Virus record (IMG/VR): IMGVR_UViG_3300028800_000006
Coordinates: 1-64,000 of that record
From: a virus
DNA length: 64,000 nt
Strand: one strand, 5' to 3'
Shown here: one piece after another, positions 1 to 64,000 of the stretch
How the letters are laid out: every line of letters starts with the position of its first letter
Position numbering within the stretch: position 1 is the first letter of the stretch
Notes under the pieces: model-generated
Seen by the model: only the letters and a program-made list of their open reading frames with translations
What the model was told of the DNA's origin: nothing
Databases searched by the model: none
Position numbers and translations under genes: made by a program

Positions 1-1476
1 ATCCGAAGGCACCGGCGGGATCGCAGCGGGAGCCCCGCCCTGCAGCGGCGCCGCCTGCTGAAGCGGATTCGCCCGCGGCGCGACCTGACGGCGCTGCTGC
101 TGAACCTGCTGCATCTGCGCGGCCTGGGCGTTCTGCTGGCTCCGCTCAGCGAGCGCGGCCGTGATCTGCGCGGCGCGGTCGAGCGCACCCTGGATGGCCG
201 AGGCGTACCACGGCTGGTTGCCGCCACCGGACACTTCGAGCAGCTGCGTGAACACGTCCTTCTGCAGCGCCATCGCCTCCTTGGCCGCTTCCACGATCGC
301 CTTGCCGCCCTCGGCCGCGTCGCCCTTCGCAGCCTGCATCATCTGCATGAGCTGGATCGGCGAGATGATGCTGGACTGGAGCTGCGCCAGCATCTGCTGC
401 TGACTGCGCTCGGTCGCCGCAGTTCCGGTCTGCGTGGCGGCCTGGATCGCCTTCACCGCCTCCATCGCGGACTGCTGCTGCGACGTGATCAACTGCATCA
501 GCATCGGCAGCATCGGGTCCGTCTTGTTGGTGCTCAGCGCGGCGATAGTGCGATCGAAATCGGCCTTCATCGCCAGCATGTCCGCTCGGCGCTGGTCCTC
601 CGCACGTCGCGCCTCCTCACGCAGGGCAGCGTCCTTGCGATCCTGCTCGGCGCGGCGTTCGGCCGCTTCAGCGAGGCGCCGCGTCTCCGCGATCTCGGCC
701 TGCAGTCGCAGCTCGCTCTCGCTCGGGCCGCTCGGGCGGGCCGCCAGCTTGTCGATCAGCAAGGCGAACTGCTTTTGCGTCTCCTCGGCCTGGCGGCGGA
801 TCTCACCACGCAAATTGTCCATCTCACGTTGTCTGTTTTGATCGGCGAGCTGCTGTTCGAGCTGCTTCACCCGAGCGCTGTCACCGGAGTCCACCGGGAT
901 GTTGCCCCAGCCGCCCCACCCGCCTTGCTGCTGCGGGCCCTGCCACGACCAGGGTGTTGCGTTCGGCGGAACGGAGGCGAGATGTCCACTGGACGACGGG
1001 GGCTGCGGCAACGCTTCGCCACGACTCCAGTTCACTGCCGTTCCCCACGGCGTCGTCAGCACGCCCAGCTCCTGGTTGTAGTAATACCCACGTCCAAGGT
1101 GCTGCACGTTCGGTCCGGGCGGTGGTGCGCTGCCGGGCTGCTGATCGGGAGTGGTCGCCATCGAGAATCCTCCATCCTGCTGCTGTTGCCCTGGCATGTC
1201 GCCGCCGAGCTTGGTCATCCAAACGTCCTCCCCTGTGCCGCCGGCATCCGCCACCGTGAACTTGTAGAACCCGGCGCCGTGCTTGAGCGGTAGCGTCGTC
1301 ACCAAATCCAGCGCCGGAGTCAGCGGCATCTGCACCGTAGGCACAAGTGTCGTTCCGATCGACCCTCGCGGTTGCATGTACTTCACCACCGTGACGATCC
1401 ACCCAGTGAACGAGTTGAGTTTCCCGATATCGGGTTCGGACTTGGGGAGCTTCTCGACAGGCGCTGCAACGGCCAT
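1..1476 (-). CDS. Glutamine-rich coiled-coil protein, truncated by the window edge
   Basis: An open frame of 492 codons runs from the ATG at 1476 to base 1 with no stop, so the C-terminus lies outside the window. Residues 1-110 form a compact domain containing LNSFTGWIVTVVKYMQ and a GAGFYKFTVAD stretch. A linker rich in Gln, Pro and Gly follows (about 110-195), then a long charged heptad-like coiled coil (about 195-300), then Gln/Ala-rich sequence. I do not recognise the family. The architecture suits a structural or scaffold-like protein. A weak promoter (TTCATC, N18, TATCCA at 1522-1493) precedes it, and bases 1492-1507 resemble the recurrent palindrome. Existence of the gene is well supported; function is unknown. 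Confidence 0.8.
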   Translation of the reverse strand, partial: MAVAAPVEKLPKSEPDIGKLNSFTGWIVTVVKYMQPRGSIGTTLVPTVQMPLTPALDLVTTLPLKHGAGFYKFTVADAGGTGEDVWMTKLGGDMPGQQQQDGGFSMATTPDQQPGSAPPPGPNVQHLGRGYYYNQELGVLTTPWGTAVNWSRGEALPQPPSSSGHLASVPPNATPWSWQGPQQQGGWGGWGNIPVDSGDSARVKQLEQQLADQNRQREMDNLRGEIRRQAEETQKQFALLIDKLAARPSGPSESELRLQAEIAETRRLAEAAERRAEQDRKDAALREEARRAEDQRRADMLAMKADFDRTIAALSTNKTDPMLPMLMQLITSQQQSAMEAVKAIQAATQTGTAATERSQQQMLAQLQSSIISPIQLMQMMQAAKGDAAEGGKAIVEAAKEAMALQKDVFTQLLEVSGGGNQPWYASAIQGALDRAAQITAALAERSQQNAQAAQMQQVQQQRRQVAPRANPLQQAAPLQGGAPAAIPPVPSD

Positions 1477-1674
1477 GGACACCTCGACGTGTTGGATAAC
1501 TGGCGGAAGAGGCGAGGATGAACCCCGAGCGCGGCGGTGTCAACTTGCTCCGGCAGGCAAAACGAGCGTATTCTGGCCGCGGGCCCCCGTGCAGGAGAGA
1601 CACCACCGGCAGTGGCAACCTCCCTCCCCTGCGCGGGGGCGCCTGTTCGGTTCCGCGCAATCTGCGTCTTCACC

Positions 1675-1703
1675 TTGACGCCAGCAAGCTGGCACGGGAC
1701 ACT
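1675..1703 (+). promoter_or_regulatory. Sigma70-like promoter for the 1711 gene
   Basis: TTGACG, a 17-base spacer and GACACT, with only 7 bases between the -10 box and the ATG at 1711. The start codon would be at or very near +1, so the mRNA would be leaderless. Same design as the other promoters listed in this window. Confidence 0.5.
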
Positions 1704-1710
1704 CGGGCCC

Positions 1711-2148
1711 ATGGCTTGCCCACACTGCCAGCACGACGATCACGGTAACGGCCCCTGCGCCACCTGCACGGCCAGCGGCTCCGGCACCTGCTGGCAGCGC
1801 ATCAAAATCGTGGGGGGTGACGGCGAGACGTCAGCGTCCGGCCTGGTCGAGCTGGCGAAAGGCACGGAGGTGCGCCCGTGCCTCATGTGCCGAAAGTTCG
1901 ACGTCGTGACCCGCGATCGGATGGTCGAGCACTTCCTGGCCAACGGCCTCGAAGCCCAGCCAAACGGCACGTTCACGACGCCAATCGTGAAGGACTACCC
2001 CGGCCGGAAGTCGCTCGTGCTCGATCCACGCAACTTCGGCTTCTGCCGGCGCGATGCGATCGCGGTCGATCAGCAGGCCACCTGCAGCAACTGGACGCCG
2101 ACGAAGCGCATCGGCGAGCTGCAGGACCGGATGACGCGGCGGGGGTGA
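1711..2148 (+). CDS. Cysteine-rich zinc-binding-type protein
   Basis: 145 residues. The N-terminus has CPHCQHDDHGNGPCATC, and a second CLMCRKFD motif near residue 55 plus Cys residues near the C-terminus suggest two zinc sites. The ATG at 1711 is preferred over in-frame upstream starts because a promoter-like -10 lies just 7 bases before it and coding character begins here. Function unknown; small Cys-rich proteins of this kind are common in phages, usually as DNA- or protein-binding adaptors. Confidence 0.7.
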   Translation: MACPHCQHDDHGNGPCATCTASGSGTCWQRIKIVGGDGETSASGLVELAKGTEVRPCLMCRKFDVVTRDRMVEHFLANGLEAQPNGTFTTPIVKDYPGRKSLVLDPRNFGFCRRDAIAVDQQATCSNWTPTKRIGELQDRMTRRG

Positions 2149-2151
2149 GGG

Positions 2152-2265
2152 ATGAACCTCCGAACTGGGATTGCAGCGGCTGTCGGGCTGGGCGTGTTTC
2201 TTCTCGCGGAGGGCACAGCGCGTCTCGGGGTGCGCCTGCGCCGCTGGTGGAAAGCCCGGAAGTGA
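2152..2265 (+). CDS. 37-residue membrane peptide
   Basis: Starts 3 bases after the preceding stop and ends overlapping the next ATG (TGATG at 2263-2267), which supports translation in an operon. It has one hydrophobic helix (GIAAAVGLGVFLLAEGTA) followed by a strongly basic tail (RLGVRLRRWWKARK), as expected for an inner-membrane peptide with a cytoplasmic C-terminus. Too short for family assignment. Confidence 0.55.
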   Translation: MNLRTGIAAAVGLGVFLLAEGTARLGVRLRRWWKARK

Positions 2266-2618
2266 TGAGCCTTGATGTTGGTCATCTAGCGCTGCTCGGG
2301 CTGCTCAGCACCGCGCTGCACTGGCTGTTCGCCCGCGCCGAGATCACGCGCCCGCTGTGGTCTCGCGCCACCGGCTGGTTCGCGAAGCTCCTGGCCTGCC
2401 CAGCATGCTCAGGCTGGTGGATCGGGCTCGGGCTCGGAATCGGTGGCGTGCAGCCTGTGGCGGGCCCCTGGCGGCCCCTGGCGGCGATATTCAGCGGCCT
2501 CCTGGCCATCGTGCTGACGCCGGTGCTGGAGGCTGTGATGCTGTGGGGGCTAGAGCGGAGCGCAATCGGTGAGGAAGAGCCGGTCGACCCGAACGATCCT
2601 GACGGGCTGAATAGCTAG
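2265..2618 (+). CDS. DUF1360-like membrane protein
   Basis: 117 residues with three hydrophobic segments (about 8-22, 50-70, 78-98). The central motif LLACPACSGWWIGLGLG matches the Cys-x-x-Cys-x-Gly/Ser-aromatic-Trp signature of DUF1360 membrane proteins found in bacilli and phages. The start ATG shares a base with the preceding stop. The stop codon TAG interlocks with that of the convergent gene (CTAG at 2615-2618). Molecular role of the family is unknown. Confidence 0.65.
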   Translation: MSLDVGHLALLGLLSTALHWLFARAEITRPLWSRATGWFAKLLACPACSGWWIGLGLGIGGVQPVAGPWRPLAAIFSGLLAIVLTPVLEAVMLWGLERSAIGEEEPVDPNDPDGLNS

Positions 2619-2872
2619 CGGGACAGCATCGCGGTCGCGGAGAGCGATCGAACGTCCTCAGCATCATCGGCGTGGTGGCCGTGGATCCACTCGGTCCCCT
2701 CCCTATCCACGCGGCACGTGATGCGCAGCCCTGACTCGGTCATCACGTCGAACTTCTCACGCACAGGTAGATCGCCGAAGGCCTGTCCAACTACAGTCGC
2801 CCGGCTCACCGTGAGCCGGTCACCCGTGTCCCACCACGCTACCGTGATCGGGTCGCCGACCTCCAGCATCAT
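2615..2872 (-). CDS. Small-paralogue family protein (copy 1)
   Basis: 85 residues. It has the two-part architecture of a family repeated at least 15 times here: an N-terminal beta-rich half opening with a GDPITV-like strand, and a C-terminal motif EGTEWIHGHHADDAEDV followed by a short helix. Last gene of a leftward cluster of overlapping genes (ATGA junctions). No known family recognised. The beta half could be an SH3-like or OB-like small barrel, which is inference from strand pattern only. Confidence 0.7.
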   Translation of the reverse strand: MMLEVGDPITVAWWDTGDRLTVSRATVVGQAFGDLPVREKFDVMTESGLRITCRVDREGTEWIHGHHADDAEDVRSLSATAMLSR

Positions 2873-3129
2873 CGCAGCAGCGCCACCTGCGCCTGCAGCG
2901 CCTTTGCGTCATCGGTGTTCCAGCCCCGCGCCCACATCTTGCCCTCGGCAGTCAGAAGCTCACGCCCATGAATGTACTTCCCTTCAGGATCATGCCCGTA
3001 CCACAGGAACGCGTCGTGAGCGCGCTCGCACGGGCCGCCAGCACGCACATGAACCATTTTGTTCATGTCAGTGATGACAATGATCTCGGTGCCGGGCAGC
3101 AGCGGCTTCGACGTGTCCGTTTTCGTCAT
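2869..3129 (-). CDS. Small-paralogue family protein (copy 2)
   Basis: 86 residues. The N-terminal half carries GTEIIVITDMNKMVHVRAGG; the C-terminal motif is EGKMWARGWNTDDAKALQAQ ending in VALLR. Overlaps the next gene by 4 bases. Compared with copies near 54-56 kb, the HH dipeptide after Gly is replaced by WN, so this leftward cluster forms its own subgroup. Confidence 0.7.
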   Translation of the reverse strand: MTKTDTSKPLLPGTEIIVITDMNKMVHVRAGGPCERAHDAFLWYGHDPEGKYIHGRELLTAEGKMWARGWNTDDAKALQAQVALLR

Positions 3130-3377
3130 GCCAGCAATCTAACACGAGCCTCTAAGGCCCGTGCGTCATCGGTGTCGTGGCCCCGGGCCCAGGTGATGCC
3201 TTCCAGGTGAAGGCCAAAATGGGACTCGTGCGCCCTCCAGTCTGCTGCGGGCAGTGCAACAACCGTAAACCACACCACTCCTGAATACGCCGCGACGTCA
3301 GCAACACGCGCAGGCACAACGCCCTGTCCACCGTCCGCCAACGTGACCTTCACCGTTACGGCATCGCCAACAGTCAC
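3126..3377 (-). CDS. Small-paralogue family protein (copy 3)
   Basis: 83 residues. It opens with MTVGDAVTVKVTLADGG, a clear beta hairpin, and ends with EGITWARGHDTDDARALEAR then VRLLA. Linked to both neighbours by 4-base overlaps, so translation is probably coupled. Function unknown. Confidence 0.7.
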   Translation of the reverse strand: MTVGDAVTVKVTLADGGQGVVPARVADVAAYSGVVWFTVVALPAADWRAHESHFGLHLEGITWARGHDTDDARALEARVRLLA

Positions 3378-3652
3378 TCCGGCAGCTCTCCGCCGGCCTC
3401 GACGATCTCGTGTTCGAGCTGGGCGAGCGCCGTGCGTAGCGCATCGCGCAGCCCGAGCGCGAAGGGCAGCGACAGCGGATGGTGCTCGACCGCCAGGTGC
3501 CGTGGGCCTCCGTAGCGGTACGTGTAGGCTTTCAGCAGCGGCGGATGAATCCCCGGGTCATAGGCGCCATCGTCCGTGAGCCCAAGGCGCCGTGGCGCGT
3601 GGGTGAGCCCGCACAGCGGACAACCGAGACGTGTTCGTTCTACGATTGCCAT
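3374..3652 (-). CDS. Small protein with N-terminal CxxC
   Basis: 92 residues. The N-terminus GCPLCGLTHAPRRLG could bind a metal together with His residues. The rest is mixed, with a C-terminal helix (LRDALRTALAQLEHEIVEAG). It lies inside the paralogue cluster but lacks the EGxxW motif, so it is not a family member. Overlaps its downstream neighbour by 4 bases. Function unknown. Confidence 0.55.
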   Translation of the reverse strand: MAIVERTRLGCPLCGLTHAPRRLGLTDDGAYDPGIHPPLLKAYTYRYGGPRHLAVEHHPLSLPFALGLRDALRTALAQLEHEIVEAGGELPE

Positions 3653-3667
3653 GTGACCATATAGAGT

Positions 3668-3928
3668 CTAGCGGAGAAGAGCGTACTCGGCGCGCAGGGC
3701 CTGAAGATCCTCACCGCTATAGCGCGCCCACCAGACGCCTTCCATTCGGAGCCAGACTGGCGCCCAGCGCCGACCTCGATCACGAGCGCCGGCCCGCGCA
3801 TCGCGAACCTTCATCAGCTTCCCGCGCGGGTTGTGCCCCAACACCACACCAAGGCTAGGCGCGCTGCCTAGCAGAATGATCTTGCTGCCCTTCGGCAAGA
3901 ACCGCTGCCAGTTTGGTCGGCGTGCCAT
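3668..3928 (-). CDS. Small-paralogue family protein (copy 4)
   Basis: 86 residues with a basic N-terminus (MARRPNWQRFLPKGSKIILL) and a shortened C-terminal motif EGVWWARYSGEDLQALRAEY then ALLR, lacking the usual Gly-His-His. It is among the most divergent copies. No predicted function. Confidence 0.65.
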   Translation of the reverse strand: MARRPNWQRFLPKGSKIILLGSAPSLGVVLGHNPRGKLMKVRDARAGARDRGRRWAPVWLRMEGVWWARYSGEDLQALRAEYALLR

Positions 3929-3930
3929 TG

Positions 3931-4185
3931 CTAGTCTTTCAACAGTAGGCGCTCAGCGCGGAAGGCATTCGCTTCGTCTGTGTCCCAGCCCATCACCCAC
4001 AGCTTGCGGTAATCACGCCGCAAAAACGACATGGCGGCTCCGCCTCCTGAGCCAGGACGGAATTGAATCCTGCGCCCACCTGAAGGGCCGGTGATGCGGC
4101 CTTGCACCACACCAGCACGTGTCGCCACTGTGACCCTCATCCCCGCGTACACGAGCGGCAGATCTGGACGCCGAGGCCGCTTCAT
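3931..4185 (-). CDS. Small-paralogue family protein (copy 5)
   Basis: 84 residues. The N-terminal half is basic with GMRVTVATRAGVVQGRITG, compatible with a small barrel. The C-terminal motif KLWVMGWDTDEANAFRAERL keeps the W, G, acidic residue and FRA positions. Divergent but recognisable by position and architecture. Confidence 0.65.
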   Translation of the reverse strand: MKRPRRPDLPLVYAGMRVTVATRAGVVQGRITGPSGGRRIQFRPGSGGGAAMSFLRRDYRKLWVMGWDTDEANAFRAERLLLKD

Positions 4186-4424
4186 GCCAGCAACGCCTGC
4201 TGAGCGCGCAGCATAGCCGCCTCCAATGTGCCTTCGAGGGCCCAGGTGACGCCATAGTCGCTGCGCAGCACGTGCCGAACAAGCCGGGGTAGGACGCGAA
4301 GGCGCACGTGGTCCCCTGCGCTTCCGGTCACCTGTGCTTCAGCCACCTCGGGTGGACCATGGGGTGCCGCCACCAGCAGCACCACGACCGGCACACCCCG
4401 CTTGATGTACGCTGCGCTCTTCAT
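4182..4424 (-). CDS. Small-paralogue family protein (copy 6)
   Basis: 80 residues. It begins MKSAAYIKRGVPVVVLLVAA; the C-terminal motif YGVTWALEGTLEAAMLRAQQ ends ALLA. Overlaps both neighbours by 4 bases. This copy has lost the RGHH segment almost entirely, suggesting relaxed or altered function. Confidence 0.6.
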   Translation of the reverse strand: MKSAAYIKRGVPVVVLLVAAPHGPPEVAEAQVTGSAGDHVRLRVLPRLVRHVLRSDYGVTWALEGTLEAAMLRAQQALLA

Positions 4425-4675
4425 GCCAGCAACGCAACACGCGCTCGAAGCTCCAGCGCTTCGATGGTGTCCCAGCCGCGGACCCAGCTCCCGCCATTCC
4501 GCAGCAGCACCGCCTCAGATCGCCGTCCTGCCCGGAAGCTCTCACGCCATTCCACATGGGTGGGGCTGATTCGGACTGCTCGCGCTCGAATACAGTGCTC
4601 GATGCCAAGCATGTCCCACACGTGAAGCGTGATCCGCTCCCCGCGCCGCAATCGCTTCAGCCGCCTCGACTTCAC
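4421..4675 (-). CDS. Small-paralogue family protein (copy 7), first gene of the leftward cluster
   Basis: 84 residues from a GTG at 4675. The N-terminus is very basic (MKSRRLKRLRRGERITLHVW); the motif GGSWVRGWDTIEALELRARV ends ALLA. The recurrent palindrome abuts the start codon (4676-4691) with a TTATCT -10-like element 4 bases upstream of the GTG, so transcription of the whole cluster may be controlled there. Confidence 0.7.
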   Translation of the reverse strand: MKSRRLKRLRRGERITLHVWDMLGIEHCIRARAVRISPTHVEWRESFRAGRRSEAVLLRNGGSWVRGWDTIEALELRARVALLA

Positions 4676-4691
4676 TGCCAGATAACTAGCA
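4676..4691. promoter_or_regulatory. Recurrent 16-bp palindrome, copy 1
   Basis: TGCCAGATAACTAGCA, one base off the perfect form TGCCAGTTAACTAGCA seen at 37542. It immediately precedes the GTG at 4675 and lies between the XRE-like gene and the paralogue cluster, a natural place for repressor control of the cluster. Confidence 0.55.
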
Positions 4692-4708
4692 CAGGCTCGA
4701 ACGAGTGA

Positions 4709-4987
4709 TCAAGCTGCCGCTGCGACCGCCCGAGCCACTGCACCGAAACGGAACGGCTCCGAGGCGCGCCGCGTCTTGTGCACGATAAGCATCAGCCGCC
4801 CCGCGCTCGGCTCCACTCGCCCCGACTCGTACCCCTGCAGGGTCTGCCACGGGATGCCGCAGTGCTTCGCGAACTCCTGCAGGGTCATCCCCATCTCGTC
4901 GCGCAGACGACGGATCTCGGCGCCGACCGCCGCAGAAGCCGTTTTGGTGTCGCCCGACATGATGGAAAGGTAGGGCACGACGCTCAT
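4709..4987 (-). CDS. XRE-family helix-turn-helix transcriptional regulator
   Basis: 92 residues. Residues about 20-75 form a Cro/CI-type HTH: LRDEMGMTLQEFAKHCGIPW, then TLQGYESGRVEPS, a canonical XRE recognition segment. Short and single-domain, like phage Cro or immunity-type regulators. It faces the rightward 5228 gene across an AT-rich control region and lies next to palindrome copy 1. Starts at 4987 or 4960 are both possible; neither has a clear Shine-Dalgarno. It is the best candidate in the window for the protein binding the repeated operators, but that is inference. Confidence 0.8.
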   Translation of the reverse strand: MSVVPYLSIMSGDTKTASAAVGAEIRRLRDEMGMTLQEFAKHCGIPWQTLQGYESGRVEPSAGRLMLIVHKTRRASEPFRFGAVARAVAAAA

Positions 4988-5133
4988 TCATGTCAAGAGG
5001 ACGTGTCGGGTGGACGTCTCCCTGGCAATTCCACATCACCCAGCCCGAAGTGATATGGCACGGTCTTGGCTACGCGTACGCGTACGCGGGCGCGCACGAA
5101 AAGCGAATACGCACATTACTACACAGAATATAT

Positions 5134-5156
5134 AGGTAGTATAGTAAGTATTACCT
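5134..5156. promoter_or_regulatory. Inverted repeat in the divergent control region, candidate operator
   Basis: AGGTA at 5134-5138 and TACCT at 5152-5156 form the ends of an imperfect 23-bp inverted repeat. It lies in the unusually AT-rich 5105-5205 segment between the XRE-like gene and the 5228 gene. A loose promoter (TTGTGT at 5159, TATTCC at 5184) follows for the rightward gene. The region 4988-5227 otherwise holds TACGCG direct repeats (about 5073-5091) and no gene. Confidence 0.4.
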
Positions 5157-5227
5157 TATTGTGTGTGCGTGTGAGGATATTCCTATTCCTTGTAATTCTG
5201 TGATATGGAATCGGCCTGGAGGTCACC

Positions 5228-6142
5228 ATGTCACGCCGCCCCGCTGCCGATGTCGCCGTCCCGATCACGATCGACCAAATTTCTTTTCGCCTCGCCACGA
5301 GCACATTGACGCACCTTCCCGATGCCGTCGCTTTCATCCGCGCACAGCTCCACAAGGGGATCTCCGGACCCGTGGCGGCCGAGTACGCCAGGCTCACCGC
5401 CAAGGCCATGCGCCTCGGGTACGCTGCCGACCCGGCGCGGATCATCTCGCGGCCCGAGCGCACCGCCGTCAACGCCTACTGGGCCTGGGCGGAGCACGCC
5501 TACCACGAGCGCGTGACACCGGTCCTGCGCACCTTCGCTCAGCACGATATCCGGAAGAGCCTGCCCTGGCTCCGGGTGGGCTCGGTCGTGCCCCCCCGTG
5601 AAGGCAAGCAGATCCCCCGGCTGATGCAGGTGGCCCAGCTCCAACTGGACGAGGAGACCAAGGAAGCTGTGATGACGCCGGCCCAGTACGGTTGGGTGGA
5701 CGCCGAGCGCGAGTGGACGCTGCACCTGCCCCATGTGGCGTGCCCGGCCCACCAGGACCCGTGCTCCACCTGTGTGCCTGTCGTGCTGACGGCAGAACAG
5801 GTCGAGGTCATCGCGGCGGCCTTCGAGAAGGCGTGGGGGCATCGAGATCTGACCCGCGTGCCGGCGGACTGCCTCCTGTTCGGCACGCCGCCGCTCGAAG
5901 GGGGGCCCGCCGAGCGCAAGGCGCAAGGGCTGGGCCGGATCGCGGCGCTGATCCCGGAGAGCGCGCTCGCGGGCACGGTGCGCCAGCTCCGCGGTCAGGT
6001 GACGGAGGATGTGGAGGCGTTCAAGGCACGGCTCGCAGATCAGAACACGGACGTGATCGTGATCTCCAAGGCGCTGGCGGGCGCGCGGCTGGCCGATCTG
6101 CTGGAGGCGACCAGGGCGGCCTGGGTGCCAGCCGAGAGTTGA
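5228..6142 (+). CDS. Unknown 304-residue protein
   Basis: First gene of the rightward block, with a strong Shine-Dalgarno (GGAGGT, 5 bases before the ATG). Mostly helical N-terminal half; around residues 174-185 it carries CPAHQDPCSTC, a possible metal site, followed by VVLTAEQVEVIAAAFEKAW. The C-terminal third is helical with heptad character. No family recognised. Its position opposite a repressor-like gene suggests early expression. The stop codon TGA lies inside the -35 box of the next promoter. Confidence 0.75.
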   Translation: MSRRPAADVAVPITIDQISFRLATSTLTHLPDAVAFIRAQLHKGISGPVAAEYARLTAKAMRLGYAADPARIISRPERTAVNAYWAWAEHAYHERVTPVLRTFAQHDIRKSLPWLRVGSVVPPREGKQIPRLMQVAQLQLDEETKEAVMTPAQYGWVDAEREWTLHLPHVACPAHQDPCSTCVPVVLTAEQVEVIAAAFEKAWGHRDLTRVPADCLLFGTPPLEGGPAERKAQGLGRIAALIPESALAGTVRQLRGQVTEDVEAFKARLADQNTDVIVISKALAGARLADLLEATRAAWVPAES

Positions 6143-6168
6143 CACACGCGTGCAGCTAGCTGTATAGG
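6139..6168 (+). promoter_or_regulatory. Promoter for the ATPase operon
   Basis: TTGACA, 18-base spacer, TATAGG, then 8 bases to the GTG at 6177: a near-consensus sigma70 promoter giving an essentially leaderless transcript. The stop codon of the upstream gene (6140-6142) is embedded in the -35 box. Confidence 0.65.
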
Positions 6169-6176
6169 CGTAGACT

Positions 6177-6413
6177 GTGTCTTACGAACGTGACCAACGG
6201 AAGTCTCTGCTGGCGTTGCTTGCTCTGATCGTGCTGGCTGTCGTCATAGGGCTCAGCGCGCGAGTTGACTGCAGGACAGCAGAGGCAGCTCTGCAGCACG
6301 CTAATGAGAGGAACGCACAGCTTCAGCGGAGGCTCGATCGGTGCACGCTGGACCAGCAGCTCGACCGTGTGATCGAGCTGAACCATGTGATTCAGGTTCG
6401 GAGGATTGAATGA
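6177..6413 (+). CDS. Single-pass membrane protein with coiled coil
   Basis: 78 residues from GTG. A basic start is followed by one transmembrane helix (LLALLALIVLAVVIGLSA) and a charged helical C-terminus (about 30-78) with two Cys. The type II topology with a periplasmic coiled coil resembles inner-membrane spanins or accessory membrane proteins. It overlaps the ATPase start by 4 bases rather than sitting with lysis genes, so a spanin role is uncertain. Confidence 0.6.
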   Translation: MSYERDQRKSLLALLALIVLAVVIGLSARVDCRTAEAALQHANERNAQLQRRLDRCTLDQQLDRVIELNHVIQVRRIE

Positions 6414-8134
6414 AACCGTTTGTCGTCTCCCCCGAGGTCTCCTTCCCGGCGAATGCAGCCACCTCCACCTTTGCCTATCTCGGCACACGCGGCAGCGGTA
6501 AGACCTTCGCGGCCGGCGTCATGGCGGAGGAGTTTCTTGCTCAACACGTGCAGGTGGTTGTTGTGGACTTGGTGGGGACGTGGTGGGCACTCCGCCTCAA
6601 CCACGACGGCAAGCGGCCCGGCTTCGATATCCCGGTCTTCGGCGGCATCCACGGTGATATCCCGCTCGCGCCCACCGCAGGTGGCCTCGTGGCGTCGCTC
6701 ATTGCCGAGCGCGGCATGTCGATGGTGCTCGACATCTCCGACTTCACGATCGGGCAGCAGCGCCGATTCGTCACCGACCTGGCGCACGACGTGTTCCAGC
6801 TCAAGAAGCGGAACCCGTCGCCTGTTCACTTCATCTTCGAGGAAGGCCACGAGGTGTTCCCGCAGTTCGTCGATGGCGCTGCTGCTCCGCTCGTTGGCGC
6901 CACCACGCGCATGTGGAAGATCGGCCGGAACTACGGCATCGGCGGCACGATCATCAGCCAGCGTGCCGCCGAGGTGAACAAGAGCGCGCTCAACCTCACC
7001 GATCGGATCATCACAGGCCAGCTCAAGGCGCCCGAGGACATCAAGCGCATCGATGGGTGGGCCAACTCGAATGGCGTGTCGGACGCGATGGTCAAGGAGC
7101 TGCCGAAGCTGCCGAAGGGCACGCTCATCGTGTGGGGGGAGACGGGTGCGGTTCGAACCGTGTTCAAGCCTAAGCTCACGTTCGACGCCTCGCGTACGCC
7201 AGACGGAACCATCAGTCGAAAGCGGCTCGCGCCGATCGATCTCGAAGCTGTGCGCACCGCAATGGCTGCAAGCGTGGAGGAGGCGCAGGCCAACGATCCG
7301 AAGGCACTGCGGGCGCGAATCACTGAACTGGAGAAGAAGCTGCGCGAGGTTCCAGCAGCGGCCCCAGGCAAGACGATCGAGAAGCCTGTGGTGAAGGAAT
7401 CTGACCTGAAGCGCGTGGAGGCGGCTGAGAAACGAACTGAAGCGCTAGCCGATCGCTGGCTAGCCAGCACGAATGAGCTGAAAGATGTTGTGCGAGCGCT
7501 GGCACGGACGGTAGCGGAGGCGATGACGTTGCGAACAGCACCGCCTGTAGCAGCACCACGACGCTTTGGCGATGGCATCAACACATTCAGGCCGCTTGGG
7601 AAGGAACAGACTCTGCAAGAGGCGTCATACACGCGTCAGATGCAGCAGTCTGGCGGCGTCGAGCACATTCCCGACAAGTGCCAACGCATGCTCGCGGCGC
7701 TCCGGCACGGCGAGGCGATGGGGATGAAGACGATGCCGTTCAAGTCTGTCGCACTCATCGCTGGAGTAGCGCCCACGTCTGGCACGACGAGCAATCGCAA
7801 GGGCCTTCTCACCAAAGGCGGATACATGACCACGCACGGCGATCAGGTACAACTCACAGACAAAGGCCGGGCCTATCCAATCGACGTGGAGATGCCGCCT
7901 ACTGAGCCGAAAGCACTGCTCGCCTATTGGAAGCGTGAGATCGGCACGGAGAAGATCGCCACGATGCTGGATGTGGTGGTCACGCGAGGCCAAGCGACGA
8001 GTGAAGAGTTAGCAGAAGCGGCGGGCATGGAGATGTCGGGGACATTCAGCAACTACAAGGGTGAGCTGACCCGCCGGGGTCTGATCATCAAACAGGGCAA
8101 CGCCTACGTGCCCGCAGAGGCATTCACACGATGA
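6410..8134 (+). CDS. HerA/FtsK-superfamily ATPase, candidate DNA packaging or translocation motor
   Basis: 574 residues. Walker A is GTRGSGKT (25-32) and Walker B FIFEE (141-145), with the Glu-Glu pair typical of HerA-like ATPases. SQRAAEVNK near 187 matches the conserved SQR/TQR element. After the ATPase core (to about 260) come a coiled coil (about 300-365) and two winged-helix-like segments (about 425-575). HerA/FtsK motors move DNA: in tailless membrane phages (PRD1, PM2 type) they package the genome, in cells and plasmids they act in resection or transfer. No terminase is visible in the window, which makes packaging a serious option. The DNA-binding C-terminal extension is not typical of PRD1 P9. 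Confidence 0.75.
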   Translation: MKPFVVSPEVSFPANAATSTFAYLGTRGSGKTFAAGVMAEEFLAQHVQVVVVDLVGTWWALRLNHDGKRPGFDIPVFGGIHGDIPLAPTAGGLVASLIAERGMSMVLDISDFTIGQQRRFVTDLAHDVFQLKKRNPSPVHFIFEEGHEVFPQFVDGAAAPLVGATTRMWKIGRNYGIGGTIISQRAAEVNKSALNLTDRIITGQLKAPEDIKRIDGWANSNGVSDAMVKELPKLPKGTLIVWGETGAVRTVFKPKLTFDASRTPDGTISRKRLAPIDLEAVRTAMAASVEEAQANDPKALRARITELEKKLREVPAAAPGKTIEKPVVKESDLKRVEAAEKRTEALADRWLASTNELKDVVRALARTVAEAMTLRTAPPVAAPRRFGDGINTFRPLGKEQTLQEASYTRQMQQSGGVEHIPDKCQRMLAALRHGEAMGMKTMPFKSVALIAGVAPTSGTTSNRKGLLTKGGYMTTHGDQVQLTDKGRAYPIDVEMPPTEPKALLAYWKREIGTEKIATMLDVVVTRGQATSEELAEAAGMEMSGTFSNYKGELTRRGLIIKQGNAYVPAEAFTR

Positions 8135-8346
8135 CCACAAAGAAGACCACGAAGAAGCGCGACGAAGGCCGCTACCGCAACGTGCGCATGACGCCGGATA
8201 GCTACAAGCGGCTGGAGGATCTGCTGGCGATGGTCGCGAAAGCAGGGTGGGCGGCTGTTGGGTCGGCCAGAAGTGATCGCGTGACGTACACAGCTGTGGT
8301 GGGCGAGGCGATCGACCAGCTGATGGATCGGGCGAAGAAGCGATAG
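8131..8346 (+). CDS. Small basic protein, possible ribbon-helix-helix
   Basis: 71 residues, overlapping the ATPase stop by 4 bases. A Lys-rich tail leads into RYRNVRMTPDSYKRLEDLLA, a strand followed by a helix as in Arc/MetJ-type ribbon-helix-helix DNA-binding proteins. A second helix (YTAVVGEAIDQLMDRAKK) follows. It may partner the ATPase or autoregulate the operon. Confidence 0.5.
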   Translation: MTTKKTTKKRDEGRYRNVRMTPDSYKRLEDLLAMVAKAGWAAVGSARSDRVTYTAVVGEAIDQLMDRAKKR

Positions 8347-8359
8347 AATCTGTCTCGTC

Positions 8360-9172
8360 GTGACCGAACAAGAAAGGCTCATCAAGCAGTGGATGCCCCT
8401 CGCTTACCTCGTGGCGCGGGACTACTCGCGCCACTGCATCGGAACCGCTGAAGCTGACGACATTCGATCGGCGGCGCTGGAGGGCCTGGTGCGTGCGGCG
8501 CAGTCGTTCGACGTTGGGCGCGGAGCGACCTTCGCCACGCACGCCAGGAACATGATCGGGTGGTCGATCTGTGGCTATCGGGCTGGCAGCCACATGCTGA
8601 TGGGCCGGGGCGCGATGACCCACGCGCGGAAGCTGGGCAAGGCGCCGCCGGCCGTCACCTCGACTTCTGCGATCGAGAACTTCGAGGAGCGTGTGGCTGC
8701 GGGTGGGGGCGATGCATTCGACGACGCTGCCCTGGCTGAACAGCGGCAGCAGCTTCGGGCAGCCATCCGGCAGCTGCCGCGCAGAACGGCCGATGCAGTC
8801 TCGATGTACTACTTTGAGGAGCTGACGTTCGCTCAGTTGGGGAAGCGGCTGAAGCTCACCCGGCAGCGGGCTCAGCAGATCGTCGAGGACGGCGTGACCC
8901 GAGTGGCAGAGCTTGTACAGCGCCAGCAGCCTGCAGAGCAGGAGGCAGCTCTGCCTATCAAGTGGCGCGTGCCCAACGGCCAACGGGCGGCCTTGGCTTG
9001 GGGGCCTGTCGACGCAAACGGCTTCTCCGTGCACTACCTCTGCAATGGCACGGGGAAGATCGGCATGCAGCGCAGCGTGAAAGGGGAGCGGCGCATCGAC
9101 GTGCGCGCCTGTGAGGCGTGTTCGGGCAAGGGGCACCGCAGGCTTGCCGAGCCGCTCGCCTCCGCTGTATAA
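8360..9172 (+). CDS. Sigma-70-family RNA polymerase sigma factor with C-terminal zinc hairpin
   Basis: 270 residues from GTG. Region 2 spans about 10-75: ADDIRSAALEGLVRAAQSFD and GATFATHARNMI are the core-binding and -10 elements. Region 4 is at about 135-190, with LPRRTADAVSMYYFEELTFA and LKLTRQRAQQIVEDG as the -35-binding HTH. The tail (about 215-262) has CNGTG and CEACSGKG, a DnaJ-like zinc motif not expected in sigma factors. It probably redirects host polymerase to phage promoters. A TAGAAT -10 lies 10 bases before the start, with a poor -35. Confidence 0.85.
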   Translation: MTEQERLIKQWMPLAYLVARDYSRHCIGTAEADDIRSAALEGLVRAAQSFDVGRGATFATHARNMIGWSICGYRAGSHMLMGRGAMTHARKLGKAPPAVTSTSAIENFEERVAAGGGDAFDDAALAEQRQQLRAAIRQLPRRTADAVSMYYFEELTFAQLGKRLKLTRQRAQQIVEDGVTRVAELVQRQQPAEQEAALPIKWRVPNGQRAALAWGPVDANGFSVHYLCNGTGKIGMQRSVKGERRIDVRACEACSGKGHRRLAEPLASAV

Positions 9173-9173
9173 C
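9144..9173 (+). promoter_or_regulatory. Promoter for the 9181 gene
   Basis: TTGCCG, 18-base spacer, TATAAC, then 7 bases to the GTG at 9181. It lies entirely within the 3' end of the sigma factor gene; the TAA stop is part of the -10 box. Confidence 0.5.
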
Positions 9174-9180
9174 TAGCCTC

Positions 9181-9414
9181 GTGGCGGACAACAGCATCTC
9201 GGACGCAGACTTCGTCAACTCCTTCCTGAAGGCGGCACGGGAGCGCAAGCTGTCCGTGGTCGCCATCTACGGCGTGCGCGAGGGGATGAACGCCAAGCTG
9301 CGGCTCGTGTCGAGCGTCGGGCCAGGCCCGACGCAAGGCGTACTGGCGTGGCTGCGCAGCCAGCCCAGTCTGGAAGCCGAGCAGGCGCCCGCCGAGCCGG
9401 AGCTGAAGCAGTGA
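9181..9414 (+). CDS. Small protein, unknown (77 residues)
   Basis: GTG start at 9181 chosen from the promoter and -10 spacing. Composition: an amphipathic helix (DADFVNSFLKAARERK), two strands (LSVVAIYGV, AKLRLVSSVG) and a helix, then an acidic Pro/Glu-rich tail. The next gene has a similar strand-helix order and may be a diverged tandem duplicate. Confidence 0.55.
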   Translation: MADNSISDADFVNSFLKAARERKLSVVAIYGVREGMNAKLRLVSSVGPGPTQGVLAWLRSQPSLEAEQAPAEPELKQ

Positions 9415-9629
9415 ATCCGCGGCTGAAGCAGTTTCTGCAGACCGTGGCACAGCTCGCCGGGCAGCTCGGGTCGCCGGTGCTGATCGTCGTGCGCGACCCC
9501 GGAACGCGTCGGGTTCACTTCGTGGGGACGCCGGGCTCGCTCGACAACATGAGGCCCGAGATCGCAGCGAAGGTGGGGGCGGGCGGCGGAGAAGAGCAGG
9601 CGGACGCGGGCTGGGAGAGCCACGTCTGA
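9411..9629 (+). CDS. Small protein, unknown (72 residues)
   Basis: GTG overlaps the previous stop (GTGA). Helix LKQFLQTVAQLAGQLG, strands SPVLIVVRD and RRVHFVGTPG, then helix, parallel to the 9181 gene product; possibly a paralogue. Function unknown. Confidence 0.55.
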   Translation: MNPRLKQFLQTVAQLAGQLGSPVLIVVRDPGTRRVHFVGTPGSLDNMRPEIAAKVGAGGGEEQADAGWESHV

Positions 9630-9865
9630 TGGGGTTCACCTCGTGCGCAACTGGTGGTCTCGGGTGCAACGACCCATCGACGTGTCAGGGGTGTGGTGGC
9701 CCGTTGCTCGAAGAGAACGTGCGTATCGCTGACGGCTGCCCGTGCAACGCTCCGCGTGGCGTGAATCATGGGCTGGTTTCGAAGGCGACGTGCACCTGCC
9801 TGGAGTGTGATCCGGCACAGACAGGACACGCCCGCGCTTTGCACGCTACGGTGACGACGAAGTGA
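9629..9865 (+). CDS. Cysteine-rich protein, likely zinc-binding
   Basis: 78 residues with eleven Cys, including CNDPSTCQGCGG, CPCN and CTCLECD, plus His residues. The ATG overlaps the upstream stop by one base. Multiple zinc sites are likely, function unknown. Its 3' end overlaps the convergent DnaA-domain gene by 20 bases. Confidence 0.6.
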   Translation: MGFTSCATGGLGCNDPSTCQGCGGPLLEENVRIADGCPCNAPRGVNHGLVSKATCTCLECDPAQTGHARALHATVTTK

Positions 9866-10103
9866 CCTGGCCCGGTAGCTGAGCAGCACTCGTCAGCCCT
9901 AACCAGAACCGCACCGACGTGGGGTGCTTGCCGAGCAGCCGGCCGATGTCTGAATAAGTGAGGTCAGGACACGTGGCGAACAATCGCTGGGCTGCGAGCT
10001 TCCGAGCGCGTGTCAAAGCAGCCCATCGGCGCCCTGATCGCATCTGGCGCACTGTCACGCTGGTCTCTCGTGCCACCTGGCACAGGATCTCGTTGGGGCT
10101 CAT
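9846..10103 (-). CDS. DnaA domain IV-like DNA-binding protein
   Basis: 85 residues from ATG 10103. The sequence follows the C-terminal domain of DnaA: an N-terminal helix (EILCQVARETSVTVRQMRSG), a basic helix (RKLAAQRLFA), then LTYSDIGRLLGKHPTSVRFW, matching the DnaA signature in which the Asp-His of xGRDHTTV is here Lys-His-Pro. The AAA+ part is absent. Such stand-alone domains occur in phages and may bind DnaA boxes to recruit or block host initiation. Confidence 0.75.
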   Translation of the reverse strand: MSPNEILCQVARETSVTVRQMRSGRRWAALTRARKLAAQRLFATCPDLTYSDIGRLLGKHPTSVRFWLGLTSAAQLPGQVTSSSP

Positions 10104-10600
10104 GCAGCGGCCTGCTGGAGGTTCAGCACAGCAAACGCGCCGTGGTGCTCCTGGGCGGCCCTGTCGTAGGCCCGCGCCGCCTCCACAGCGTCGTCGAAGT
10201 ACCCGAGGTGGAGTCGTCTGGCGTCCGTCGCGATTCGAGCCCGCCACTGGCCGCGCAGCTCGTCCCAGTGCACGCCCTTGTAGCCAGACGTGTTCGATCG
10301 GATGATGCCGCGGTTCCGGTTGTTATCGATGACGCGAGCGGCGCGGAGATTCAAGCGGGTGCAGTGCAGCCCGTCACCGTCTTCATGATCGACGACAGGA
10401 ACAGGCTCGCGGCCCCACAGGCGCCACAGGAACAGGTGCAGGTAGACGCGGCGGCCGTTGATGTGCGCGATGGCGTAGCGCGTGGTCCGTGTGCGTGAGG
10501 GGGAGTTCTGGTGGAGGGTCCAGCGGAAGGTGCTGACGATCTCGAAGTCGTCATCGTCGACTCCGGCAACACCGCCGCCGTGAAGGGGGAGAAGTCTCAC
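10100..10600 (-). CDS. HNH homing-type endonuclease with C-terminal AP2 domain
   Basis: 166 residues. The N-terminal half has the common HNH_3/AP2 layout (VDDDDFEIVSTFRW, then YLHLFLWRLWG, and VDHEDGDGLHCTRLNLR as the catalytic beta-beta-alpha metal motif). Residues about 105-160 form an AP2 DNA-binding domain (SGYKGVHWDELRGQWRARI, LGYFDDAVEAARAYDRAA). The GTG at 10600 overlaps the queE stop and matches the usual start of the family; ATGs at 10612 and 10642 are alternatives. Probably a selfish mobile gene inserted at the end of the queuosine operon. Confidence 0.85.
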   Translation of the reverse strand: MRLLPLHGGGVAGVDDDDFEIVSTFRWTLHQNSPSRTRTTRYAIAHINGRRVYLHLFLWRLWGREPVPVVDHEDGDGLHCTRLNLRAARVIDNNRNRGIIRSNTSGYKGVHWDELRGQWRARIATDARRLHLGYFDDAVEAARAYDRAAQEHHGAFAVLNLQQAAA

Positions 10601-11199
10601 GGAATACCCCATGTTTTGTGCGCCTGCGTGCTCAGCGCCCATCGACCATCACTGTTGCGTGCATCAAGCAACAGGTTCATCACGTGGCTGATGTTCGTGG
10701 CGCCTGTCGGATCTGTCAACGGCTGCAGGTAACGATGGAAGAACGTGGTCTCACGGTCGAGTTCATCGATCTCGCGCCATCCCCAGGAGGACGGAACGAC
10801 GAGCTTCAGTGTGTTACCTGTCCGGTGAGCGTAGCCTGGCGTTTTGGGCGAAACCGTTAACCACTCCACAGGAAGACCTGGAAGCGCCCTGATGCCGCTG
10901 GTTTCTACGTGTACGCGAAAGCGTGCACTATTCAAGCGGTCCACGAGTGCTGTCAGATCGTGATCTGATGGCTCGCCACCCGTGACACATACGATCCCTG
11001 TGGGGGCCAACTGCACGCACTGCGCGATGATCTCATCGGCGGTGCACGATCTAGTAGCTTTCCACGGCGCCTCATCGCACACAGCACGGATGTGACAGTC
11101 GCGCACAGAACATCCTGCAAGGCGCACGAACGTCATCGGATAGCCGACGAAGTGACCTTCACCCTGGAACGATCGAAAGATACGCGTGACTGGGTACAT
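10597..11199 (-). CDS. queE: QueE, 7-carboxy-7-deazaguanine synthase (radical SAM)
   Basis: 200 residues. It converts 6-carboxy-tetrahydropterin to 7-carboxy-7-deazaguanine (CDG). RIFRSFQGEGHFVGYPMTFV is the QueE signature, GGEPSDHD the SAM-binding GGEP motif, and ETSG and SPK follow as in the family. The cluster Cys are spaced CSVRDCHIRAVC (CX4CX5C), not the canonical CX3CX2C. The ATG overlaps the queC stop (TGATG). With QueC and DpdA it makes a 7-deazaguanine base for DNA modification; FolE and QueD are not seen and would come from the host. Confidence 0.85.
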   Translation of the reverse strand: MYPVTRIFRSFQGEGHFVGYPMTFVRLAGCSVRDCHIRAVCDEAPWKATRSCTADEIIAQCVQLAPTGIVCVTGGEPSDHDLTALVDRLNSARFRVHVETSGIRALPGLPVEWLTVSPKTPGYAHRTGNTLKLVVPSSWGWREIDELDRETTFFHRYLQPLTDPTGATNISHVMNLLLDARNSDGRWALSTQAHKTWGIP

Positions 11200-11879
11200 C
11201 ACACGTACTCCGTCGGGTCCAGCACACCAGCAGTCGTGAAGCCCTGCGAACGGATCTGGCAAGAGTCACAGCGCCCGCAAGCTCGTGTGCCGACTGGATC
11301 GTAGCAGGAGTGCGTCAGGCTGTAGTCCACGCCCAACCGAATGCCTTCGCGGATGATGTCGGCCTTTGTCATCGCGATCAGCGGTGCATGAATCTCCCAG
11401 AGCGTCCCACGCGCTCCGGCACGTGTTCCAACCGCAGCCATGGTCTCGAACGCGCGCAGGAACTCTGGACGGCAGTCAGGGTACCCGGAGTAGTCGACCG
11501 CGTTCATGCCTGCGACGATGTGGCGCGTTCCGAGCACCTCGGCCCACGCCAGGGCGAAACACAGAAACAGTGCATTTCGTGCCGGTACGTACGTGATCGG
11601 AATGTCGGCGGACATTGCCGTAGTGTCTCTGTCCTTCGGCACGTCAATGCTGTCCGTGAGGGCCGAGCCACCAATCCAGTTCAGGTCGATCGTGGCTACT
11701 CGATGTGCGGTCACACCAAGAGTCTTTGCAACATACGCTGCCGCCTCAAGCTCCACAGCGTGGCGCTGCCCGTATCGAAATGACAGTGCGTGGCAGTCGA
11801 GTCCTTGTGCAAGTGCCCACGCTAGTGCTGTGGTTGAGTCGACTCCGCCAGACAGAAGAACAACAGCTTTTTCTTTCAT
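11199..11879 (-). CDS. queC: QueC, 7-cyano-7-deazaguanine (preQ0) synthase
   Basis: 226 residues, normal length. SGGVDSTT (10-17) is the PP-loop that adenylates [21 protein letters not shown] and [17 protein letters not shown] are family hallmarks, and the C-terminal [16 protein letters not shown] binds zinc. It makes preQ0 from CDG using ammonia and ATP. One-base overlap with queE; 1 base downstream of the DpdA gene, so all three form one operon. Confidence 0.93.
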
Positions 11880-11880
11880 C

Positions 11881-12693
11881 TCACGTCTCCTTTACTTCTT
11901 GAAGCAGTTCACGCCGCCACTGGAGCGCCCAGTCAGGGCAGTTAGCGCAGTTCTTGTGCCCGGTGCGCCGACGATCGCCTGGCGTGTCGTGCCCCGGTAA
12001 GAGCACAGGGTTCTGCCTGGCCGTGTCGCTCCACGCCGTCGAGTCGGCGCTGTGCAAGACGGACATGCAGTTCCTCACCCCAGCCTTTTTGAATCCAAAA
12101 CCATGGAGGCGCAGCCCGTCGCTGGCAAGCGTCGTCATGATAGTGGTTGCCTCAGCAGTCGACTGCCGGCGACACACAGTGCCCACGCCTACGGTCGCCT
12201 CGTCGCGGAGCCGTACGCCAGCCTTTTCGTATAACTCCTGGCAGCGCCAGTAGTCTGTCAGCTTCCACCCCTGCAAGACAGGGATGACGCGATCACCGAG
12301 CAGCTTGCGTAGGCGCATGAAGTTGGCGACCGTGTTGCGCTGATGAGTCAGAACGGATTTTCCTGTTCCGGCGAAAACAACACCACGTGCCGCGCGTCCA
12401 CCAGCCAGCACGATCGGTTCGCACATCCAGTCTTGCGGCGCAGCCCACAACAGACGCTTGCCGTAGAAGGCGATGTATCTGGACACCTCATCTGCATAGG
12501 CTTCGGGGGAGATTGTCCACCGACCGTGCATCTGCAGTTCTGTGAACCCGCCAGAGTCGAGCGCGAAACAACCGGCAGCCGTTGGAAGAGTCGAGTAGCG
12601 CGCGAGGCGGCGGCGCGAGATGAACAGTGGCACATCAGCAAAGCGCGGGTCTGACAGCCAGCCCGGCTGGTGTGTTCCTAAGAAGAAGCGCAT
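11881..12693 (-). CDS. DpdA-like DNA deazapurine transglycosylase
   Basis: 270 residues. Phage DpdA proteins are TGT relatives that swap guanine in DNA for a 7-deazaguanine. Visible TGT-like features are [11 protein letters not shown] (Asp46, catalytic-type Asp), [10 protein letters not shown] (second Asp region), [21 protein letters not shown], and a C-terminal zinc-like [10 protein letters not shown]. Shorter than bacterial TGT. Its place directly upstream of queC and queE strongly supports insertion of preQ0 or a derivative into phage DNA, protecting against restriction. The exact base cannot be read from sequence. Confidence 0.8.
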
Positions 12694-12705
12694 CAGACGA
12701 CGTTC

Positions 12706-13962
12706 TTAGGTCCCACCAGGCACATCCTGCGCGTTCAGCGGGCGGATCGGCAGCACCCTGCCCCCCACATCTCCCGTGCTCTTGCGGTACACCGCCTCGA
12801 TGCCGCTCGTGTTCGCCATGACGATCGAATTCTCTTCACGAAGCGTGTGGATGATCGTCTCCAAGAAGGTCGACTCCATGCGCACGCGGCGGAGAAGGTC
12901 TCGCCGGCTGATGCCGATCTGCCCTGTGCTCTCGACGGCATCGAGCACGCGCTGCCTGTCGCGCTCCCAGACGCCGAGCGCGAGCCGCTCGCCCAGGTGG
13001 AAGATCGACGGCAGGTACAGCTGCTCGACGAACAGGATCGCCCGTGTCATCGCCTCGTACGACACGAGCCAGCCGTTGCCTGCCGCAGGCTCGCCCATGT
13101 CAGCCGCGTAGAGGAGCGCTACCTTCGCGGCGAGCGTCGTGGCGCCGGAGATGTGCGTCTGCATGCGGGACGGCGCCGAGTTGGATTGCGCGTCGCGCGT
13201 GCGTGACCACTGCTCGAACACGTTCCAGGCTTGCGGGCTGAAGCCACCGCAGGGGTGGAACGGATAGTTGATCATGTTGTACAGAACGCCGATGAGGTAG
13301 TTGCGGGCGGCCGGCCACACCGTGGGCATCCTGAAATCCTCGCGCTCACCGTAGAGAAGCAGCATCCGGCTGAAGAAGCCACCGGTCCAGTCTTCTGTGT
13401 CGGTATAGGCGAAGAGAAGGTCCGTCGAGATCGCGCTCTGCATCGACAGACAGATCGGCGGCTCAATGACCGTTTTGGCCTTGCGCAAATTGCGCACGTA
13501 CGCGCGATCGGGAGGCCAGTCGTAGAGATCCATCAAGCACGTGCGGATCGGCTCTCCGTATCCCCGTTGCGTGGTTTTCATGAAGTGCCCGAACTCGCGA
13601 TAGGTGAGCAGGCCGTGTGGTGTAGACCGGATCTGCGCGATCAGCTCTTCGTAGGACCCCGGGATCGGAATCACCAGCTCAGGGTTCGCGGTCTGCAGCA
13701 GATCGATTCCGATGTCCATCGACCCAGTCTTTCGCGCCGACCGGCTCGGGCCCACCAGCAGCGTGTACAGGTTCGGCATCAGAGTGCGCCCGGCCATCCA
13801 CGGACACGAGATCTTCCGGCCAATCGAGCTTGCTAGGACGGTTAGCCCAACACCTACGTGGTAAATCTCGGGCGCATCGGAACACTGAGCCGCGTACTGT
13901 ACGTAACTACGGAGGAATCCCATACTCTGCGGCAGCGATTGCGAGATGCGGTCGGAGAGCAT
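12706..13962 (-). CDS. DUF3987-like protein with P-loop
   Basis: 418 residues. The region from about 35 to 260 resembles DUF3987 (YfjI-type) proteins: a P-loop-like VGPSRSARKT (70-79), LTYREFGHFM, and LYGEREDF. The third residue of the classic GxxGxGK loop is altered, so ATPase activity is uncertain. A C-terminal winged-helix-like stretch (about 335-395) follows. DUF3987 proteins often accompany phage or plasmid primases and helicases. First gene of the leftward modification operon, with its own promoter. Confidence 0.65.
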   Translation of the reverse strand: MLSDRISQSLPQSMGFLRSYVQYAAQCSDAPEIYHVGVGLTVLASSIGRKISCPWMAGRTLMPNLYTLLVGPSRSARKTGSMDIGIDLLQTANPELVIPIPGSYEELIAQIRSTPHGLLTYREFGHFMKTTQRGYGEPIRTCLMDLYDWPPDRAYVRNLRKAKTVIEPPICLSMQSAISTDLLFAYTDTEDWTGGFFSRMLLLYGEREDFRMPTVWPAARNYLIGVLYNMINYPFHPCGGFSPQAWNVFEQWSRTRDAQSNSAPSRMQTHISGATTLAAKVALLYAADMGEPAAGNGWLVSYEAMTRAILFVEQLYLPSIFHLGERLALGVWERDRQRVLDAVESTGQIGISRRDLLRRVRMESTFLETIIHTLREENSIVMANTSGIEAVYRKSTGDVGGRVLPIRPLNAQDVPGGT

Positions 13963-13972
13963 GCGGCCCTCT

Positions 13973-14002
13973 TGTGTACCCGATCAGGAACAATGACGTC
14001 AA
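13973..14002 (-). promoter_or_regulatory. Leftward promoter for the DUF3987-dpdA-queC-queE operon
   Basis: On the minus strand: TTGACG (14002-13997), 18-base spacer, TACACA (13978-13973), 10 bases to the ATG at 13962. It is divergent from the rightward replication promoter 37 bases away. Confidence 0.55.
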
Positions 14003-14038
14003 GAACGTAGAATACTCGTGACACGAGAAAAATAATTC

Positions 14039-14068
14039 TTGACGGTTTTGTCCGGACGGCGTTACAAC
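14039..14068 (+). promoter_or_regulatory. Rightward promoter for the replication block
   Basis: TTGACG, 18-base spacer, TACAAC, 20 bases to the ATG at 14089. The 13963-14088 segment is AT-rich against the surrounding DNA and holds both divergent promoters. Confidence 0.55.
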
Positions 14069-14088
14069 TTGCGACCGTACGCCCCGCC

Positions 14089-15783
14089 ATGACAGTCGCT
14101 CCGATTTCACTGCCGCCTCCGCCTGCGCGCGTTATTCTGCAACCGTCCTTACACGGTCGCGGAGTCCGGAACTACGTGTATTCGGGCGAGGTTGACGAAT
14201 GGCACGCGCCTGGAGTGCTCGTGAAGGGAGGCGCTTCGCGCTGCGCCGTCGATGCGGCCTGGTTGGTGGAACGGGTGCTCGGACCGGCCAAGAAGGCGCC
14301 AGTCATCTGGCCCGGCGTCCCCGGCGTTCGTGATCGCGCAGTCCAGCTGGGAGCAGATCGGGGGCTCTACCGCTACCAGCAGGAGGGCGCTGCTTTTCTC
14401 GCTGAGCGCGACTACGCTGGCCTGTTCGACCAACCGGGTGTTGGTAAGACAGCGCAGTCGCTGATCGCGGCAGAGGCGCGGCTTGCGATGGCGGTTGTCC
14501 CTTCACCGACGATGCCGTGCGTGCTGATCCTCTGCCCGGCGCTGGCGAAGCGCCACTGGCAGCGAGAGGTCACGAAGTGGACAGGACATGAGGCATCCGT
14601 GCTGCAGTCGCTGACGCCCACGGAGCTGCCGCAGACCCGCTACGTGATCTGCAACTACGACATCCTGTACGGGGCCCAGCGCCGAGATGCATCTGGCGTG
14701 AAACACGAAGTCGAGCATCTTCCTGGCTGGGCGATGACGCTGGCGGGCCGATTCCCGATCGTGATCATCGACGAGGCTCATGCCTATCGCGGCCGGCAGT
14801 CGCGGCGCACGCAGGTGACGAAGAAGATGCTGAAGGGCGTACCGGTCGTGTGGGCGCTGACCGGCACGCCGATGCCAAACTACGTGCGTGATCTGTGGGC
14901 GCTGATCGATCTCATCAGCGACGGACTGTGGGGCTTCAGCTACTGGAGCTGGGCCAAGAAATACTGCGGAGCGGCCCAGGCGCAGTACGGCTGGAAGGAC
15001 ACTGGCGCGGACAATCTGCCCGAGCTGTCTGCGCGGATGACGTACTTCACCATCGGGCGGAGCGCTGACACCGTGGGTCTGGAGCTGCCGGAGAAGCGCC
15101 GCGAGATTTACCGTGTCGACGTCACCGTGAGCGCGCCGACCGTGCACGAAGGCCACCAGGCGATGACGAAGAGTGGATTCGTGGCGAAGGCGCTGCGGAT
15201 GACGGCGCGGGCGAAGCGCTCTGCGGTCGTGGCCCAGGTGGTCGAGGCGCTCGAAGCAAAGCAGAAGGTCGTGGTGTTCGTGTACATGCGCGAGCAGGCG
15301 GAAGAGGTCGCGAAGGCCGTGCGCGAAAAGATCGACTGCCCGATCAGCTGCGTGCACGGAGACCTGACGCCGGACGGCCGCGACAAGCAGGCGGAGATCT
15401 TCCGTGAGATCGCCGCGCCGGCAGCGTTCATCGCCACGATCGATTCGGTGGGCGTGGCCATCTCGCTGGTGGGCGCTGATCTCGTGCTCTATGGCGATCT
15501 CGTGCCCGAGCCCTGGAAGCTGCTGCAGTCGGAGAAGCGCTGCCATCGGCACGGAAGCACGAAGCGCGTGCTCGTCCGCTACCTCATTGGAACAGGCACG
15601 CTTGATGAAGGTGTGGCGGAGACCGTGGTCGAGAAGCTCGCGGCCATCGAGGCGGCGCTGGGCGCGGACACGGAGTCACAAGAGGTCTCTGGGATGCTCG
15701 GTGGCGAGCGCAAGACGGACGAGACGATCATCGACTGTCTGTTCGCGCGGCTGAAGGCGATGAAAGGGAGCGAAGACGAATGA
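14089..15783 (+). CDS. SNF2-like superfamily 2 helicase
   Basis: 564 residues. Motifs are seen in order: YRYQQEGAAFLAE (Q-type, 94-106), DQPGVGKT (Walker A, 114-121), LILCPALAKRHWQREV (Ia), VIIDEAHAY (Walker B, DEAH), WALTGTPMPN (III). The second RecA domain has VVFVYMREQAEEVAKAV, SCVHGDLTPDGR, and QSEKRCHRHGSTKRV (VI). Phage SNF2-type translocases act in replication, repair or recombination. First gene of a long + strand operon, overlapping the exonuclease gene by 4 bases. Confidence 0.9.
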   Translation: MTVAPISLPPPPARVILQPSLHGRGVRNYVYSGEVDEWHAPGVLVKGGASRCAVDAAWLVERVLGPAKKAPVIWPGVPGVRDRAVQLGADRGLYRYQQEGAAFLAERDYAGLFDQPGVGKTAQSLIAAEARLAMAVVPSPTMPCVLILCPALAKRHWQREVTKWTGHEASVLQSLTPTELPQTRYVICNYDILYGAQRRDASGVKHEVEHLPGWAMTLAGRFPIVIIDEAHAYRGRQSRRTQVTKKMLKGVPVVWALTGTPMPNYVRDLWALIDLISDGLWGFSYWSWAKKYCGAAQAQYGWKDTGADNLPELSARMTYFTIGRSADTVGLELPEKRREIYRVDVTVSAPTVHEGHQAMTKSGFVAKALRMTARAKRSAVVAQVVEALEAKQKVVVFVYMREQAEEVAKAVREKIDCPISCVHGDLTPDGRDKQAEIFREIAAPAAFIATIDSVGVAISLVGADLVLYGDLVPEPWKLLQSEKRCHRHGSTKRVLVRYLIGTGTLDEGVAETVVEKLAAIEAALGADTESQEVSGMLGGERKTDETIIDCLFARLKAMKGSEDE

Positions 15784-16343
15784 CGAAGCTGGTGTGGATC
15801 GACATCGAAACGACTGGACTGAAGCCCGTAGGTGACGAGATCTTGGAGATCGCTTTAGCTGAATCGCGCCTCGACGACCCATTCAACATCAAGCACGTCT
15901 ACCATCGTGTGCTCAAGTTCCAGCGTGCCCCCGAGGATCCAATCAGTCCGTTCGTGTTGGAGATGCACACGAAAAACGGCCTCTTCGAGGAGTGCGCGAA
16001 GAGCGATATGCCGTGCCTCATTGCGCTACAAGAGGCTGCGAGGCTCATCGTCGCCGGGACGGATAAAGACAATCCGCCGGTCTTGGCTGGATCTTCGGTT
16101 CACTTCGACCATTCCTTCATTCGTCGCTATGAGTATTACGCGGAAGAGCTGAAGCTGATCTCACACCGCTACTACGACGTGTCGGCAATCAAGCTCTTCT
16201 GTCAGTCGTTGGGGATGCCGAAGTTCCGGAAGGGCGAGGCCCACCGGGCAGTGCCCGACATTGAAGAGTCAGTGGCCCACGCAGCGCAGTGCGCGTTGTG
16301 GCTGAAGGACGGCGTGGCTGCAGCCGTGGCTCGAAAGCACTGA
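15780..16343 (+). CDS. Oligoribonuclease-like DEDDh exonuclease
   Basis: 187 residues, the length of Orn. Exo I is WIDIETTGL (Asp8, Glu10), Exo II AGSSVHFDHSFIRRY, Exo III HRAVPDIEESV with the DEDDh His. The YYDVSAIKL stretch between motifs is typical of Orn, which degrades di- to pentanucleotides to monomers. In a phage it could recycle nucleotides from host RNA, or act as a 3'-5' proofreading-type nuclease. Confidence 0.88.
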   Translation: MTKLVWIDIETTGLKPVGDEILEIALAESRLDDPFNIKHVYHRVLKFQRAPEDPISPFVLEMHTKNGLFEECAKSDMPCLIALQEAARLIVAGTDKDNPPVLAGSSVHFDHSFIRRYEYYAEELKLISHRYYDVSAIKLFCQSLGMPKFRKGEAHRAVPDIEESVAHAAQCALWLKDGVAAAVARKH

Positions 16344-16344
16344 G

Positions 16345-17241
16345 ATGCCCGACACCCGTTCACCTGAAGAGCCCGGTCTCGCGAAGGTCATTCGTCCGGG
16401 GCACCGCTTCGGCCCCAAGGAAGTGAATCCGATCCACCGCACGGCGGTCTCTGGGATCACTGCTTTCGCTGTGTGCCCTCAGTACCACGCGTTCGGCTAC
16501 GAGATGAATCTCAAGGCCGCGGACGAGAAGCCGGCGCGCAAGGTCGGCACGCTGGTGCACGTGGGGCTCGCCTACCGCTACGGCGCGCTGCTGCCAGTGA
16601 AGCCGGAGTGGATGGTGTATCCGGACGCGCGCACGGCGCTCTGGACGGTCGCACAGGGGGACATCGAGGCCGGCACCGAGGCGCTGCGGATTTTCGACGC
16701 CTATCAGGCGCACTACCCCATCGAGCAGAATATCTGGGAGCCCGTTCTCGTCGAGCACCAGTTCGAGGTGACGATGGACGTGGACGGCAAGCCCGAGCGC
16801 TACACCCTCCGGATCGATCTGCTGGCTCGGGACATGCGCGACGGGGCGCTCGTGCTGGTCGACCACAAGACGACATTCAAGCTCACGCGGAACACCGGCT
16901 ACAGCTACCGCGCCGATCGCGAGATGCTCACCGGCCTGGCGCTGTGCAAGGCGAATGGGTACGACATCCAGCGCGTTGTCATCAACGCCATGACGAAGGA
17001 GCGGCCTGAGCCCCACTTCGGGCGCTTCGATGTGCCTCTCTCCGAGGCTGCGTACAACGATCTCGGACCGAACACGCTGTACTGGATTCGCCAGATGCGA
17101 GCTGTGCAGGTGAGCCATCCTGACCCGCGCAATCGGCCGAAGGTGTGGGAGTCGTGCGTTCGCAAGTACGGCATCTGCGATATGTGGCCGATCTGTTCAG
17201 ATGGGCTGCACCGCATCGCTGAATTCACGAAGAAGTGGTGA
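16345..17241 (+). CDS. PD-(D/E)XK nuclease, Cas4/RecB-like with Fe-S-type cysteines
   Basis: 298 residues. The core has GTLVHVGLAYRYG (conserved His), LRIDLLARD (Asp) and LVLVDHKTTF (Asp-x-Lys), the RecB-family catalytic set. One Cys near the N-terminus (AVCPQYHAFGYE) and three near the C-terminus (CVRKYGICDMWPIC) match the single-plus-triple Cys arrangement that holds a 4Fe-4S cluster in Cas4/AddB-type nucleases. Probable role in recombination or end processing. No CRISPR array or other cas gene is present. Confidence 0.85.
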   Translation: MPDTRSPEEPGLAKVIRPGHRFGPKEVNPIHRTAVSGITAFAVCPQYHAFGYEMNLKAADEKPARKVGTLVHVGLAYRYGALLPVKPEWMVYPDARTALWTVAQGDIEAGTEALRIFDAYQAHYPIEQNIWEPVLVEHQFEVTMDVDGKPERYTLRIDLLARDMRDGALVLVDHKTTFKLTRNTGYSYRADREMLTGLALCKANGYDIQRVVINAMTKERPEPHFGRFDVPLSEAAYNDLGPNTLYWIRQMRAVQVSHPDPRNRPKVWESCVRKYGICDMWPICSDGLHRIAEFTKKW

Positions 17242-17244
17242 TTC

Positions 17245-17454
17245 ATGCCAGATAACTGGACAGACAAGGAGCTGATGGGGTACTTCGTGATCCACGCGAA
17301 GACCGATCGCGCTCTCTTCCACGTGGATCACGTTCGCATGATGTTTGCACTGGCCGAAGAGACGCACGGGCTGCCGGCTGACGGGTTCGTGGCTGTTCCC
17401 TACTGTGATTGGAGAGACACGATCGAACGTGCGCTAGCTGCCGCCACTACTTGA
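17245..17454 (+). CDS. Small protein, unknown (69 residues)
   Basis: Begins 3 bases after the nuclease stop. Acidic, helical, with DKELMGYFVIHAKTDRALFH and a C-terminal helix. Its start region, ATGCCAGATAACTGG, resembles the recurrent palindrome, so regulation there is possible. Function unknown. Confidence 0.6.
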   Translation: MPDNWTDKELMGYFVIHAKTDRALFHVDHVRMMFALAEETHGLPADGFVAVPYCDWRDTIERALAAATT

Positions 17455-17466
17455 AAGGAAAACGCC

Positions 17467-18279
17467 ATGGGAAACAAAGTCAAGAAACCAGAACGAGCTG
17501 ATCTGCAGGCCATATTCAAGCGGGGGTCAACTTCAGTAGACCCGCACGATCTGGTGCTCATCACTGACAAGCGGGATCCGATGTACGACGCGCGAATCAA
17601 CCTGGCCGTCCCTGACGAGGACGTGCTGAACTTGGCTGCGGTCGGGTTCGTGCAGCCTGTCGCTGTGCGCTTGCGCGGTGATGATCCCGTGATCGTGGAT
17701 GGCGTTCAGCGGGTGAAGCGTGCGCTCGTCATCAACGCCATCACTGGCGTGCATCCGTACACCGGCCGTGTTCCGTCCATCATGGAGGCGATCAGCCGTA
17801 TGGGCGGCACGGACTCGTACGCAGGCAAACGTGTGATCGAGCTGGCGCCAAAAGGCGTGAAGGTTCCGATCAGTGTCCACCGCGGCAAAGAGGCCGATGC
17901 CTTTGCGGCGAAGGTCTCGGCCAACGAGTTTCGCCAGGGCGATACCATCATCGAGAAGGCCCGCAAGGCGCAGCAGCTCAACAACCACGGGCATGACGCG
18001 GCTGACATCGCGGCCATGTTCAAGGTCCACGTAGGCACCGTGAAGCGTTGGCTGGCCATGGACACCGAGAAGGAGCGCGGGCCGCGGAAGAAGCGAGCGA
18101 AGCTCGATCGACCTACGCCTGCGCGGGTTCAGAAGGTGCTTCTGGCAAGTGACGCACCAAAGTGGACGGCGCGTGAGGCTCTTATGGTCGCGTGGCTTTG
18201 CGGTCGCGCCAAGGACGCCGAGCTGTTCGAGGCGTTCCCGTTCCTCAAGCCCGCTGAAGCCGAATCTGAGGCCGCGTGA
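17467..18279 (+). CDS. ParB/sulfiredoxin-like protein with HTH
   Basis: 270 residues. The N-terminal part (about 30-145) resembles ParB/Srx domains: INLAVPDEDVLNLAAVGFVQ, then VRLRGDDPVIVDGVQRVKRAL. The centre (about 160-205) has a KorB/ParB-type HTH (IIEKARKAQQLNNHGHDAAD, IAAMFKVHVGTVKRWLAMD). A basic linker and helical C-terminus follow. No ParA is present, so it is more likely a phage DNA-binding regulator or recombination accessory than a partition protein. Confidence 0.8.
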   Translation: MGNKVKKPERADLQAIFKRGSTSVDPHDLVLITDKRDPMYDARINLAVPDEDVLNLAAVGFVQPVAVRLRGDDPVIVDGVQRVKRALVINAITGVHPYTGRVPSIMEAISRMGGTDSYAGKRVIELAPKGVKVPISVHRGKEADAFAAKVSANEFRQGDTIIEKARKAQQLNNHGHDAADIAAMFKVHVGTVKRWLAMDTEKERGPRKKRAKLDRPTPARVQKVLLASDAPKWTAREALMVAWLCGRAKDAELFEAFPFLKPAEAESEAA

Positions 18280-18536
18280 TGCCGCGAGCATCGACGGCAG
18301 AGGAGCGCAAGACCATCATCGACGCGGCTACCGATCTCATCGGCGCAGGCGTAGCGCGGGTCAAAGTCATCGAGATGCTATTCGCGGCTGCAGCGAGTCT
18401 GGCTGTCCCGCACGTGGACGACTCGACGTGCACGGATGGCCGAGGACTGTGCCGCGCGTGCTTCACCGAGAGTGCGGAAGACACTTACGATCGCGTGCAG
18501 GTGTTGGACGCCAGGAGGTCAGAGCGTGCCCATTGA
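18279..18536 (+). CDS. Small protein with CxxC, unknown
   Basis: 85 residues from ATG 18279 (a GTG 3 bases earlier is possible). Helical N-terminal half (AEERKTIIDAATDLIGAGVA), then CTDGRGLCRACF, a possible zinc site. Overlaps the next gene by 11 bases. Function unknown. Confidence 0.55.
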   Translation: MPRASTAEERKTIIDAATDLIGAGVARVKVIEMLFAAAASLAVPHVDDSTCTDGRGLCRACFTESAEDTYDRVQVLDARRSERAH

Positions 18537-19311
18537 AATCGTCGAGGGGGAGGCGGCGGTCGCCAACGTCTACGCACAGCCTGCCAACGTCATGCTGTAC
18601 GGGCCTCCGGGCATCGGGAAGACAACGTCGGCGATCTCGCTCTTCTGCAAGGACGGCAAGTGCAGCGCTTTCGCCATCCCGTGCGAGGATGGCGCGCTGA
18701 AGACGATCGCGTCGCTCGGTCTGCCGATCCCGTCTCACCCGAGAGAGACAGTGAAGACGTGGGGCCAGATGGTGGACACGATCGGGTGGCTGGCACAGCC
18801 GCAGAATCTCGGGCGATTCACTGGCGTGGTGCTCGACGGCTTCAGCCCCTTCGCGGCGAATCTGTACCGGGAAGCGGCAGCTTCACTGAAGGGCAACAAC
18901 AAGTTCGACATTCCTGTGATGGTCCGCAACGCCATGTTCCAGCTCCGCACGTGGTTCAGGGCGCTGGGCCTCCACTGCATCATCGTGGCGCACGCACTGC
19001 CGCCCACCGTGCAGGATGGGATCTTCTATCCGGGGCTGTTCGAGGTCGTGCCGAAGTCGATCGGCCGCATCCTGTTCGGCGAGATCGACACCGTGTTGCG
19101 CGTCGACTACGTCACGCCTGGGATTGGCCAGAAGCCGGTTCGTGTGTTCTTCACCGGTGGCGAGGAATGGCCGCTAGCGCTCGGTCCGATGCCGCCGCCC
19201 GACTGGCGTAGCTGGCTCACGAAGAACCGCGAAGGGTGCAACCAGGCTGTGGTGCCTGCTGACCTGGGCGCGTTCCTGCGCGGGCGCCGGCCAGCATATC
19301 AGGGGCTGTAG
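18526..19311 (+). CDS. Sak4-like RecA-fold ATPase
   Basis: 261 residues from a GTG at 18526 with an AGGAGG Shine-Dalgarno 7 bases upstream. Walker A is YGPPGIGKTT, Walker B GVVLDGFSPF, and a Gln/His-type sensor region HCIIVAHALPP follows. Length and motif order fit the AAA_24 (Sak4) group of phage single-strand annealing or recombination ATPases. The SSB-like gene two positions downstream fits known Sak4-SSB pairing. Confidence 0.8.
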   Translation: MPIEIVEGEAAVANVYAQPANVMLYGPPGIGKTTSAISLFCKDGKCSAFAIPCEDGALKTIASLGLPIPSHPRETVKTWGQMVDTIGWLAQPQNLGRFTGVVLDGFSPFAANLYREAAASLKGNNKFDIPVMVRNAMFQLRTWFRALGLHCIIVAHALPPTVQDGIFYPGLFEVVPKSIGRILFGEIDTVLRVDYVTPGIGQKPVRVFFTGGEEWPLALGPMPPPDWRSWLTKNREGCNQAVVPADLGAFLRGRRPAYQGL

Positions 19312-19364
19312 TCGTGACCGAATCACAACGCCGCGTGTGCGAAAGCGTGAAAAGGAGATCCGAC

Positions 19365-19469
19365 GTGCCGAAAGCGAAGAAGACGAAGAAGACCGAGCCC
19401 AAGAAGAAGCGCGGGAAGTGCACCAACTGCCGACGTGTCGGCCACAACAAACGCACCTGCCCGAACTAG
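19365..19469 (+). CDS. 34-residue zinc-knuckle protein
   Basis: GTG at 19365 with AAGGAG 8 bases upstream. A Lys-rich N-terminus (KAKKTKKTEPKKKRGK) leads to CTNCRRVGHNKRTC, an exact CX2CX4HX4C zinc knuckle as in retroviral nucleocapsids. Likely binds single-stranded nucleic acid. Its place between the Sak4-like ATPase and SSB-like gene supports a recombination or replication role. Confidence 0.7.
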   Translation: MPKAKKTKKTEPKKKRGKCTNCRRVGHNKRTCPN

Positions 19470-19501
19470 TCCCAACCAAACACAAGAAGGAGAAGATCAC
19501 T

Positions 19502-20446
19502 ATGTCAGCATCATTCGGAGGAGGAGCGTTTCCTGGAATGCCCGCGGCTGCGGCGCCGGGCGCACAACCACAGCAGCAGCCGGCCGGTTCCGGATTCGTT
19601 CTGGTCATCCCGCCGGACATGGACTGGCAGCCGATCGACTCCACGGACGTCCTGGAGAAGGACGGCTACTACATGGCGCGGATCAAGACGGAGAAGGCGC
19701 AGACCGGCGAGAAGGACAACCACGGCGTGTGGCTGACGCTGGAGCTGGGCGATCCCGATGTCGTCGGCAAGCAGCTGTCCAAGTTCATGGTGGACCCGCG
19801 TGCCACGAAGGGCGACACGTGGTGGACCTGGCGCTCTCTGCTGCGCTCGATCACCGGGCAGATCCAGGGGGGCCAGGCGGGCATGACGTACACGCCCGGC
19901 GCGCTGGCTGGCCAGATCGTGTACATCCGGACCGGCGCGTACATCGACAAGAAAGGTGGCACGGCCACCGGTGTCGACGCGTTCATCACGCGCCCTGAGT
20001 GGGAGGAGGCGGTCACGAAGAATACGCACCGCTGGGAGGCCAAGCCGAAGTCCCGCGGTGAGGGTGGGGGCCCGGCCGGCGCGCTGCCTGGTGCGGGGTC
20101 GAGCGCTGCCTTCCCGGGCCTCGGTAGCGGCGGCCTGCCCGGTCTGCCGAACAACCCGATGAATCCCGTGACGGCTCCGAGCGCTCCGCAGCCCGCGGCG
20201 GCAGCTCCGATGGCCCAGGCTCCTGCGGCTCCGGTCGGATTCCCCGCGGTGGCGCCTCCGGTCGCTCCGGCCGCTCCGGCGGCGCCGCAGTTCGGCGGGT
20301 TCCCGTCGGCTCCCGGATTCGGTGGTGGCTTCGCTCCTCCGGCGGCGCCTCCGGCCGCTCCGCCCGCCGCTCCGCAGCCCGGTGCCACGCAGGCGTTCCC
20401 GGGCTTCCCCGGGTTCCCCTCCGGCAACAACGGGCAGCAGCACTAG
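19502..20446 (+). CDS. SSB-like single-stranded DNA-binding protein with long disordered tail
   Basis: 314 residues, ATG with AAGGAGAAG upstream. Residues about 28-165 form one compact beta-rich domain (DVLEKDGYYMARIKTEKAQT, VWLTLELGDPDVVGKQLSKF, GQIVYIRTGAYIDKKGG) resembling DUF669-type phage SSB proteins. Residues 165-314 are Gly/Pro/Ala-rich low complexity. It lacks the usual acidic SSB tip. Location beside the Sak4-like gene supports the call. Confidence 0.65.
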   Translation: MSASFGGGAFPGMPAAAAPGAQPQQQPAGSGFVLVIPPDMDWQPIDSTDVLEKDGYYMARIKTEKAQTGEKDNHGVWLTLELGDPDVVGKQLSKFMVDPRATKGDTWWTWRSLLRSITGQIQGGQAGMTYTPGALAGQIVYIRTGAYIDKKGGTATGVDAFITRPEWEEAVTKNTHRWEAKPKSRGEGGGPAGALPGAGSSAAFPGLGSGGLPGLPNNPMNPVTAPSAPQPAAAAPMAQAPAAPVGFPAVAPPVAPAAPAAPQFGGFPSAPGFGGGFAPPAAPPAAPPAAPQPGATQAFPGFPGFPSGNNGQQH

Positions 20447-20462
20447 AAATCCTTCAGCTCTT

Positions 20463-20524
20463 CCAGGGGCGGGCGCGAAGCGACGAGGGGCGTACACCAA
20501 TCGGTGCAGACGCCCGCTCCCTGG
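20463..20524 (+). other. Long inverted repeat, candidate structured RNA
   Basis: CCAGGGGCGGGCG (20463-20475) pairs with CGCCCGCTCCCTGG (20511-20524), leaving one bulged base. Inside, CACC (20495-20498) pairs with GGTG (20503-20506). It sits in the 108-base gap between the SSB-like gene and the 20555 gene. No U-run follows, so it is not a standard terminator. It could be a structured leader, an mRNA-stability element or a replication signal. Confidence 0.5.
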
Positions 20525-20554
20525 AGGGCTGATTTCTACCTCATAGGAGATCAC

Positions 20555-20776
20555 ATGGATTTCATTCATCCGGACACGTGGCGACCGATTCGCCAGCTGG
20601 TGCTCGATGCGATTCCAAAAAGCGGAGAGGGCATCACATATCGCGCGCTCTTACGTGCTGTATGCATGGAGACGAGCGACCTGAATAGAGTAGTGGCCAC
20701 GCTGCGCGAGGAGGGCGTGGTCACGGTCATCCACAACGGGGGCGCTCATCTTGTCCAAACGGAGACCACTACATGA
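20555..20776 (+). CDS. Small winged-helix-like protein
   Basis: 73 residues, ATG with AGGAGA 5 bases upstream. Sequence pattern helix-helix-helix-wing: IRQLVLDAIPKSGEGITYRA, METSDLNRVVATLREEG, VVTVIHNGGAHL, as in MarR/ArsR-like winged helices. May regulate the operon or bind DNA in replication. Confidence 0.55.
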   Translation: MDFIHPDTWRPIRQLVLDAIPKSGEGITYRALLRAVCMETSDLNRVVATLREEGVVTVIHNGGAHLVQTETTT

Positions 20777-21507
20777 GCTTTCTCGTTTTCGACATCGAGA
20801 CCATTCCTGACCGCGAGTTGTGGAAGCCGGAGGAGGCGCCCAAGAAGCGCGGTGCTAAAGCAGACGACACGCCGTTCGCTCCGCACTACGCGCACATTCC
20901 CATCGCGATCGGCTTCGCGCTGCTCTCCGATGACCTGGAGCTGCAGACGATGGGCGTGGCCGGCACGATCACATTCGGCACGAATGAGGCGGCCCTGATC
21001 GGCGCCTTCCACACGTTCGCCGCACAGGCTGATCCTGTGCTGGTGACGTACAACGGCCGGGGCTTCGATCTGCCTGTGCTGTCGCTGCGCAGCTTCAGGC
21101 ACGGAATCCCGCAAGGCTGGTACAGCCCCCAGCACCGCAAGCGGTACTCGGAGGAGCGGCACATCGACATCATGGAGCAGTTGACTGAGTACGGAGCCAT
21201 TCCGTTCAAGGGGCTGTCGCTCGATCAGGTGTGCAAGCTCATCGGCCTGCCGGGAAAACTCGGCTTCGACGGCTCGATGGTCGCGGCGGCATTCGCGAAC
21301 GGCAAGGCCAAGGAGATCGAGACGTACTGCAGCCACGACGTCGCGCAGACGACGCTGGTGCTCATGCGCTACATGCTCATGCGGGGGCGCATTTCGGTCG
21401 TGCGCTACCAGCAGGTGGCCGAGGTGTTCCTGAACGCGTGCGGGGGGCGTGGGATGGAATTCGTCGAGAAGGTCGATCGGAAGCGCTTGCTGCTGCAGGA
21501 GGGGTGA
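20773..21507 (+). CDS. 3'-5' exonuclease, PolB-exo2 type (DEDDy)
   Basis: 244 residues. Exo I is LVFDIETIPD, Exo II VTYNGRGFDLPVL, Exo III YCSHDVAQTTLVLMRYML, as in the predicted 3'-5' exonuclease family related to PolB proofreading domains. RHIDIMEQLTEYG lies between, typical of the family. It overlaps the upstream gene by 4 bases. Located just before the DNA polymerase, so it may supply or support proofreading. Confidence 0.88.
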   Translation: MSFLVFDIETIPDRELWKPEEAPKKRGAKADDTPFAPHYAHIPIAIGFALLSDDLELQTMGVAGTITFGTNEAALIGAFHTFAAQADPVLVTYNGRGFDLPVLSLRSFRHGIPQGWYSPQHRKRYSEERHIDIMEQLTEYGAIPFKGLSLDQVCKLIGLPGKLGFDGSMVAAAFANGKAKEIETYCSHDVAQTTLVLMRYMLMRGRISVVRYQQVAEVFLNACGGRGMEFVEKVDRKRLLLQEG

Positions 21508-21704
21508 TGGCCAAGGCGGAACCCACACTGACCACCACGTCTGTGCCCTCGACAGGCCGTGTCGTGGTCATCATGTGCAAGAGTGAGAAGAAGCCGCGTG
21601 AGCATCGATTCACGCGGCCCATCACCGAGCACGGCAGCACCCAGCTCTTCTTCGCGTGCTGCGTGTGCGAGGAAGAGCGCGTCTACGGAGTGAACGGCGG
21701 CTGA
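21507..21704 (+). CDS. Small zinc-ribbon-like protein
   Basis: 65 residues, ATG sharing a base with the previous stop. VVIMCKSEKKPREHRFTRPI followed by LFFACCVCEEERVYG resembles a compact zinc ribbon (Cys-His near the N-terminus, CCxC near the C-terminus). Possibly a transcription or DNA-binding accessory; function unknown. Confidence 0.55.
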   Translation: MAKAEPTLTTTSVPSTGRVVVIMCKSEKKPREHRFTRPITEHGSTQLFFACCVCEEERVYGVNGG

Positions 21705-21735
21705 TGGCCATCGACGGCTGCATATCAGGTGACCG

Positions 21736-22386
21736 ATGGTAGCCGTCATTGACTTGACCGGTCATAGGTACGGGCGCCTGACTGTGCTAGAGCGCGCTGG
21801 CTCTATTCGGAATAAAGCACGCTGGCGCTGCGTGTGCGCTTGCGGGAAGACTGTTCTTTGCGACAGCAACAGCTTGCGCGAGAAGCACACCACATCCTGC
21901 GGCTGTCGCAGTCGTGAATCGGCACGTGAGCGCCTGCGATCTGCAATGACTCGTCATGGTGAGAACGCTGGAGGAGTACGAACACACGAGTACAAGACAT
22001 GGTGTCGAATGATTGCGCGCTGTGAAGACAAGGAGCGAAAACACTACGGCGCAAAGGGAATCGCTGTTCATCCTGCGTGGCGGTCAGACTTTCTTTGCTT
22101 CCTTGCCTATATCGGGCGTGCGCCGAGCAAGCACCACACGATCGACCGGATTGAAAACGCCAAGGGATACGAGCCCGGAAACGTTCGCTGGGCTACACAG
22201 AAGGAGCAGGGGAGAAACAAAACAAACAACCATCTGCTTACTGTCGGTGGAGAGACCGCGCCGCTCGTCGTTTGGGCTGAGCGTACAGGGCTGACGTTGG
22301 ATGCACTCAGCCACAGACTGCGGCTTGGCTGGTCTCCATTGCGGGCTGTTACAACGCCACGGAGGAGCTATGTTCGACGCAAATGA
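21736..22386 (+). CDS. HNH endonuclease (homing type) upstream of the polymerase
   Basis: 216 residues. The N-terminal phage HNH-associated zinc domain has YGRLTVLERAGSIRN, CVCACG and SCGCRSRE. The nuclease core runs about 85-160: YKTWCRMIARCEDKERKHYG and HHTIDRIENAKGYEPGNVRW, where the Asp-Arg-Ile and Asn-Val-Arg-Trp segments form the HNH motif. A C-terminal NUMOD-like helix set follows. Its end overlaps the polymerase start by 17 bases. Likely selfish, inserted between exonuclease and polymerase. Confidence 0.85.
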   Translation: MVAVIDLTGHRYGRLTVLERAGSIRNKARWRCVCACGKTVLCDSNSLREKHTTSCGCRSRESARERLRSAMTRHGENAGGVRTHEYKTWCRMIARCEDKERKHYGAKGIAVHPAWRSDFLCFLAYIGRAPSKHHTIDRIENAKGYEPGNVRWATQKEQGRNKTNNHLLTVGGETAPLVVWAERTGLTLDALSHRLRLGWSPLRAVTTPRRSYVRRK

Positions 22387-24814
22387 TCCTCCTGGTCCGC
22401 AGCATGCGTGGGCGATGGCGGCGGGTGCGCAGTGCGAGCGCTGTGAACTTAGGAATTCAGGCCGTGGCCCTGTTCCACCGACGCTCCCACCGGGTGGCTA
22501 CGATCTGATCGTCATCGCAGAAGCGCCAGGGCACAACGAAGTGGCTGAGGGACGAACACTTGTGGGTGCGTCAGGAAAAGAAATACGGACTGCACTGCAG
22601 TCGGCAGGAGCGGATTTGACCCGAGTTGGCTTCACGAATAGTGCCCTCTGCATGCCTGATGTTGATATGAAGAAGCACATCCAGAAGTGCCGGCGGGCGA
22701 AGGTCCCGAATGTGATCGAGTGCTGCCGCCCGCGGCTCCGCGCCGAGCTGTCCCGGGCCAAGTTCGCGATCTTGATGGGCAGCGCTTCGATGGCTGGCGT
22801 CGAGATCCACGGCTCGGTCATGGAGATGCGCGGCATGCCGGCGCAGATTCCGAACGGCCCCCGAGCTGTGCCGATCACCCACGCGGCCTACGTTCTCCGC
22901 GAGGAGGGCCGGCGCATGCGGCCGATCTTCCACGCTGACGTGAAGAAGGCTGTGCGGATCAGCCGAGGCGGAGATACGTGGCGAGATCCGGCGTACTTTA
23001 TCCCGACGACGGCGGATCAGGTCGTCAACTTCTTGCGGGCCCATCCGGGCCGGCTGGCAGTTGACGTCGAGACGGACGGGAAGGACCCCTGGACGTGCAA
23101 CCTGCGCCGCATTGGCATCGGCAACGCCAGCGAGGTGATGATCTACTCGCCGCTGTCGGTGAAGGGGCACTGGATGCTACCGCCGCACGAGATACAAGCG
23201 CAGAGCCGGGCCATCGCTGCTCACTTCCAGCAGGCTCCGCGGCTCGATCTGCACAACGGCATCGCGTACGACTCGATCGTGCTGTGGCGGCACGGGATGC
23301 CTTTGGTGGACGCGAAGGTGTTCGACACGCTGGTGGCGCACCAGATCGGCATCACGTCCGAGCTGCCGCACAAGCTCGACTTCCTGGGCTCGATGTACAC
23401 CGACGTCCGCTACTGGAAGAAGGACGTGAAGCACAGCGAGGTGAAGGACGACGCCACCCTCGACAAGTACCTGTCGTTCGACATTGGAGTCACCTGGACG
23501 TCGGCGCCGTACGTCGAGCAGAACTTGAGGGGGGCCGCACAGGAGCACATCTACGCCATCGATTCCGAGCTGTTCCGCATCGGGCGCTCGATGTCAGCAC
23601 TTGGTGTGGGGGTTGATCGGGAGAAGCAGCTGGCGTTCGCGACGGAGTATCAGAAGCGCTCAAACGAGCTGCTGCTGGAGTTCCAGACGATTGCTGGCAC
23701 CGACGTGAACCCGAACTCGGTGCCTCAGATGAAGAAGCTGCTCTACGAGACGCTCGGGCTGCCGATCCTCGAAGAGCACATGACGGAGTCCGGAGAGCCG
23801 TCCACCGCAGAGCCCGTGCTGCTGGAGCTGCTCGGGATGGGGCTCGACCCTCGGGGGGAGAAGATCATCCACGCCTTGCTGGGTGTGCGCGAGGCGGAGA
23901 AGCTGCTCGGCACGTACACGGGGCACGTGGAGGACGGCAAGATCGTGGGCGGCCCGCTCATCCATGCCGACGGACGCGTGCGCACGACGTGGCGGCCGGG
24001 GAAGACGTCGGGCCGGTGGGGCAGCTCGGACCCGCTCAACATGCAGAACGTGCCCAAGAAGCTGCGGGCGATGTTCGTGCCGGCGCCGGGCAACATCTTC
24101 GTCGCGGCTGACATGAGCGCGGTCGAGCTTCGGATGATCGCGCTCCTGGCCGGAGACGAGCAGCTCATCGAGGCGTTCAAGGCGTTCGACGAGAAGCGCG
24201 GCCCAGACGTGCACATCTTCAACGCGTGTGGCCTATTCCGCTGCCGGCCCGAGGACGTCACCGACGAGATCCGGAACTTCGTCAAGCGGTTCGTCTACGC
24301 GCTCAACTACGACGCGCAGCCACCCACTATCTACCAGACGCTGTCGTTGCTGCGCGACGACAAGCTGCGCCCGTTGTTCCCGCACCTGACGCTGCCCGAG
24401 GTCGAGCGGACCTACAACGCGTGGTGGAAGCTGCACCCGTCGATTCCGGACTGGAAGAAGCGGCTCATCCAGAGCTGGCGCGCCCGAGGCTACATCGCGA
24501 CGGAGTACCACAAGCGCAAGCGGTTCTTCATCGGCGGCGAGAGCGCGACTGAAATGGGGAACCTGCCCATCCAGGGGGCCTCGGCCGATCTGCAGAATGA
24601 CGCCATCCGGGCCGTGGTCTCGATGTACCCGTTCAACTTTGAGAAGCGCCGCGGGCTCAGCATCAACGGCCACGATCAGATCGTCGTGGAGTGTGGGGAA
24701 GATGAGGCGGAGGACGTGAAGCGTATCATCCAGGTGGCCATGCAGAAGCGGATAGGGGCGATGCTATTTCCCGCGGAACCGAAAGCTGCGAAGGACTGGA
24801 AAAGCGCGAGTTGA
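22370..24814 (+). CDS. Family A DNA polymerase with N-terminal uracil-DNA-glycosylase-like domain
   Basis: 814 residues from ATG 22370 (GGAGGAG 4-5 bases upstream). Residues about 15-190 resemble family 4/5 UDG: CERC cluster Cys, VIAEAPGHNEVAEGRTLVGA (motif A), THAAYVLRE (altered motif B). About 200-380 is the 3'-5' exonuclease (LAVDVETDG, LHNGIAYDSIVLW, YLSFDIGVTW). The Pol A core has FVAADMSAVELRMIALLAGD (motif A), RNFVKRFVYALNYDA (motif B, with the usual YG as Tyr-Asp), and NGHDQIVVEC (motif C, HDQ instead of HDE). Replicative polymerase. The UDG-pol fusion recalls the SPO1 lineage. Flanked on both sides by HNH genes. Confidence 0.92.
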   Translation: MFDANDPPGPQHAWAMAAGAQCERCELRNSGRGPVPPTLPPGGYDLIVIAEAPGHNEVAEGRTLVGASGKEIRTALQSAGADLTRVGFTNSALCMPDVDMKKHIQKCRRAKVPNVIECCRPRLRAELSRAKFAILMGSASMAGVEIHGSVMEMRGMPAQIPNGPRAVPITHAAYVLREEGRRMRPIFHADVKKAVRISRGGDTWRDPAYFIPTTADQVVNFLRAHPGRLAVDVETDGKDPWTCNLRRIGIGNASEVMIYSPLSVKGHWMLPPHEIQAQSRAIAAHFQQAPRLDLHNGIAYDSIVLWRHGMPLVDAKVFDTLVAHQIGITSELPHKLDFLGSMYTDVRYWKKDVKHSEVKDDATLDKYLSFDIGVTWTSAPYVEQNLRGAAQEHIYAIDSELFRIGRSMSALGVGVDREKQLAFATEYQKRSNELLLEFQTIAGTDVNPNSVPQMKKLLYETLGLPILEEHMTESGEPSTAEPVLLELLGMGLDPRGEKIIHALLGVREAEKLLGTYTGHVEDGKIVGGPLIHADGRVRTTWRPGKTSGRWGSSDPLNMQNVPKKLRAMFVPAPGNIFVAADMSAVELRMIALLAGDEQLIEAFKAFDEKRGPDVHIFNACGLFRCRPEDVTDEIRNFVKRFVYALNYDAQPPTIYQTLSLLRDDKLRPLFPHLTLPEVERTYNAWWKLHPSIPDWKKRLIQSWRARGYIATEYHKRKRFFIGGESATEMGNLPIQGASADLQNDAIRAVVSMYPFNFEKRRGLSINGHDQIVVECGEDEAEDVKRIIQVAMQKRIGAMLFPAEPKAAKDWKSAS

Positions 24815-24817
24815 GTC

Positions 24818-25552
24818 ATGTGTGTATTCTGTGAACCGCTTCTTGTTCGTGTGAAGAATCGACGGTGCATCCGCGATCGATTCTGGGACCACGTCAGAAA
24901 GACGAAAAACCACTGGATCTGGACTGGGCAGAGAGATCGAAAGGACTACGGAAGACTGCGCATCAGTGGTGAGCGTCCACGCGTTGTTCTTGCCCACCGA
25001 TTGTCTTGGGCCATCGCACGCGGAGGGTGGCCACCTGACGATCGCCTTGTTTGTCACAAGAACAAATGCAACACGCCACATTGCGTTCGCCCGACGCACT
25101 TGTATCTAGGTACGTACCTGTCCAACAACAGAGATACTGTGGCTATCGGGCATCACCGTCGCGCGGCTCCCGGCGCACGCCACCACAACGCAGTATTGAC
25201 GGCACGGGATGTGCGCCGTCTGTTTGCGCTTTCTTCGGCGGGGGCGCTGCAGCGTGAGCTGGCCGAGCGCTTCGGTGTTAAACAGCAGACGATAGGTGAC
25301 ATTTTGCGGGGGAAGAAGTGGCGGCACTTGGCGAGGCCGTGCTGGTATTCAGATCGACGGACAGGGCGGTACACACTGCGAATCGGAAACCGCACCCTTG
25401 GACGTGTGCGCCGCATTCAGACACACGTGTGGGAGGCACGCGTGTCTGGCCGGGCGTCGACACAGCAAGCGCTGCACAAGGCAAAGCGATCCGTGGAGGC
25501 GTGCACGCGTAAACTGCATGCACATCGTAGCAGCAGAGGAAACACCCTATGA
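24818..25552 (+). CDS. HNH endonuclease downstream of the polymerase
   Basis: 244 residues. HNH core: RFWDHVRKTKNHWIWTGQRD, YGRLRISGERPRVVLAHRLS and LVCHKNKCNTPHCVRPTHLY, the last the zinc/catalytic HNH segment with Cys pairs. About 120-165 is a resolvase-like HTH (LTARDVRRLFALSSAGALQR, RFGVKQQTIGDILRGKKW). The C-terminus looks like a degenerate AP2 domain. It starts 3 bases after the polymerase stop. Likely a homing-type mobile gene. Confidence 0.85.
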   Translation: MCVFCEPLLVRVKNRRCIRDRFWDHVRKTKNHWIWTGQRDRKDYGRLRISGERPRVVLAHRLSWAIARGGWPPDDRLVCHKNKCNTPHCVRPTHLYLGTYLSNNRDTVAIGHHRRAAPGARHHNAVLTARDVRRLFALSSAGALQRELAERFGVKQQTIGDILRGKKWRHLARPCWYSDRRTGRYTLRIGNRTLGRVRRIQTHVWEARVSGRASTQQALHKAKRSVEACTRKLHAHRSSRGNTL

Positions 25553-25710
25553 AGTGCCTCCGCGCCGCTCTCCTGGTTGTTATCGAGCTGAGCGAGCTAG
25601 TCATCGAGGCTGCGTTGATCGTCTCGACTGCACACGACATCGTACAGAGCATGATGGCTGTGTCTCCACAGGAGGACAAGAAGCCGGAAGAGAGGCGGTG
25701 GGTGAACTGA
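25549..25710 (+). CDS. 53-residue protein with hydrophobic helix
   Basis: ATG overlaps the HNH stop by 4 bases and its stop overlaps the next ATG by 1. A hydrophobic N-terminal half (LRAALLVVIELSELVIEAAL) is followed by an acidic/basic tail. Could be membrane-associated. No function. Confidence 0.5.
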   Translation: MKCLRAALLVVIELSELVIEAALIVSTAHDIVQSMMAVSPQEDKKPEERRWVN

Positions 25711-26042
25711 TGGACACACCATCCCCGCTTCAGTCGGCCGCTGAGAAGCAGCAGGGGCGCGACGCTGCGCTTGCATTGCTTGAGCAGGCGCGAAGCGGGC
25801 TAATCGAGCATGCGTTCACGTGTGCGTGTCTGATCAACAGCCAGAAGGGGTCTGTGTCAGCAACCGACGTCTGGGAGGTGCTGTACGGACAGGCCAAGCT
25901 GGATGACAACCTGGCCCATTGGCTCAAGGTTGCTGATCCGCGGTGGATGGGCGCTGTATTTCGGGAGAGCCGAGGATGGACACGAGTCCGGTGGGAAGAG
26001 TCGGGGTCTCACAAACGCCCTGTTGCTGTGTGGACCCGCTGA
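25710..26042 (+). CDS. Unknown 110-residue protein
   Basis: Helical N-terminus (KQQGRDAALALLEQARSGLI), Cys pair CACL, then SATDVWEVLYGQAKLDDNLA and WMGAVFRESRGWTRVRWEES. The last part resembles small phage proteins that carry a winged-helix-like VxWVGAIFR element near replication genes. Function unknown. Confidence 0.6.
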   Translation: MDTPSPLQSAAEKQQGRDAALALLEQARSGLIEHAFTCACLINSQKGSVSATDVWEVLYGQAKLDDNLAHWLKVADPRWMGAVFRESRGWTRVRWEESGSHKRPVAVWTR

Positions 26043-26055
26043 GGAGAAAAACACC

Positions 26056-26319
26056 ATGAGAGTCAACATCTACAGTCAAGAGCTGACGTCCGAAGTGGTC
26101 TGTGTCGAGAAGAAGAGCAACACCGGCGTGACCTATCACGCCGCGCAACTTGTGCTCCACTCGTCGTCGATGCTGCACCACCCACCGATGGACGACGATC
26201 GGAGCGCCATCACCTTCTGGCTGCCGAAGTCACAGGCACGCCGTGAAGAGATGGCGCAGGCGTTCGAACGCATAGCGATGATCTTCCGTATCTCTCCCCC
26301 GGACAGCGGACTCGACTAG
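26056..26319 (+). CDS. Unknown 87-residue protein
   Basis: ATG at 26056 with GAGGAGA about 10 bases upstream. Three beta strands (RVNIYSQELTSEVVCVEKK, TYHAAQLVLHS, SAITFWLPK) then a helix (ARREEMAQAFERIAMIF). Small alpha/beta fold; function unknown. Confidence 0.55.
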   Translation: MRVNIYSQELTSEVVCVEKKSNTGVTYHAAQLVLHSSSMLHHPPMDDDRSAITFWLPKSQARREEMAQAFERIAMIFRISPPDSGLD

Positions 26320-26326
26320 GGAACAC

Positions 26327-26845
26327 GTGCCCTCCCAGCTCTACATCGCCTGCATCGGCTCCCGCGCTACGCCGCCGCTCGTTCTGGACTGGATGCGCCA
26401 GGCCGGCGCCCTCCTCGTGCGGGCAGGCCACCGCATCATCTCTGGCAACGCGCCTGGGGCCGATCAAGCATGGGCTGCTGGGGGCAACACGGCGGACCCG
26501 ACGCAGGTGACGCTGTGCCTTCCGTGGGCCGGGTTCGAGCAGGCCACCATCCATCCGCTGAACGGCGTCAGCGTTCTCGGGCCGATGCAGACGGACAAGC
26601 GCTACTATGACGACGCTGCGGTTAACCATCCAGACTGGAATCGAATGACGCCAGGCGGGCAGCGGCTCCATGCGCGGAACGTGATGATCGTGGACCGATC
26701 GCATCTTGTGCTGGGCTGGGTCGATGGATCAACAGGCGGGACCGCGAGCGCGTTTCGGCTGGCGCGGAAGAAAGGGATTCCTGTGACGGCGGTACATGCT
26801 GATGATGACGTGATGACGGTGGTGAAGCGGATGGTGCGGACGTGA
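26327..26845 (+). CDS. SLOG/DUF2493-like Rossmann protein
   Basis: 172 residues from GTG. LYIACIGSRATPP, HRIISGNAPGADQAW and LVLGWVDGSTGGTASAFRLA match the nucleotide-binding loops of SLOG-type (DUF2493/LOG-like) proteins. These bind nucleotides or nucleotide-derived ligands; some act in phage nucleotide metabolism or defence signalling. The substrate cannot be inferred here. Overlaps the helicase start by 4 bases. Confidence 0.75.
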   Translation: MPSQLYIACIGSRATPPLVLDWMRQAGALLVRAGHRIISGNAPGADQAWAAGGNTADPTQVTLCLPWAGFEQATIHPLNGVSVLGPMQTDKRYYDDAAVNHPDWNRMTPGGQRLHARNVMIVDRSHLVLGWVDGSTGGTASAFRLARKKGIPVTAVHADDDVMTVVKRMVRT

Positions 26846-28455
26846 CCGTCGTATCGTTGCAAGCCGAGACATGCGCCGTGTGTGGCAGGCCGCTCACCGA
26901 TGCGCTGTCGATCGCGGCAGCTGTGGGGCCCGACTGCCGGTCCACCTACAACTACTATCCTGATCTGTTGGCGACGGACGTGCGCGTCGAGGCGAACCGG
27001 TTGCTCCACGCTATCGCCAAGAACGAGGTGGAGGGGACCAGCCTTCGCGACGTGCTCTTTCGGCTGCACGAGCTGGGCTTCGCTGTACTAGCGCAGCGTA
27101 TCGAGCGACGGGTGCACCGGCGAATCACGAGCGCGATGGCGGCGCCGAGTCTGGTAGTGCAGGCACAGGCGCCGGAAGCTCCGGCGCTGGTGAAGCTGCC
27201 GTTCATCCTGACAGAGGGACAGGATCGAGGACGTGAGGCTGTGCACCGACTGATGAGCACGCGCGGCTTCGGCATCTGCGTGCTCGCCGGTTACGCGGGC
27301 ACAGGAAAATCGACGCTACTGCGTGTGATCGGCGAGGAGTACGGATCGCGCGGAAAGCCAACGTGCATCGCACCGACAGGCAAGGCGGCGCTGCGGATTC
27401 GCGAGGCTGCTCGACTGGACGCTTCCACGATCCATCGGTGGATCTACGCGCCACAAGAAGACCCTAAGACGGGGATCATGAAGTTCATGCCTCGCCCGCT
27501 CTCTGACATCCCGCTGCCCCCGTCCCGGCTGGTTTTGCTGGACGAAGCGTCGATGGTTGGCCCTGACGTATGGAAGGATCTCTACCAGATCTGCAAGCAG
27601 CTCGATGTGAAGCTGGTCTGCGTAGGTGACGCGTTCCAGTTGCCTCCTGTGCAGGCGCCGAACGCGGCTCCGTTCTCGATCCTGTCGCCTGAGTTTGCCC
27701 GCCACCATGGAGCTGAGCGGATCGAGCTGACTGAAGTTCTGCGTCAAGCACAGGATTCACCGACCATTCGGGCTTCGATGAAGCTACGTGCCGGCGGAGG
27801 GATACGGGCACTAGACGAGCTGCAGCCTGTTGGGATCAACCGCTTTGCACACGTCGCTACGGAAGTGCATCGAAACGGCGGTGTGACGATCTGCCACAAG
27901 AACACCACGCGAGCTACGATCAATGCAGGCGTGCGGATGATGCTTGGGATCACCGACGAGAACCCGCACCCTGGCGAGCCTCTCGTGGTGCTGAAGAACA
28001 GCTATGAGGCAGGTCTCGTGAATGGCGAAGCCTTCGAATTCACTGGGTGGGAGATCGCACCAGACGTGTTCGAGCGTGTGTTCGACCGGTACAAGAACGT
28101 CGAAGAAGCTACGCGGTTTGGTTCTACTGTTGTTGGGCCTGACCGCCTGCGTGTCGTGCTGTCCCTGGAGGAGATGCACTGCCGGCTGACGGCAGGACAG
28201 CGGGCGATCGAGATCGCTGCAGGGACATGGGCTCGGGTGAACCGTGTGATGCTCGGCGACTCTGCGGCGCCGCTCCTCCACGCCAATTTCGGCTATGGCT
28301 GGACCGCGCACAAGGCGCAGGGATCGGAGTGGCCATACGTGATGGTCGTGGTCGAGCCGTCGATTCGGCTTGACGAGGATGAGGGACGTCGCTGGACGTA
28401 CACTGCGATCACGAGGTCGGTGAAAGCCACCGCTGTATTTATCGGGAGGATTTGA
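26842..28455 (+). CDS. RecD/Dda-like SF1B helicase with N-terminal zinc finger
   Basis: 537 residues from GTG. N-terminal CAVCGRPL and VGPDCR form a treble-clef-like DUF6011-type zinc finger. The helicase core has LAGYAGTGKST (Walker A, about 149-159), APTGKAALRI (Ia), LVLLDEASMVG (II), CVGDAFQLPPV (III), LTEVLRQ (IV), and YGWTAHKAQGSEW plus WTYTAITRSVK (V/VI). Close to phage Dda and RecD2. Probably the replicative or accessory 5'-3' helicase working with the downstream primase. Confidence 0.92.
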   Translation: MTVVSLQAETCAVCGRPLTDALSIAAAVGPDCRSTYNYYPDLLATDVRVEANRLLHAIAKNEVEGTSLRDVLFRLHELGFAVLAQRIERRVHRRITSAMAAPSLVVQAQAPEAPALVKLPFILTEGQDRGREAVHRLMSTRGFGICVLAGYAGTGKSTLLRVIGEEYGSRGKPTCIAPTGKAALRIREAARLDASTIHRWIYAPQEDPKTGIMKFMPRPLSDIPLPPSRLVLLDEASMVGPDVWKDLYQICKQLDVKLVCVGDAFQLPPVQAPNAAPFSILSPEFARHHGAERIELTEVLRQAQDSPTIRASMKLRAGGGIRALDELQPVGINRFAHVATEVHRNGGVTICHKNTTRATINAGVRMMLGITDENPHPGEPLVVLKNSYEAGLVNGEAFEFTGWEIAPDVFERVFDRYKNVEEATRFGSTVVGPDRLRVVLSLEEMHCRLTAGQRAIEIAAGTWARVNRVMLGDSAAPLLHANFGYGWTAHKAQGSEWPYVMVVVEPSIRLDEDEGRRWTYTAITRSVKATAVFIGRI

Positions 28456-29468
28456 TGCGCGATACACAGCTCCAGCACGCCATGACCGCGATCTCGCTTC
28501 TACACCGGACGCCCGGGGACACGCGGCTGATCGAGATCACCGCTCTGGCGCAGCGGCAGGCGCCCGTGAAGCGCTGGTTCACGAAACCTGAACTAGCCGC
28601 TGAGTTCGCGCTCGACATGAACGACTCCAAGCTGTGCGTGTTCTGCGCGATCAATACACGCAACGCATTCTCTGGCTTCGAACGCGACGTGCCAGAAGTG
28701 ACGGCGATGGCTCTGGATCTCCAACCTGAGCGCACGTCGATCGAGACCGTCGGGGCCTGGTTGACTGCGGCTGGGATTGCCCCAACCGCGCAGACGGTAT
28801 CCGGCTACGGTGCACATATGTACTTCCTGCTGTCTGAGGCTGCCGATCCGCACAAGGCAAAGCTCGTGTGGGAGCGTCTGTGCAAGGTCACGCGCAGCGA
28901 CAACATCTTCAACACAAACCGGATTCTGCGGCTTCCTGGCTCGCGGAACTGGAAGAAGACGCCGCCGCGCTGGTGCTACTTCACAGGGCTCGCGTCGCAG
29001 CGTCAGTACACACTGCATGAGATCGATCGGGCGCTCGATCTCATGGGAGCGCCACCGGCACGGACAGCAAAGGAGGGCATCCAGGTTCCTATCAACCCGC
29101 CGATCGACTGGACGGAGCTGCGGAAGCTGCTGTCTGGCGCGGTTCTCGACATCATAGACACCGGCGAGAAGAACGCGTTCTCAGAGCGGCAGGTGACGCG
29201 CAGCGAGGCCGACTGGCTGGTGATCTGTGCGCTCGTGCGCGCCGGTGTGTCTGACGGAATGATCCACTGGATCTACGAAACCCAGCCTGTGGGGATGCTG
29301 AAGTACCGCAGCGTCGGCGTGCACTATCTCAATCAGACGATTCATAATGCTCGCCGCGCGACCGCGGACACGCTAGAGAACCGGCCGCACACACCGACCA
29401 TTCGCTACAACCGGCCCCGCGGAAGCTCCCGCGACGACCAGCGCGGCAACCGCCGCATGTACAAGTAG
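28455..29468 (+). CDS. Archaeo-eukaryotic-type primase (RepB-like prim-pol)
   Basis: 337 residues, ATG sharing a base with the helicase stop, with GGGAGGA upstream. Residues about 55-185 have the AEP pattern: CVFCAINTRNAFSGFE, MALDLQPER (acidic strand), TVSGYGAHMYFLL (small-Gly-His strand), and FNTNRILRLPGSRNWKK, as in RepB-like primases. The C-terminal half (about 215-337) is helical and may be the primase-associated helical region. Would make primers for the family A polymerase. Confidence 0.85.
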   Translation: MRDTQLQHAMTAISLLHRTPGDTRLIEITALAQRQAPVKRWFTKPELAAEFALDMNDSKLCVFCAINTRNAFSGFERDVPEVTAMALDLQPERTSIETVGAWLTAAGIAPTAQTVSGYGAHMYFLLSEAADPHKAKLVWERLCKVTRSDNIFNTNRILRLPGSRNWKKTPPRWCYFTGLASQRQYTLHEIDRALDLMGAPPARTAKEGIQVPINPPIDWTELRKLLSGAVLDIIDTGEKNAFSERQVTRSEADWLVICALVRAGVSDGMIHWIYETQPVGMLKYRSVGVHYLNQTIHNARRATADTLENRPHTPTIRYNRPRGSSRDDQRGNRRMYK

Positions 29469-29483
29469 AGGAGACCCAGTCAG

Positions 29484-30461
29484 ATGAAAAAACGCCAGGT
29501 CAACGTGAAGCCGAAGCGCCGTTCGCCGATCCGGAATGTGCGGGGCACCACAACCTCTGCGCCGCCGATGCCTCCGCCGGTCCCGCTCGAACAGCGGCTG
29601 ATCTACGAGATGCCGTTCGGCTTCAACAAGTGCACGGTGGACCCGACGCTGTCTGCCATGGCGTCAACGACATGGGAGCCGTCCCAGGCGCAGCTCACCG
29701 AGCAGGCGTGGGTCCGCACCTACTTAGCAGATGCGGGCTGCGTCGTAGCAGGCGACATCGAGCAGCTCGGCTGCACTGGTGTATTGCGCCACGAGAGGAT
29801 GTGTCACGATGGCGACACTGCCACGGAGGAGCAAATAATCGCAGGAACGATAGCCGCAGGTACACGGTTACGCCTCGGGCTGGCCGGCAGCGGCGTTGGT
29901 CTCCCGTGCTTCGTGCCACCCACGCGGTTCTGCCTTGTCCACAACACAATCGGCGGGCTTGAAGACGAGCAGGTGGTTCACCACGGCCTGTACATCGAAA
30001 GAGTGTCTCGGCCGCTCACGCCAGCGGAGGAAGCCAAGACGGTCGTGATGCGCCACGCTGGTCAGATGAAGAGCGTGGGCGAGCTGAACGACTTCATCGC
30101 CGGGCGGTCGCCGCTTGACGTGGAAGGAGACGACGAGCCTGAGCTGCCCATCAGCAAGCTTGGCGCGCAGTCGTGGACGTGCGAAGAGCATGCGACGACT
30201 GTGTGGAGCTGCCGCTACTGCCTCGCTCAAGCCGTCGTGGAAGGCCCTCTGATTCCGGTCACACTCGTGGCATCACACGCGAAGCTGGACGCTGATGGAA
30301 AGATGACCACGCCAATCGACAGCGAATTCAGGCTTAGCGGCGACGCGGGCGTCGCCGCTGTGCTGAAGGATTTCGAAGGTGATCGTATCCGCAGCGGATC
30401 GATCATGGCCGATGTCTGGGTGCGTGTTGCGGCGTTCAGTCGCAAGCTTGCGCGTGACTGA
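29484..30461 (+). CDS. Unknown 325-residue protein with Cys/His cluster
   Basis: Basic disordered N-terminus (MKKRQVNVKPKRRSPIRNVR), then mixed alpha/beta sequence. Around residues 232-252, WTCEEHATTVWSCRYC suggests a zinc-binding site. A beta-rich C-terminus follows. No family recognised. It lies between primase and thymidylate kinase, so an early metabolic or replication role is likely. Confidence 0.7.
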   Translation: MKKRQVNVKPKRRSPIRNVRGTTTSAPPMPPPVPLEQRLIYEMPFGFNKCTVDPTLSAMASTTWEPSQAQLTEQAWVRTYLADAGCVVAGDIEQLGCTGVLRHERMCHDGDTATEEQIIAGTIAAGTRLRLGLAGSGVGLPCFVPPTRFCLVHNTIGGLEDEQVVHHGLYIERVSRPLTPAEEAKTVVMRHAGQMKSVGELNDFIAGRSPLDVEGDDEPELPISKLGAQSWTCEEHATTVWSCRYCLAQAVVEGPLIPVTLVASHAKLDADGKMTTPIDSEFRLSGDAGVAAVLKDFEGDRIRSGSIMADVWVRVAAFSRKLARD

Positions 30462-30496
30462 GTTCAGTCTTGGCTGAAAAAGTGAGGTGATCTGAA

Positions 30497-31165
30497 ATGT
30501 TCATTTGTATTGAAGGACTTGACGCAAGCGGCAAGAATACCCAGTCCAAGCTACTGGCGGACCGGCTGCAGCCTTCTGTGCTGTTCTCGTTCCACCGCTA
30601 TGACACGCCGCTGGGGGCACTGATCAAGCGGCATCTGATGGGGCACGTAGCTCTGCGTGAGGAGCACAGCATCGATTCGTCTGACCACCGTATCGACGGT
30701 GACACGGTCTACCGGGTGGCCCGACAAGACCCCCTCATGTTCCAGTGTCTGGCCACCATCGACAAGTACGACGCGGCCAACGACATCCGCGCCGCCCAGG
30801 CCGAAGGCAAGCACATCGTCTGCGACCGCTACATGCAGAGTGCGCTCGCGTACGGGATGGCTGACGGGCTCGACAAGGAGTGGCTGAAGCGCATCCAGAG
30901 CAGCCTGCCCGTGCCGGATCTGAATCTCTTCATCGACGTCACTGAAGAGGAGGCACTGAAACGGCGTCCGCAGCTGCGCGACCGGTACGAGAAGGATCGC
31001 GAGAAGCAGCGTGTGGTGCGGCAGATGTACCAGGACATCTGGAGCATGGGGCTGCCCGGCCGGTGGGTGACGGTTCCGGGGCACCTGAGCGTGGAACAGG
31101 TCCACGATGTGATCTGGGGCGAGGTGCAGAAGTCGGTGGCCGCGGCTGTTCGGGGGAAGCGTTGA
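30497..31165 (+). CDS. tmk: Thymidylate kinase
   Basis: 222 residues. FICIEGLDASGKNTQ is the P-loop, FHRYDTPLGALIK the dTMP-binding region, CDRYMQSALAYG the DRY-type motif, and LFIDVTEEEALKRRPQLRDR the lid/adenine region. Phosphorylates dTMP to dTDP. The next genes (a broken DUF4406-like gene and ThyX) overlap in series, making a dTTP-supply operon. Confidence 0.93.
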   Translation: MFICIEGLDASGKNTQSKLLADRLQPSVLFSFHRYDTPLGALIKRHLMGHVALREEHSIDSSDHRIDGDTVYRVARQDPLMFQCLATIDKYDAANDIRAAQAEGKHIVCDRYMQSALAYGMADGLDKEWLKRIQSSLPVPDLNLFIDVTEEEALKRRPQLRDRYEKDREKQRVVRQMYQDIWSMGLPGRWVTVPGHLSVEQVHDVIWGEVQKSVAAAVRGKR

Positions 31166-31421
31166 AGATCGTCTACGTGGCGGGCCGGTTCAACGCGGAC
31201 ACGCACTGGGAGGTCGAGCAGAACGTGCGGCGGGCGGAGGCGCTTGCGGTGGAGGTCGCGCGGCTCGGCGCTCATCCTGGTGCCGGGCTGGGGAAGGGTC
31301 GAAGGGCACGGCGGCGGAGCGTGAAGAAGCGTTCCGGAAGCACATTCCACAGTTTCACGATCTGCGGTCGCTTCAGGACTGGCTGGATCGTGGAGCACCA
31401 ACCTACAAGGAGGATGTCTGA
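31162..31421 (+). pseudogene. Broken DUF4406 / nucleoside deoxyribosyltransferase-like gene
   Basis: A TTG overlaps the tmk stop and opens KIVYVAGRFNADTHWEVEQN, then VRRAEALAVEVARLGAHP, the classic N-terminus of DUF4406-type Rossmann proteins. The frame is then lost. LILVPGW appears in a second frame, and SKGTAAEREEAFRKHIPQFH through DWLDRGAPTYKEDV in a third frame, whose TGA overlaps the thyX ATG. The middle of the family is missing, so an internal deletion plus one more indel disrupted an intact gene. Sequencing or assembly error is the alternative. The intact protein would have acted in nucleotide salvage. Confidence 0.65.
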
Positions 31422-32185
31422 TGCTGCTGCGCATTCCAGTTCTGGATCACGGCTATCTCGAAGCCATCGAGTCATGGGGGTCGGACGAGCGGATCGTCGA
31501 GGCCGCTCGGATGAGCACCGGCAAGGGCTTCCTTCGTTGGGATGAGGGCCCGTGTCCCGCTTGTGGCACCATGGACGAACAGGGGCCCGGCTGTCATGCG
31601 TGCGAGGGTAAGGGCAGCGTTCGCGGCGACGTCCACCTGCTTCGTCGCCTTTGGACGATGAAGCACGCCACCCCGTTCGAAATGGCTGGCCTGGTCATCG
31701 AGGTCCAGGCGCCGATCTTCGTCTTCCGCGAATGGCATCGCCACCGGACACAGTCCTACAACGAGATGTCAGCGCGCTACATGCCATTGCCCAACGTGAA
31801 CTACATCCCGTCTGTCGCGCGTCTGCTGATCAACAGCAAGACGAACAAGCAGGCAGGGACAGTGGCGGGCGCAGAGGAACTGACCGAAGGTGTCGCGTTT
31901 ATCTTTCAGGAGTCGCTTCGACACATCTACGCCGAGGCTGAGACGCTATATCAGCAAGCTCTGCGAGCTGGAATCCCGAAGGAGTTGGCCCGCATTCACC
32001 TTCCGGTCGGCCGCTACAGCCGCATGCGTGCGAGCGCGAATCTCAGAAATTGGCTGGCGTTCCTGACCCTGCGGATGGACCAGGCGGCGCAGTGGGAGAT
32101 CCGTCAGTACGCGAACGCTGTGGGTGAAATCATCGCCGAGCGGTTCCCTCGGACCTGGGCGCTGTTCACGGAGGGACGAAAGTGA
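31421..32185 (+). CDS. thyX: ThyX, flavin-dependent thymidylate synthase with zinc insertion
   Basis: 254 residues. Makes dTMP from dUMP using FAD and methylene-THF. The signature WHRHRTQSYNEMSARY matches the ThyX RHR-x5-S-x-R motif; HATPFEM, LPVGRYSRMRASANLRNW and FPRTW are also conserved. Unusually, residues about 40-65 hold CPACGTMDEQGPGCHACEGK, a CxxC...CxxCxGKG zinc-type hairpin inserted between the N-terminal helix and LLRRLWTMKH. The insertion resembles ones in the sigma factor and recombinase here. Confidence 0.93.
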   Translation: MLLRIPVLDHGYLEAIESWGSDERIVEAARMSTGKGFLRWDEGPCPACGTMDEQGPGCHACEGKGSVRGDVHLLRRLWTMKHATPFEMAGLVIEVQAPIFVFREWHRHRTQSYNEMSARYMPLPNVNYIPSVARLLINSKTNKQAGTVAGAEELTEGVAFIFQESLRHIYAEAETLYQQALRAGIPKELARIHLPVGRYSRMRASANLRNWLAFLTLRMDQAAQWEIRQYANAVGEIIAERFPRTWALFTEGRK

Positions 32186-32409
32186 CAGCCACTCCACTGT
32201 TCTGCGCGAAGTGCCAGCGTCCGCTGCGCAGCTACTTCAAGGTCGAACGCGTGGCCGAGGCCGGCACCACGACAGTCTCGGCTGTCACCTGCTCGATCCC
32301 TTGCCTCATCTCGTGGACCTACGGCTACGCGACGCTGATGGGCATGATGGGAGCTGCGAAGGCCAAGTCGCTGCTCGATGGTGTGCTGGGCCTGCTCCAG
32401 GGGAAGTAA
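32182..32409 (+). CDS. Small zinc-ribbon protein with hydrophobic C-terminus
   Basis: 75 residues from GTG, 4-base overlap with thyX. FCAKCQRPLRSYFKV then VTCSIPCLISW gives two Cys pairs. The C-terminal half (YATLMGMMGAAKAKSLLDGV) is hydrophobic. Function unknown. Confidence 0.55.
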   Translation: MTATPLFCAKCQRPLRSYFKVERVAEAGTTTVSAVTCSIPCLISWTYGYATLMGMMGAAKAKSLLDGVLGLLQGK

Positions 32410-32811
32410 GTGACCAACATGCAGTTCTACGCGATGCAAGCGGGCTTCCTGCCGTTCGATCGGTTGCCAGGACGGCTTCAAGCGAATGTCGAGGCGAGCG
32501 CTCTCCCAGGTGTGTGGGTGCTCCGCCTCGAAGCTGTGGTGGAAGCGAAAGTGGTCAGAGCGCGGCTGGGCGTGGGAGCCGCTGAAGGTGGATTGATGGC
32601 TGACGATCTCTCGATCTTCGTCTGCAGCCGGTTCCCGACAACCACGTGCCAGACGGCCAACTGCACGAACCGCGCGACGTTCACGTGCACCGCGCCGCTG
32701 GCGGGGCCGAAGGCAGGCACCGCATGTGGCCGGCGGGTCTGCGATGCGTGCCGACGCGGAACGGACTGCTGCCGGGCTCATCAGAAGAAGGCGTCAATCC
32801 CTCCTGGTTGA
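32410..32811 (+). CDS. Protein with C-terminal Cys-rich domain
   Basis: 133 residues from GTG directly after the previous stop. The N-terminal half is unremarkable (FLPFDRLPGRLQANVEASAL). From residue 63 there is a Cys-rich domain: CQTANCTNRATFTC, CGRRVCDACRRGTDCCRAH, probably two zinc ions. An in-frame ATG at 32596 could start a shorter product. The TGA lies inside the -35 box of the next promoter. Confidence 0.55.
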   Translation: MTNMQFYAMQAGFLPFDRLPGRLQANVEASALPGVWVLRLEAVVEAKVVRARLGVGAAEGGLMADDLSIFVCSRFPTTTCQTANCTNRATFTCTAPLAGPKAGTACGRRVCDACRRGTDCCRAHQKKASIPPG

Positions 32812-32837
32812 CCCCCCGCCCCCGCCGGGCATATGCT
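32808..32837 (+). promoter_or_regulatory. Promoter for the 32860 gene
   Basis: TTGACC, 18-base spacer, TATGCT, then a 22-base leader with AAGGAGAT before the ATG at 32860. Unlike most promoters here this one has a leader and strong Shine-Dalgarno, suggesting high expression. The stop codon of the 32410 gene is embedded in the -35. Confidence 0.6.
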
Positions 32838-32859
32838 CTGTAGCCAAGGAGATCACCAC

Positions 32860-33558
32860 ATGATTCTTGGCAACCACATGATGAACCCGGCGGCGCTGAT
32901 GCGCTCGGGTGGAATCCCCGGCGTGCTGCCGAGCGGACGCAACCTGCGAGCGGGCATCACTAGCGCTTCGGCGCGCATCCACGCGGGCTACCCCTTCCAG
33001 ACCGCCCCGCTGCCGGCCCCGCTGCCGGTCGCCTCGCCTGCGGCCGTGGCGGTCACCCCGGTGGCGACTCCGGGTGGCACTCATGGCGCGTTCTCCGGCG
33101 CCGGTTTCGGGTCGCACGGCGGCGTGCGGTTCGATCCTTACATGATCATGCGCTCGGGCGGAATGCCGGGCATCATGGCCTCGGGCGCGAACATCCGCGG
33201 CGGCGTCCGGAACGTGGGCCCCCACGTGCAGGCGTCCTACCCCTTCCAGACCGCTCCGCTGCCGGCGCCTCTCCCGGTCGCCTCGCCCGCCGCGGTTCCG
33301 GTCGCTCCCGGCGGCACCAAGGGGCTGATGGGCGTGCTGGCGGACCACCTGGGCATTCCCACGCGTCGGCGCCGCCGGCACTGGTTCTTCAACCCGATCA
33401 CCGTCACGGCGCAGAGCCAGGCGGCGAACTGCGAGAAGCTCGGGCCGCGCTCGGACGGTCTCTACGTCACGATCTGCAACGGCCAGGTCACGCAGTACAG
33501 CGACGCGGCTGGCAACGTGCACGCGAGCCCGTACGCGGATCCGAACGCCTACACCTAA
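32860..33558 (+). CDS. Internally duplicated probable structural protein
   Basis: 232 residues with a strong Shine-Dalgarno. Two tandem repeats of about 75 residues: LMRSGGIPGVLPSGRNLRAG with YPFQTAPLPAPLPVASPAAV, then IMRSGGMPGIMASGANIRGG with the same Pro/Ala linker. After an Arg-rich patch (TRRRRRHWFF) the C-terminal 60 residues look like a small beta domain (ITVTAQSQAANCEKLG, GLYVTICNGQVTQYSD). High expression signals and repeat architecture suggest a virion component, but no family is recognised. Confidence 0.7.
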   Translation: MILGNHMMNPAALMRSGGIPGVLPSGRNLRAGITSASARIHAGYPFQTAPLPAPLPVASPAAVAVTPVATPGGTHGAFSGAGFGSHGGVRFDPYMIMRSGGMPGIMASGANIRGGVRNVGPHVQASYPFQTAPLPAPLPVASPAAVPVAPGGTKGLMGVLADHLGIPTRRRRRHWFFNPITVTAQSQAANCEKLGPRSDGLYVTICNGQVTQYSDAAGNVHASPYADPNAYT

Positions 33559-33564
33559 AGCACC

Positions 33565-34008
33565 GTGCGCCGGTCCCTGTATCCAAACCCGGACGCGGTT
33601 CCGTACGCGTCCACGCAGCCGGCAGGATTCCCGTGTCAGATGACGACACAGAGTCCTGCCCGGCTGTATCCGTTGCATCATCACGGTGCGTGGCTGAACG
33701 CGGAAGGCACCGGCAACACCGATCTCTCCTCCGGGCACTTCCACCGTGTGATCGAAGGCCGGGTGCAGCCGGACCTGTCAGACGGGCACACGCACGAGCT
33801 GACGCGGCTGCCGTGTGGGTGGGGAGCGCCCCACGTTCCGGGGCAGCACGACATCACCGGCATGTCGCTGCTCGGCGACGGCGCTCCTCCTGTGCCAGCC
33901 CCGATGAGCGTTCAGGCACCGCCGATGTGGCCGTGGGTGGTGGGCGCGGTGATGGTCGTCGGCCTGGTCGTCGGCGGCGTCTTTCTCCTGCGGAGCGATG
34001 CCGAATGA
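33565..34008 (+). CDS. His-rich tail-anchored membrane protein
   Basis: 147 residues from GTG. The soluble part has paired histidines (YPLHHHGAWLN, SSGHFHRVIEG, SDGHTHELTRLPCG) likely to bind metal. One C-terminal transmembrane helix (WPWVVGAVMVVGLVVGGVFL) ends in LRSDAE. Overlaps the next gene by 4 bases. This topology recurs in neighbouring genes and would suit proteins of an internal virion membrane. Confidence 0.65.
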   Translation: MRRSLYPNPDAVPYASTQPAGFPCQMTTQSPARLYPLHHHGAWLNAEGTGNTDLSSGHFHRVIEGRVQPDLSDGHTHELTRLPCGWGAPHVPGQHDITGMSLLGDGAPPVPAPMSVQAPPMWPWVVGAVMVVGLVVGGVFLLRSDAE

Positions 34009-34406
34009 CCAGAGCCCAGGTGAACCTGTGGGTGAGCCGCGCGAACCGGCTCATGAAGGACGGAGATTGTGCTGCCGCGCAGACCGCCGTGGCACAGGCG
34101 TGGCAGGCGCTCGGGCAGTATTCGGCGATGCTGGCGCGGCAGGGGGCATCGAACGGGACCGCGATCTACCTGCACAAGACGATCGCTCGCCTGCAGACGA
34201 AGCTCGCGCGGCAGTGCCGGGTCGATCCGGATGCGCTCGCGCCAGCCTACCAGGCGGCGTCCGATCCTGACGCGCTCGCCCCGATGCATGGCACGGGTGA
34301 CGTGATCTTCGACAGCCTCACCACGACGCTGACGACGCTCGGGATCATCGGTGCGATTTTCGGGCTCGGGTACGGCATCTACATCACGTACAAGCGGAGC
34401 ACGTAG
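34005..34406 (+). CDS. Helical tail-anchored membrane protein
   Basis: 133 residues. Basic helical N-terminus (RAQVNLWVSRANRLMKDGDC) with two more helices, then a linker and a C-terminal transmembrane helix (TLGIIGAIFGLGYGIYITY) with a KRST tail. Overlaps both neighbours. Candidate virion-membrane protein; function unknown. Confidence 0.65.
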   Translation: MTRAQVNLWVSRANRLMKDGDCAAAQTAVAQAWQALGQYSAMLARQGASNGTAIYLHKTIARLQTKLARQCRVDPDALAPAYQAASDPDALAPMHGTGDVIFDSLTTTLTTLGIIGAIFGLGYGIYITYKRST

Positions 34407-34567
34407 TGACGCGGGCGCCCGCCAAGCCCGGCTCGTTCCTGTACCACGGCGGGATGGTCTTCGAGGTCGACAACTGCGGGAAGCGCCGGCCGCGCAAGGA
34501 CATCGGTCCGGGCACGCGCGGCAAGTTCAAGCCCAAGTTCTACACAGGGAAGGCGTGCAAGCGCTAA
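34406..34567 (+). CDS. Small basic protein (53 residues)
   Basis: GTG overlaps the preceding TAG. Very basic (about a third Lys/Arg) with two Cys; KPGSFLYHGGMVFEVDNCGK then a basic tail. May bind nucleic acid. Its stop TAA interlocks with the convergent stop (CTAA at 34564-34567). Confidence 0.5.
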   Translation: MTRAPAKPGSFLYHGGMVFEVDNCGKRRPRKDIGPGTRGKFKPKFYTGKACKR

Positions 34568-34782
34568 CCGATGCGCCGGCAGGCGCTCTGCCGGCAGAGC
34601 AGGACGCCAGTCGTCATCTCGCGGCCCGGCGACGTCTTCGACCGGCGAACGCTCTCGACCTTCGACCCCTGGCAGGCCCCCGTGGCGGCGCGGCTCTTCG
34701 AGCTGGCGAGGCGGACGGCTGACTTCAGCTTGCGCAGGTACTTCACCCCGCTGCACCACGTGACCTTGTAGATCTTCTTCAT
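34564..34782 (-). CDS. Small basic protein (72 residues)
   Basis: ATG overlaps the upstream stop by 4 bases, which argues it is real. Lys/Arg-rich with three Cys (KIYKVTWCSGVKYLRKLKSA). Last of three leftward genes in an otherwise rightward region. A competing plus-strand frame here lacks such linkage. Function unknown. Confidence 0.5.
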   Translation of the reverse strand: MKKIYKVTWCSGVKYLRKLKSAVRLASSKSRAATGACQGSKVESVRRSKTSPGREMTTGVLLCRQSACRRIG

Positions 34783-35090
34783 GTGGCGCTCGCCGGCTGG
34801 GCTGATGGCCAGCCCTCGGTGTCAATGACCGTCCGGCCCCCGCCACCCGCGCCGTTCCGCAGCGCCTGCACGAGCGCCTGGATGCGCGGCCCGTCGTAGC
34901 CCGAGGCGATGACGATGATCGCCGGCTGCCCGGCTGCCATCACTCGGCGCACGACCATCTCGGCGCCGTCGGGACCACTCAGCGCCTTGGCCTTCGCACG
35001 GGCGAACAGCTCGGCGATGGTGTACCGCTTCCACCACGCGATCAGGCCGATCGCGCTTACACCGAGACCAACAGCGAATGGGTGCTTCAT
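34779..35090 (-). CDS. Membrane-anchored small protein
   Basis: 103 residues. N-terminal transmembrane helix (FAVGLGVSAIGLIAWW) followed by a basic segment and a small alpha/beta stretch (EMVVRRVMAAGQPAIIVIAS, IQALVQALRNGAG). Located between two overlapping leftward genes. Function unknown. Confidence 0.55.
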   Translation of the reverse strand: MKHPFAVGLGVSAIGLIAWWKRYTIAELFARAKAKALSGPDGAEMVVRRVMAAGQPAIIVIASGYDGPRIQALVQALRNGAGGGGRTVIDTEGWPSAQPASAT

Positions 35091-35092
35091 GT

Positions 35093-35329
35093 TCAACGTC
35101 TCCGACGTGCGCGTCCAAGAGGGACTCGTCGCACACGGCGCAGCGGACGGTCCAGCTCGGCGCAGCCCCGCATCAGCGTTGCCTTCACCCGGCGTGCCTT
35201 GGCCACCGTGAGCGGTGCGAATAGGCCCTGAATAGCGTTGAGGGCGTACCCGGTGCGCTTGGAATAAAGAACGGCGTCGATCTTGCCCTGGCGGACACGT
35301 TCGAACCGCACTGTGCACCTGGCTGCCAT
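35093..35329 (-). CDS. Small basic protein, first of the three-gene leftward operon
   Basis: 78 residues, about 28 percent Arg/Lys, with VRFERVRQGKIDAVLYSKRT and an Arg-rich tail ending RRVPLGRARRRR. Likely binds nucleic acid. Driven by its own promoter 10 bases upstream. Confidence 0.55.
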   Translation of the reverse strand: MAARCTVRFERVRQGKIDAVLYSKRTGYALNAIQGLFAPLTVAKARRVKATLMRGCAELDRPLRRVRRVPLGRARRRR

Positions 35330-35339
35330 GGTGCTCAGG

Positions 35340-35369
35340 ATCGTACCCCAGCCCCCTGTGCTCGCGCAA
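35340..35369 (-). promoter_or_regulatory. Leftward promoter for the 35329 operon
   Basis: Minus strand: TTGCGC (35369-35364), 18-base spacer, TACGAT (35345-35340), 10 bases to the ATG. On the other strand TACGCT (35386-35391) lies 6 bases before the GTG at 35398 but has a poor -35. Confidence 0.5.
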
Positions 35370-35397
35370 ACCGGGTGGCCCGTGATACGCTCTCGCT

Positions 35398-35955
35398 GTG
35401 CCTGGGATCGAGGTCTACACCATCAGCGGCGCCGCGTCCGGATATGATCCGACGACCGGCATGCCGCTCGAAGGCAAGCTGGTGCCGGTGACGTCGTCAC
35501 CGCCCGCGGCCCAGCTCCAGAACGCGCTCAAGGCGCTCGGGACCACGAATGGAGACCCGGCACTCGCCTCGTTGACCGTGGACGGCATCATCGGCCCGAA
35601 CACCGTCAAGGCCGTGAACCGCGCCCTGGCCACGTACGTGGGAGCCACCGCGGCGTTCCCGACGGCGAACCTCGACGTGACCCGCGTGCGTCAGTACGCC
35701 GGAGCGCTCGCGTCGCTGATCTCCGATCGCGTGAAGAAGAGCGGCGGCACCGTTCCCCCGGTCGTGGTGCACCACCCCGTGAAACGCACCCCAGCGCTCC
35801 CGAGCCTGCCCGTCGCGATTCCGACGTCCATGACCGCTAGCGTGTTCGACAACCAGAAGTGGATCTGGTGGGTGGTCGGCGGTGTGGGCGCCCTGGCCGT
35901 GCTGACCGCGGCGGCCTCTGCTGTGAAGACGCGAAAGGCTGCTGCGAATGGCTGA
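35398..35955 (+). CDS. Peptidoglycan-binding-domain protein with C-terminal membrane anchor
   Basis: 185 residues from GTG. Residues about 38-85 match the peptidoglycan-binding (PG_binding_1) pattern: QLQNALKALGTTNGDPALAS, LTVDGIIGPNTVKAVNRALA. A Pro-rich linker and one transmembrane helix (WIWWVVGGVGALAVLTAAAS) follow, with a basic tail. A membrane-anchored wall-binding protein is unusual for tailed phages but expected for entry proteins of membrane-containing virions. Confidence 0.75.
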   Translation: MPGIEVYTISGAASGYDPTTGMPLEGKLVPVTSSPPAAQLQNALKALGTTNGDPALASLTVDGIIGPNTVKAVNRALATYVGATAAFPTANLDVTRVRQYAGALASLISDRVKKSGGTVPPVVVHHPVKRTPALPSLPVAIPTSMTASVFDNQKWIWWVVGGVGALAVLTAAASAVKTRKAAANG

Positions 35956-36334
35956 TCTGACTCTGTTCAACGGGAAGGTGCCCGCGAGCTACACGCCATC
36001 GAAAGGCATTCAGATCACCGCGCGGAGGGTCACTCTGCGATTTGCGGTCACGGTGACGGGCGCGCCGACTACTGTGCAGTGGTACCTGGAGTTCAGTGGC
36101 GACGCACAGACGTGGTTCCGCGAGACTGCTGAGGAGGATCAGGGCGGTGGCGCCGTGAGCATGCCAGCCGTGGTGCGTACTCTGCAGTATGTCGACGGCA
36201 CCGACCTTCCTGTTGGCACTACCAAGCTCAGCTTGCAGTTCATCCGCGACGAGCAGCTCGTGCGGGTGCAGTTGGCGTGTGCAGGAACGGCGACTGTGAA
36301 GCTGACGACGCCGTATGGCGAGCAGCCGTTCTAG
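35948..36334 (+). CDS. Beta-rich probable structural protein
   Basis: 128 residues, almost entirely strands: IQITARRVTLRFAVTVTGAP, TVQWYLEFSGDAQTWFRETA, TKLSLQFIRDEQLVRVQLAC, TATVKLTTPYG. Compatible with a single jelly-roll or Ig-like fold. The stop TAG interlocks with the methyltransferase stop (CTAG). Candidate capsid, spike or cement protein. Confidence 0.6.
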   Translation: MADLTLFNGKVPASYTPSKGIQITARRVTLRFAVTVTGAPTTVQWYLEFSGDAQTWFRETAEEDQGGGAVSMPAVVRTLQYVDGTDLPVGTTKLSLQFIRDEQLVRVQLACAGTATVKLTTPYGEQPF

Positions 36335-37539
36335 GTGGCCTTCGCTGCTTCAGCCACTGCGTGCTCCAGCCGCGCAGCGTAAACAGGGGCGTAGTCAGGC
36401 TCGCTGTCGATCCCGATGAACCGTCGGGACTCGTGGATCGCAGCAACCCCGGTTGAGCCTGAGCCCATGAACGGGTCTAGCACCGTGCCGCTCACAGGTG
36501 TAACAAGCCGCACGAGCCAGCGCATGAGCGCGATTGCTTTCACGGTCGGGTGGTGATTGGCGCGGGCAGAGGAGCGGCCGGCGCCCGCACGTGCGCTCTG
36601 GATGCCTGCGGAGTTTTCGTCACGGTTGGTGATCTCGGTCGAGGCGCGCATGGGCAGGTGGGCGAGCCCTGCTTCACGCTCTTTTGTGCTCGGCTTCGCG
36701 CAGTAGAAGAAGCGGGCGGCGCCGCCGGAGTCGCCATAGAAGATCTGCGGTGACCCTTCTGCGCGGCTCTCTGCACCGAGCGCGCGAGGCGCACTGCCTT
36801 TCGCTGATTTGCGCTTGATTGTGTCCTTGCCACTCTTCAGCAATCCGCTCTGTGTGTTTAGTAACAGCACGGGGCAGCCTGGCATGCATTCAGCGTCTTC
36901 ACACCAGTCGGTGTGGGAGAGAACAAGATTGGCAGGCCAGCGGCCATCTTCGGTTGTGCCCGCTGCACGTGATCCCGCAAGTCCAGCTCCGTACAGGCGC
37001 CCTGTGCGTCCGGTTGGCTCACGCGCGGGCCGCACCTCACACGCGATGCTGCACGCTTCGATATTTAGCCCGCCCGTGCCGTGCGCAGCGACGTTTCCCG
37101 TCGTTGTACCGTCACACGGCTTACGCACGAGGATCCAATTCTCGCTCGCAGGCTTCAGCGCTGTGCCTCGCCCCTCACCAACGTTCAATGACTTCGGAAA
37201 CCCTGTGCCGAAGTGGTGCGTGACGACGTCGCGGATCTCGAACCCTGCGTCTTCGAGCGCTGTCGCCGTCCAGTGGGACGTGCGCGGAATGGCCCACACG
37301 AGCCCATGCGCCCCAGGCTTCAGCACGCGCCGCGCTTCCGTCATCACGCCGCGCATCCAAGCAATCCAGGCATCACGGCCGCCTTTATCGTGGTCCCAGT
37401 CTTTGTTCATGAAGCCGATCCCTGCCGGAGGATCCGTTACCAACGAGTCGACGTGATCGGCCGGCATCATCGTCATCACCTCGACGCAATCACCAGCCGC
37501 GAGGATGTATTTGGGATGCGTGGTGAACGTCGGTGCCAT
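36331..37539 (-). CDS. DNA methyltransferase (N4-cytosine/N6-adenine, beta-class order)
   Basis: 402 residues. The catalytic motif VTDPPAGIGF (35-44, DPPA variant of DPPY) comes first, and the SAM-binding LDPFMGSGSTGVAA near residue 365 comes last, the order of beta-type enzymes. A long target-recognition region with several Cys lies between (CEDAECMPGCPV). No restriction partner is nearby, so it is probably an orphan phage enzyme that protects DNA or marks regulatory sites. It starts 2 bases from palindrome copy 2. Confidence 0.9.
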   Translation of the reverse strand: MAPTFTTHPKYILAAGDCVEVMTMMPADHVDSLVTDPPAGIGFMNKDWDHDKGGRDAWIAWMRGVMTEARRVLKPGAHGLVWAIPRTSHWTATALEDAGFEIRDVVTHHFGTGFPKSLNVGEGRGTALKPASENWILVRKPCDGTTTGNVAAHGTGGLNIEACSIACEVRPAREPTGRTGRLYGAGLAGSRAAGTTEDGRWPANLVLSHTDWCEDAECMPGCPVLLLNTQSGLLKSGKDTIKRKSAKGSAPRALGAESRAEGSPQIFYGDSGGAARFFYCAKPSTKEREAGLAHLPMRASTEITNRDENSAGIQSARAGAGRSSARANHHPTVKAIALMRWLVRLVTPVSGTVLDPFMGSGSTGVAAIHESRRFIGIDSEPDYAPVYAARLEHAVAEAAKAT

Positions 37540-37541
37540 GG

Positions 37542-37557
37542 TGCCAGTTAACTAGCA
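37542..37557. promoter_or_regulatory. Recurrent 16-bp palindrome, copy 2
   Basis: TGCCAGTTAACTAGCA between the methyltransferase ATG (37539) and the rightward promoter at 37561. Read leftward, TTAACT followed by 6 bases and the ATG fits the -10 position of the leaderless design, so the site could overlap the methyltransferase promoter. Confidence 0.6.
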
Positions 37558-37560
37558 CGG

Positions 37561-37590
37561 TTGCTAGAACGCTAGCAAGTAGGCTACCCT
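37561..37590 (+). promoter_or_regulatory. Promoter for the 37601 gene
   Basis: TTGCTA, 18-base spacer, TACCCT, then 10 bases to the ATG at 37601. The spacer contains another inverted element, TTGCTAGAACGCTAGCAA. Confidence 0.5.
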
Positions 37591-37600
37591 CCCCTCCCAC

Positions 37601-38056
37601 ATGCCGCTCAGGCCGCTACTCGTCGTCACCGGCTCCATCCACGTCGAGGGGGGAGATACGCACACCGTGCGGCAGAAGGGGTCGAGCAAGAACGGCGCCC
37701 ACATCTCGATCGATCACACGCGGAAGATCACAGCGGACCGGCGTGAAGCGAACGTGGTGTCGACAGGGTACATGCGCCGCCTGGCGCGTCTCCGTCTGCT
37801 GAAGACGCCCTATGGCAGCCTCGTGGACCCGGAGAAGCTCCCATTGGTGAAGGAGCTGCTGGCCAGTGCAACGCGGGACGTCGGCACGTTTAATACTGAG
37901 CATGCCGGAGGCACTGCCAGGCTCGCGAATTGCCTGGTGTGGGAGCATCTGAAGGGCAACCGGCTCGCCGCGGTGGAGGGTTGGCTTGCCCGGCAGATGC
38001 ATGACTCGGTCCCGGATGCCGTGTCGGCCGCCCCGACGCTATTCTTGGCGACTTGA
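37601..38056 (+). CDS. Unknown 151-residue protein
   Basis: The N-terminal part has strand-turn patterns (LLVVTGSIHVEGGDTHTVRQ, GAHISIDHTRKITAD), the rest is helical (DPEKLPLVKELLASATRDVG, AGGTARLANCLVWEHLKGNR). No family recognised. Its TGA stop is inside the -35 box of the next promoter. Confidence 0.6.
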   Translation: MPLRPLLVVTGSIHVEGGDTHTVRQKGSSKNGAHISIDHTRKITADRREANVVSTGYMRRLARLRLLKTPYGSLVDPEKLPLVKELLASATRDVGTFNTEHAGGTARLANCLVWEHLKGNRLAAVEGWLARQMHDSVPDAVSAAPTLFLAT

Positions 38057-38082
38057 CCGTGCCGCCGCACCGGGCCTATCCT
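38053..38082 (+). promoter_or_regulatory. Promoter for the 38089 gene
   Basis: TTGACC, 18-base spacer, TATCCT, then only 6 bases to the ATG at 38089. Nearly identical to the promoter at 39559. The predicted mRNA begins at the start codon. Confidence 0.6.
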
Positions 38083-38088
38083 CTCACC

Positions 38089-38583
38089 ATGGATTCGCAA
38101 AGCCCCGCGCTCGGAACGATGCTGCAGCAACTGGCGCCGCAGTGGATGGGCATCATGAACGCGATTCAGCCGCTGATCGATCAGCCGCTGATTCGGTACC
38201 CGTACAACATGCCCTTGGCGCAGTCGCAGGTGATCAATCCCGGCGCGACCGTGAACCTGACGCCCACCGATTTCCAGTATTCCTTCGAGTGGCCGTTCGA
38301 GGTGCGCGAGATCGCGTTCTCGAATGACCCCTCGCACACGTTCCGGGACTGGCGCGTTGCGATTCTCGACCAGACGTTCAACCAGCCGTGGCAGAAGGGC
38401 ATTGCGGGCACGCTGGTGTCGACGCTGATCGACAAGAACACGGACAAGTATTGCCTGAAGTTCCCGTGGGTGGTTCGGCCGAAGGGCGGCGGTCTCTCGA
38501 TCGCCGTGACGAACCTCGACACCGTCAACCCGATCACGGTCGACATCAACTTCATCGGCAGCCAGCTGATCCCGCGCTCGTAA
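38089..38583 (+). CDS. Beta-rich protein, candidate jelly-roll capsid component
   Basis: 164 residues. A short N-terminal helix (LQQLAPQWMGIMNAIQPLID) is followed by about eight predicted strands: SQVINPGATVNLTPTDF, FEWPFEVREIAFS, WRVAILDQTF, YCLKFPWVVRP, LSIAVTNLD, ITVDINFIGSQLI. Length and topology fit single jelly-roll major capsid proteins of P23-77-like tailless phages, but no motif proves this. The ATG is chosen from the promoter; a TTG at 38053 is an alternative. Strong promoter and position amid membrane proteins support a virion role. Confidence 0.6.
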   Translation: MDSQSPALGTMLQQLAPQWMGIMNAIQPLIDQPLIRYPYNMPLAQSQVINPGATVNLTPTDFQYSFEWPFEVREIAFSNDPSHTFRDWRVAILDQTFNQPWQKGIAGTLVSTLIDKNTDKYCLKFPWVVRPKGGGLSIAVTNLDTVNPITVDINFIGSQLIPRS

Positions 38584-38590
38584 GGTCTGA

Positions 38591-38983
38591 ATGGCTGGCC
38601 CCTTCCAGAGTGCCCGAGCCACGCCGTCGTTTTCTCCGGCGCCGAACTCGGAACCGACCGGCGCGCTTTCGGGCGTTCCTCCACGCACGCTGCACATGCG
38701 GCGCGACGTCACGAACAAAGCGATGCAGATCGTTCTCGGTACGCCTGAGAACCGCGTCGTGGTTCTGACGGCGCCATTCGTTGGGTACACGATCTGGATT
38801 GGAGATTCGAGCGTGCTGCCCCAGAACGGGCTGGCGCTCACCCCCGGGCTCGCCTACACGACAGGTCTCATGGGGCTCCAGGATCTCTACGCGGTGACGG
38901 ATGCTCCGGACCCTGTGAAGATCTCACTGCAGATCCAGGTGTCGATCGTGCTGATGGCCGAGCGCCAGCGGATCGTGGGATAG
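38591..38983 (+). CDS. Beta-rich probable structural protein
   Basis: 130 residues. A flexible N-terminus (SARATPSFSPAPNSEPTGAL) then strands (MQIVLGTPENRVVVLTAPFV, YTIWIGDSS, VKISLQIQVSIVLM). The YTIWIGDS and 'LTPGLAYTTG' elements recall receptor-binding or fibre-type folds. Function unknown; adjacent to the candidate capsid protein. Confidence 0.55.
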   Translation: MAGPFQSARATPSFSPAPNSEPTGALSGVPPRTLHMRRDVTNKAMQIVLGTPENRVVVLTAPFVGYTIWIGDSSVLPQNGLALTPGLAYTTGLMGLQDLYAVTDAPDPVKISLQIQVSIVLMAERQRIVG

Positions 38984-38986
38984 CGT

Positions 38987-39562
38987 GTGTTTCCGTTGCT
39001 TCTGCTCGGGGTCGCCGGAGTCGTTGCAGCTGCAGTAGGGCTGACCGGCGGACCGAACCTCGCCCGCGCGGCCGTTGCGCTGAAGCAGCCGCTCGCGTAC
39101 GTGGGTAGCGCCTCGAAGTGGGCCAAGAAGCGGGGCCTGCCGCTCGACTGGGTCTTGACCACGATCTTGGTCGAGTCGAACGGCAATCCACGAGCGGCTG
39201 GCGACTCCGATGGCCGCTCGGTCGGCCTCATGCAGGTGAACGCTGTGGCACACGCGGCCGAGCTGAAGGCAGCCGGGCTCTCGCGCGAAAGCCTGTTCGA
39301 CCCGGAGACGAACATCGAATGGGGCACGAAGTATCTCGTGCAGTTTCGAGATGACGTGCAGGCTGCACTCGGTGGCCGCTCCCTGCCCGCGCCGCTCGAC
39401 GAGTTGGTGCGCCTCTCGTACAAGGGCCCGGCGGCTGTGACTGGAGCGCTGAAGCGAGGGCAGAACCCGGTGACGACGCTTTCCTGGGCGCCTGCAGCCA
39501 TCGCGAACTGGCGACAGCGGCGGTCACAGGTGCTGGCGGCACTCCGCCCGAGCGTGAGTTGA
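38987..39562 (+). CDS. Membrane-anchored lytic transglycosylase (SLT family)
   Basis: 191 residues from GTG. N-terminal transmembrane helix (FPLLLLGVAGVVAAAVGLT). The SLT domain has LPLDWVLTTILVESNGNP with catalytic Glu63, then VGLMQVNAVAHA and NIEWGTKYLVQF. Cleaves peptidoglycan glycan strands with anhydro-bond formation. The N-terminal anchor parallels virion-associated murein hydrolases such as PRD1 P7, used for local wall opening at entry. Confidence 0.88.
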   Translation: MFPLLLLGVAGVVAAAVGLTGGPNLARAAVALKQPLAYVGSASKWAKKRGLPLDWVLTTILVESNGNPRAAGDSDGRSVGLMQVNAVAHAAELKAAGLSRESLFDPETNIEWGTKYLVQFRDDVQAALGGRSLPAPLDELVRLSYKGPAAVTGALKRGQNPVTTLSWAPAAIANWRQRRSQVLAALRPSVS

Positions 39563-39588
39563 CCCGCCCACGCCGCGCGGCGTATCCT
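39559..39588 (+). promoter_or_regulatory. Promoter for the 39596 gene
   Basis: TTGACC, 18-base spacer, TATCCT, 7 bases to the ATG. The transglycosylase stop codon (39560-39562) is inside the -35 box. Confidence 0.6.
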
Positions 39589-39595
39589 GGACGGC

Positions 39596-40045
39596 ATGAT
39601 CTCGCGGACCTACGTGGTGTTGATGCCCTCGGGCGGGGAGGCGGCCACACCCGTCAACATCCCCGTGCAGGATGATCCCGGCCTGCCCACCGCGCCAGCC
39701 ACCCAAGGCAGCGCGGCCTGGTTCGAGTGGCGCGGGCGCCCGCTGCGCTTCGAGACAGTAGCAGGGGATCCTGGATTCGTTCCGCGGCTGCGGCTCGGCT
39801 TTGGATTCAGTATCGTGCCATTGGTGTCGCTTGCGACGCCTATCTCGACGGTGGTTCCGTCCGTCGCGTTTTCGGAGTCGCTCGTGCAGGACATGAGCAT
39901 CCTCACGGTGCCAGTGCTCGCCGATCCAAGTGGGATGCCGGCGATTCAGCTCACCGGGAGCAGCAGCACCGCCGGGCACACGTACCTCGTGACGCTTCAG
40001 ATCATGGAAGCCAAGGACGAGGACCGCACGGCCGAGGGGACGTAG
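39596..40045 (+). CDS. Beta-rich probable structural protein
   Basis: 149 residues. Strands dominate (RTYVVLMPSGGEAATPVNIP, AAWFEWRGRPLRFETVAGDP, LRLGFGFSIVPLVSL, SILTVPVLADP, HTYLVTLQIMEAK). Could be a jelly-roll or carbohydrate-binding fold. Leaderless-type promoter directly upstream. No family recognised. Confidence 0.6.
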   Translation: MISRTYVVLMPSGGEAATPVNIPVQDDPGLPTAPATQGSAAWFEWRGRPLRFETVAGDPGFVPRLRLGFGFSIVPLVSLATPISTVVPSVAFSESLVQDMSILTVPVLADPSGMPAIQLTGSSSTAGHTYLVTLQIMEAKDEDRTAEGT

Positions 40046-40049
40046 GCTG

Positions 40050-40277
40050 ATGGCGAAGGCAAACTATCGCGTCTGTTGGTGGTACAGCAACGACACGCAG
40101 TCGCTCAACCCCACGTGCCGCACGCTGTCTGGAAAGCAGCACAAGTCGCGCCGTGAGGCGGCAGAAACAGCGCTCATGCAGAACCCTCATGCGCTTGTGC
40201 GCGTGCGGGGAACAGCAGGAAGAGCACACGGCACCGAGTACCGCTTGATCAAGGGAAAAGTGAGGCGGGTCGGATGA
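40050..40277 (+). CDS. Small basic protein (75 residues)
   Basis: Starts 4 bases after the preceding stop. Strand-helix-strand pattern (NYRVCWWYSNDTQSLNPTCR, REAAETALMQNPHALVRVRG, GTEYRLIKGKVRRVG), strongly basic. Possibly a DNA-binding or capsid-lumen protein. Overlaps the next gene by 4 bases. Confidence 0.55.
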   Translation: MAKANYRVCWWYSNDTQSLNPTCRTLSGKQHKSRREAAETALMQNPHALVRVRGTAGRAHGTEYRLIKGKVRRVG

Positions 40278-40723
40278 TCACCCGTCAGCTCGGCGCCGGC
40301 TACGCGATCGTCCCCGTCCCGCCCGTGCCCGACTGGAACACGAGCGCTGGCGGCGGCCCCATCAGCCGGTCGTCGCAATCGTCTGTGCCAGCCGGCGCCG
40401 GCAACTACGTGTGGCGCAGCCCGCTCAACGTCGTGCGCGAGGCGGAGCCCGGCGCGGGCTGGTGGCAGGATCTCGCGGCCACGAAGATGTTCCTGCCCGA
40501 CGGCCGGCTCGTGGACGCGAAGCCGTTTGCCTACGACCAGTTCCGCGGCGGCCCGGACATCATCCAGCCGATCGTGACTCAGTCGTCTCGCCTGCTCTCG
40601 CCGTCGTTCGTGGCGATGTGCCTGGGCGCAGCCGCCGGGTACAAGCTGTCTCGCGACAATCACGTGCTGCACGCGGTCGGCGGCGCGATCGTCGGAGGCT
40701 TGCTCGGGCGCGTGTTCGGGTGA
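40274..40723 (+). CDS. Protein with C-terminal glycine-zipper membrane segment
   Basis: 149 residues. Soluble N-terminal part with low-complexity linker (NTSAGGGPISRSSQSSVPAG), then a C-terminal hydrophobic region (FVAMCLGAAAGYKL and AVGGAIVGGLLGRVFG) with GxxxG spacing. Such zippers insert into membranes, in some phages as DNA-injection proteins. Function inferred only from topology. Confidence 0.55.
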   Translation: MITRQLGAGYAIVPVPPVPDWNTSAGGGPISRSSQSSVPAGAGNYVWRSPLNVVREAEPGAGWWQDLAATKMFLPDGRLVDAKPFAYDQFRGGPDIIQPIVTQSSRLLSPSFVAMCLGAAAGYKLSRDNHVLHAVGGAIVGGLLGRVFG

Positions 40724-41067
40724 GCGCCGTGGCGGAGATTGTCACGGTCGTGTGTGACACCAAGGACGGACGTGCTACACGTGTCGAGCGGCGCATGCGC
40801 GACGTGCTTGGCGACGAGGGAATCGACTGGATTCTTGGATCGCACGATCCGAAAAGTACAGACGCTACGGCGCTCCTCGCAGCTAACGCGCTGGCCCGTG
40901 ACCGGCTGGTTGGCGAAGGCTTTACGGGAGCTACTGGCGCCGCTCTCCCGTTTTTGCCCGGACGGCCATACACCGCAGAGAGCGCAAGCACGAGATGCTG
41001 CGCCTGCGAAAGGTTGATGCCCGTGTCAGCCGGTGAGCACGTCACGGAGCCTGCCCATGCCACTTGA
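40720..41067 (+). CDS. Small-paralogue family protein (copy 8, C-terminally extended)
   Basis: 115 residues from a GTG overlapping the previous stop. The N-terminal strand pair (AEIVTVVCDTKDGRATRVER) and the motif DEGIDWILGSHDPKSTDATA then LLAANALARD place it in the family. A 45-residue C-terminal extension carries RCCACERLM, a possible metal site. It is embedded in the structural region, unlike most copies. Confidence 0.65.
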   Translation: MSAVAEIVTVVCDTKDGRATRVERRMRDVLGDEGIDWILGSHDPKSTDATALLAANALARDRLVGEGFTGATGAALPFLPGRPYTAESASTRCCACERLMPVSAGEHVTEPAHAT

Positions 41068-41839
41068 TGCAAACGAAAAAGCGCTGATCATGAAGCGCCG
41101 AGCCGCTGCAGGCTGGGACGCGCCTAGCGGCGTTCCCGATGGCCGCTACCGTGTCGGCCCTGGGGGCAAGCTCAGGCGGGTGAACCTCGGTGTGGCAGAT
41201 CAAGCACAGGATCTGCTCGCGAACATGCGCGTGAACTGGCAGGCACGCGGTGTGCTTGGGATCATCGCTGACAAGATCCATCAAGGGTATGCGGTCGCCG
41301 AGACGTTCCCGTGGTCAGCTTCATCCCACCTATGGCAGTCGCTTCCAGATGTTGTGCGAGGTGTCCAGACACCGAAAGAGGCGGCGATTGATCTGCTGAA
41401 TCAAGCGAACACCTACGCGCAGAAGATCTACGCGACGATTCCAAACGACAGCGCGCCTGTGTCAGCGCAGACACGCCGGACTGTCACAATTGCCGTGAAA
41501 AACGCGACGAAGGCGGTGAAGCTCGTTTCCAGCGCGGCTAACGATCTGAACGCGAGCATGCTGCGCGAGATCCTGGAATATCTGGCGCAGAAAACGAAAG
41601 AGGCGGCCGATTACCTCGCGAACAAGGCGAAGGACAAGTTCGGCTTCGACATCCCAAAGCCGATCATCTACGCGACACTGGCGTTGCTGGGTGTCACGAC
41701 GCTGTTTATCGCCGCCAAGCTCGTGCACACTGTGGTGCTGGGCCGGGCAAGGCTGGCTGAGGCGGAGGAAGAGGCGATCCAGATCGCAGACTCTTCTCGG
41801 CGCAAGAAGGCTTCGCGGAAGGTCGCCACGATTTCGTAG
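41057..41839 (+). CDS. Long helical protein with C-terminal-third membrane helix
   Basis: 260 residues from ATG 41057. The N-terminus has GVPDGRYRVGPGGKLRRVNL; about 50-190 is alpha-helical with coiled-coil character (AIDLLNQANTYAQKIYATIP, EILEYLAQKTKEAADYLANK). One transmembrane helix (IIYATLALLGVTTLFIAAKL, about 204-225) precedes a basic tail. Candidate virion membrane or DNA-delivery protein. Confidence 0.65.
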   Translation: MPLDANEKALIMKRRAAAGWDAPSGVPDGRYRVGPGGKLRRVNLGVADQAQDLLANMRVNWQARGVLGIIADKIHQGYAVAETFPWSASSHLWQSLPDVVRGVQTPKEAAIDLLNQANTYAQKIYATIPNDSAPVSAQTRRTVTIAVKNATKAVKLVSSAANDLNASMLREILEYLAQKTKEAADYLANKAKDKFGFDIPKPIIYATLALLGVTTLFIAAKLVHTVVLGRARLAEAEEEAIQIADSSRRKKASRKVATIS

Positions 41840-41847
41840 GAGATCAC

Positions 41848-42261
41848 ATGGTTTCAGTCACCAACACGAATCTAGGCTTCTCGATCACTTCGGCGATCAA
41901 GAGCGTCGGCAAGACCGCGATCAAGGCGCAGGGGGCTGTGTTCAAGGCGACTGGTGTGGCCTCGAAGATCCCGGGCGTGTCTCAGGGAGCGAACGCGATC
42001 GTGCCAGGCTCCGGACGGATCCTCTCGGCCGGCGGCCAGCTCGACTCGATCGTGGGCGACAAGCTCTTGAGTGTGGGGAGCGGCAGCGGGGGCACGACGA
42101 CAGCGACTGCTGTTGATCCTGGAACGGGCGGCGATCCTGGTGTGCCAGCGCAGCCGGGGAAGCGCGGCGGCTCGAAGCAGCTCATCAAGGGTGTGCCGAA
42201 CACGACGTTGGCCATCGCAGGCGGCGGGCTCCTGGTGCTGCTTCTCGTGCTGAAGCGGTAG
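41848..42261 (+). CDS. Tail-anchored membrane protein (137 residues)
   Basis: ATG with TAGGAGATCAC upstream. Residues 10-75 are helical and slightly basic (FSITSAIKSVGKTAIKAQGA), then a Gly/Thr/Pro-rich linker and a C-terminal helix (TLAIAGGGLLVLLLVLKR). Same architecture as several neighbours. Function unknown. Confidence 0.6.
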   Translation: MVSVTNTNLGFSITSAIKSVGKTAIKAQGAVFKATGVASKIPGVSQGANAIVPGSGRILSAGGQLDSIVGDKLLSVGSGSGGTTTATAVDPGTGGDPGVPAQPGKRGGSKQLIKGVPNTTLAIAGGGLLVLLLVLKR

Positions 42262-42265
42262 GGGT

Positions 42266-42294
42266 TTGCTGCCAGACGACTGGCGTTCTACACT
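42266..42294 (+). promoter_or_regulatory. Promoter for the 42301 gene
   Basis: TTGCTG, 17-base spacer, TACACT, 6 bases to the ATG at 42301. Weaker -35 than the others. Confidence 0.45.
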
Positions 42295-42300
42295 CGTGGA

Positions 42301-42474
42301 ATGACCGGACAGCCGAAATCGAACGCAGGAACCATCGCGGCCGTGATCGGCGGCCTCGCGGCCGTAGGCGGGCTCGTCGCCGCGGGTGTGGCTTCGTCGA
42401 GGAAGCCGGCGCCGCGCCTGGGCGGAGTGCGGCGGCCGGGGCTCGTTAAGAAGCCGTGCGGGTGTGGGCGGTGA
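42301..42474 (+). CDS. 57-residue membrane peptide
   Basis: One transmembrane helix (TIAAVIGGLAAVGGLVAAGV) then a basic Pro/Arg-rich tail ending CGCGR. Leaderless-type promoter directly upstream and GTGA overlap downstream support it. Resembles small virion-membrane peptides in topology. Confidence 0.55.
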   Translation: MTGQPKSNAGTIAAVIGGLAAVGGLVAAGVASSRKPAPRLGGVRRPGLVKKPCGCGR

Positions 42475-42674
42475 CGGCAGCGCAGCGCAAGGAGGCTGCT
42501 CGGCTTGCACACGCTGTGCGGAAGATGGCGCGTGAGGGCGATTGCGGGCACGCATCCAATCTCGTCTACATCATGAGGAAGAAAGGGCTCGTCAGCCCTC
42601 GCCTAGAGAACGCTCTCCACCGCGTTGTTGGCCTGTGCGGCGTACGCGCTCGGGGCTGGCCAACAGACTTCTAA
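42471..42674 (+). CDS. Small basic helical protein (67 residues)
   Basis: GTG overlaps the preceding stop. Helical, basic: QRKEAARLAHAVRKMAREGD, HASNLVYIMRKKGLVSPRLE, with paired Cys. The CxxA-type 'GDCGHASNLVYIM' segment resembles part of the 34005 gene product, so the two may be distant relatives. Function unknown. Confidence 0.55.
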   Translation: MTAAQRKEAARLAHAVRKMAREGDCGHASNLVYIMRKKGLVSPRLENALHRVVGLCGVRARGWPTDF

Positions 42675-42680
42675 AGCTAA

Positions 42681-42854
42681 TCATCGCCGCCAGTGAACCG
42701 GCCCGCCCATCCAACTGAACAGGATCACCAGCAGAACAATCAGCAGCACGACGTGCAGTAGGTTGTTCCCCCGCACCGCAGGCGGCCCGGCCCAGTAGCC
42801 TCCGCCCCAACCGGCAAACACCACGAGCAGGATGATGAGTAGAGGCCACGGCAT
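42681..42854 (-). CDS. 57-residue protein with two membrane helices
   Basis: From the ATG at 42854: WPLLIILLVVFAGWGGGYWA and LLHVVLLIVLLVILFSWMGG. The WGGGYWAG turn recalls DUF3309-like and other tiny phage membrane proteins. A GTG at 42938 with a TACATA -10-like box 8 bases upstream could add 28 residues. Single leftward gene in this segment. Confidence 0.5.
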   Translation of the reverse strand: MPWPLLIILLVVFAGWGGGYWAGPPAVRGNNLLHVVLLIVLLVILFSWMGGPVHWRR

Positions 42855-43122
42855 GGACTCCAGGCTGAGTACGATGGTGCCGGTAAGCAAGTACACGTGG
42901 GTGGGGCTGACCGATTGGCCTGAAAAGCCGAACAGCACAGTGTGCTTATGTAGCAGCGCCGTTCATGGACGGGACGAACACGAGGGGATTCTGTGGATTC
43001 GTGGAGTGCACACCGAAGCCACTGAGGACGGCCGTGCGCTACTGGCCGCATACGCGCTGTCTGATTTGGAGGCGCCGCTCCTGCCGATCAGCGATCCGCG
43101 GCTTGCTTCAGCAGCTCTTTGA
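42853..43122 (+). CDS. Small-paralogue family protein (copy 9)
   Basis: 89 residues. The motif HEGILWIRGVHTEATEDGRA then LLAAYALSD is one of the best matches to the family consensus. The N-terminal half (VSKYTWVGLTDWPEKPNSTV) is strand-like. If the ATG at 42853 is used, its start codon shares CATG (42852-42855) with the divergent membrane gene; an ATG at 42874 is an alternative. The 3' end overlaps the convergent thioredoxin gene by 35 bases. Confidence 0.6.
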   Translation: MDSRLSTMVPVSKYTWVGLTDWPEKPNSTVCLCSSAVHGRDEHEGILWIRGVHTEATEDGRALLAAYALSDLEAPLLPISDPRLASAAL

Positions 43123-43372
43123 TCGCTGCGTTCCCGAGCGCGCCGACGAACCGCTTCAGCCGGCCCTGCTTGTCCATCACGATCGTGGTCGGCGTGGCCT
43201 TCACCCCGAGCTTGTCGCCGAAGTGCGCGGCCTTGGTGTCCTGCTGCACGTCGTAGATGCCGATCGGGATCACGCGGCGATACGGCCCGGCCAGCTCCTT
43301 GAACCGCGGCAGGTACTCCTCGCAGGCGCCACAGCCGTGCATCGCGAAGACGAAGACTGCAGGGTTCGCCAC
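43088..43372 (-). CDS. Thioredoxin-like protein
   Basis: 94 residues from a GTG 2 bases after the upstream stop. AVFVFAMHGCGACEEYLPRF has the redox pair Cys-Gly-Ala-Cys, and VKATPTTIVMDKQGRLKRFV contains the conserved cis-Pro (TPT). Complete, compact thioredoxin fold. It could keep phage enzymes reduced or act as an electron donor for synthesis of dNTPs; no ribonucleotide reductase is present in the window. Confidence 0.88.
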   Translation of the reverse strand: MANPAVFVFAMHGCGACEEYLPRFKELAGPYRRVIPIGIYDVQQDTKAAHFGDKLGVKATPTTIVMDKQGRLKRFVGALGNAAIKELLKQAADR

Positions 43373-43374
43373 GG

Positions 43375-43653
43375 CTACGGCTTCCGGCAAGCCTCGAACG
43401 ACCGCCCAGCGGCGCTCATGAGCTGGCGGCCGGCGAAGTAGAGCGCGCCCGCGCCAAGCAGCGACACGATGCCGGCCGCGCCGCGCCCCTTCAGCAGCTT
43501 GTACGTGCCGAAGAGCGCCACAGGCACGCTCGACAGACCTGTGACAGCGCCAGTGACGAGCAGAGGGCGAGCTTGCTCGGCGCACTCGATGTCGGTCGTG
43601 GACGGCGCGGCACCCAGGTAGTCGGAACCGCTCAGTGTGTAGATCTCGGCCAT
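43375..43653 (-). CDS. Membrane protein (92 residues)
   Basis: From ATG 43653, chosen because a TATCCT -10 lies 6 bases upstream; an upstream ATG at 43683 is in frame. Hydrophobic segments are ARPLLVTGAVTGLSSVPVAL and AAGIVSLLGAGALYFAGRQL. Upstream of the thioredoxin gene in the same operon. Function unknown. Confidence 0.6.
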   Translation of the reverse strand: MAEIYTLSGSDYLGAAPSTTDIECAEQARPLLVTGAVTGLSSVPVALFGTYKLLKGRGAAGIVSLLGAGALYFAGRQLMSAAGRSFEACRKP

Positions 43654-43659
43654 GAAGAG

Positions 43660-43689
43660 AGGATAGACGACGCAGCCGTGCACCGTCCA
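43660..43689 (-). promoter_or_regulatory. Leftward promoter for the membrane protein-thioredoxin pair
   Basis: Minus strand: TGGACG (43689-43684), 18-base spacer, TATCCT (43665-43660), 6 bases to the ATG at 43653. Same layout as the promoters at 38053 and 39559. Confidence 0.55.
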
Positions 43690-43699
43690 GTTGCCCTCC

Positions 43700-43715
43700 T
43701 GCTAGTTAACTGGCA
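43700..43715. promoter_or_regulatory. Recurrent 16-bp palindrome, copy 3
   Basis: TGCTAGTTAACTGGCA, the exact reverse complement of copy 2. It lies 2 bases before the ATG of the glycosyltransferase (43718) and upstream of the divergent membrane-protein promoter, so it could control both. Confidence 0.6.
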
Positions 43716-43717
43716 TC

Positions 43718-44866
43718 ATGCCGCGCATGCCGACCATTCACGTTCTCGCGCCGCACCACACGATCGCAAACGACGAGTACAGCCACTGCGCGTTCACCGG
43801 CAAGGCCCGCCGGTTCGCGGCGATGATGAAGCCATTCGGCTACACGGTGCACGAGTACAGCAACGCCGGCTCGCAGAGTGCTGCCGACGTGAAGCACGTG
43901 ATGTTGAACTCCGCCGAGTTTGCGGCGCACATCAAACCCGAGCACGAGAGCCCTGGCGCGCAGGCCAATCCGCACACGCCCGCTGGAGTGATCTTCCGGC
44001 AGCGCCTGTCGCGTGCACTGGCCGAGTACGCCAAGCCAGGCGACATCGTGGCCCACATCTGGACGTCGTACTGGGAACTCATTCGGGACTTCCCGCGACT
44101 GAACCACATCGAGACCGGCATCGGCTACCCCAACGACGGGATCGGCGCGTACCGCATCTTCGAGAGCTACGCGTGGATGCACTTTCATTGGGGGCGCTAC
44201 TGCTCACCGGGCGGAGTGGTGCCGATGACCCAGCAGAGCTACGACATCGACAAGAATCCAGCCTGCACGTGGGTGGTGCCGAACTACTACGACCCGGCTG
44301 ACTGGCCTTTCGTTGGCGAGCCGGAGAATTACGTGGCGTTCATGCATCGCTTCGTCGTCGACAAGGGCATCGAAATGCTGCGCGAGGTGATCAAGGCGTG
44401 GGACAAGAAGCATCCTGGCGACGGGATGAAGTTCGTGCTCGCCGGGATGGGAGGCTACGCGCAGTGGCTCGCGGCGGGGGATTTCACGCCGGCTGAGATG
44501 GCGCGTATCGACTACCGTGGCGTGGTGAACGGGAGAGCGCGGGCCGAGCTGGTCGGGAAGGCGCGGGCGATGTTGATGCCATCGATCTTCGTCGAGCCGT
44601 TCGGTGGGTCTGGCGTCGAGGCGCAGGTGACCGGGACACCGTTGATCGGCCCGGACTTCGGAGCCTTCACCGAGACGATCGAGGACGAGGCGACCGGGTT
44701 TCGCTGCCGCACGGTCGATGATTACGTGCAGGCGATCGAAGACGCGCCGAAACTGGTGCGTCCGTACATCTCACAGCGGGCACGGAAGCTCTACTCGTTG
44801 GAGGCGTGCGGCGTGAAGTACGACAAGATCTTCAAGCGGATCACGACACAGGCGGGCGTGCGGTGA
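43718..44866 (+). CDS. GT4-type glycosyltransferase
   Basis: 382 residues. Rossmann-type halves: IHVLAPHHTIANDEYSHCAF at the N-terminus, then the donor-binding half with MKFVLAGMGGYAQWLA, YRGVVNGRARAELVGKARAM, LMPSIFVEPFGGSGVEAQVT and GTPLIGPDFGAFTETIEDEA, including the E-x7-E element typical of retaining GT-B enzymes. Transfers a sugar to an unknown acceptor, perhaps virion proteins, DNA or host surface glycans. Confidence 0.88.
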   Translation: MPRMPTIHVLAPHHTIANDEYSHCAFTGKARRFAAMMKPFGYTVHEYSNAGSQSAADVKHVMLNSAEFAAHIKPEHESPGAQANPHTPAGVIFRQRLSRALAEYAKPGDIVAHIWTSYWELIRDFPRLNHIETGIGYPNDGIGAYRIFESYAWMHFHWGRYCSPGGVVPMTQQSYDIDKNPACTWVVPNYYDPADWPFVGEPENYVAFMHRFVVDKGIEMLREVIKAWDKKHPGDGMKFVLAGMGGYAQWLAAGDFTPAEMARIDYRGVVNGRARAELVGKARAMLMPSIFVEPFGGSGVEAQVTGTPLIGPDFGAFTETIEDEATGFRCRTVDDYVQAIEDAPKLVRPYISQRARKLYSLEACGVKYDKIFKRITTQAGVR

Positions 44867-44867
44867 T

Positions 44868-44897
44868 TTGACGGCCCCCGCAGGCCCCGCTTACAAT
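44868..44897 (+). promoter_or_regulatory. Promoter for the 44905 operon
   Basis: TTGACG, 18-base spacer, TACAAT, 7 bases to the ATG at 44905. A strong match, leaderless. Confidence 0.6.
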
Positions 44898-44904
44898 CGT
44901 AAGC

Positions 44905-45552
44905 ATGCACCCGTTTTTGCTGTTACTCGGAACCGCCGCCGTCACCTACTCGCAGATGCTCGGGCACACCTGGATTGCCGGTGTGGTTGCCGTCATCGGT
45001 GGTCTTCTGCAGGCGCTGGCCAAGCGGGCCAAGATCCCGATGATGCGCTCATTGCCGACGTTCGCACCTGCCGGCTCTGGCCCCGCCATCGCGCTGTCCT
45101 TGCTGTTCCTGGTCGCTGGAGCGGTGCTGATCGCCATTCCGATCGCAGCCACGACGCAATTCGGGATTGCGGCGCGGATCTTCTTCCCTGTGCTTGGCAG
45201 CGGCGCGCTCATGATGTTCGACTCTGCCGATCTGGTCGGCGTGACCACGCCGACGTCTGCCGCAGCGCTGCTGGCGGCCCTGATGCTGCCCTTCGCCTGC
45301 GCTCACGTGCAGCCGGTGACGAACTGCGTGGAGGGTCAGCTCGGCAACCAGGGGCCCGTCATCATTGCAGAGGTCGAGGCCGATCTGGCAGCGAGAAACT
45401 TGGAAGATCTGGCGCTCGTAGCCGGCCGCATCGGATGGGTGACGCTGGGCTGCATCCTCGATGACCTGGAGGCCAAGGGAAAGCTAACCCCAGTGCAGCT
45501 GGACACCTCGCGGAAGTTCAAGACAGAGAATCGCGCCAAGCTGCACGAGTGA
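44905..45552 (+). CDS. Multi-pass membrane protein (215 residues)
   Basis: About four to five hydrophobic helices in the first 135 residues (FLLLLGTAAVTYSQML, WIAGVVAVIGGLLQAL, AIALSLLFLVAGAVLIAIP, AAALLAALMLPFACAHV), then a soluble helical tail. It precedes a lipoprotein, a protease-like gene and a lysozyme, so a holin-like or lysis-accessory role is conceivable, but it is longer than typical holins. Confidence 0.65.
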   Translation: MHPFLLLLGTAAVTYSQMLGHTWIAGVVAVIGGLLQALAKRAKIPMMRSLPTFAPAGSGPAIALSLLFLVAGAVLIAIPIAATTQFGIAARIFFPVLGSGALMMFDSADLVGVTTPTSAAALLAALMLPFACAHVQPVTNCVEGQLGNQGPVIIAEVEADLAARNLEDLALVAGRIGWVTLGCILDDLEAKGKLTPVQLDTSRKFKTENRAKLHE

Positions 45553-45863
45553 TGCGTTTCCTGCTCGCCATACTGGCCGCGTCGATGGTGCTCGGGACCA
45601 CGGGGTGCCCGAAGCCGTCGCCGACCCCGGTCGTACCTGTCGTTCCGGCAGATCCGACGTGTGGGCTGGATCAGGCTGCGCATGACGACCTCGTAGACAG
45701 CGTGGTGGGCGATCTGAACGGGCTCGACACGGCGTTGACGGTCGAGCGGGCACACTACTCGATAGCAACTGTGGGCTGCGTTGTGGACGAGGTCATCGGT
45801 GACTTCCACAACGCGCCCGATCTGATTGCGGCTGCTCAGCAGTGGCGTCAAGCGAACCCATAA
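45552..45863 (+). CDS. Small lipoprotein, possible outer spanin
   Basis: 103 residues, ATG sharing the last base of the previous stop. Signal peptide MRFLLAILAASMVLGTTGC with a lipobox-like end and Cys19 as the lipid site, then Pro-rich sequence (PKPSPTPVVPVVPADP) and a helical domain. The Pro-rich linker after the lipid Cys recalls outer-membrane spanins of phages that infect diderms. The position between a membrane protein and a lysozyme supports a lysis role. Confidence 0.65.
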   Translation: MRFLLAILAASMVLGTTGCPKPSPTPVVPVVPADPTCGLDQAAHDDLVDSVVGDLNGLDTALTVERAHYSIATVGCVVDEVIGDFHNAPDLIAAAQQWRQANP

Positions 45864-45878
45864 GGAGGAAACCTCACG

Positions 45879-46634
45879 ATGATCGATTTCAGCGCGATGA
45901 AGCTCGGCAAGCAGGCAGCTGTCCACGATCCGCGCACGCTGCGGCTCGCCGACTACGTGACGAACGCGCTCAAGCCGCCTCCGCGCATCGACTGGAGCAC
46001 GAAGGTCACGAACCTTGGGATGATGCTGAACGACAGCCTGGGCGACTGCACGATCGCGGCGGCGGGGCACATGATCCAGACCTGGACAGCCAACAACGGC
46101 AGCCAGATCGTTCTGCCCGACAGTGCCATCCTGCAGGGCTACGAAACCTTCTGCGGGTACAACCCGAGCGACCCGAGCACCGATCAGGGCGGTGTGGAGG
46201 TCACGGTGCTCAACGGGCTGAGGAAGGTCGGGCTGGGCGGCCACAAGATCTACGCCTACGTGGCGCAGGAGCCGGGCAGCCGGGCGCACATCGAGCTGTC
46301 CGTCGACTTGCTGGGCGGCTGCTATCTGGGAGTCGAGCTGCCGCGCTCGGCGCAGAACCAGCGCGTGTGGAGCGTGCCTCCAGGCGGGCCGCACGGCGAT
46401 GGCGCTCCCGGATCATGGGGGGGTCACGCGATCCCCGCGGTCGCTTACGGGCCGGCAGGCATCACAGTCATCACGTGGGGGCAGCTCCTCACCATGACCT
46501 GGAAGTTCTTCACCACGTATTGCACCGAGGCGTACGGCGTGCTCAGCCAGGACTGGGCGAACGGCGCGAAGACTGCGCCGAGCGGCTTCGACTTCGCTCA
46601 GCTGCAGGCGGACCTGGCGGCCATCACGGCGTAA
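45879..46634 (+). CDS. Papain-like cysteine peptidase fold protein
   Basis: 251 residues with AAGGAGG upstream. LNDSLGDCTIAAAGHMIQTW places Cys57 at the start of a helix as in papain-like peptidases, SWGGHAIPAVAYGPAGITVI supplies the His strand (near residue 184), and ITWGQ the next polar residue region. Could be a virion maturation protease, a peptidoglycan peptidase or a host-directed hydrolase. It lies directly before two lysis/virion-type genes. Confidence 0.65.
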   Translation: MIDFSAMKLGKQAAVHDPRTLRLADYVTNALKPPPRIDWSTKVTNLGMMLNDSLGDCTIAAAGHMIQTWTANNGSQIVLPDSAILQGYETFCGYNPSDPSTDQGGVEVTVLNGLRKVGLGGHKIYAYVAQEPGSRAHIELSVDLLGGCYLGVELPRSAQNQRVWSVPPGGPHGDGAPGSWGGHAIPAVAYGPAGITVITWGQLLTMTWKFFTTYCTEAYGVLSQDWANGAKTAPSGFDFAQLQADLAAITA

Positions 46635-46638
46635 AGAG

Positions 46639-47016
46639 ATGGCGGCCGTTCCGCTCATCGATCCGTGGTTTGACGCTGCGTTTCTGCGCGAGACGACAGC
46701 GAGAAGCACATCCTGCGCTGATCCAGCGACGATCCAGGGTGCCGATGGACTGTTCCTATGGTGCCCCTGTGGCTACGGCAAGCCGGAATTCCCACTCGCG
46801 GGAGGGCGCCCACACGGCCTGCACGTGTCGTTCTCCAATCCGATCGGCGCACAGCCGGCGCCGCCTGATGCCGGCTCGCAGTCCCGGAACGGTGGCCCGT
46901 CGCGCTGGCAGATGAGTGGCACGGGGCTCGCCGACCTGACCCTGGCCCCATCGATCGCGACCGGAGAGCCGGAGTGCTGGCACGGCTACATCCAGAACGG
47001 ACAGGTGCTCTTGTGA
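46639..47016 (+). CDS. DUF6527-like protein
   Basis: 125 residues. LFLWCPCGYG, then RWQMSG, LTLAPSIATG and ECWHGYIQNGQVLL form the set of Cys, His and Trp seen in small phage DUF6527 proteins that probably bind zinc. Overlaps the lysozyme gene by 4 bases. Role unknown. Confidence 0.7.
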   Translation: MAAVPLIDPWFDAAFLRETTARSTSCADPATIQGADGLFLWCPCGYGKPEFPLAGGRPHGLHVSFSNPIGAQPAPPDAGSQSRNGGPSRWQMSGTGLADLTLAPSIATGEPECWHGYIQNGQVLL

Positions 47017-47672
47017 CCCTCCCCGCTGACCGCGCCAAAGGTATCGACGTCAACGGCTGGCATCCCATCCACGACTTCTCTGCCCTCCCTGCCGACTTGA
47101 GCTTCGTGGGGGTCAAGGCCACTGAGGGCAACACGGTCACCGACAAGGCGTTACAGGCCCACCGAGATGGCCTCCGGGCGCGTCCTGGGCTCGATCTGGT
47201 CATCTATTACCATTTCGCCCGGACGGGCCGCCCAGAGACGCAGGCTGTGCGCCTCCTGGATGCTGTGGGACCTCTCCAGGCGAACGAACGGCTGTGCCTG
47301 GACCTGGAGGTGCTCCCAGACGACCCAGGAAGCGTCCTGGCGTGGGTGGACGCGTTCTACGGGCGGATCCGGCGGTCCTGTCCGGGGCAGCGGCAGCTCA
47401 TCTACACTTCGAAGCGGATCTGGAGCCAGTTCGGCAACCCCGGGTGGGCAGGTGCGGCCGACATCGACCTGTGGGCGCCGCGGTACAACGCGGTAGGGCG
47501 TGAGCCCGAGCTGCCGGCGCCGTGGACGCGCTGGACGGCTTGGCAGTGGACAGATGGGGAGGCGGTGCCGTTCACCTGCCCGGGAGTGGGGGCGTGCGAC
47601 GCGAACGTCTGGAACGGCGATCGAGCCGCGGTCAGGGCGTGGGTGGCCGGGAAGTCACTTCTTCAGGGCTAA
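47013..47672 (+). CDS. GH25 muramidase (endolysin)
   Basis: 219 residues from GTG. GIDVNGWHP (Asp12), FVGVKATEGNTVTD, IYYHFARTGRPETQA, LCLDLEVLPDD (catalytic Asp-x-Glu) and TAWQWTDGEAVPF are hallmarks of Chalaropsis-type lysozymes that cleave MurNAc-GlcNAc bonds. No signal peptide or cell-wall-binding domain, so release would need a holin. The last gene of the 44905 operon, consistent with late lysis. Confidence 0.9.
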   Translation: MTLPADRAKGIDVNGWHPIHDFSALPADLSFVGVKATEGNTVTDKALQAHRDGLRARPGLDLVIYYHFARTGRPETQAVRLLDAVGPLQANERLCLDLEVLPDDPGSVLAWVDAFYGRIRRSCPGQRQLIYTSKRIWSQFGNPGWAGAADIDLWAPRYNAVGREPELPAPWTRWTAWQWTDGEAVPFTCPGVGACDANVWNGDRAAVRAWVAGKSLLQG

Positions 47673-48050
47673 TTCAGACAGGCCGGCGCGCCACTCCGCG
47701 GCCAGCCCATCTCGTACAGCAGCACCGAGTGTGCTCACGACGCGTGGCAGAGTGCCATTTCTGGCATGTGCATCGGCACGTGTGTCACAGCACGCAATAC
47801 AAACCAGCAGAGACACGTCCAGAAGGATTGGGCTTGGCACGTTCGGCTGCATCTGTATCGCTGCCTGATTGATCGGAATCGAGATCGGGTTACGTTTCCC
47901 GTTGTGCGAGGTCAGGATGAGCAGCCGCTCGTCTCCATGGTCAGAGCAGAAGTCTCGACTGCACACGATACAGGTCTGCCGTGCGACAGACGGATAGTCT
48001 AGCGTGCAGAAGTCACACAGCGTCGCCTCGCCCCGCATTTCAGCCACCAC
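47655..48050 (-). CDS. Zinc-finger-like protein (131 residues)
   Basis: N-terminal LCDFCTLDYPS and TCIVCSRDFCSDHGD form two Cys-x-x-Cys pairs with His, resembling a B-box or FYVE-like treble clef. Later CIACC. The rest is helical. Overlaps the lysozyme 3' end by 18 bases and its upstream neighbour by 11. Function unknown. Confidence 0.55.
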   Translation of the reverse strand: MVAEMRGEATLCDFCTLDYPSVARQTCIVCSRDFCSDHGDERLLILTSHNGKRNPISIPINQAAIQMQPNVPSPILLDVSLLVCIACCDTRADAHARNGTLPRVVSTLGAAVRDGLAAEWRAGLSELALKK

Positions 48051-48354
48051 CGAATAGGCGGAGCACGCGGCGTTTCACGTTCTCTAGCGTGCGCGCCCCG
48101 GCCTCCAGCACGTACTCGCGACGGCACTCTGCTGTGCAGTTGTGGCAGCAGTTGCAGACGTGTCTTGGATTGACTGGGCAGATGTGGGGCGGTGGTGGCG
48201 CGTGCCCGTTTGGGTCGAGCCCCTTCGCGCGGAAGGAGTTGACGGCGTTGCGTGCTGATGTCCACACGTACGCTTCATCGCTGCCGTCGGGAAACGGGCA
48301 GGGATCGGTGGAGCCCTGCGCGCCTGCGCGGTGTCCTTGCTTGGCGGGGGTCAT
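48040..48354 (-). CDS. Cys-rich small protein (104 residues)
   Basis: A central HICPVNPRHVCNCCHNCTAE stretch carries at least five Cys with His. A helical basic C-terminus (LEAGARTLENVKRRVLRLFG) follows. Overlaps its upstream neighbour by 4 bases. Function unknown. Confidence 0.55.
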   Translation of the reverse strand: MTPAKQGHRAGAQGSTDPCPFPDGSDEAYVWTSARNAVNSFRAKGLDPNGHAPPPPHICPVNPRHVCNCCHNCTAECRREYVLEAGARTLENVKRRVLRLFGGG

Positions 48355-48788
48355 TCGTCCAGTCCTTTCAGTGCACTCATATCGGCCTTAGCAACATCAT
48401 CTTGTATGATGCGGTTGCGGTACGCAGCCCACACAGAATCGATGTACTTCAGCATAGTGCGCGTCACTAGAACGCCTGGAGCCGTTACGCCAGCGTCTCC
48501 AACAACGATCGTGTTAGTAGTAATCCAGCAACGCCCACACCCTAGTGCTGCTCGCGCTATTCCGTTTTCTGTCAGCTGCGCCGGCTTCCATCGCGGGTCT
48601 GATGTAAGCGGAAGATACAGCCCGTCAACATGCACCGTGCCGGTCAGCAGCGCCTCCGCTCGCTCCATCCGCTCTGTCTGCATCCGACGGATCACGCGCA
48701 TCTGGTACAGCACCGTGCCGACCAAGGTCACGTAGGTAGCGCCGGCAATGCTGCTGACGGCCGCCACAAGCTGTGTGCTGACTACCAT
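48351..48788 (-). CDS. Membrane-anchored protein (145 residues)
   Basis: One N-terminal transmembrane helix (LVAAVSSIAGATYVTLVGTV), a charged helix (RVIRRMQTERMERAEALLTG), then strands and CGRC. The cytoplasmic domain may bind a metal. Overlaps both neighbours. Function unknown. Confidence 0.55.
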   Translation of the reverse strand: MVVSTQLVAAVSSIAGATYVTLVGTVLYQMRVIRRMQTERMERAEALLTGTVHVDGLYLPLTSDPRWKPAQLTENGIARAALGCGRCWITTNTIVVGDAGVTAPGVLVTRTMLKYIDSVWAAYRNRIIQDDVAKADMSALKGLDE

Positions 48789-48985
48789 GTGTCCTGCTCT
48801 CCTTCATCGACGATGGCGCCGCAGTCCACGCAGCGCGTGTTTTCGAAGCGGTCCCGCCCGAGCGCCAGGTGCGCGCAGACGACGGGGCGCTGCTCGGGCA
48901 GCTCGCGCCGCACGGTCTTCGCAGTGTGGCCGAGATCCCGGACGCCTTGACGCGTGAGCTTGTGCTCGCTGTGGCGCTTGGTCAC
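48782..48985 (-). CDS. Small protein with CxxC (67 residues)
   Basis: Basic N-terminus (KRHSEHKLTRQGVRDLGHTA), then VVCAHLALGRD and RCVDCGAIVD, together a likely zinc site (Cys-His...Cys-Cys). Overlaps neighbours by 4 and 7 bases. Function unknown. Confidence 0.5.
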   Translation of the reverse strand: MTKRHSEHKLTRQGVRDLGHTAKTVRRELPEQRPVVCAHLALGRDRFENTRCVDCGAIVDEGEQDTW

Positions 48986-49227
48986 AGCTTCGTCTCCTCG
49001 TCGTACACCGGCTCGTATCTGTAGTTGAAGAAGACGACGTCACCACGCTTCATGCACACTGTGGCCGCGTGAATTTCGGCAGCGTCTTGCGCCTTGTCCT
49101 GCGTGCGGTAGCGGCCGAGCAAGCTCCAGTCATTGCCGGGTTCCTGCATGTACAGATCACAGGCGATGGGCTGTCTGGTTGGCGGCTTCGGCTTTCGAGA
49201 GAAGAGACGACGGAAGAAAGCGATCAT
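48982..49227 (-). CDS. Small alpha/beta protein (81 residues)
   Basis: Basic amphipathic N-terminus (MIAFFRRLFSRKPKPPTRQP) which may touch the membrane, then CDLYMQEPGNDWSLLGRYRT, a helix, and two strands. No family recognised. Confidence 0.5.
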   Translation of the reverse strand: MIAFFRRLFSRKPKPPTRQPIACDLYMQEPGNDWSLLGRYRTQDKAQDAAEIHAATVCMKRGDVVFFNYRYEPVYDEETKL

Positions 49228-49239
49228 GTGCGGGCTCCT

Positions 49240-49971
49240 TTAGGTGTCCTCATCAAACGCGCGGTTCACCTTGGCCCGCGCTTCGTCGGTGGTGTGCATG
49301 TACCCGAACGTCGTCGCCAGCGCTGCGTGACCGACGCGCTCTTGAATGGCTGGCGGCGGCGTCCCTTTGTTCAGCATGTGCGTGACCGCGCTGTGCCGCA
49401 GGATGTGCGGGAAGTGGAACTCGGAGGGGATGCCAGCGGCTGTGAACACCGCGACCACGAGGTGCCGAACCTCGTGTCGGGTCATCCCCCAGCGCTTCCC
49501 GCTCGCGTGGCAGTGAGGGCAGGGGGCCAGCCGAGACTCACTGGCGCCGCCCCGTTTCCGCTTCTTGACGGTGAGCGCTCCCTTGCCGGCACAGGGGTAG
49601 CAGTCGCCAGGTCGCGCCGATGGGAACACGTAGCCGTGCTGTGCAGCCTCGACGAACGTGCGCTTCGGCAGCCAGGCGCGGAGGGCCTCGCGGCAGGCGT
49701 TCGCGAGCGGCTGTGGTTCAGGTTCGAGGCCGCCTTTCAAATGGGTCAACATCACGGTGCCGTTGTGCAGATCCACGTCGGTGATGCGTGCACAGCCGGG
49801 CTCGCTGGCGCGACTGCCGTTTGTGAAGAGCCATTCGATCATCGCGTGCGCGAGGGGGCTGTGGGCGCGAGCGGCAGCGCGGATCTTCTGCAGATCGCCA
49901 GCACCGAGCACAGCGCGCTTTTTGCGGACCTTTTGGGGTTTGCGGGTCATCCGCGGCTCAGGCGCTGCCAC
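49240..49971 (-). CDS. Tyrosine recombinase with zinc-hairpin insertion
   Basis: 243 residues. The catalytic domain has FTNGSRASEPGCARITDVDL (Arg-I), LTHLKGGL (Lys), PHILRHSAVTHMLNKGTPPP (His-x-x-Arg), VGHAALATTFGYMHTT (His, nucleophile Tyr). The N-terminal SAM-like domain is nearly absent. CYPCAGKGALTV and CPHCHASGKRWG insert a CxxCxGxG...CxxC zinc hairpin between the Lys and HxxR motifs. Could integrate the phage, resolve genome multimers or move a cassette. No att site is identifiable. ATG at 49950 is an alternative start. Confidence 0.85.
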   Translation of the reverse strand: MAAPEPRMTRKPQKVRKKRAVLGAGDLQKIRAAARAHSPLAHAMIEWLFTNGSRASEPGCARITDVDLHNGTVMLTHLKGGLEPEPQPLANACREALRAWLPKRTFVEAAQHGYVFPSARPGDCYPCAGKGALTVKKRKRGGASESRLAPCPHCHASGKRWGMTRHEVRHLVVAVFTAAGIPSEFHFPHILRHSAVTHMLNKGTPPPAIQERVGHAALATTFGYMHTTDEARAKVNRAFDEDT

Positions 49972-50657
49972 TGGTTTCTGCCCTTGGGGGTGTCCGCAAA
50001 GCGTTGCTTCCGCAGCACGGACAGATAGTGCGAAACGGAGCGGCGCGCGACGCCAGCCTTGTCAGCAATCTGCGCAAACGGCTGCGGTGCATCTGTGAGC
50101 GCATCATACACACGCTGGATGTCCCCCATGCCCCTCGGTCTACGCGGAGCACGCGCGGGCTTAGCCGGTGCTTGTCCATCTTGCGTCTGCACGATCGGCT
50201 GTGCTTTGCCTGTCACGATCTCCGTGAGTGCACGGTGCAAGCGTGCTAGTTGCGTCTGTGAGGTGTGCAATTCCGCCCGTGCTGCCTCTACCCGCCGCTG
50301 AGCCAGCAGGTGGCGCGCTTCTGCTTCCACGACAGCACGCGCCGCGAGCATTAGGGGTGCTTCTTGGGAAGTGGGCTCAGGCAGCGGCTCGGGCAACGGC
50401 TCAGGCAGCGGGGTAGCGGCCTCCACTGCCGCCACTTCAGCAGAACTCAAACGTGCACCCAAGCGGCTGAAAACAGCCTCGCGGGCAGCGTGTTCACGCT
50501 CACCGCCGAATCGAACAGTAGCGCCGCACGCCCCACACGTCACTGTGATTGGTCCATCAGGGGCGGTCCAGGATGGGCGCTCATCAGCCTCTGCGTGTAG
50601 ACACGGAGAAGATGTGGTTTGGGTGCCGGAGACTCCTGCAAATAGATTATCGTTCAT
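49947..50657 (-). CDS. Zinc-finger protein with C-terminal winged helix
   Basis: 236 residues. ITVTCGACGATVRFGG with an upstream CLH forms a zinc ribbon. A Pro-Glu-Pro-Leu repeat (PLPEPLPEPLPEP) and a long coiled coil (about 108-150) follow. The C-terminal 60 residues are a winged helix (GDIQRVYDALTDAPQPFAQI, AGVARRSVSHYLSVLRKQRF). Likely a phage transcription regulator. Overlaps the recombinase start by 25 bases. Confidence 0.7.
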   Translation of the reverse strand: MNDNLFAGVSGTQTTSSPCLHAEADERPSWTAPDGPITVTCGACGATVRFGGEREHAAREAVFSRLGARLSSAEVAAVEAATPLPEPLPEPLPEPTSQEAPLMLAARAVVEAEARHLLAQRRVEAARAELHTSQTQLARLHRALTEIVTGKAQPIVQTQDGQAPAKPARAPRRPRGMGDIQRVYDALTDAPQPFAQIADKAGVARRSVSHYLSVLRKQRFADTPKGRNQWQRLSRG

Positions 50658-50895
50658 TTTCGGCCGTTCCTTTCTTGTCGTTATCTGTTTTGGTCTCTAT
50701 GCGTGACACGGAGTAGGCATCAGCCGCCGCCTTTCGCTCTTCCGCGGCTTGGCTCTTCTGGAACTTCCAGATGCGGTTCAGGTGAGCGGCCCGTGGGAGT
50801 CCTGTGGGCTGCTTGCAGAATTCGCCCGGCGTGGCCCGGCAGGTGGGGCAGGCGACAGCCAGGGCGGGCGTCTTGGACGGACGTGGGTTGGGCAT
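50647..50895 (-). CDS. Phage zinc-binding-domain protein
   Basis: 82 residues. ACPTCRATPGEFCKQPTGLP with AAHLNR matches the small phage and actinobacterial zinc-binding domain (CPxCxAxPGxxC...H), usually thought to bind DNA. A charged helical tail follows. Overlaps its neighbours by 1 and 11 bases. Confidence 0.7.
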   Translation of the reverse strand: MPNPRPSKTPALAVACPTCRATPGEFCKQPTGLPRAAHLNRIWKFQKSQAAEERKAAADAYSVSRIETKTDNDKKGTAENER

Positions 50896-51389
50896 CAGCG
50901 TGGCTCCTTTTTCGCGCGTCGCCTCTGCAGCGCGCCATGATGCTCGTCGAACTCACGGCGGTTCGCGAACACATCTTTGCTCTTCCCGACCTTCGTCTGC
51001 AGCTCGGACACGAACGTGTTCCGCGAGATCTTGCAGGTGTTGTTCATCATGATGAGGCTACCAACGCAGTAGGGCGCAGCGTCCACCGCGGTCTCGAAGT
51101 CGGCGCCTTCCGTTTCGAGCTTGTTCACGGCCATGTGACAGGGGAACTTCCCATCAGCCATGACGATGTCCGTGATCTCGCTCGGGTGGCCGTGCGCGCC
51201 GATCCAGCCGGCAGGGGCAGCTCGGCGGAACGGGCAGTCACCGCACGGTTTGGTGGGATGCCCTGACTTCGACGAAGGCTCGAAGATCTGCGGCTCGTAG
51301 TCGAGGCAGTAGCAGCCGGGGATGGTGCACTTCTGGAAGAAGCCGCTCTCGTGCTCGTCTGGCGCGTGGCCACAGGTGCAGTCGGTCAT
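50895..51389 (-). CDS. Cys-rich DUF6283-like protein
   Basis: 164 residues from ATG 51389. N-terminal MTDCTCGHAPDEHES and CTIPGCYC suggest one zinc site. PCGDCPFRRAAPAGWIGAHG matches the CxxCPFR...GW pattern of DUF6283, and CHMAVN plus APYCVGSL supply more Cys. May be a metal-dependent or Fe-S protein. A helical basic C-terminus follows. Confidence 0.65.
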   Translation of the reverse strand: MTDCTCGHAPDEHESGFFQKCTIPGCYCLDYEPQIFEPSSKSGHPTKPCGDCPFRRAAPAGWIGAHGHPSEITDIVMADGKFPCHMAVNKLETEGADFETAVDAAPYCVGSLIMMNNTCKISRNTFVSELQTKVGKSKDVFANRREFDEHHGALQRRRAKKEPR

Positions 51390-51709
51390 CGCTTCGGCTC
51401 CGTCCGCTTGATGCACGCGTCGTTCAGCTCCCACATCTGGTCACTTCCGATCGGCCCCGCAGTGCCGTCCTTCCACGGGCTCTCTCCGACGAGGGCCGTC
51501 GCTGCGCTGAGCGCCTTCGCTTCGGGGCTGCCGACGATGAGATGTCCAGGCATCCAGCGCCGGCCCTCGTCAGTGATGATAAGCGTGCGCGTTGAAACAG
51601 ACGACGGACGCCCGTACGCCACGCGGAACAGATCTCCAGCGCGGCCGATGACATGGGCGTGCTTGATCTTGAGCCCGGTCGGAATCGTGATGGGGTCGCC
51701 GACGTTCAT
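51386..51709 (-). CDS. Small-paralogue family protein (copy 10, extended)
   Basis: 107 residues. It starts MNVGDPITIPTGLKIKHAHV, the family beta hairpin, with motif DEGRRWMPGHLIVGSPEAKA then LSAATALVGE. A 30-residue C-terminal extension includes MWELNDACIKRTEPKR. Overlaps both neighbours by 4 bases. Confidence 0.65.
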   Translation of the reverse strand: MNVGDPITIPTGLKIKHAHVIGRAGDLFRVAYGRPSSVSTRTLIITDEGRRWMPGHLIVGSPEAKALSAATALVGESPWKDGTAGPIGSDQMWELNDACIKRTEPKR

Positions 51710-52053
51710 GGCGTCCGCTCCCCCGCTGGGCAGCGCAGCTCTTCGAGCATCGCCAGCTTCTCCTTCTCCAGCTCGGCCTCGTCGATCTCGAAGAACTCGG
51801 CTAGCAGCTTCCGGAGGTTCACGCCGTTGAGCGCCGCCACAGCCTTTGCCGCCAGCTCGGGCGTGTCGAGCATGCCCACCAGCACGTCGTCGAGGTAGAG
51901 CGTGCGGCCGACCTTTCGACCTACGCGCCAGCGAGTGGTGGGCGTGGTGGCCGGCGCCTGGTCGATCGGGCGTCCGCGGACCCACCGACACGGCCGGCAG
52001 TTCCGCATCTCGTGGGCTTCACACACGCGGGGAACCACGGTCGAATCGCTCAT
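51706..52053 (-). CDS. Unknown 115-residue protein
   Basis: N-terminal VCEAHEMRNCRPCRWVRGRP gives a CxxH...CxxC zinc-like site; a strand pair (RTLYLDDVLVGMLDTPELAA) and an acidic helix follow. Short C-terminal Cys. Function unknown. Confidence 0.55.
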   Translation of the reverse strand: MSDSTVVPRVCEAHEMRNCRPCRWVRGRPIDQAPATTPTTRWRVGRKVGRTLYLDDVLVGMLDTPELAAKAVAALNGVNLRKLLAEFFEIDEAELEKEKLAMLEELRCPAGERTP

Positions 52054-52325
52054 AGGCGTACCTCCCTCTTCCGGTGTTTCCGTTCATCTTCGAGAGCCCT
52101 CAGCTGCAGCGCCAGACCGGCGACTGTGGCTGACGCTTCGGCTTGGGCGCCCTCGGCGTAGTACGTGGCCATCTCTCCGCTGACGCCAGCAGAGAAAGAC
52201 GCGTCCATCTCGTCCTGCGCCGCTTCGAGCTTCCGCTGCGTCAGCTTGATCGCGTTGGTCAAGTGCAGGTCGGTCATGTCCTGCAGACGGATACGCTCGC
52301 CGGTGCGCGTGGTCCAGGTGGTCAT
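52050..52325 (-). CDS. Helical protein (91 residues)
   Basis: Starts TTWTTRTGERIRLQDMTDLH, then LTNAIKLTQRKLEAAQDEMD and a second long helix (TVAGLALQLRALEDERKHRK). The opening resembles small phage proteins that begin with a 'W.T..G..I.i.dM...HL.N' pattern preceding a coiled coil. Overlaps neighbours by 4 bases. Function unknown. Confidence 0.6.
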   Translation of the reverse strand: MTTWTTRTGERIRLQDMTDLHLTNAIKLTQRKLEAAQDEMDASFSAGVSGEMATYYAEGAQAEASATVAGLALQLRALEDERKHRKREVRL

Positions 52326-52765
52326 GACGCCACCCCCGCCAAGCGAGCCTCGGCCGCCTCGGCACGCGCCAGCGCTTCCCCGAGCTGTCCCTGCAGCGAG
52401 CCGATCTTCGTCCTGGCCGCCTCATACTCCTTCTTGAGTGCCTCCAGCTCGGTGGCCAGGGTGATGCTGCGGCCTCGCCAGTAGGTGTTGTCCTTCTTCA
52501 CCGCGGCGACGCGCGTCTCGGCCAGGGCCAGCGCGGTCTCATACTGGGCAGGCAACAGCAGGAGGCTATCGAGCAGCCGCGTGAGCGCCTCGTGCCCGAG
52601 CCGAAAGGCGCAGTCCTCGCGGTGCCAGGCCCATGGGACGTCAGCGTCTATACCCACCACCGATGGGATGCGGCCGTCACAGCACGCGCCGTCGTTCCGG
52701 GTGCTCTCCACGGTGAGGGCGGCGAGCAGCTTCGTCAGCGCCTCCCGATCGGTTGAGGTGATCAT
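52322..52765 (-). CDS. Coiled-coil protein (147 residues)
   Basis: A Cys/His-containing N-terminal part (GACCDGRIPSVVGIDADVPW, HREDCAFRLG), then a long heptad coiled coil from about 85 to 143 (ELEALKKEYEAARTKIGSLQ, GEALARAEAAEARLAG). Function unknown. Confidence 0.6.
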   Translation of the reverse strand: MITSTDREALTKLLAALTVESTRNDGACCDGRIPSVVGIDADVPWAWHREDCAFRLGHEALTRLLDSLLLLPAQYETALALAETRVAAVKKDNTYWRGRSITLATELEALKKEYEAARTKIGSLQGQLGEALARAEAAEARLAGVAS

Positions 52766-53265
52766 CGCCGTGCTTCTTTCTGGGCAGCCTCGTATGCTGC
52801 ACGGAGCGCCTTGACGTCGGCGCTGTCCGGCGCGTGGTGGCCTCGAATCCAGGTGACGCCTTCGTCGCCGAGACGGAAGCCGCCACCACCACGCCCTGTG
52901 ATGGTGAGCCTGCCACTTCCTTCGGGAGAACCGTTCAGGTACGTGAGCGGCCCGCAGTACGCAGGCCCTTCGGGCTCGGTGTGGGGGCGTGCATCCAGTT
53001 CCTGCTCTGTGCAGAAGATGACCATCTTGGCAAGCTCGTGGCGAAGCTTGACCAAGCTCGGGTTGAACGTGAGCAAGAGCAGCCCGCTGGCTTGATGTGC
53101 CGCCTGTGCAAAGGCGGTAGCGCGGCGGTCGTCGGCCTCGCGCCGGTTCCGCACCTCATCCATCAGGCTGGCGGCGAGCTGCTTCACTTCGAGCTGCTCC
53201 TGCGTTTGGGCCTCGGAAACGCCCTTCTTGACGCCCTTCCGTTTCGCTTGCATCATGGGAGGCAC
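52762..53265 (-). CDS. Fusion of helical domain and small-paralogue C-terminus (copy 11)
   Basis: 167 residues from GTG 53265 (or ATG 53256). Residues 1-95 are helical and charged (VSEAQTQEQLEVKQLAASLM, RATAFAQAAHQASGLLLLTF). The last 70 residues are beta-rich and end with the family motif DEGVTWIRGHHAPDSADVKA then LRAAYEAAQK, a near-perfect match. First gene of the 47.6-53.3 kb leftward block. Confidence 0.7.
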   Translation of the reverse strand: MPPMMQAKRKGVKKGVSEAQTQEQLEVKQLAASLMDEVRNRREADDRRATAFAQAAHQASGLLLLTFNPSLVKLRHELAKMVIFCTEQELDARPHTEPEGPAYCGPLTYLNGSPEGSGRLTITGRGGGGFRLGDEGVTWIRGHHAPDSADVKALRAAYEAAQKEARR

Positions 53266-53269
53266 CCTA

Positions 53270-53291
53270 GCGCAAAATATATGTATTGCGC
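53270..53291. promoter_or_regulatory. 22-bp inverted repeat A in the divergent control region
   Basis: GCGCAA and TTGCGC arms enclose AATATATGTA. AT-rich and located 5 bases before the leftward GTG at 53265, overlapping its likely -10 region. Candidate operator. Confidence 0.5.
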
Positions 53292-53296
53292 AAGAT

Positions 53297-53318
53297 AAAG
53301 TTCGCTATAGCAAACTTT
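53297..53318. promoter_or_regulatory. 22-bp inverted repeat B in the divergent control region
   Basis: AAAGTTCGCTATAGCAAACT plus TT: a palindrome AAAGTT-YGCTATAGCR-AACTTT with a single mismatched pair. Its centre is 27 bp from that of repeat A. A TTGACA follows at 53334. Two adjacent operators between divergent blocks suggest a transcriptional switch. Confidence 0.5.
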
Positions 53319-53367
53319 ACGCTTTGCGTCGTTGACAGCCGGCGGCCGATCGGGCACCGTATGAGGC

Positions 53368-53583
53368 ATGCCCAACTCAAGCGATTTTTCCCACAGCGAC
53401 GTAAATGGTGTTGTCTCCTATCTGAACCGTCCTGTCGCGGCGCGTGCGCGCCGCGGATGGACACCGGTTGATGGGGGACATCCCGCGGCCATCATGAAGG
53501 CCGTACGTGCAGCCATCTTCGACGTTCCGAACAACGCCAGCGCGGGAGATCTTCGCCGCGTGATCGTGGCGTATCTGACATGA
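53368..53583 (+). CDS. Small protein (71 residues), first of the rightward early-type block
   Basis: Starts MPNSSDFSHSDVNGVVSYLN, then a basic segment and a helix (GGHPAAIMKAVRAAIFDVPN). Leads a run of overlapping genes. TTGACA at 53334-53339 and TATGAG just before the ATG are spaced too far apart for a normal promoter. Function unknown. Confidence 0.55.
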   Translation: MPNSSDFSHSDVNGVVSYLNRPVAARARRGWTPVDGGHPAAIMKAVRAAIFDVPNNASAGDLRRVIVAYLT

Positions 53584-53759
53584 GCCCGCAGGCAATGAAG
53601 CCCACCCCGGAGATGCTTTCGGAGGCCGAACAGACCTGGGTCCGGGTCCTGGCCCAGGAGCTGTACGGACAGTCAGCCGCTGAGATCCAGACGGCCTTGA
53701 AGGACAAGCACCCGCCGCGGGTCATTGGCGCAGTCATCCGTGAGGCTGGCGGGCGGTGA
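53580..53759 (+). CDS. Small HTH-like protein (59 residues)
   Basis: ATG overlaps the previous stop by 4 bases. Helices: MLSEAEQTWVRVLAQELYGQ, SAAEIQTALKDKHPPRVIGA, VIREAGG, consistent with a helix-turn-helix (the AAEIQTAL...PPRVIGAVI pattern). Possibly a DNA-binding regulator. Confidence 0.5.
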   Translation: MSPQAMKPTPEMLSEAEQTWVRVLAQELYGQSAAEIQTALKDKHPPRVIGAVIREAGGR

Positions 53760-53953
53760 CGAAGGCCGAGGCGCGACGGAACATCTATAGGTGCCTTGCG
53801 TTGCTAACTGACCCCGCAGCCGGGCACGAGAACGACTTCTTGTACTCCGACCAGAAAGGCAACGAATACTCGGAGGCGGACACGAAACGACTGACAGAGG
53901 CGCTGGAGCACATCGTTGCCGGCTTCTACAGGAAAGCCAGCACGCTTCGATGA
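53756..53953 (+). CDS. Small acidic protein (65 residues)
   Basis: GTG overlaps the previous stop. Two helices (AEARRNIYRCLALLTDPAAG and ADTKRLTEALEHIVAGFYRK) with a loop NDFLYSDQKGNEY. Overlaps the next ATG by 4 bases. Function unknown. Confidence 0.5.
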   Translation: MTKAEARRNIYRCLALLTDPAAGHENDFLYSDQKGNEYSEADTKRLTEALEHIVAGFYRKASTLR

Positions 53954-54393
53954 CCCTCCGCCGAGATAAAGACGTCGTCAACGACGCCTGTGTGAAGGCG
54001 CTCCGCATGGAGCCGCAGCTGGCCCAGAAGCTGTGCGAAGAGGCTCGCCTGCTCGCGCCGCGGTTCGTCCACCGAAAGTCTAAGGGTGACGTGGCCGAGT
54101 TCTCGCGCTCGCTCATCCGCCGCGGGCTCGGGTGGTCACACGAGCAGTCTGAGCTGATGGAAGCGACCGAGCTGAAGCCTAAGCGCGTCGGTGGCCTGAC
54201 GATGGAGCCTGCCGTGCATCGCCGCCTGACCGAGCTGGCCCAGCGGCACTTCGGTGGCGGTGTGGCCTCGGCCGCGCGGCACCTGCTGCGCCTGGGCTTG
54301 GGCATGAACGAAGGAGAGTCGCTGCGGCGCGAGGAGAAGTTCGCATCGTTGGCGGCAGCGATCCGCGAGGTGCGGGAGGCGCATGAGGGATGA
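53950..54393 (+). CDS. Tandem ribbon-helix-helix-like DNA-binding protein
   Basis: 147 residues with two similar halves: LRMEPQLAQKLCEEARLLAP then EFSRSLIRRGLGWSHEQSE, and LTMEPAVHRRLTELAQRHFG then ASAARHLLRLGLGMNEGES. Each has the strand, helix, helix order of Arc/CopG domains and the same 'LRLGLG' ending. A single chain with two RHH units could bind DNA as a pseudo-dimer, perhaps an operator such as those at 53270-53318. Confidence 0.6.
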   Translation: MTLRRDKDVVNDACVKALRMEPQLAQKLCEEARLLAPRFVHRKSKGDVAEFSRSLIRRGLGWSHEQSELMEATELKPKRVGGLTMEPAVHRRLTELAQRHFGGGVASAARHLLRLGLGMNEGESLRREEKFASLAAAIREVREAHEG

Positions 54394-54539
54394 GCGCGTT
54401 GGTCAAAGGGGCGCCGCTGACAATGGTGGCGCTGGATCAGAACACGAAAGCAACGATACTGATCGACGCTGCCGTGTGCTTCGTTCCGACGTGCGGGCAC
54501 GACGGATTACTGTGGTTGGTGTTCCCGCACGTGCATTGA
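54390..54539 (+). CDS. 49-residue protein
   Basis: ATG overlaps the previous stop by 4 bases. Beta-rich (PLTMVALDQNTKATILIDAA) with CFVPTCGHDG and a terminal HVH. A Cys2His2-type metal site is possible. Function unknown. Confidence 0.45.
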   Translation: MSALVKGAPLTMVALDQNTKATILIDAAVCFVPTCGHDGLLWLVFPHVH

Positions 54540-54543
54540 ACCG

Positions 54544-54780
54544 ATGAGCGAGCTGAAGCCAGGGGACGGAATAACCGTGATGGAGCACTGGCACATCAAC
54601 TACGCCACAGTCACGGACGTCTCCGCCGCCGATTTTAGTGCCGCCTACGTCAGCCTGCCTGGCTGGTCGTGCAAGCTAGGTTTCCAACTCGAAGGAACGC
54701 TGTGGATCCGTGGGCACCATGCAGATGGCTCAGACGATGTTCAGGCTCTGCGGGCCGCCTACTTATTGACCCGCCGCTAG
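54544..54780 (+). CDS. Small-paralogue family protein (copy 12)
   Basis: 78 residues. Begins MSELKPGDGITVMEHWHINY and ends with the consensus motif EGTLWIRGHHADGSDDVQAL then RAAYLLTRR. One of the most typical members. The stop codon lies within palindrome copy 4, and a TTGACC (54766) within its 3' end probably belongs to the next promoter. Confidence 0.7.
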   Translation: MSELKPGDGITVMEHWHINYATVTDVSAADFSAAYVSLPGWSCKLGFQLEGTLWIRGHHADGSDDVQALRAAYLLTRR

Positions 54781-54790
54781 TTAACTGGCA
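54775..54790. promoter_or_regulatory. Recurrent 16-bp palindrome, copy 4
   Basis: CGCTAGTTAACTGGCA, one base different from copy 3 at the outer edge. It falls between TTGACC (54766-54771) and the -10-like CATCCT (54792-54797) upstream of the ATG at 54802, an ideal place for a repressor to block the promoter. Confidence 0.6.
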
Positions 54791-54801
54791 GCATCCTCTG
54801 C

Positions 54802-55065
54802 ATGCCCAAGCAGACCATCCCGGACTCGGTCAAGAAGGTCACAGACACCGTTCACGTGCAGAAGGCTGAGGTCACGCTGCCGATCGACGCGTTCCAGACC
54901 ATCTCGGTGCAGGACTACAAAGACGCGCTCGCGGTCATCCAGCTCGTGCGTGACTCCGCTCTGGCTGTGCTGGAAGTCGACGAGGACAACGCTGACGTCA
55001 CTGCCGTGGAGTACAAGCTGGTCGGTGGAGACGCGGCCGTGACGGTCACGCAGGTGAACACGTAG
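54802..55065 (+). CDS. Unknown 87-residue acidic protein
   Basis: Strand-rich with a central helix: TDTVHVQKAEVTLPIDAFQT, QDYKDALAVIQLVRDSALAV, DVTAVEYKLVGGDAAVTVTQ. Followed by three family members in tandem. Function unknown. Confidence 0.6.
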   Translation: MPKQTIPDSVKKVTDTVHVQKAEVTLPIDAFQTISVQDYKDALAVIQLVRDSALAVLEVDEDNADVTAVEYKLVGGDAAVTVTQVNT

Positions 55066-55069
55066 CTGC

Positions 55070-55303
55070 ATGGTTGCCATTGGGGGCAAGATTACGGTGG
55101 TCGCAGCCTCCGACTCCTCCTTCACGCTCGTAAAGGAAATTCTAGACATCTCCACAATCGGTGCATTCGTTGCTGGAGTGGGTGGGACACGCGTCTGGTA
55201 CCACCCGGAACATGAGGGTGTGCACTGGATTCACGGTAGCCACCTGCCTACGTCGTGCGAAGTGCAGGCGATGCTGGCCGCGCACAGGCTGGTGAGCGAA
55301 TGA
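55070..55303 (+). CDS. Small-paralogue family protein (copy 13)
   Basis: 77 residues. GGKITVVAASDSSFTLVKEI forms the N-terminal beta part; the motif is HEGVHWIHGSHLPTSCEVQA then MLAAHRLVSE. Overlaps copy 14 by 4 bases. Confidence 0.68.
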   Translation: MVAIGGKITVVAASDSSFTLVKEILDISTIGAFVAGVGGTRVWYHPEHEGVHWIHGSHLPTSCEVQAMLAAHRLVSE

Positions 55304-55560
55304 GTCTGCGCGTAGGAGACAAGGTGACGACGGTGGTTCCGGGTGTACCTGAAATAGGCACGCTGGTGAAACGCGTGACAGCTGTTCACGAGGACGCCTT
55401 TCAGGCCGCGTGGTATCCTGACCACGCGGCCAGTAGCCCAGGACCATCGTTCGGCTACCTTCTCGAAAACGAAGGCGTGCAGTGGATTTCTGGCGAACAC
55501 ACGGCAGGGTCTTCGGATGCGATAGCGCTGCTCGCAGCAAACGTACTGGTGCGCTCTTGA
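55300..55560 (+). CDS. Small-paralogue family protein (copy 14)
   Basis: 86 residues. MSLRVGDKVTTVVPGVPEIG opens with the GDKVT element; motif NEGVQWISGEHTAGSSDAIA then LLAANVLVRS. Overlaps copy 15 by 4 bases; the tandem arrangement points to recent duplication. Confidence 0.68.
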   Translation: MSLRVGDKVTTVVPGVPEIGTLVKRVTAVHEDAFQAAWYPDHAASSPGPSFGYLLENEGVQWISGEHTAGSSDAIALLAANVLVRS

Positions 55561-55838
55561 TTGACATCTGCGTTGGGGACAAAGTTACGATCGTGCTCTC
55601 GAACTGGCCTTTAGTGGTCCACAAGTACGTGACGCGTGTTGATCCTGGCGGCGGGTTTGTCGTTGATCATGAAATGAACGAGCACCGAGATAACGAGGGT
55701 GTCGAGTGGATTCGTGGCCACCACGCAGGCAACTCTGATGACGTGCGCGCGTGCCTTGCTGCACGAGCGCTTGTGCGCGAGGACGCTGTGCCTCACCACC
55801 GCGATCCTGATGAGCTAACCTGGCTCGAACGCCAATGA
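55557..55838 (+). CDS. Small-paralogue family protein (copy 15)
   Basis: 93 residues from a TTG overlapping the previous stop (TTGA). CVGDKVTIVLSNWPLVVHKY, then motif NEGVEWIRGHHAGNSDDVRA, CLAARALVRE, and a 15-residue acidic tail. Last of three tandem copies, immediately before the glycosyltransferase gene. Confidence 0.65.
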   Translation: MIDICVGDKVTIVLSNWPLVVHKYVTRVDPGGGFVVDHEMNEHRDNEGVEWIRGHHAGNSDDVRACLAARALVREDAVPHHRDPDELTWLERQ

Positions 55839-56701
55839 GTGCTCTGCACGCCCTCTTCATCTGTGACCCAAACTGGTCCACCGGGCATGTCGTGCGCGGC
55901 CTGGCTGCCACTGTGCCTTCCGCACTGCACGTCGAGCTGCACGACTGGCGGCAGCCGTACACCGACTCCGATCACGACGCCGTGATCTGCATGTCTATCA
56001 CCGGGCCAGCGCGCAATCCCGGCTGGCGCACGCCGCGCATCGCCTCGGTGCTGAGCGGCCCCGGAGAGATGCTCCTGGACGAGGTGAAGCCTCTCGTGTT
56101 CGAGCCTGGCGTCGTCCTGGCCGGCGTCAGCAACGAGTGCGCTGAACTTCTCCGCGCGGCCTACCCTCAAGCTGCCACTGTCTCCACCACACCTGGATTT
56201 GCCCACCCTACCAACTTCGTCTGGCGTGACCGCCGCGGGCCCATTCGACGGGCCGGCTTCGTTGGCCGATCCACCACGCAGCATATGCAGGTGAGCGGCC
56301 CGGTGAAGCGCCCCGAGATGTTCAAGAAGATCTGCGAGGCGGCGGATGTCGAGCCGGTCTTCACCGAGCAGGACTACCGCTTCGAGGACATGCAGCGGTT
56401 CTATGATTCGGTGGACGTGGTCATCTCGACCAGCTCGGCCGAGGGGGGCCCGTTCAGCCCAATCGAGTCCATCGCGTGCGGCGTGCCAGCGCTCTCCACT
56501 GACGTCGGGATCATCCACGACATGGAGCTGCCGGGCCGGTTCGAGACCATCGAGGAGGCCGCCACGCTAGTGAAGCACGCTCGTGGGTTCCTGCCTGCGC
56601 AGCGCGAGGCTGCTGCTGCACACGCAGTGGAGGCTGTTTCGTCGTGGATGGCCTTCATCACCCACGCGGCTGCTGTCCGCTCAGCCGAAGACCAGCAATG
56701 A
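55835..56701 (+). CDS. GT4-type glycosyltransferase
   Basis: 288 residues. The second GT-B half is clear: RAGFVGRSTTQHMQVSGPVK, DYRFEDMQRFYDSVDVVIST, SSAEGGPFSPIESIACGVPA (E-x7-E) and LSTDVGIIHDMELPG. The N-terminal half is reduced compared with cellular enzymes. Transfers a nucleotide-sugar-derived sugar to an unknown acceptor. Overlaps the convergent GT25-like gene by 21 bases. Confidence 0.85.
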   Translation: MSALHALFICDPNWSTGHVVRGLAATVPSALHVELHDWRQPYTDSDHDAVICMSITGPARNPGWRTPRIASVLSGPGEMLLDEVKPLVFEPGVVLAGVSNECAELLRAAYPQAATVSTTPGFAHPTNFVWRDRRGPIRRAGFVGRSTTQHMQVSGPVKRPEMFKKICEAADVEPVFTEQDYRFEDMQRFYDSVDVVISTSSAEGGPFSPIESIACGVPALSTDVGIIHDMELPGRFETIEEAATLVKHARGFLPAQREAAAAHAVEAVSSWMAFITHAAAVRSAEDQQ

Positions 56702-57403
56702 CCACGGATGCACGCTGTAGTACCGGCGTGCATCAAACTGATCGGAGACGGTTCCGTCGTCTGTCCACGCGATACGCGTCTCCCACTCCTGGCCGCCCAC
56801 CACACTGGTCTGGTAGAACAGCGGCTCTCCGAGGGCGAACACCTCGTGGTGCACGGCTAGCTTGCACGAGATCGTGTCGCAAGGCTCTCGCGTCGAGCAG
56901 CTCTCAATCATCGCCCGTGTGTAGGCCAACGCGTGCCGGAACGTCAAGAACAGCACCGCGTGCGCGGTCAGCATGTTGTAGACCCGCTGCAGGTGCGGAT
57001 ACTCGACACACCGCCTGCGCATGATCTCGTAGTGATAGTCGTTTGCGTCGGGGCGGCACGCAGCTCGCGAGATCCCAAGGTAGACCGCGTCAGCGTCGTC
57101 GGGAAATGAAATGGTGAGTGGGTCCGGACCAGCCGGAGCTGGGCTGGTCCTCCACGCCACGTCGTCCTCCATCAGGACGAAGGGCTCGAACCGGCCAGGC
57201 GTCATACGGTTCACGGCGTGCTCGATGACCTTGGCATGGCCGAGCGGCGCCAGGACGCGCAGATCAGGATTGTCGAGTAGCTTTGGCGGCGTCCCATCCA
57301 CGCGTTCGTGGCGAAAGCCCTGCAGCACGGTGTTCATATGCTCGCGCCGGTGCTCACGCCCGTTAAGCCAGTAGAACGGCACGGTGCGCAGATCGATCTG
57401 CAT
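56681..57403 (-). CDS. GT25-like (LPS-type) glycosyltransferase
   Basis: 240 residues. IDLRTVPFYWLNGREHRREH is the typical GT25 opening, LAPLGHAKVIEHAVNRM the GxxxSH-like region, and FVLMEDDVAW the acidic metal/sugar-binding EDD motif. Members add galactose-type residues to LPS or to hydroxylysine in collagen-like proteins. Its proximity to a collagen-like fibre gene is therefore suggestive. Confidence 0.82.
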   Translation of the reverse strand: MQIDLRTVPFYWLNGREHRREHMNTVLQGFRHERVDGTPPKLLDNPDLRVLAPLGHAKVIEHAVNRMTPGRFEPFVLMEDDVAWRTSPAPAGPDPLTISFPDDADAVYLGISRAACRPDANDYHYEIMRRRCVEYPHLQRVYNMLTAHAVLFLTFRHALAYTRAMIESCSTREPCDTISCKLAVHHEVFALGEPLFYQTSVVGGQEWETRIAWTDDGTVSDQFDARRYYSVHPWSLLVFG

Positions 57404-57987
57404 CAGCGCGGCGTGAGCGGCTTGGTCAGCGTGAAGATGAGATCAGAGGCTCCCTCGATGTAGTTCTGCATCGCCTCCTGGATGAAGGCGTCGTTGCGCC
57501 CGGCGAAGCGCCCGTCGCCGTTCGGCACCGTCCCACCCCCGGCGTCGAAGTCACACGTGTACTCTGTGTTGTGCGGTGCGTTTACGGCACGCCATTCCTT
57601 CCGCAGGTAGTACGTCCAGAAGAAGACGACGGGGGGCCACTTGTGCGTCATGTCGCCGTAGGAGCGCTGGGAGGCCCACCAAGGCACGGTGATCGTAGCC
57701 TTGCCACCAGGCTTCAGCACGCGGAATGCCTCGTTGGCGAAGTGCACGCGCTCATCCGGCTCCAGGTGCTCCAAGAAGTGGCTGCTGTGGATCTCCTCCA
57801 CGCTGTTGTCTTCCCACGGCCACGGCTTGAATGGGACCGACGCCGCGTTGTGCTTCACGTCCGTCTCTCGCGCTGCCACGTCCAGCACGACGTCCACGCC
57901 AGGGAAGCTCATCTTGTCCACGCCGGTCCAGTCAGGGCCACACTTTCGAGTGCCACATCCAATATCTAAGCGCATGGTCTTCGTCAC
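57403..57987 (-). CDS. SAM-dependent methyltransferase (class I)
   Basis: 194 residues. LDIGCGTRKCGPDWTGVDK is motif I with the acidic end of strand 2; HFLEHLEPDERVHFANEAFR and VLKPGGKATITVPWW are motifs of small-molecule or sugar methyltransferases. The stop/start junction with the GT25 gene (1-base overlap) suggests it modifies a glycan made by the neighbours. Confidence 0.85.
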   Translation of the reverse strand: MTKTMRLDIGCGTRKCGPDWTGVDKMSFPGVDVVLDVAARETDVKHNAASVPFKPWPWEDNSVEEIHSSHFLEHLEPDERVHFANEAFRVLKPGGKATITVPWWASQRSYGDMTHKWPPVVFFWTYYLRKEWRAVNAPHNTEYTCDFDAGGGTVPNGDGRFAGRNDAFIQEAMQNYIEGASDLIFTLTKPLTPR

Positions 57988-58050
57988 CTCTTTCGTTTCA
58001 TGTACGCCAGAACGGCAGCAGTGTGTTTTTCGTACCAGCCCAGGAAGCGC

Positions 58051-58788
58051 TCACCAGATCTTGCCGGCCGGGCCGAACTTTCCATCGAAGTCGAGGTGGC
58101 CTACTCGGACGGAGCAGTCAACGCCGCATCTGTAGCCGTACTGCCGCGCGTTTGACCAGAAAAATAGGTCTTGAGTGCTCATACCACCCACCGTCTGCGT
58201 CTTGAACCAGGGCTGGCGCAACTTGGTGTCCTTGAACATGCCCAGCCGGAACAGCGTGAAGCCCATCCCGAGGCCGCAGCACTCGACGAGCCCACCGGCC
58301 GGATCCGGCAGCTGCGGCCGGAAGTTCAGCGCCGGATCGCGCGGGTCGCCCCAGATCTGACACACCCCACCGGGCCCCTTCGTGAAGTAGCACCCACCGA
58401 TCGCACTCAGCTCGGGGTGCTGTTCCATCCGCTCCACGAGCTTGATCACCCCATCAGGCGGCGGCAGGTTGTCGTGCTCGATGGTAAGCACGTACTCCCA
58501 CTCGCGCAGGTTCGGCTCGTTCAAGATGCCCTGGACGGCTGAGCTGTATGCGTCGCCTACCTCCATACCCTGCGCCAGGATGCGCACCACGCCGTTGTTC
58601 GGCGGAAAGCCCAGGTTCCACACGCTGAGCGCTACGGTGGCCGGGATGAGGCCCGCCGCGGGCATGACGACGACGATCCGTTGCTGCTTCCAGCTGCCGC
58701 CCTTCATCAGGCGAGCCCGGGTGCCATCGAGATCTGCGTTATTCGCGCCGCCGAGGTCTTGAACGATCAAGCTCACGGAGGCGGACAA
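58051..58788 (-). CDS. GT-A-type glycosyltransferase
   Basis: 245 residues from TTG 58788 (GTG 58776 is an alternative). VVVMPAAGLIPATVALSVWN is the Rossmann opening, YVLTIEHDNLPPPDGVIKLV the metal/sugar EHDN motif in place of DxD, and CGLGMGFTLFRLGMF plus LFFWSNARQYGYRCGVDCSV match phage GT2-like enzymes. Part of the four-gene leftward glycosylation cassette. Confidence 0.75.
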   Translation of the reverse strand: MSASVSLIVQDLGGANNADLDGTRARLMKGGSWKQQRIVVVMPAAGLIPATVALSVWNLGFPPNNGVVRILAQGMEVGDAYSSAVQGILNEPNLREWEYVLTIEHDNLPPPDGVIKLVERMEQHPELSAIGGCYFTKGPGGVCQIWGDPRDPALNFRPQLPDPAGGLVECCGLGMGFTLFRLGMFKDTKLRQPWFKTQTVGGMSTQDLFFWSNARQYGYRCGVDCSVRVGHLDFDGKFGPAGKIW

Positions 58789-58797
58789 TACTACAAG

Positions 58798-58813
58798 CGC
58801 TAGTTATCTGGCA
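58798..58813. promoter_or_regulatory. Recurrent 16-bp palindrome, copy 5
   Basis: CGCTAGTTATCTGGCA in the 31-base gap between the 58820 gene and the glycosyltransferase start. A TAGTAT -10-like element lies between the palindrome and the start codon on the minus strand. Confidence 0.5.
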
Positions 58814-58819
58814 ACAGGA

Positions 58820-59146
58820 TCAGACGCCGCCGCGGGCCGCGATCCACGCACGGAGATTCGCCGTGAGCGCTGCGTTGCCGCGAGCCTCGGCCGCCACAGC
58901 CGCCGCGAGGCATTTCGTGTACGTCAGCGCGTCCGTGGCGCTGAGCTGGCGGCTCGCTTGCACCTGCACGACCACAGCATCGAGCGCCGTGAACGCGTCG
59001 GCCTGATCCGCAATGCTCCCAGCCACGTTGATCGCGTTCCCCTCCCACGGGGCCTTGTGCCACACCAGTTGTGGTGTGCAGACGAGCGCGGCGACCGCCG
59101 GCAGCGGAAGCCCGAGAAGAACGGACACGATGATGGTCTTCAGCAT
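58820..59146 (-). CDS. Small secreted protein (108 residues)
   Basis: Signal peptide MLKTIIVSVLLGLPLPAVAA with an Ala-x-Ala-type cleavage site, then a mature helical domain with two Cys (CTPQLVWHKAPWEGNAINVA, CLAAAVAAEARGNAALTANL), perhaps a disulfide. Exported proteins are unusual in phages; it may act at the cell surface with the next gene. Function unknown. Confidence 0.6.
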   Translation of the reverse strand: MLKTIIVSVLLGLPLPAVAALVCTPQLVWHKAPWEGNAINVAGSIADQADAFTALDAVVVQVQASRQLSATDALTYTKCLAAAVAAEARGNAALTANLRAWIAARGGV

Positions 59147-59155
59147 GCCCCTGGT

Positions 59156-61111
59156 CTACTCGTCCCGCTCCAGGACGGCAAGCTCACGCTCCAGCTCGGC
59201 GAAGCGCTCCAGAGGCTCGTGGAGCGCTTCCAGGGCCCCCGCAGCCACGCCGATGCGCTCGGCCGCTGTCAGCCCCCGGCGGCGCCTCTTGCGCTGCTGG
59301 GCCAGCGTGGCGACGAGCAGGCCCGTCGACAGGAAGAGCAAGATCACGCCCCACTTGTAGTAGGCCAGCGACGTCGTGTTGGCTCCCACGGGCTCGACCG
59401 CGCCAATCGCGGTCGGCGGCCGGGCCTTCCCGTTGAAATCGGTGGTCGCCCCGCCAGCCACGTTGCCCGCGCCGATGAGGGGCGAGCTGACTGCTGGCGT
59501 GAAGTCGGCGATGGCTCCAGCAAAGGTGGTCGAGATGCGGGCGTTGACGAAGGACGGGTTCGTGTTCTGTGTGGAGTTCAGATCCCACCCGTTCGTGCGC
59601 CACGTGGTGAGCGACTGCGATCCGTTCTGGTTCCAGACTCCCGTGCCGTTCGGCGTGAAGCACCAGTTGTTGTTGATCCCCGAATACTGAGCGTTCGTGG
59701 CCAGCGCGTAGTTGAAGCACGGCACGCTGCCTGTAGCGGTCTGGAAGGTCACGTTGTTGTACGACGACATCAGCGTGCCTGTGTTCCGGATCGAGAACGA
59801 GGTGCCGTTCCCGTACCCGGTGTTGTTGATCATGGCGACGCTCTGGTTGTCCCAGTCGCCTCCTCCTGATCCCTGACCGTCATTGGTCAATGCCACGCAC
59901 TCGAATCCGCTCGTCGGCGCTGCCAGGCAGATGGTGTTCTCGACCGTGCAGTTGTGGCAGGCTGACAAGTCGACTGCAGCACCACCCACGTTCTCGATGG
60001 CGTTGCCGTTGATGATGACGTTCGAGAACCCCTCGAATGAGGTGTACCCGGGGTTGATCCCCAGCCCGTAGCAGCTCCCAGTCGCGTTTCCTGCATCTTC
60101 GTGGATCCACAGTCCAGCGATGGTTAGGCTTCCTGTGAGGCCGTGGTTGACTACCGTGGCCCCCGAGCAGTGCCCACCGACCTGTGCAGCCTTGTACAGC
60201 TCGCAGCTCGTCACCTGCATGCCTGTAGCGTTGTTGCTAGAGATGTAGATGTGATGGTCTAGATTTGCTGTCTCGAACCCGTTATTGACGTAGTACGACT
60301 TCGTAATGATCTGGCCTGTTCCACCACCAAGGTACCCCTGCGCGCCGTTGTTCCCGACGTAGGTATTCGTCGTGACGATGTTCATGTCATCGTCGTTCGC
60401 ATTTCCTCCAGCGTTCTCTGCGCCGATGCACAGGTACTCCTCATCAACGTCGCAGATCTTGACGTTGCTGATGTTGTTGTAAATGAAAAACGCCTCCATC
60501 GGAAACGGTGCTGATGACGCGCACGGTGTAGCTGGCTTGCCGAGTCCCTGGATCGCGATGCCGGCGACGATGTAGCCGCCTCGCGCGATGTCGCTTCCAT
60601 CATCGAAGTTGAACGCGTATGTCCCAAGAGGGTCCAGCATCAGGGGACGCGGCCCGGTGCCCCACGTGGCCGTGTAGGCAGCCAACACCACACGGTTCCC
60701 GGCAGACGAGTTCCGGTTCACCCACCGGTAGGAGGAAGCGCCAGTGAGATCCCACGTGCCTCCATTACAGAACAGGATGGCGTCGCCAGCATTCAGACTG
60801 GCGAACTGCCCCTGTGCCTTCCCGTACGTGCGCCAGGCTGTCGCCGGTGACGTTCCCGCAAGACCGTCGTTGCCGCCCGTGCAACCTGCAGCAGGCTGTT
60901 GCCCCGTCGGCTGCGCGCCGGCCGCGCCGCTCGTAGCACAGTCACACACGTAGTAGGTGGTCCCAGTGATGGTGGGATAGCAGGCAGGAACGCTGCAGCC
61001 GTTCTCTCGAACGCACGCTGGGGATGCCTGCTGCGCTACTGCCACACCGCTAGCAGCTAGAACGAGCCAAGCAGCGATGAGCCCAGCAGCCCGCTTCACG
61101 CGCGCCACCAC
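59156..61111 (-). CDS. Exported right-handed beta-helix protein with C-terminal membrane anchor
   Basis: 651 residues. Signal peptide (AAGLIAAWLVLAASGVAVAQ). Residues about 80-545 have the pectate-lyase/parallel beta-helix look: repeated strand-turn units rich in Asn, Gly and Ile (VVLAAYTATWG, IAIQGLGKP, NVIINGNAIENVGGAAVDLS, NTICLAAPTS). One transmembrane helix (YYKWGVILLFLSTGLLVATL, near 590) is followed by a basic then coiled-coil tail. Could be a cell-wall or capsule depolymerase, a receptor-like spike anchored in a virion membrane, or a surface protein changing phage adsorption. Confidence 0.75.
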   Translation of the reverse strand: MVARVKRAAGLIAAWLVLAASGVAVAQQASPACVRENGCSVPACYPTITGTTYYVCDCATSGAAGAQPTGQQPAAGCTGGNDGLAGTSPATAWRTYGKAQGQFASLNAGDAILFCNGGTWDLTGASSYRWVNRNSSAGNRVVLAAYTATWGTGPRPLMLDPLGTYAFNFDDGSDIARGGYIVAGIAIQGLGKPATPCASSAPFPMEAFFIYNNISNVKICDVDEEYLCIGAENAGGNANDDDMNIVTTNTYVGNNGAQGYLGGGTGQIITKSYYVNNGFETANLDHHIYISSNNATGMQVTSCELYKAAQVGGHCSGATVVNHGLTGSLTIAGLWIHEDAGNATGSCYGLGINPGYTSFEGFSNVIINGNAIENVGGAAVDLSACHNCTVENTICLAAPTSGFECVALTNDGQGSGGGDWDNQSVAMINNTGYGNGTSFSIRNTGTLMSSYNNVTFQTATGSVPCFNYALATNAQYSGINNNWCFTPNGTGVWNQNGSQSLTTWRTNGWDLNSTQNTNPSFVNARISTTFAGAIADFTPAVSSPLIGAGNVAGGATTDFNGKARPPTAIGAVEPVGANTTSLAYYKWGVILLFLSTGLLVATLAQQRKRRRRGLTAAERIGVAAGALEALHEPLERFAELERELAVLERDE

Positions 61112-61857
61112 GCCACCGCGGCAGTGGCGGACGCGTTGGGGTTCTGATCGTTGTTCGCTGCAAGGGCTGCCGCGTTGGCGGCGACCTGAGAAGGGGACAG
61201 CGTGCTCGCGTACAGCGCGGCATAGTACGTAACCCCGCTCGGCGAGGCACCCACAGCACCCATGGTCACATTTCCTGTGAGCCAGTTGAACGTGGCATCG
61301 AGCACAGCGCCGAGGCCCAGCTGATCGATGATCGTCGGAGAGACCGGGCTTCCGTTCACGTACATGAGCACGCGATTCGTCGGCGTAGCTTGCAGCGAGT
61401 CGATCGCGAAGTGAAGCACCAACACGCCGCTCGTCGGAATGGCGTACTTGAGCAAACAGTCATTGGGAAATGCACCCTCGGCGGCGCTGAAGATCACCCC
61501 TCCCTGACTGTGATTGACCGTCAGCCCGATGATGCTGACTGATGATCCATCTACGATCTGGAAGTAGCTGTCGTATGTTGCCGTCGACAGGCTAGAGTCG
61601 ATCACGATCTCCAGCGTCATGCTCGTCGCTCCGGCCAGCGCCGTGTTGACTTTGGTACCTGAGAGCAACCCCGTGATCGACGTCCCTGTGGCTGCGTAAT
61701 TCAGCCCATCACCAGCTCCGATGCTGGTCCACTGCGCCGATGCACCGTAGGTGATCGTCGCGTTGAGCGCCGCGCCGGACGATGTGTCACGGATCGCTGC
61801 CGGAACCGTCCCAGAGGCGGCCTCGTTGAACAGATACAGAAGAAGTGGATTGGGCAT
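61096..61857 (-). CDS. LamG/concanavalin-like lectin-domain protein
   Basis: 253 residues. The pattern LLLYLFNEAASGTVPAAIRD, SMTLEIVIDSSLSTATYDSY, GVLVLHFAIDSLQATPTNRV, LMYVNGSPVSPTIID and GVTYYAALYASTLSPSQVAA matches LamG/laminin-like jelly rolls found in phage fibres and surface proteins. No signal peptide. Probably binds glycans as part of the receptor-binding apparatus. Overlaps the beta-helix gene by 16 bases. Confidence 0.75.
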   Translation of the reverse strand: MPNPLLLYLFNEAASGTVPAAIRDTSSGAALNATITYGASAQWTSIGAGDGLNYAATGTSITGLLSGTKVNTALAGATSMTLEIVIDSSLSTATYDSYFQIVDGSSVSIIGLTVNHSQGGVIFSAAEGAFPNDCLLKYAIPTSGVLVLHFAIDSLQATPTNRVLMYVNGSPVSPTIIDQLGLGAVLDATFNWLTGNVTMGAVGASPSGVTYYAALYASTLSPSQVAANAAALAANNDQNPNASATAAVAWWRA

Positions 61858-61881
61858 GTGCGCTCAGGTCCCCTGCAGCGG

Positions 61882-64000
61882 CTAAGTGCTCACGAACTTC
61901 ATGTACGGGAGCACGCTCAGGTTGCCCGTCAGCCCAGACAACGCGAGCGTCGATGGCAGCGTGGTGGTGACCCCCGTGAACACGCCCATGCCCATCAGCC
62001 ACGGCGCGCCAGACATCCCGGCGAGGTTGGTGCCGGTCGAGAAGGCCGACGAGTTCGACCCGAGCGGAGCGAGATTGGTCATCGTGATCTGGTTGCCCAG
62101 CCACGCGAGGTAGCTGCCGACTGCATTGGAACTGGACGACCCGCGAGCGAACAGGCCCAGCCAATACTCGCCCGGCTGCAGCAGCGTGTTCACCGGGAAC
62201 TGGACCCGCGCCAGCATGGACGACGAGATGCTGTTGTCCGTGCGGGTGTACGTGCCCGTGCTGTATCCCGAGTAGGCCGACGTCAGCGGCTGGTTCACGG
62301 TCGCCGAGCCGTTGTTGTACGTGACCGAGACACCGAACGACGTGCTGGCGACGACGCTCAGCGTGGTGCTGTTGGCGCCTGTCCCGCGCGAGTAGATCCC
62401 GAAAGCATGCGTCACCGACTGCTGGCCACTGACGGCGCCAACGGTCGAGAACTGCGCCTGCGCCACGAGATCCAGGAAGCCAGCGCTGACCGGTGCATGG
62501 ATCTCGAATGGGAAGAACGAGCAGCTGCCCGTCGTGCCAGAGTTCGCCGTGAGCACAGTCGTGCTGGCATTCACGATCGGGTAAGGCTCGTAGGTAGACA
62601 GCGTCGACTGCGCTGGCGCGCCGATCGAGATCGTGCTGCCATTCGTCGAGATCGAGACGGCCCCAGTGGCGGAGAGGCTCGACGTAGCCGGCGCTGACAC
62701 CTGGATGGAGCTGTTCGAGTAGCCCACCGTGAGCGCGCCCAGGCCGTTGAACGACATCGCGGACAGCGCAAGCGTCGTCGAGCTGTTCTGCGTGGTGTTG
62801 CCGAGCGCGTAGAAGCCTCCTGTGGTCGCGCCGCCGCCCGCACCGCCTGAGATGACCAGCGCATTGCCGCTGTATCCCACCGACACACCGCCCGCCCCTG
62901 AGAACGACATCGTGCGGGCATCGAACGTGCTGCTCGACGACTGCCCAGTGGTGTTGCCGATCGCGTAGCGGCCTTCCGTCTGGTTCGACTGCGCAAACGT
63001 CGCTGTTCCCGTGATCGTCGAGCCGTTCAGCCCAAAGCTCACGTTGTTCGAATTCGAGAACACGGCGGACGCGAGGTTTCCACTCGTCGTGCCTGCGGAG
63101 AAGTTCACGGATCCAGCACCGCCCCCTGCGACAGACGCCGTCACGGTCGAGCCGTTCAGCCCAAAGCTCACGCCGTTGCTGTTCGAGAAGACCCATGCCG
63201 TGCCGAGATTCGAGGTGGTACCGGCGCTGAGGTTGATGTTGTTGGAGATCGAGACGGTCGATCCGTTCGTCGAGATCGAGATGCCGCCCACCCCGACGAT
63301 GCTCGACGTACCCGGCGCAGACGCCTGGATGGACCCGTTCGAGTAGCCCATCGTCATGCCGCCCAGCGCGTTGAACGACAGGGCCGACGCATTCAGCGCA
63401 GTGGAGCTGTTCTGCGTGGTGTTGCCGAGAGCGAAGAGACTGAGGCTCGCTGCGCCGGACGGCCCCGTAGCTCCGGTGGCACCGCCAGCACCAGTGGCTC
63501 CGGTGGCTCCAGTCCCTGCCGGACCGGTCGCGCCCGTGGCCCCTGCTGTGCCTGCGCCTGTGGCGCCCGTGGCTCCTGCAGTCCCTGCCGGTCCCGTGGC
63601 GCCGGTCGCGCCCGAGGCTCCCCCGCCAGGCCCTGTTGCCCCCGCCGGGCCGGTCGCACCTGTTGCACCAGATCCCGTCGCGCCAGCAGGCCCGGTCGCA
63701 CCCGTTGCCCCACCCGTGCCCGTGGCACCGGTCGCGCCAGCACCAGTCGCGCCGGCCGGGCCAGTGGCTCCGGTCGCTCCAGCCGTTCCTGTAGCTCCGG
63801 TGGCACCCGATCCCGTCGCTCCAGCCGGTCCCGTAGCTCCGGTGGCGCCCGAGGCCCCGGCGGCACCGCCCGCTCCGGTCGCGCCCGTCGCGCCGCCCGG
63901 TGAGCCCGCAGGCCCTGTCGCGCCAGTGGCCCCCGAGGCCCCGCCACCTCCACCCCCTCCGCCGCCGGCAATCACGGCCGTCACCAGGCCGTTGACGGCG
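61882..64000 (-). CDS. Collagen-like fibre protein, 5' end beyond the window
   Basis: At least 700 residues. A frame continues in phase from the GTG at 63984 to the window edge ([14 protein letters not shown]), so the true start is probably outside. After a Gly9 run come about 155 residues of Gly-X-Y triplets (mostly GAT, GPA), then about 350 residues of repeated beta units such as [20 protein letters not shown] and [14 protein letters not shown], then a C-terminal domain. This is a trimeric receptor-binding fibre: collagen triple helix, beta-prism/helix shaft, tip. Thr in the Y position is a plausible glycosylation target for the nearby transferases. Confidence 0.85.
63455..63955 (-). repeat. 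Gly-X-Y collagen-like coding repeat
   Basis: About 55 tandem nine-base units encoding Gly-Ala-Thr and Gly-Pro-Ala with occasional Gly-Ser-Gly breaks. Low complexity at DNA level, prone to length variation by slippage or recombination. Encodes the triple-helical segment of the fibre. Confidence 0.85.

Follow-up and report, generated by a model that had tools for sequence, protein, structure and literature searches.

What does a phage gain by encoding the same kind of small protein many times over? The question is raised by the window, the 64,000-nucleotide stretch of viral DNA analyzed here, for which the original prediction had listed 15 genes for related proteins of about 80 residues. We built a profile hidden Markov model (HMM) from seven of the copies and iterated it over all stop-to-stop open reading frames of the genome. 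All 15 copies were recovered at the predicted positions (Table 1) with E values of 2e-11 or lower, values that are partly so by construction because copies join the model during iteration; the best reversed-frame control reached 0.22 in the single-genome search and 0.044 in a larger multi-phage set. In a pass with the seed model only, 10 of the 15 copies were detected at E < 1e-5 (seven of these being the seeds), one further copy scored 1.5e-4, and two were marginal (0.015 and 0.086); the copies at 3931 and 4182 were detected only upon iteration. The count of 15 holds for the window but not for the 102,927-bp record to which it belongs, which has 20 domains. Four of the five outside the window lie at 99,023-100,686, the last of them (at about 100.5 kb) with a frameshift just before the helix described below, and one, at about 68.4 kb, forms the N-terminus of a 602-residue open reading frame (68,362/68,386-70,170). 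A multi-phage HMM search identified 66 domains in six phage records at E < 5e-4. The family is by far the largest paralogous set that we found in the genome, the other paralogue matches being pairs.

The proteins had been called undescribed, and the databases bear this out: none of 32 members had a convincing match in Pfam, PHROGs or NCBIfam. No convincing relative was found by tblastn with two members against 50,697 phage records or with one member against 72,556 plasmids, no similarity to known phages was found at the DNA level, a scan of IMG/VR with a single protein returned no match, and no relative of either the family or the phage's DNA polymerase was found in GTDB genomes. A literature search, largely without subscription-journal papers and preprints, returned no description of such a family. 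Weak tblastn matches to mycobacteriophage Acadian and to phiCbK were dismissed (family HMM E of 0.6 or higher), and phrog_1611 was rejected as a parent family: it matched copy 1 only (one of 32 members, E = 0.04), and when run over the phage's own genome it reached 0.003, with four control genomes also matching at the same loose threshold. The family, hitherto without an entry in these three collections, is now represented by an alignment, by two models of its fold and by a cassette map.

Table 1. Copies of the family and neighboring genes in the window (AF2, AlphaFold2; aa, amino acids)
Feature	Position	Strand	Evidence
Membrane-type flanking gene, syntenic	2265..2618	+	orthologues in G002, G003, G004, mean 53% identity
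Copy 1, 84-85 aa	2615..2872	-	HMM E 1.6e-16
Copy 2, 86 aa	2869..3129	-	HMM E 1.2e-14
Copy 3, 83 aa	3126..3377	-	HMM E 1.4e-13
CxxC-containing 92-aa partner, non-family	3374..3652	-	orthologues in G002, G003, G004, mean 47% identity
Copy 4, 86 aa, pI 11.8	3668..3928	-	HMM E 6.9e-10
Copy 5, 84 aa	3931..4185	-	HMM E 2.2e-16
Copy 6, 80 aa	4182..4424	-	HMM E 3.7e-8
Copy 7, 84 aa	4421..4675	-	HMM E 1.9e-13; cassette-A-only AF2 model
HTH (Cro/C1-type) regulator	4709..4987	-	Pfam HTH_3 E 6.8e-10
Family copy, GTG start, C-terminal extension	40720..41067	+	HMM E 1.3e-11
Family copy, C-terminal half only matches	42853..43122	+	HMM E 3.6e-10, profile positions 42-71
Family copy, 107 aa, C-terminal tail	51386..51709	-	HMM E 1.3e-13
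Family C-terminal module behind helical N-terminal part, 164 aa	52762..53256	-	HMM E 3.9e-14, positions 34-69
Cassette-B 147-aa gene, internal duplication	53950..54393	+	orthologues in G001, G002, G004, mean 36% identity
Family copy (cassette B), 78 aa, main AF2 model	54544..54780	+	HMM E 3.7e-20
Cassette-B 87-aa partner, non-family	54802..55065	+	orthologues in G001, G002, G004, mean 40% identity
Family copy (cassette B), 77 aa	55070..55303	+	HMM E 1.9e-15
Family copy (cassette B), 86 aa	55300..55560	+	HMM E 8.7e-17; 4-base overlaps both sides
Family copy (cassette B), 93 aa, TTG start	55557..55838	+	HMM E 1.6e-19

Most of the copies are linked through four-base start/stop overlaps (copies 1 and 2 in this manner if the ATG at 2872 is the start), and they are grouped in syntenic cassettes, three or more in number, whose neighbor genes are conserved (HTH, CxxC and membrane-type genes). 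The leftward cluster, cassette A, also includes a gene from outside the family, at 3374-3652; its CxxC protein had no Pfam or PHROG match. Between the same flanking genes, cassette A holds seven copies in the phage of the window (G000), two in G002, one in G003 and 11 in G004, and the HTH and CxxC genes are present in all four (mean identity of the HTH orthologues in the other three, 61%). When a cassette-A copy is compared with its best match in another phage, identity averages 33%; the cassette's three conserved genes average 47-61%. A scan of cassette A for promoters and terminators found none. In anti-CRISPR loci an HTH (Aca) gene shares an operon with small genes. Cassette A always includes an HTH gene of the Cro/C1 type, but HTH genes of this type are common. 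Elsewhere in the window, the copy at 40720 overlaps the preceding gene by four bases, and its counterpart in G002 (85,997-86,119) adjoins the same gene. The starts of the copies at 51386 and 52762 are probably at 51,709 and 53,256.

An alignment of the domains upheld the core of the predicted signature, E-G-x-x-W-[IAV]-R-G followed by A-L-x-A-A-x-A-L, but the paired histidines that had been included in it are typical only of copies that are not in the leftward cluster. Within it, copies 2-7 lack three or four residues at that site, giving WARGW---DTDD or a similar sequence. Among the 66 domains the tryptophan is present in 65, the glycine in 63, the glutamate in 58 and the arginine in 45, and the last leucine is present in 59 of 59. 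The glutamate, tryptophan, arginine and glycine of the motif occupy alignment columns 46, 50, 52 and 53. Mean pairwise identity (1,886 pairs) is 15.5% in the N-terminal half and 40.8% in the C-terminal half; judged from the alignment, the former is almost unconstrained and the latter conserved. The profile matches only the C-terminal half in seven of the 66 members, including the protein at 52762, in which a helical part stands in front, and a G002 member in which a CxxC/CxxC part does so.

Structure prediction with AlphaFold2 yielded for the copy at 54544, with confidence (pLDDT 96.5, pTM 0.84), a five-stranded barrel of the SH3-like kind that is followed by a C-terminal helix. The strands are at residues 9-14, 17-26, 30-35, 42-46 and 54-56, a short turn at about 47-50 precedes the last strand, as in SH3-like small β-barrels, and the helix is at 64-76. 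Copy 7, modeled from an alignment of cassette-A proteins only, gave a barrel and helix in the same order (pLDDT 83.5). Two separately built alignments having led to the same predicted architecture, and not to the unrelated folds that would have spoken against a single family, the models show the copies to have a common fold by prediction. In these models the signature takes up the final strand and the helix.

Among solved structures, those closest to the models belong to the SH3-like class and include the KOW domains of Spt5 and a Shuguo PWWP-ssDNA complex, although the best Foldseek E values (0.058 and 0.084) are not significant. The family model superposes on the MSL3 chromo-barrel (3ob9_E; TM 0.62/0.66), which is likewise a small five-stranded barrel. 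The "Royal family" and KOW barrels (Tudor, PWWP, MSL3, Spt5), however, are without the E-G-x-x-W-x-R-G signature and have no demonstrated sequence relation to the family, and no Tudor, PWWP, chromo-barrel or KOW profile of Pfam matched any of 32 members at E ≤ 1. Barrels of the Tudor and chromo-barrel type hold methylated ligands in an aromatic cage; in the family, the tryptophan is the only near-invariant aromatic residue. Of similar size are small, stand-alone phage barrels in BFVD, such as DUF2187 (Listeria phage) and DUF7241 (mycobacteriophage), which have a similar predicted fold, but the best E value was 0.011, which is not significant, the identities listed were 5-32%, and no shared signature was evident.

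Where else does the family occur? It was found in five further phage records, whose DNA polymerases are related to that of the window (60-74% identical); they have from one (G003) to 21 copies (G004) each. Neither seven records with a polymerase of 25% identity or less nor three short fragments of the polymerase clade had a copy, and by these sequences the family is restricted, within the set of records searched, to a single clade of the polymerase. The pattern scans do not prove its absence elsewhere because they are insensitive: G004, with its 21 copies, was missed twice and was found only through its polymerase. In a tree of the copies, grouping by cassette required 19 changes as against 33.7 in shuffles (0 of 300 reached 19), and grouping by genome, which was weaker, 25 as against 33.2 (0 of 300). 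We claim no history of duplications from this tree because it resolves few forks (7 of 59 starred). One duplication is both recent and measurable: a 132-base half-copy repeated in tandem in G004 (116/132 identity), in which 12 of the 16 changes are at codon positions 1 and 2 (dN 0.136, dS 0.121). We conclude that the copies share a common ancestry and that the cassettes are syntenic but variable in copy number, with one recent tandem duplication. The strong selection invoked in the original prediction is supported only indirectly, by retention of the tryptophan and of the C-terminal helix (63 of 66 domains) next to an almost unconstrained N-terminal half, and the ratio dN/dS of about 1.1 in the G004 pair gives no support to positive selection, a value near 1 being equally expected from neutral drift.

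We favor the view, to which we assign a probability of about 0.4, that tandem duplication in one phage lineage has yielded diversified accessory host-interaction proteins built as an SH3-like barrel plus a helix. The family would have expanded within a few fixed accessory cassettes of tailed phages, copies, once duplicated, having diverged rapidly, been lost or become fused to other domains. The last strand and helix (E-G-x-x-W-x-R-G ... A-L-x-A-A-x-x-L) would be the fixed frame, and possibly also a shared docking face, and a changeable recognition face would be formed by the N-terminal half, through its strands and loops. The copies would most likely be made in the infected cell to bind and block differing host targets in defense or takeover. 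That they block host targets is a conjecture from anatomy and precedent; an anti-defense or multi-target inhibitor role, as originally proposed, is plausible. It is doubtful that the copies amount to a phage counterpart of a diversified receptor or effector repertoire, with a fixed docking face, a freely evolving recognition face, some 20 specificities encoded at once, and fusions to helical, CxxC-type and tail-region partners. Among anti-defense and host-takeover proteins, no known one is resembled by any copy, and a PADLOC match to JetB (one of 32 members, partial, 19 bits, E = 1.1e-4) was read as chance.

Phage T4 offers precedents for small counter-defense proteins that are diversified or amplified (PMC3012670, PMC9391042). 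Its internal proteins are described as diverse defense proteins with only a capsid-targeting sequence in common, and IPI* is a protein of 76 residues with two β sheets (PMC3012670). The gene tifA, of 85 residues, was amplified as tandem copies under toxIN selection (PMC9391042); those copies arose in a selection experiment, whereas the family copies are old and strongly diverged. Like IPI, IPII and IPIII, the family members are small and diverse and share one segment; in the T4 proteins this is a capsid-targeting sequence, and in the family it is, by the models, a folded strand plus helix. It is improbable, though, that the copies are themselves effectors injected in the manner of the T4 internal proteins, with a C-terminal segment that targets the virion and a variable part that acts in the host. 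Such a role would account for one segment being conserved with the remainder free to vary, and for the members that match by their C-terminal half only. But in the models the conserved segment belongs to the folded domain, which does not suit a detachable tag; it lies at the C-terminus, the targeting sequence of the T4 proteins being N-terminal; and no cleavage site is evident.

The host-interaction reading must also be weighed against a place in the particle. The one fusion in the tail region and the two copies among structural genes suit a virion role, in which the copies would be minor capsid, tail or adhesin-attachment proteins and duplication would diversify the particle surface or fiber attachment. 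The domain that begins the 602-residue protein, in the tail-gene region, is of an FFAQLR subtype whose relatives in G001, G002 and G004 form a supported clade (96/86); the copies at 40720 and 42853 lie near a transglycosylase-type gene in what had been termed the structural region; and one of the G001 copies has a short collagen-like stretch (GPTGPTGPAG) at its end, G002 encoding a long collagen-like protein. Nevertheless, we consider this the foremost of the alternatives but an unlikely one: of the 66 domains, only one is joined to a putative virion protein (its identity a guess because searches of Pfam, PHROGs, PDB and phages found no match), most copies are in accessory cassettes next to regulator-like genes, and a range of 1 to 21 copies is unusual for structural parts. 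Somewhat less probable again are KOW- or PWWP-like regulators that bind phage or host transcripts or DNA. The closest solved folds and the HTH gene of cassette A are in keeping with such a role, as is the strongly basic character of several cassette-A copies (net charge +9.5 to +11.6), but acidic copies make up about half of those in the window, no corresponding profile matched, the structural matches were not significant, and, apart from one arginine, basic residues are not overrepresented in the conserved motif. Among the basic copies are those at 3668, 3931 and 4421, and among the acidic ones those at 2615 and 55557. With net charges from -6.9 to +11.6, the proposal of a modular DNA/RNA-binding set is disfavored as a blanket reading. 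There is, lastly, a slim chance that birth and death of copies is mostly non-adaptive, tandem copies produced by recombination drifting with little or no function. The dN/dS value, the frameshifted copy and the single copy of G003 would fit, but nearly all copies retain frames, starts and four-base couplings, the tryptophan and helix persist, and different phages hold copies in the same cassettes.

If the host-interaction reading is correct, the family would offer, in compact form and on one scaffold, binders to many bacterial targets. The phages with 1 to 21 copies also form a natural series for testing the benefit of repeated duplication of a small gene. Finally, we note that the product of the internally duplicated gene of cassette B (53950..54393), which had no Pfam match, is possibly, on a reading by eye, a twin ribbon-helix-helix protein.

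The original prediction placed 15 copies of a family of ~80-residue proteins at positions 2615-55838, and translation at each of these places yields the described proteins. An HMM was seeded with seven copies and iterated against the genome's full set of stop-to-stop ORFs (minimum length 40 aa); it recovered 15 of 15 (reversed ORFs gave E 0.22 at best). The 102,927-bp record (G000) contains 20 in total: besides these 15, there are four copies at 99.0-100.7 kb and a single domain at 68.4 kb, all beyond the window. The record is that of a tailed phage, with recognizable terminase, family-A DNA polymerase, helicase, primase, and tail fibre genes.

The copies share one predicted fold. An AlphaFold2 model of copy 54544, built with 32 alignment rows (pLDDT 96.5, pTM 0.84), has strands at residues 9-14, 17-26, 30-35, and 42-46, a short turn, a strand at 54-56, and a helix at 64-76; this order is that of an SH3-like barrel followed by a C-terminal helix. 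A model of copy 4421 from cassette-A members only has the same order of elements (pLDDT 83.5); the two alignments, separately built, share some rows and are not fully independent. The nearest solved structures in Foldseek were PWWP, KOW, Tudor, Agenet, and chromo-barrel domains, with E-values that were not significant, and small unnamed phage proteins have a similar fold. It is thus the family, and not its fold, that is undescribed. The motif noticed originally corresponds to the last strand and the helix. Across the alignment its W is conserved in 65 of 66 members, G in 63, E in 58, and R in 45; the final L is invariant among the 59 members that extend to that position. Mean pairwise identity is 15.5% over the first 43 columns and 40.8% over the last 28. 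Seven members match in the C-terminal half alone; in three the match stops ahead of the helix (a frameshifted copy at 100.5 kb, the domain at 68.4 kb, which is fused to a 602-aa ORF, and G001 44654). Net charge ranges from -6.9 to +11.6 among the window copies, which therefore have no single electrostatic character in common.

Pattern scans of IMG/VR identified three related phages, and a polymerase scan added two copy-bearing records, one of 104.6 kb and one an 18-kb fragment. After re-iteration the HMM detected 66 domains (21 in G004, 20 in G000, 15 in G001, eight in G002, and one each in G003 and G005). Relative to the window's polymerase, those of the five other records show 60-74% identity; phages with a polymerase at 25% identity or less had no copies, and neither had three fragments of 6-9 kb belonging to the polymerase clade. 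No relatives were found in GTDB genomes, INPHARED phages, or PLSDB plasmids, scans that would miss remote members, since the phage with 21 copies escaped a scan of the same type.

Most copies within the cassettes (see table) are chained by 4-base start/stop overlaps. Cassette A has as constant members an HTH gene and a CxxC-type gene (CxxC by eye in G000 and G004), along with seven family copies in G000, two in G002, one in G003, and 11 in G004. Between phages, its HTH, CxxC, and membrane genes average 47-61% identity, and the best matches of its family copies average 33%. Cassette B is common to G000, G001, G002, and G004, and in G000 and G002 it ends with a glycosyltransferase-type gene.

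Cassettes and other features
Feature	Position	Remarks
Cassette A	window 2265-6142	flanked by a membrane-type gene and a ~300-aa gene, same in G000, G002, G003, and G004
Cassette B	window 53,950-56,701	begins with duplicated 147-aa gene; includes 87-aa partner
Cassette C	98.3-100.7 kb	adjoins gene that has membrane segments and whose end is RuvA_C-like (Pfam E 2.6e-6)
Frameshifted family copy	G000 100,480-100,720 (L004 18480-18720)	shift just before helix; helix-like residues resume in another frame
Sugar-nucleotide/glycosyltransferase-type genes	window 43718-44866, 55835-56701	in or beside cassettes; by profile
Sugar-nucleotide/glycosyltransferase-type genes	G004 84,358-85,593, 100,502-102,234	in or beside cassettes; by eye
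Gene with alanine-rich low-complexity repeat tail	G000 97.9-98.2 kb (L004 15679-16239); G002 39,288-39,986	near cassette C
DnaA C-terminal DNA-binding domain gene	G001 113,587-113,976 (L088 8588-8974)	PF08299, E 1.1e-19; directly behind family copies
Long collagen-like protein	G002 70,000-73,026	([10 protein letters not shown])
Family copy	G001 42,511-42,879	ends in short collagen-like stretch
Family-A DNA polymerase	window 22301-24811	N-terminal uracil-DNA glycosylase domain (PF03167, E 4.6e-12)
Tyrosine recombinase/integrase	window 49243-49950	PF00589, E 4.6e-23
Primase-like gene and short ORF	window 12706-13962 and 20555-20776	40% identical to each other over 65 aa

Expansion has been local, within lineages specific to a cassette. 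In the copy tree, labels of cassette switch 19 times (shuffles, 33.7) and labels of genome 25 times (shuffles, 33.2); none of 300 shuffles reached either value, in a procedure that disregards the relatedness by descent of tandem neighbors. As the one visible duplication, G004 carries two tandem versions of a 132-base half-copy that agree at 116 of 132 bases. Their dN of 0.136 and dS of 0.121 mean that purifying selection is not evident in this single pair. The frameshifted copy is either a broken gene or one with a programmed shift.

The family combines one predicted fold, one conserved half and one free half with many copies, fixed cassettes, and fast turnover. The most economical reading is that the copies would be a diversified set of accessory proteins meeting variable partners, and variable partners would point to host targets rather than phage machinery. 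Parallels, though not tests of this role, are the T4 internal proteins, diverse small anti-restriction proteins with one common segment (PMC3012670), and tifA, a small counter-defence gene that phage amplify in tandem under selection (PMC9391042). The main rival is a role in the virion, because a family domain forms the N-terminal ~65 residues of the 68.4-kb ORF and has relatives among the copies of three other phages. That ORF itself is without any match, so that its designation as a tail protein is guesswork based on location and composition. Neither a common fold such as this nor an expanded set of small phage proteins is new in kind; the novelty lies in the family and in how far it has expanded and diverged on a single scaffold, within the fixed cassettes of a phage clade.

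Among the other genes of the phage, the uracil-DNA glycosylase region of the polymerase is conserved across four aligned clade polymerases. With its tyrosine recombinase/integrase gene, the phage may be temperate; G002 has a similar-looking recombinase/integrase gene near a family copy.

Follow-up and report, generated by a model that had tools for sequence, protein, structure and literature searches.

Putative zinc hairpins on three proteins of an environmental phage and their turnover in a loop of its thymidylate synthase ThyX

Three proteins encoded by one phage, a sigma factor, a flavin-dependent thymidylate synthase (ThyX) and a tyrosine recombinase, each have a hairpin of the paired CxxC type that includes a CxGxG motif, which raises the question of whether the hairpins derive from one mobile module, reflect a shared binding partner or were acquired separately. 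The DNA analyzed, referred to as the window, comprises 64,000 nucleotides (positions 1 to 64,000) of the IMG/VR virus record IMGVR_UViG_3300028800_000006, a tailed-phage type genome of 102,927 bp with a GC content of 64%. Translation and a motif scan placed the CxxCxGxG-type motifs, already noticed in a preliminary description, in frame within real genes. The arrangement [CH]xxC...CxxC with one CxxCxGxG was present in 3 of the 147 called genes of the 103-kb phage, while the average over 300 residue shuffles was 0.017 such genes and no shuffle gave more than 1. The number of hairpins is not clearly unusual in comparison with other phages, because 50 other phage records (about 3.1 Mb) contained 15 matches to the DnaJ cysteine-rich domain (PF00684) in 14 records at the looser threshold of E ≤ 0.01; this phage had two, at E ≤ 0.001, against roughly 0.5 expected. 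As judged by profile scores, the label "DnaJ-type" denotes a resemblance of motif only, since the sigma factor (16.3 bits) and the recombinase (20.5 bits) are below the PF00684 cut-off of 32.7 and ThyX has no match. The CxxCxGxG spacing is that of the DnaJ/Hsp40 domain, but the latter has four repeats and two zincs, whereas each window hairpin has two half-motifs, four ligands and one predicted metal site, and no match to the J domain (PF00226) was found in any of the three proteins. The ligand patterns make zinc binding most likely. Each hairpin would be a short, self-folding structure on a surface loop or tail, closed by a single tetrahedral metal site. The metal would most likely be zinc, with four Cys, or three Cys and one His, as its ligands.

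The sigma-70-type factor (270 aa; 8360-9172, +) possesses regions 2 and 4, both above the Pfam cut-off (PF04542, Sigma70_r2, 4.8e-6; PF04545, Sigma70_r4, 2.9e-9). Its hairpin (9032-9133, +; translation, motif scan and a partial PF00684 match at residues 228-259) has the sequence H225-x-x-C228-N-G-T-G ... C251-x-x-C254-S-G-K-G. The first ligand is a His, hence the site is HCCC. Region 4 ends at residue 182 and the hairpin is a C-terminal tail beyond it; therefore, the term "insertion", applied to all three proteins in the preliminary description, is correct for ThyX and the recombinase and must be replaced by "C-terminal extension" for the sigma factor. The protein resembles WhiG, FliA and RpoS, with matches that span residues 3-189 only. 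Close relatives were absent from the viral contigs, there was no INPHARED match at E 1e-5 and none in 50 ThyX-bearing phages, and matches up to E 5 covered at most 38% of the protein, in its N-terminal (region 2) part. The phage Loki gp45, a lambda-Q-like protein, has two CXXCXGXG motifs and a zinc hairpin (PMC5313236). Lambda-Q-type antiterminators (e.g., Loki gp45; PDB 4mo1) are phage transcription factors that bear a zinc hairpin, as is predicted for the window protein. The window protein differs from them in being of the sigma-70 type, with both region 2 and region 4; no Q-family domain had a score in it, and the hairpin alone weakly matched the Q-like phrog_6060 (E 0.068). By likeness to those phage regulators, the sigma hairpin most likely touches RNA polymerase or DNA.

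The tyrosine recombinase (243 aa; 49240-49971, -) consists of a catalytic domain (Phage_integrase, PF00589, 5e-23; alignment with XerD) preceded by only about 25 residues, without an N-terminal core-binding domain. The catalytic R, K, HxxR, H and Y were located by sequence and alignment (GSRASE, HLKGG, HILRH, GH and Y). The hairpin, C124xxC127xGxG...C151xxC154 (about residues 122-160; 49492-49608, -), is inserted between "YVFPS" and "MTRHEV", in the loop that connects FPS to the next helix, where XerD has a short loop in the alignment. It probably lengthens a loop that faces DNA or another protomer. Integron integrases have an extra motif located before the FxF strand. An analogy of the insert with that motif was considered and rejected because the insert is found after this strand. 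Close relatives of the recombinase were absent from the viral contigs, and the INPHARED matches were 25-35% identical; the two that were aligned (IntI and Efs) had no hairpin. A DNA pattern search for hairpin-bearing recombinases returned three unrelated proteins, with a pattern that demands CP in the first cysteine pair and would miss the CY of the window protein. A 236-aa frame (49947-50657, -) overlaps the recombinase start by 25 bases; its product has a CxxC pair reminiscent of a zinc ribbon and weakly matches an HTH at the C-terminal end. The frame is possibly coupled translationally to this recombinase, which lacks a core-binding domain of its own.

ThyX (254 aa; 31421-32185, +) was identified by a Thy1 match (PF02511, 1.1e-41; 143.2 bits against a cut-off of 24.8). 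The RHRxxSxxxxSxR motif is intact (RHRTQSYNEMSAR) and H82 aligns with H53 of the Thermotoga maritima enzyme and is invariant in 64 sequences. An AlphaFold2 model built from these 64 sequences (pLDDT 90.6, pTM 0.86) had T. maritima ThyX as its best PDB matches (3g4a, Foldseek E 2e-20, target-normalized TM 0.90), so that the predicted structure confirmed the ThyX fold. The Cys4 insert, C45xxC48...C58xxC61xGxG (residues 41-69; 31541-31627, +), occupies the alpha1-alpha2 loop, i.e., the acceptor site would be the loop between the first two core helices. In the alignment it takes the place of approximately residues 35-40 of T. maritima ThyX, and its end lies 13 residues, or one helix, ahead of the active-site His. 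The solved structures include H53 mutants with FAD, dUMP and folate, and therefore the helix adjacent to the insert can be placed at the active site. Model confidence is lowest in the insert (pLDDT of its successive blocks 85, 71 for residues 51-60, and 86), and two short strands (43-44 and 66-67) are predicted to close its base. The known ThyX/FDTS structures (T. maritima TM0449 and Thermus thermophilus Thy1, 6j61) share the core fold, the catalytic motif and the active-site His with the window enzyme, but have only a few residues at the position of the Cys4 insert. The preliminary view that the hairpins are not normal for their families was supported in this comparison, as it was by the end of the WhiG, FliA and RpoS matches at residue 189 of the sigma factor. 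The loop accommodates other insertions as well: in the ThyX of the cultured Microbacterium phage A3Wally (L223), the alpha1-alpha2 loop holds an acidic insert of comparable length that contains no Cys.

The window's ThyX type occurs mainly in viruses, since 84,980 species genomes yielded only 13 relatives, of which nine reached at least 47% identity. The relatives compared were these and the best 80 of each of two viral-contig scans, a sample biased towards the window's ThyX; subtraction of duplicates and of four distant genomic ThyX, and addition of four overlooked by the motif search, left 98 sequences. All share ...ARMSTGKGFxGW, the loop and DEKLLxYL..., so the insertion site is fixed. The loop was 2 aa long in 19 sequences, 7-9 aa in 21 and 18-61 aa in 58. 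At least three potential Cys/His ligands were present in 56 of the 58 long inserts, the exceptions (L030 and L054) having no Cys. Cys accounted for 10.8% of the residues of the first 40 long inserts versus 0.46% in the cores, and His for 3.9% versus 2.7%. Assigned by simple patterns, the ligands of the 56 inserts followed at least four layouts: CxxC..CxxC with CxGxG (15), other C2..C2 (10), CxxC..C..H (12) and H..C..CxC (7), with 12 others. Judging from these layouts, the inserts conserve a capacity to bind metal rather than a sequence. The 7-9 aa loops retain the G...PG flanks of the inserts ("GTxxxPG") and look like emptied insert sites, i.e., what a loss would leave behind. A second insertion, within the catalytic motif region, was observed in the ThyX of L248 (1501-2376; FREWRTHRTCTQTEEEMFWDDAYNEMSAR).

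On a tree built from the ThyX cores only, the zinc state required at least 24 changes, a number obtained by parsimony although the tree is uncertain, many of its forks being poorly supported; 8 changes were forced by well-supported branches. The Cys hairpins were gained or lost many times within one environmental phage clade. The state was somewhat clustered (24 changes versus 31.6 when shuffled, with 1 of 500 shuffles as low) and the 2-aa class was clustered (8 versus 17.6), whereas the 7-9 aa class was not (20 versus 19.4), as expected if loss recurs. Insert identity stayed at about 30% over the range of 50-80% core identity, and only the closest pairs have an insert in common; the median was 31% at 50-60% and 29% at 70-75% core identity, compared to 26% for shuffled inserts. 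Closely related cores can differ completely at this loop. The pair L033/L015 (core 87.9% identical) has a 9-aa loop in one member and a Cys-rich loop of 30 aa in the other, L011/L227 (81.9%) has loops of 7 and 56 aa, and L006/L248 (84.7%) has unrelated inserts, with about 80% DNA identity on both sides and an abrupt boundary. Because cores that are 82-88% identical carry different inserts or none, the insert is probably dispensable for catalysis. Such natural pairs of near-identical cores amount to a ready-made experiment on how a small domain originates, becomes fixed and gains a function. The Cys hairpin was absent from the solved ThyX structures and from ten cultured or database phage ThyX, which agrees with a lineage-specific insertion. 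For ThyX, this aspect goes further than the preliminary description proposed. The opposite case named there, a widespread and ancestral insertion, applies in one respect, as the hairpins are widespread in one phage clade; they are not ancestral to the enzyme and are not stable.

Taken together, the sequence comparisons identify the alpha1-alpha2 loop of ThyX as a turnover hotspot for putative zinc-stapled mini-domains. The account that we favor, with some confidence, is that the phage carries three separately acquired mini-domains with an accessory role, the ThyX loop being a hotspot of repeated gain, loss and exchange of zinc modules. In the environmental clade of this phage, zinc mini-domains of varied size and ligand spacing would have been gained, lost and exchanged repeatedly while the ThyX core was conserved. 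The ThyX insert would most likely be an accessory surface element beside the active-site helix that contacts a fast-changing partner or tunes the stability of the loop. A conserved enzyme of nucleotide synthesis would then have had one loop near its active site repeatedly replaced by unrelated Cys/His-rich, probably zinc-binding folds. No description of zinc inserts in ThyX turned up in the literature searched, although this does not prove that they are new.

An interaction may not be needed at all. The loop could simply tolerate insertions of which only the metal-stapled ones fold, so that the insert would be structural filler. This is possible, if not the likely explanation: loop length differs among ThyX enzymes in general (as in A3Wally), the short loops of close relatives suggest dispensability, and two long inserts are Cys-free. 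However, 56 of the 58 long inserts retain at least three potential ligands despite total turnover of sequence, and the insertions keep returning to a single site instead of being distributed among all loops, a pattern suggestive of selection for a structured element. Another, rather unlikely, explanation is that the loop is hypervariable and its zinc mini-domains are swapped by recombination under putative diversifying selection, with the insert facing a host factor (an inhibitor or a defence protein) or a host-specific partner. The wholesale replacement of inserts between cores that are 82-88% identical and the abrupt boundary between the flanks of L006 and L248 are the observations in its favor. 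If true, the insert would be a type of variable module so far undescribed in metabolic enzymes of phages. It is still more doubtful that the insert is an ancient possession of this clade of phage ThyX, passed on vertically with no change other than loss in some lineages. The clustering of the zinc state on the tree would fit, as would the frame "EPGPCPxC...CxxCxGKGxxxG" common to the window ThyX, L044, L298, L017, L270 and L240. On the other hand, insert similarity is decoupled from core similarity, and even close relatives are unlike in the spacing of the ligands and in sequence: L006 and L248 have homologous cores and apparently non-homologous inserts, which points against vertical inheritance.

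The remaining explanation, put forward in the preliminary description, that one mobile hairpin module spread within the genome onto three proteins or that these dock on a shared partner, is highly improbable and, as a recent spread, appears largely refuted: the presence of three hairpins in one genome versus 0.017 by shuffling speaks for it, but their mutual similarity was ordinary when they were ranked against a set of 174 further hairpins and ThyX inserts from phages (39th-94th of 177, below many hairpins of unrelated phages), no shared module was found at the DNA level, where likeness was limited to short stretches, the protein contexts differ (C-terminal tail in the sigma factor, alpha1-alpha2 loop in ThyX, catalytic-domain loop in the recombinase), and hairpins are common in phage proteins generally. 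The three window hairpins show no kinship to one another.

Paired Cys hairpins are very common in viral proteins. The pattern CPxCxGxG...CxxCxGxG occurred at least 120 times in the viral contigs, and all 120 listed occurrences were within an open frame. Pfam searches with selected proteins identified a GroES/Cpn10 with CPGCGGTG...CAECSGTG inside the chaperonin domain (L126:857-1324; PF00166, 9.1e-10), and DnaJ-type hairpins in an HHH/ERCC4-like nuclease (L087:760-1812, -; ERCC4 itself below the cut-off), a family A polymerase (L179:4317-6542, -), a possible terminase small subunit (L120:11505-12227, -; weak match) and a Mu F-like protein with a Hint/intein region (L124:3878-7012, -). A dCMP deaminase (L095:1168-1893; same phage as L038) has the hairpin inserted before its HAE motif. 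This family was considered as a second case of ThyX-like turnover and rejected; the other readable deaminases of the set had no hairpin, and in the single carrier it is in a loop that is already variable. "DnaJ domain" labels on phage enzymes would denote a recurrent zinc hairpin with no chaperone link. HMO-2011-type marine phages have a partial DnaJ central domain (CXXCXGXG insert) in DNA polymerase A (PMC9038755). The likeness consists in two CXXCXGXG motifs within an unrelated phage enzyme of DNA metabolism (PMC9038755), but that insert, located between the exonuclease and polymerase domains, is conserved across the phage group, whereas the ThyX insert is variable. The DNA polymerases also differ. 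In place of a DnaJ-PolA, the window has a uracil-DNA-glycosylase domain followed by a family A DNA polymerase in a single frame of 837 aa (22301-24814, +), with no PF00684 match.

Besides ThyX and this UDG-PolA fusion, the phage genes include a thymidylate kinase, SNF2-type and PIF1/AAA helicases, QueC and DpdA. Nothing closely related to the first 25 kb of the window was present in the INPHARED phage collection. QueC (11199-11879, -; PF06508, 4.2e-72) adjoins DpdA (11881-12693, -; PF23859, 2.3e-66) and the phage probably modifies its own DNA with a 7-deazaguanine.
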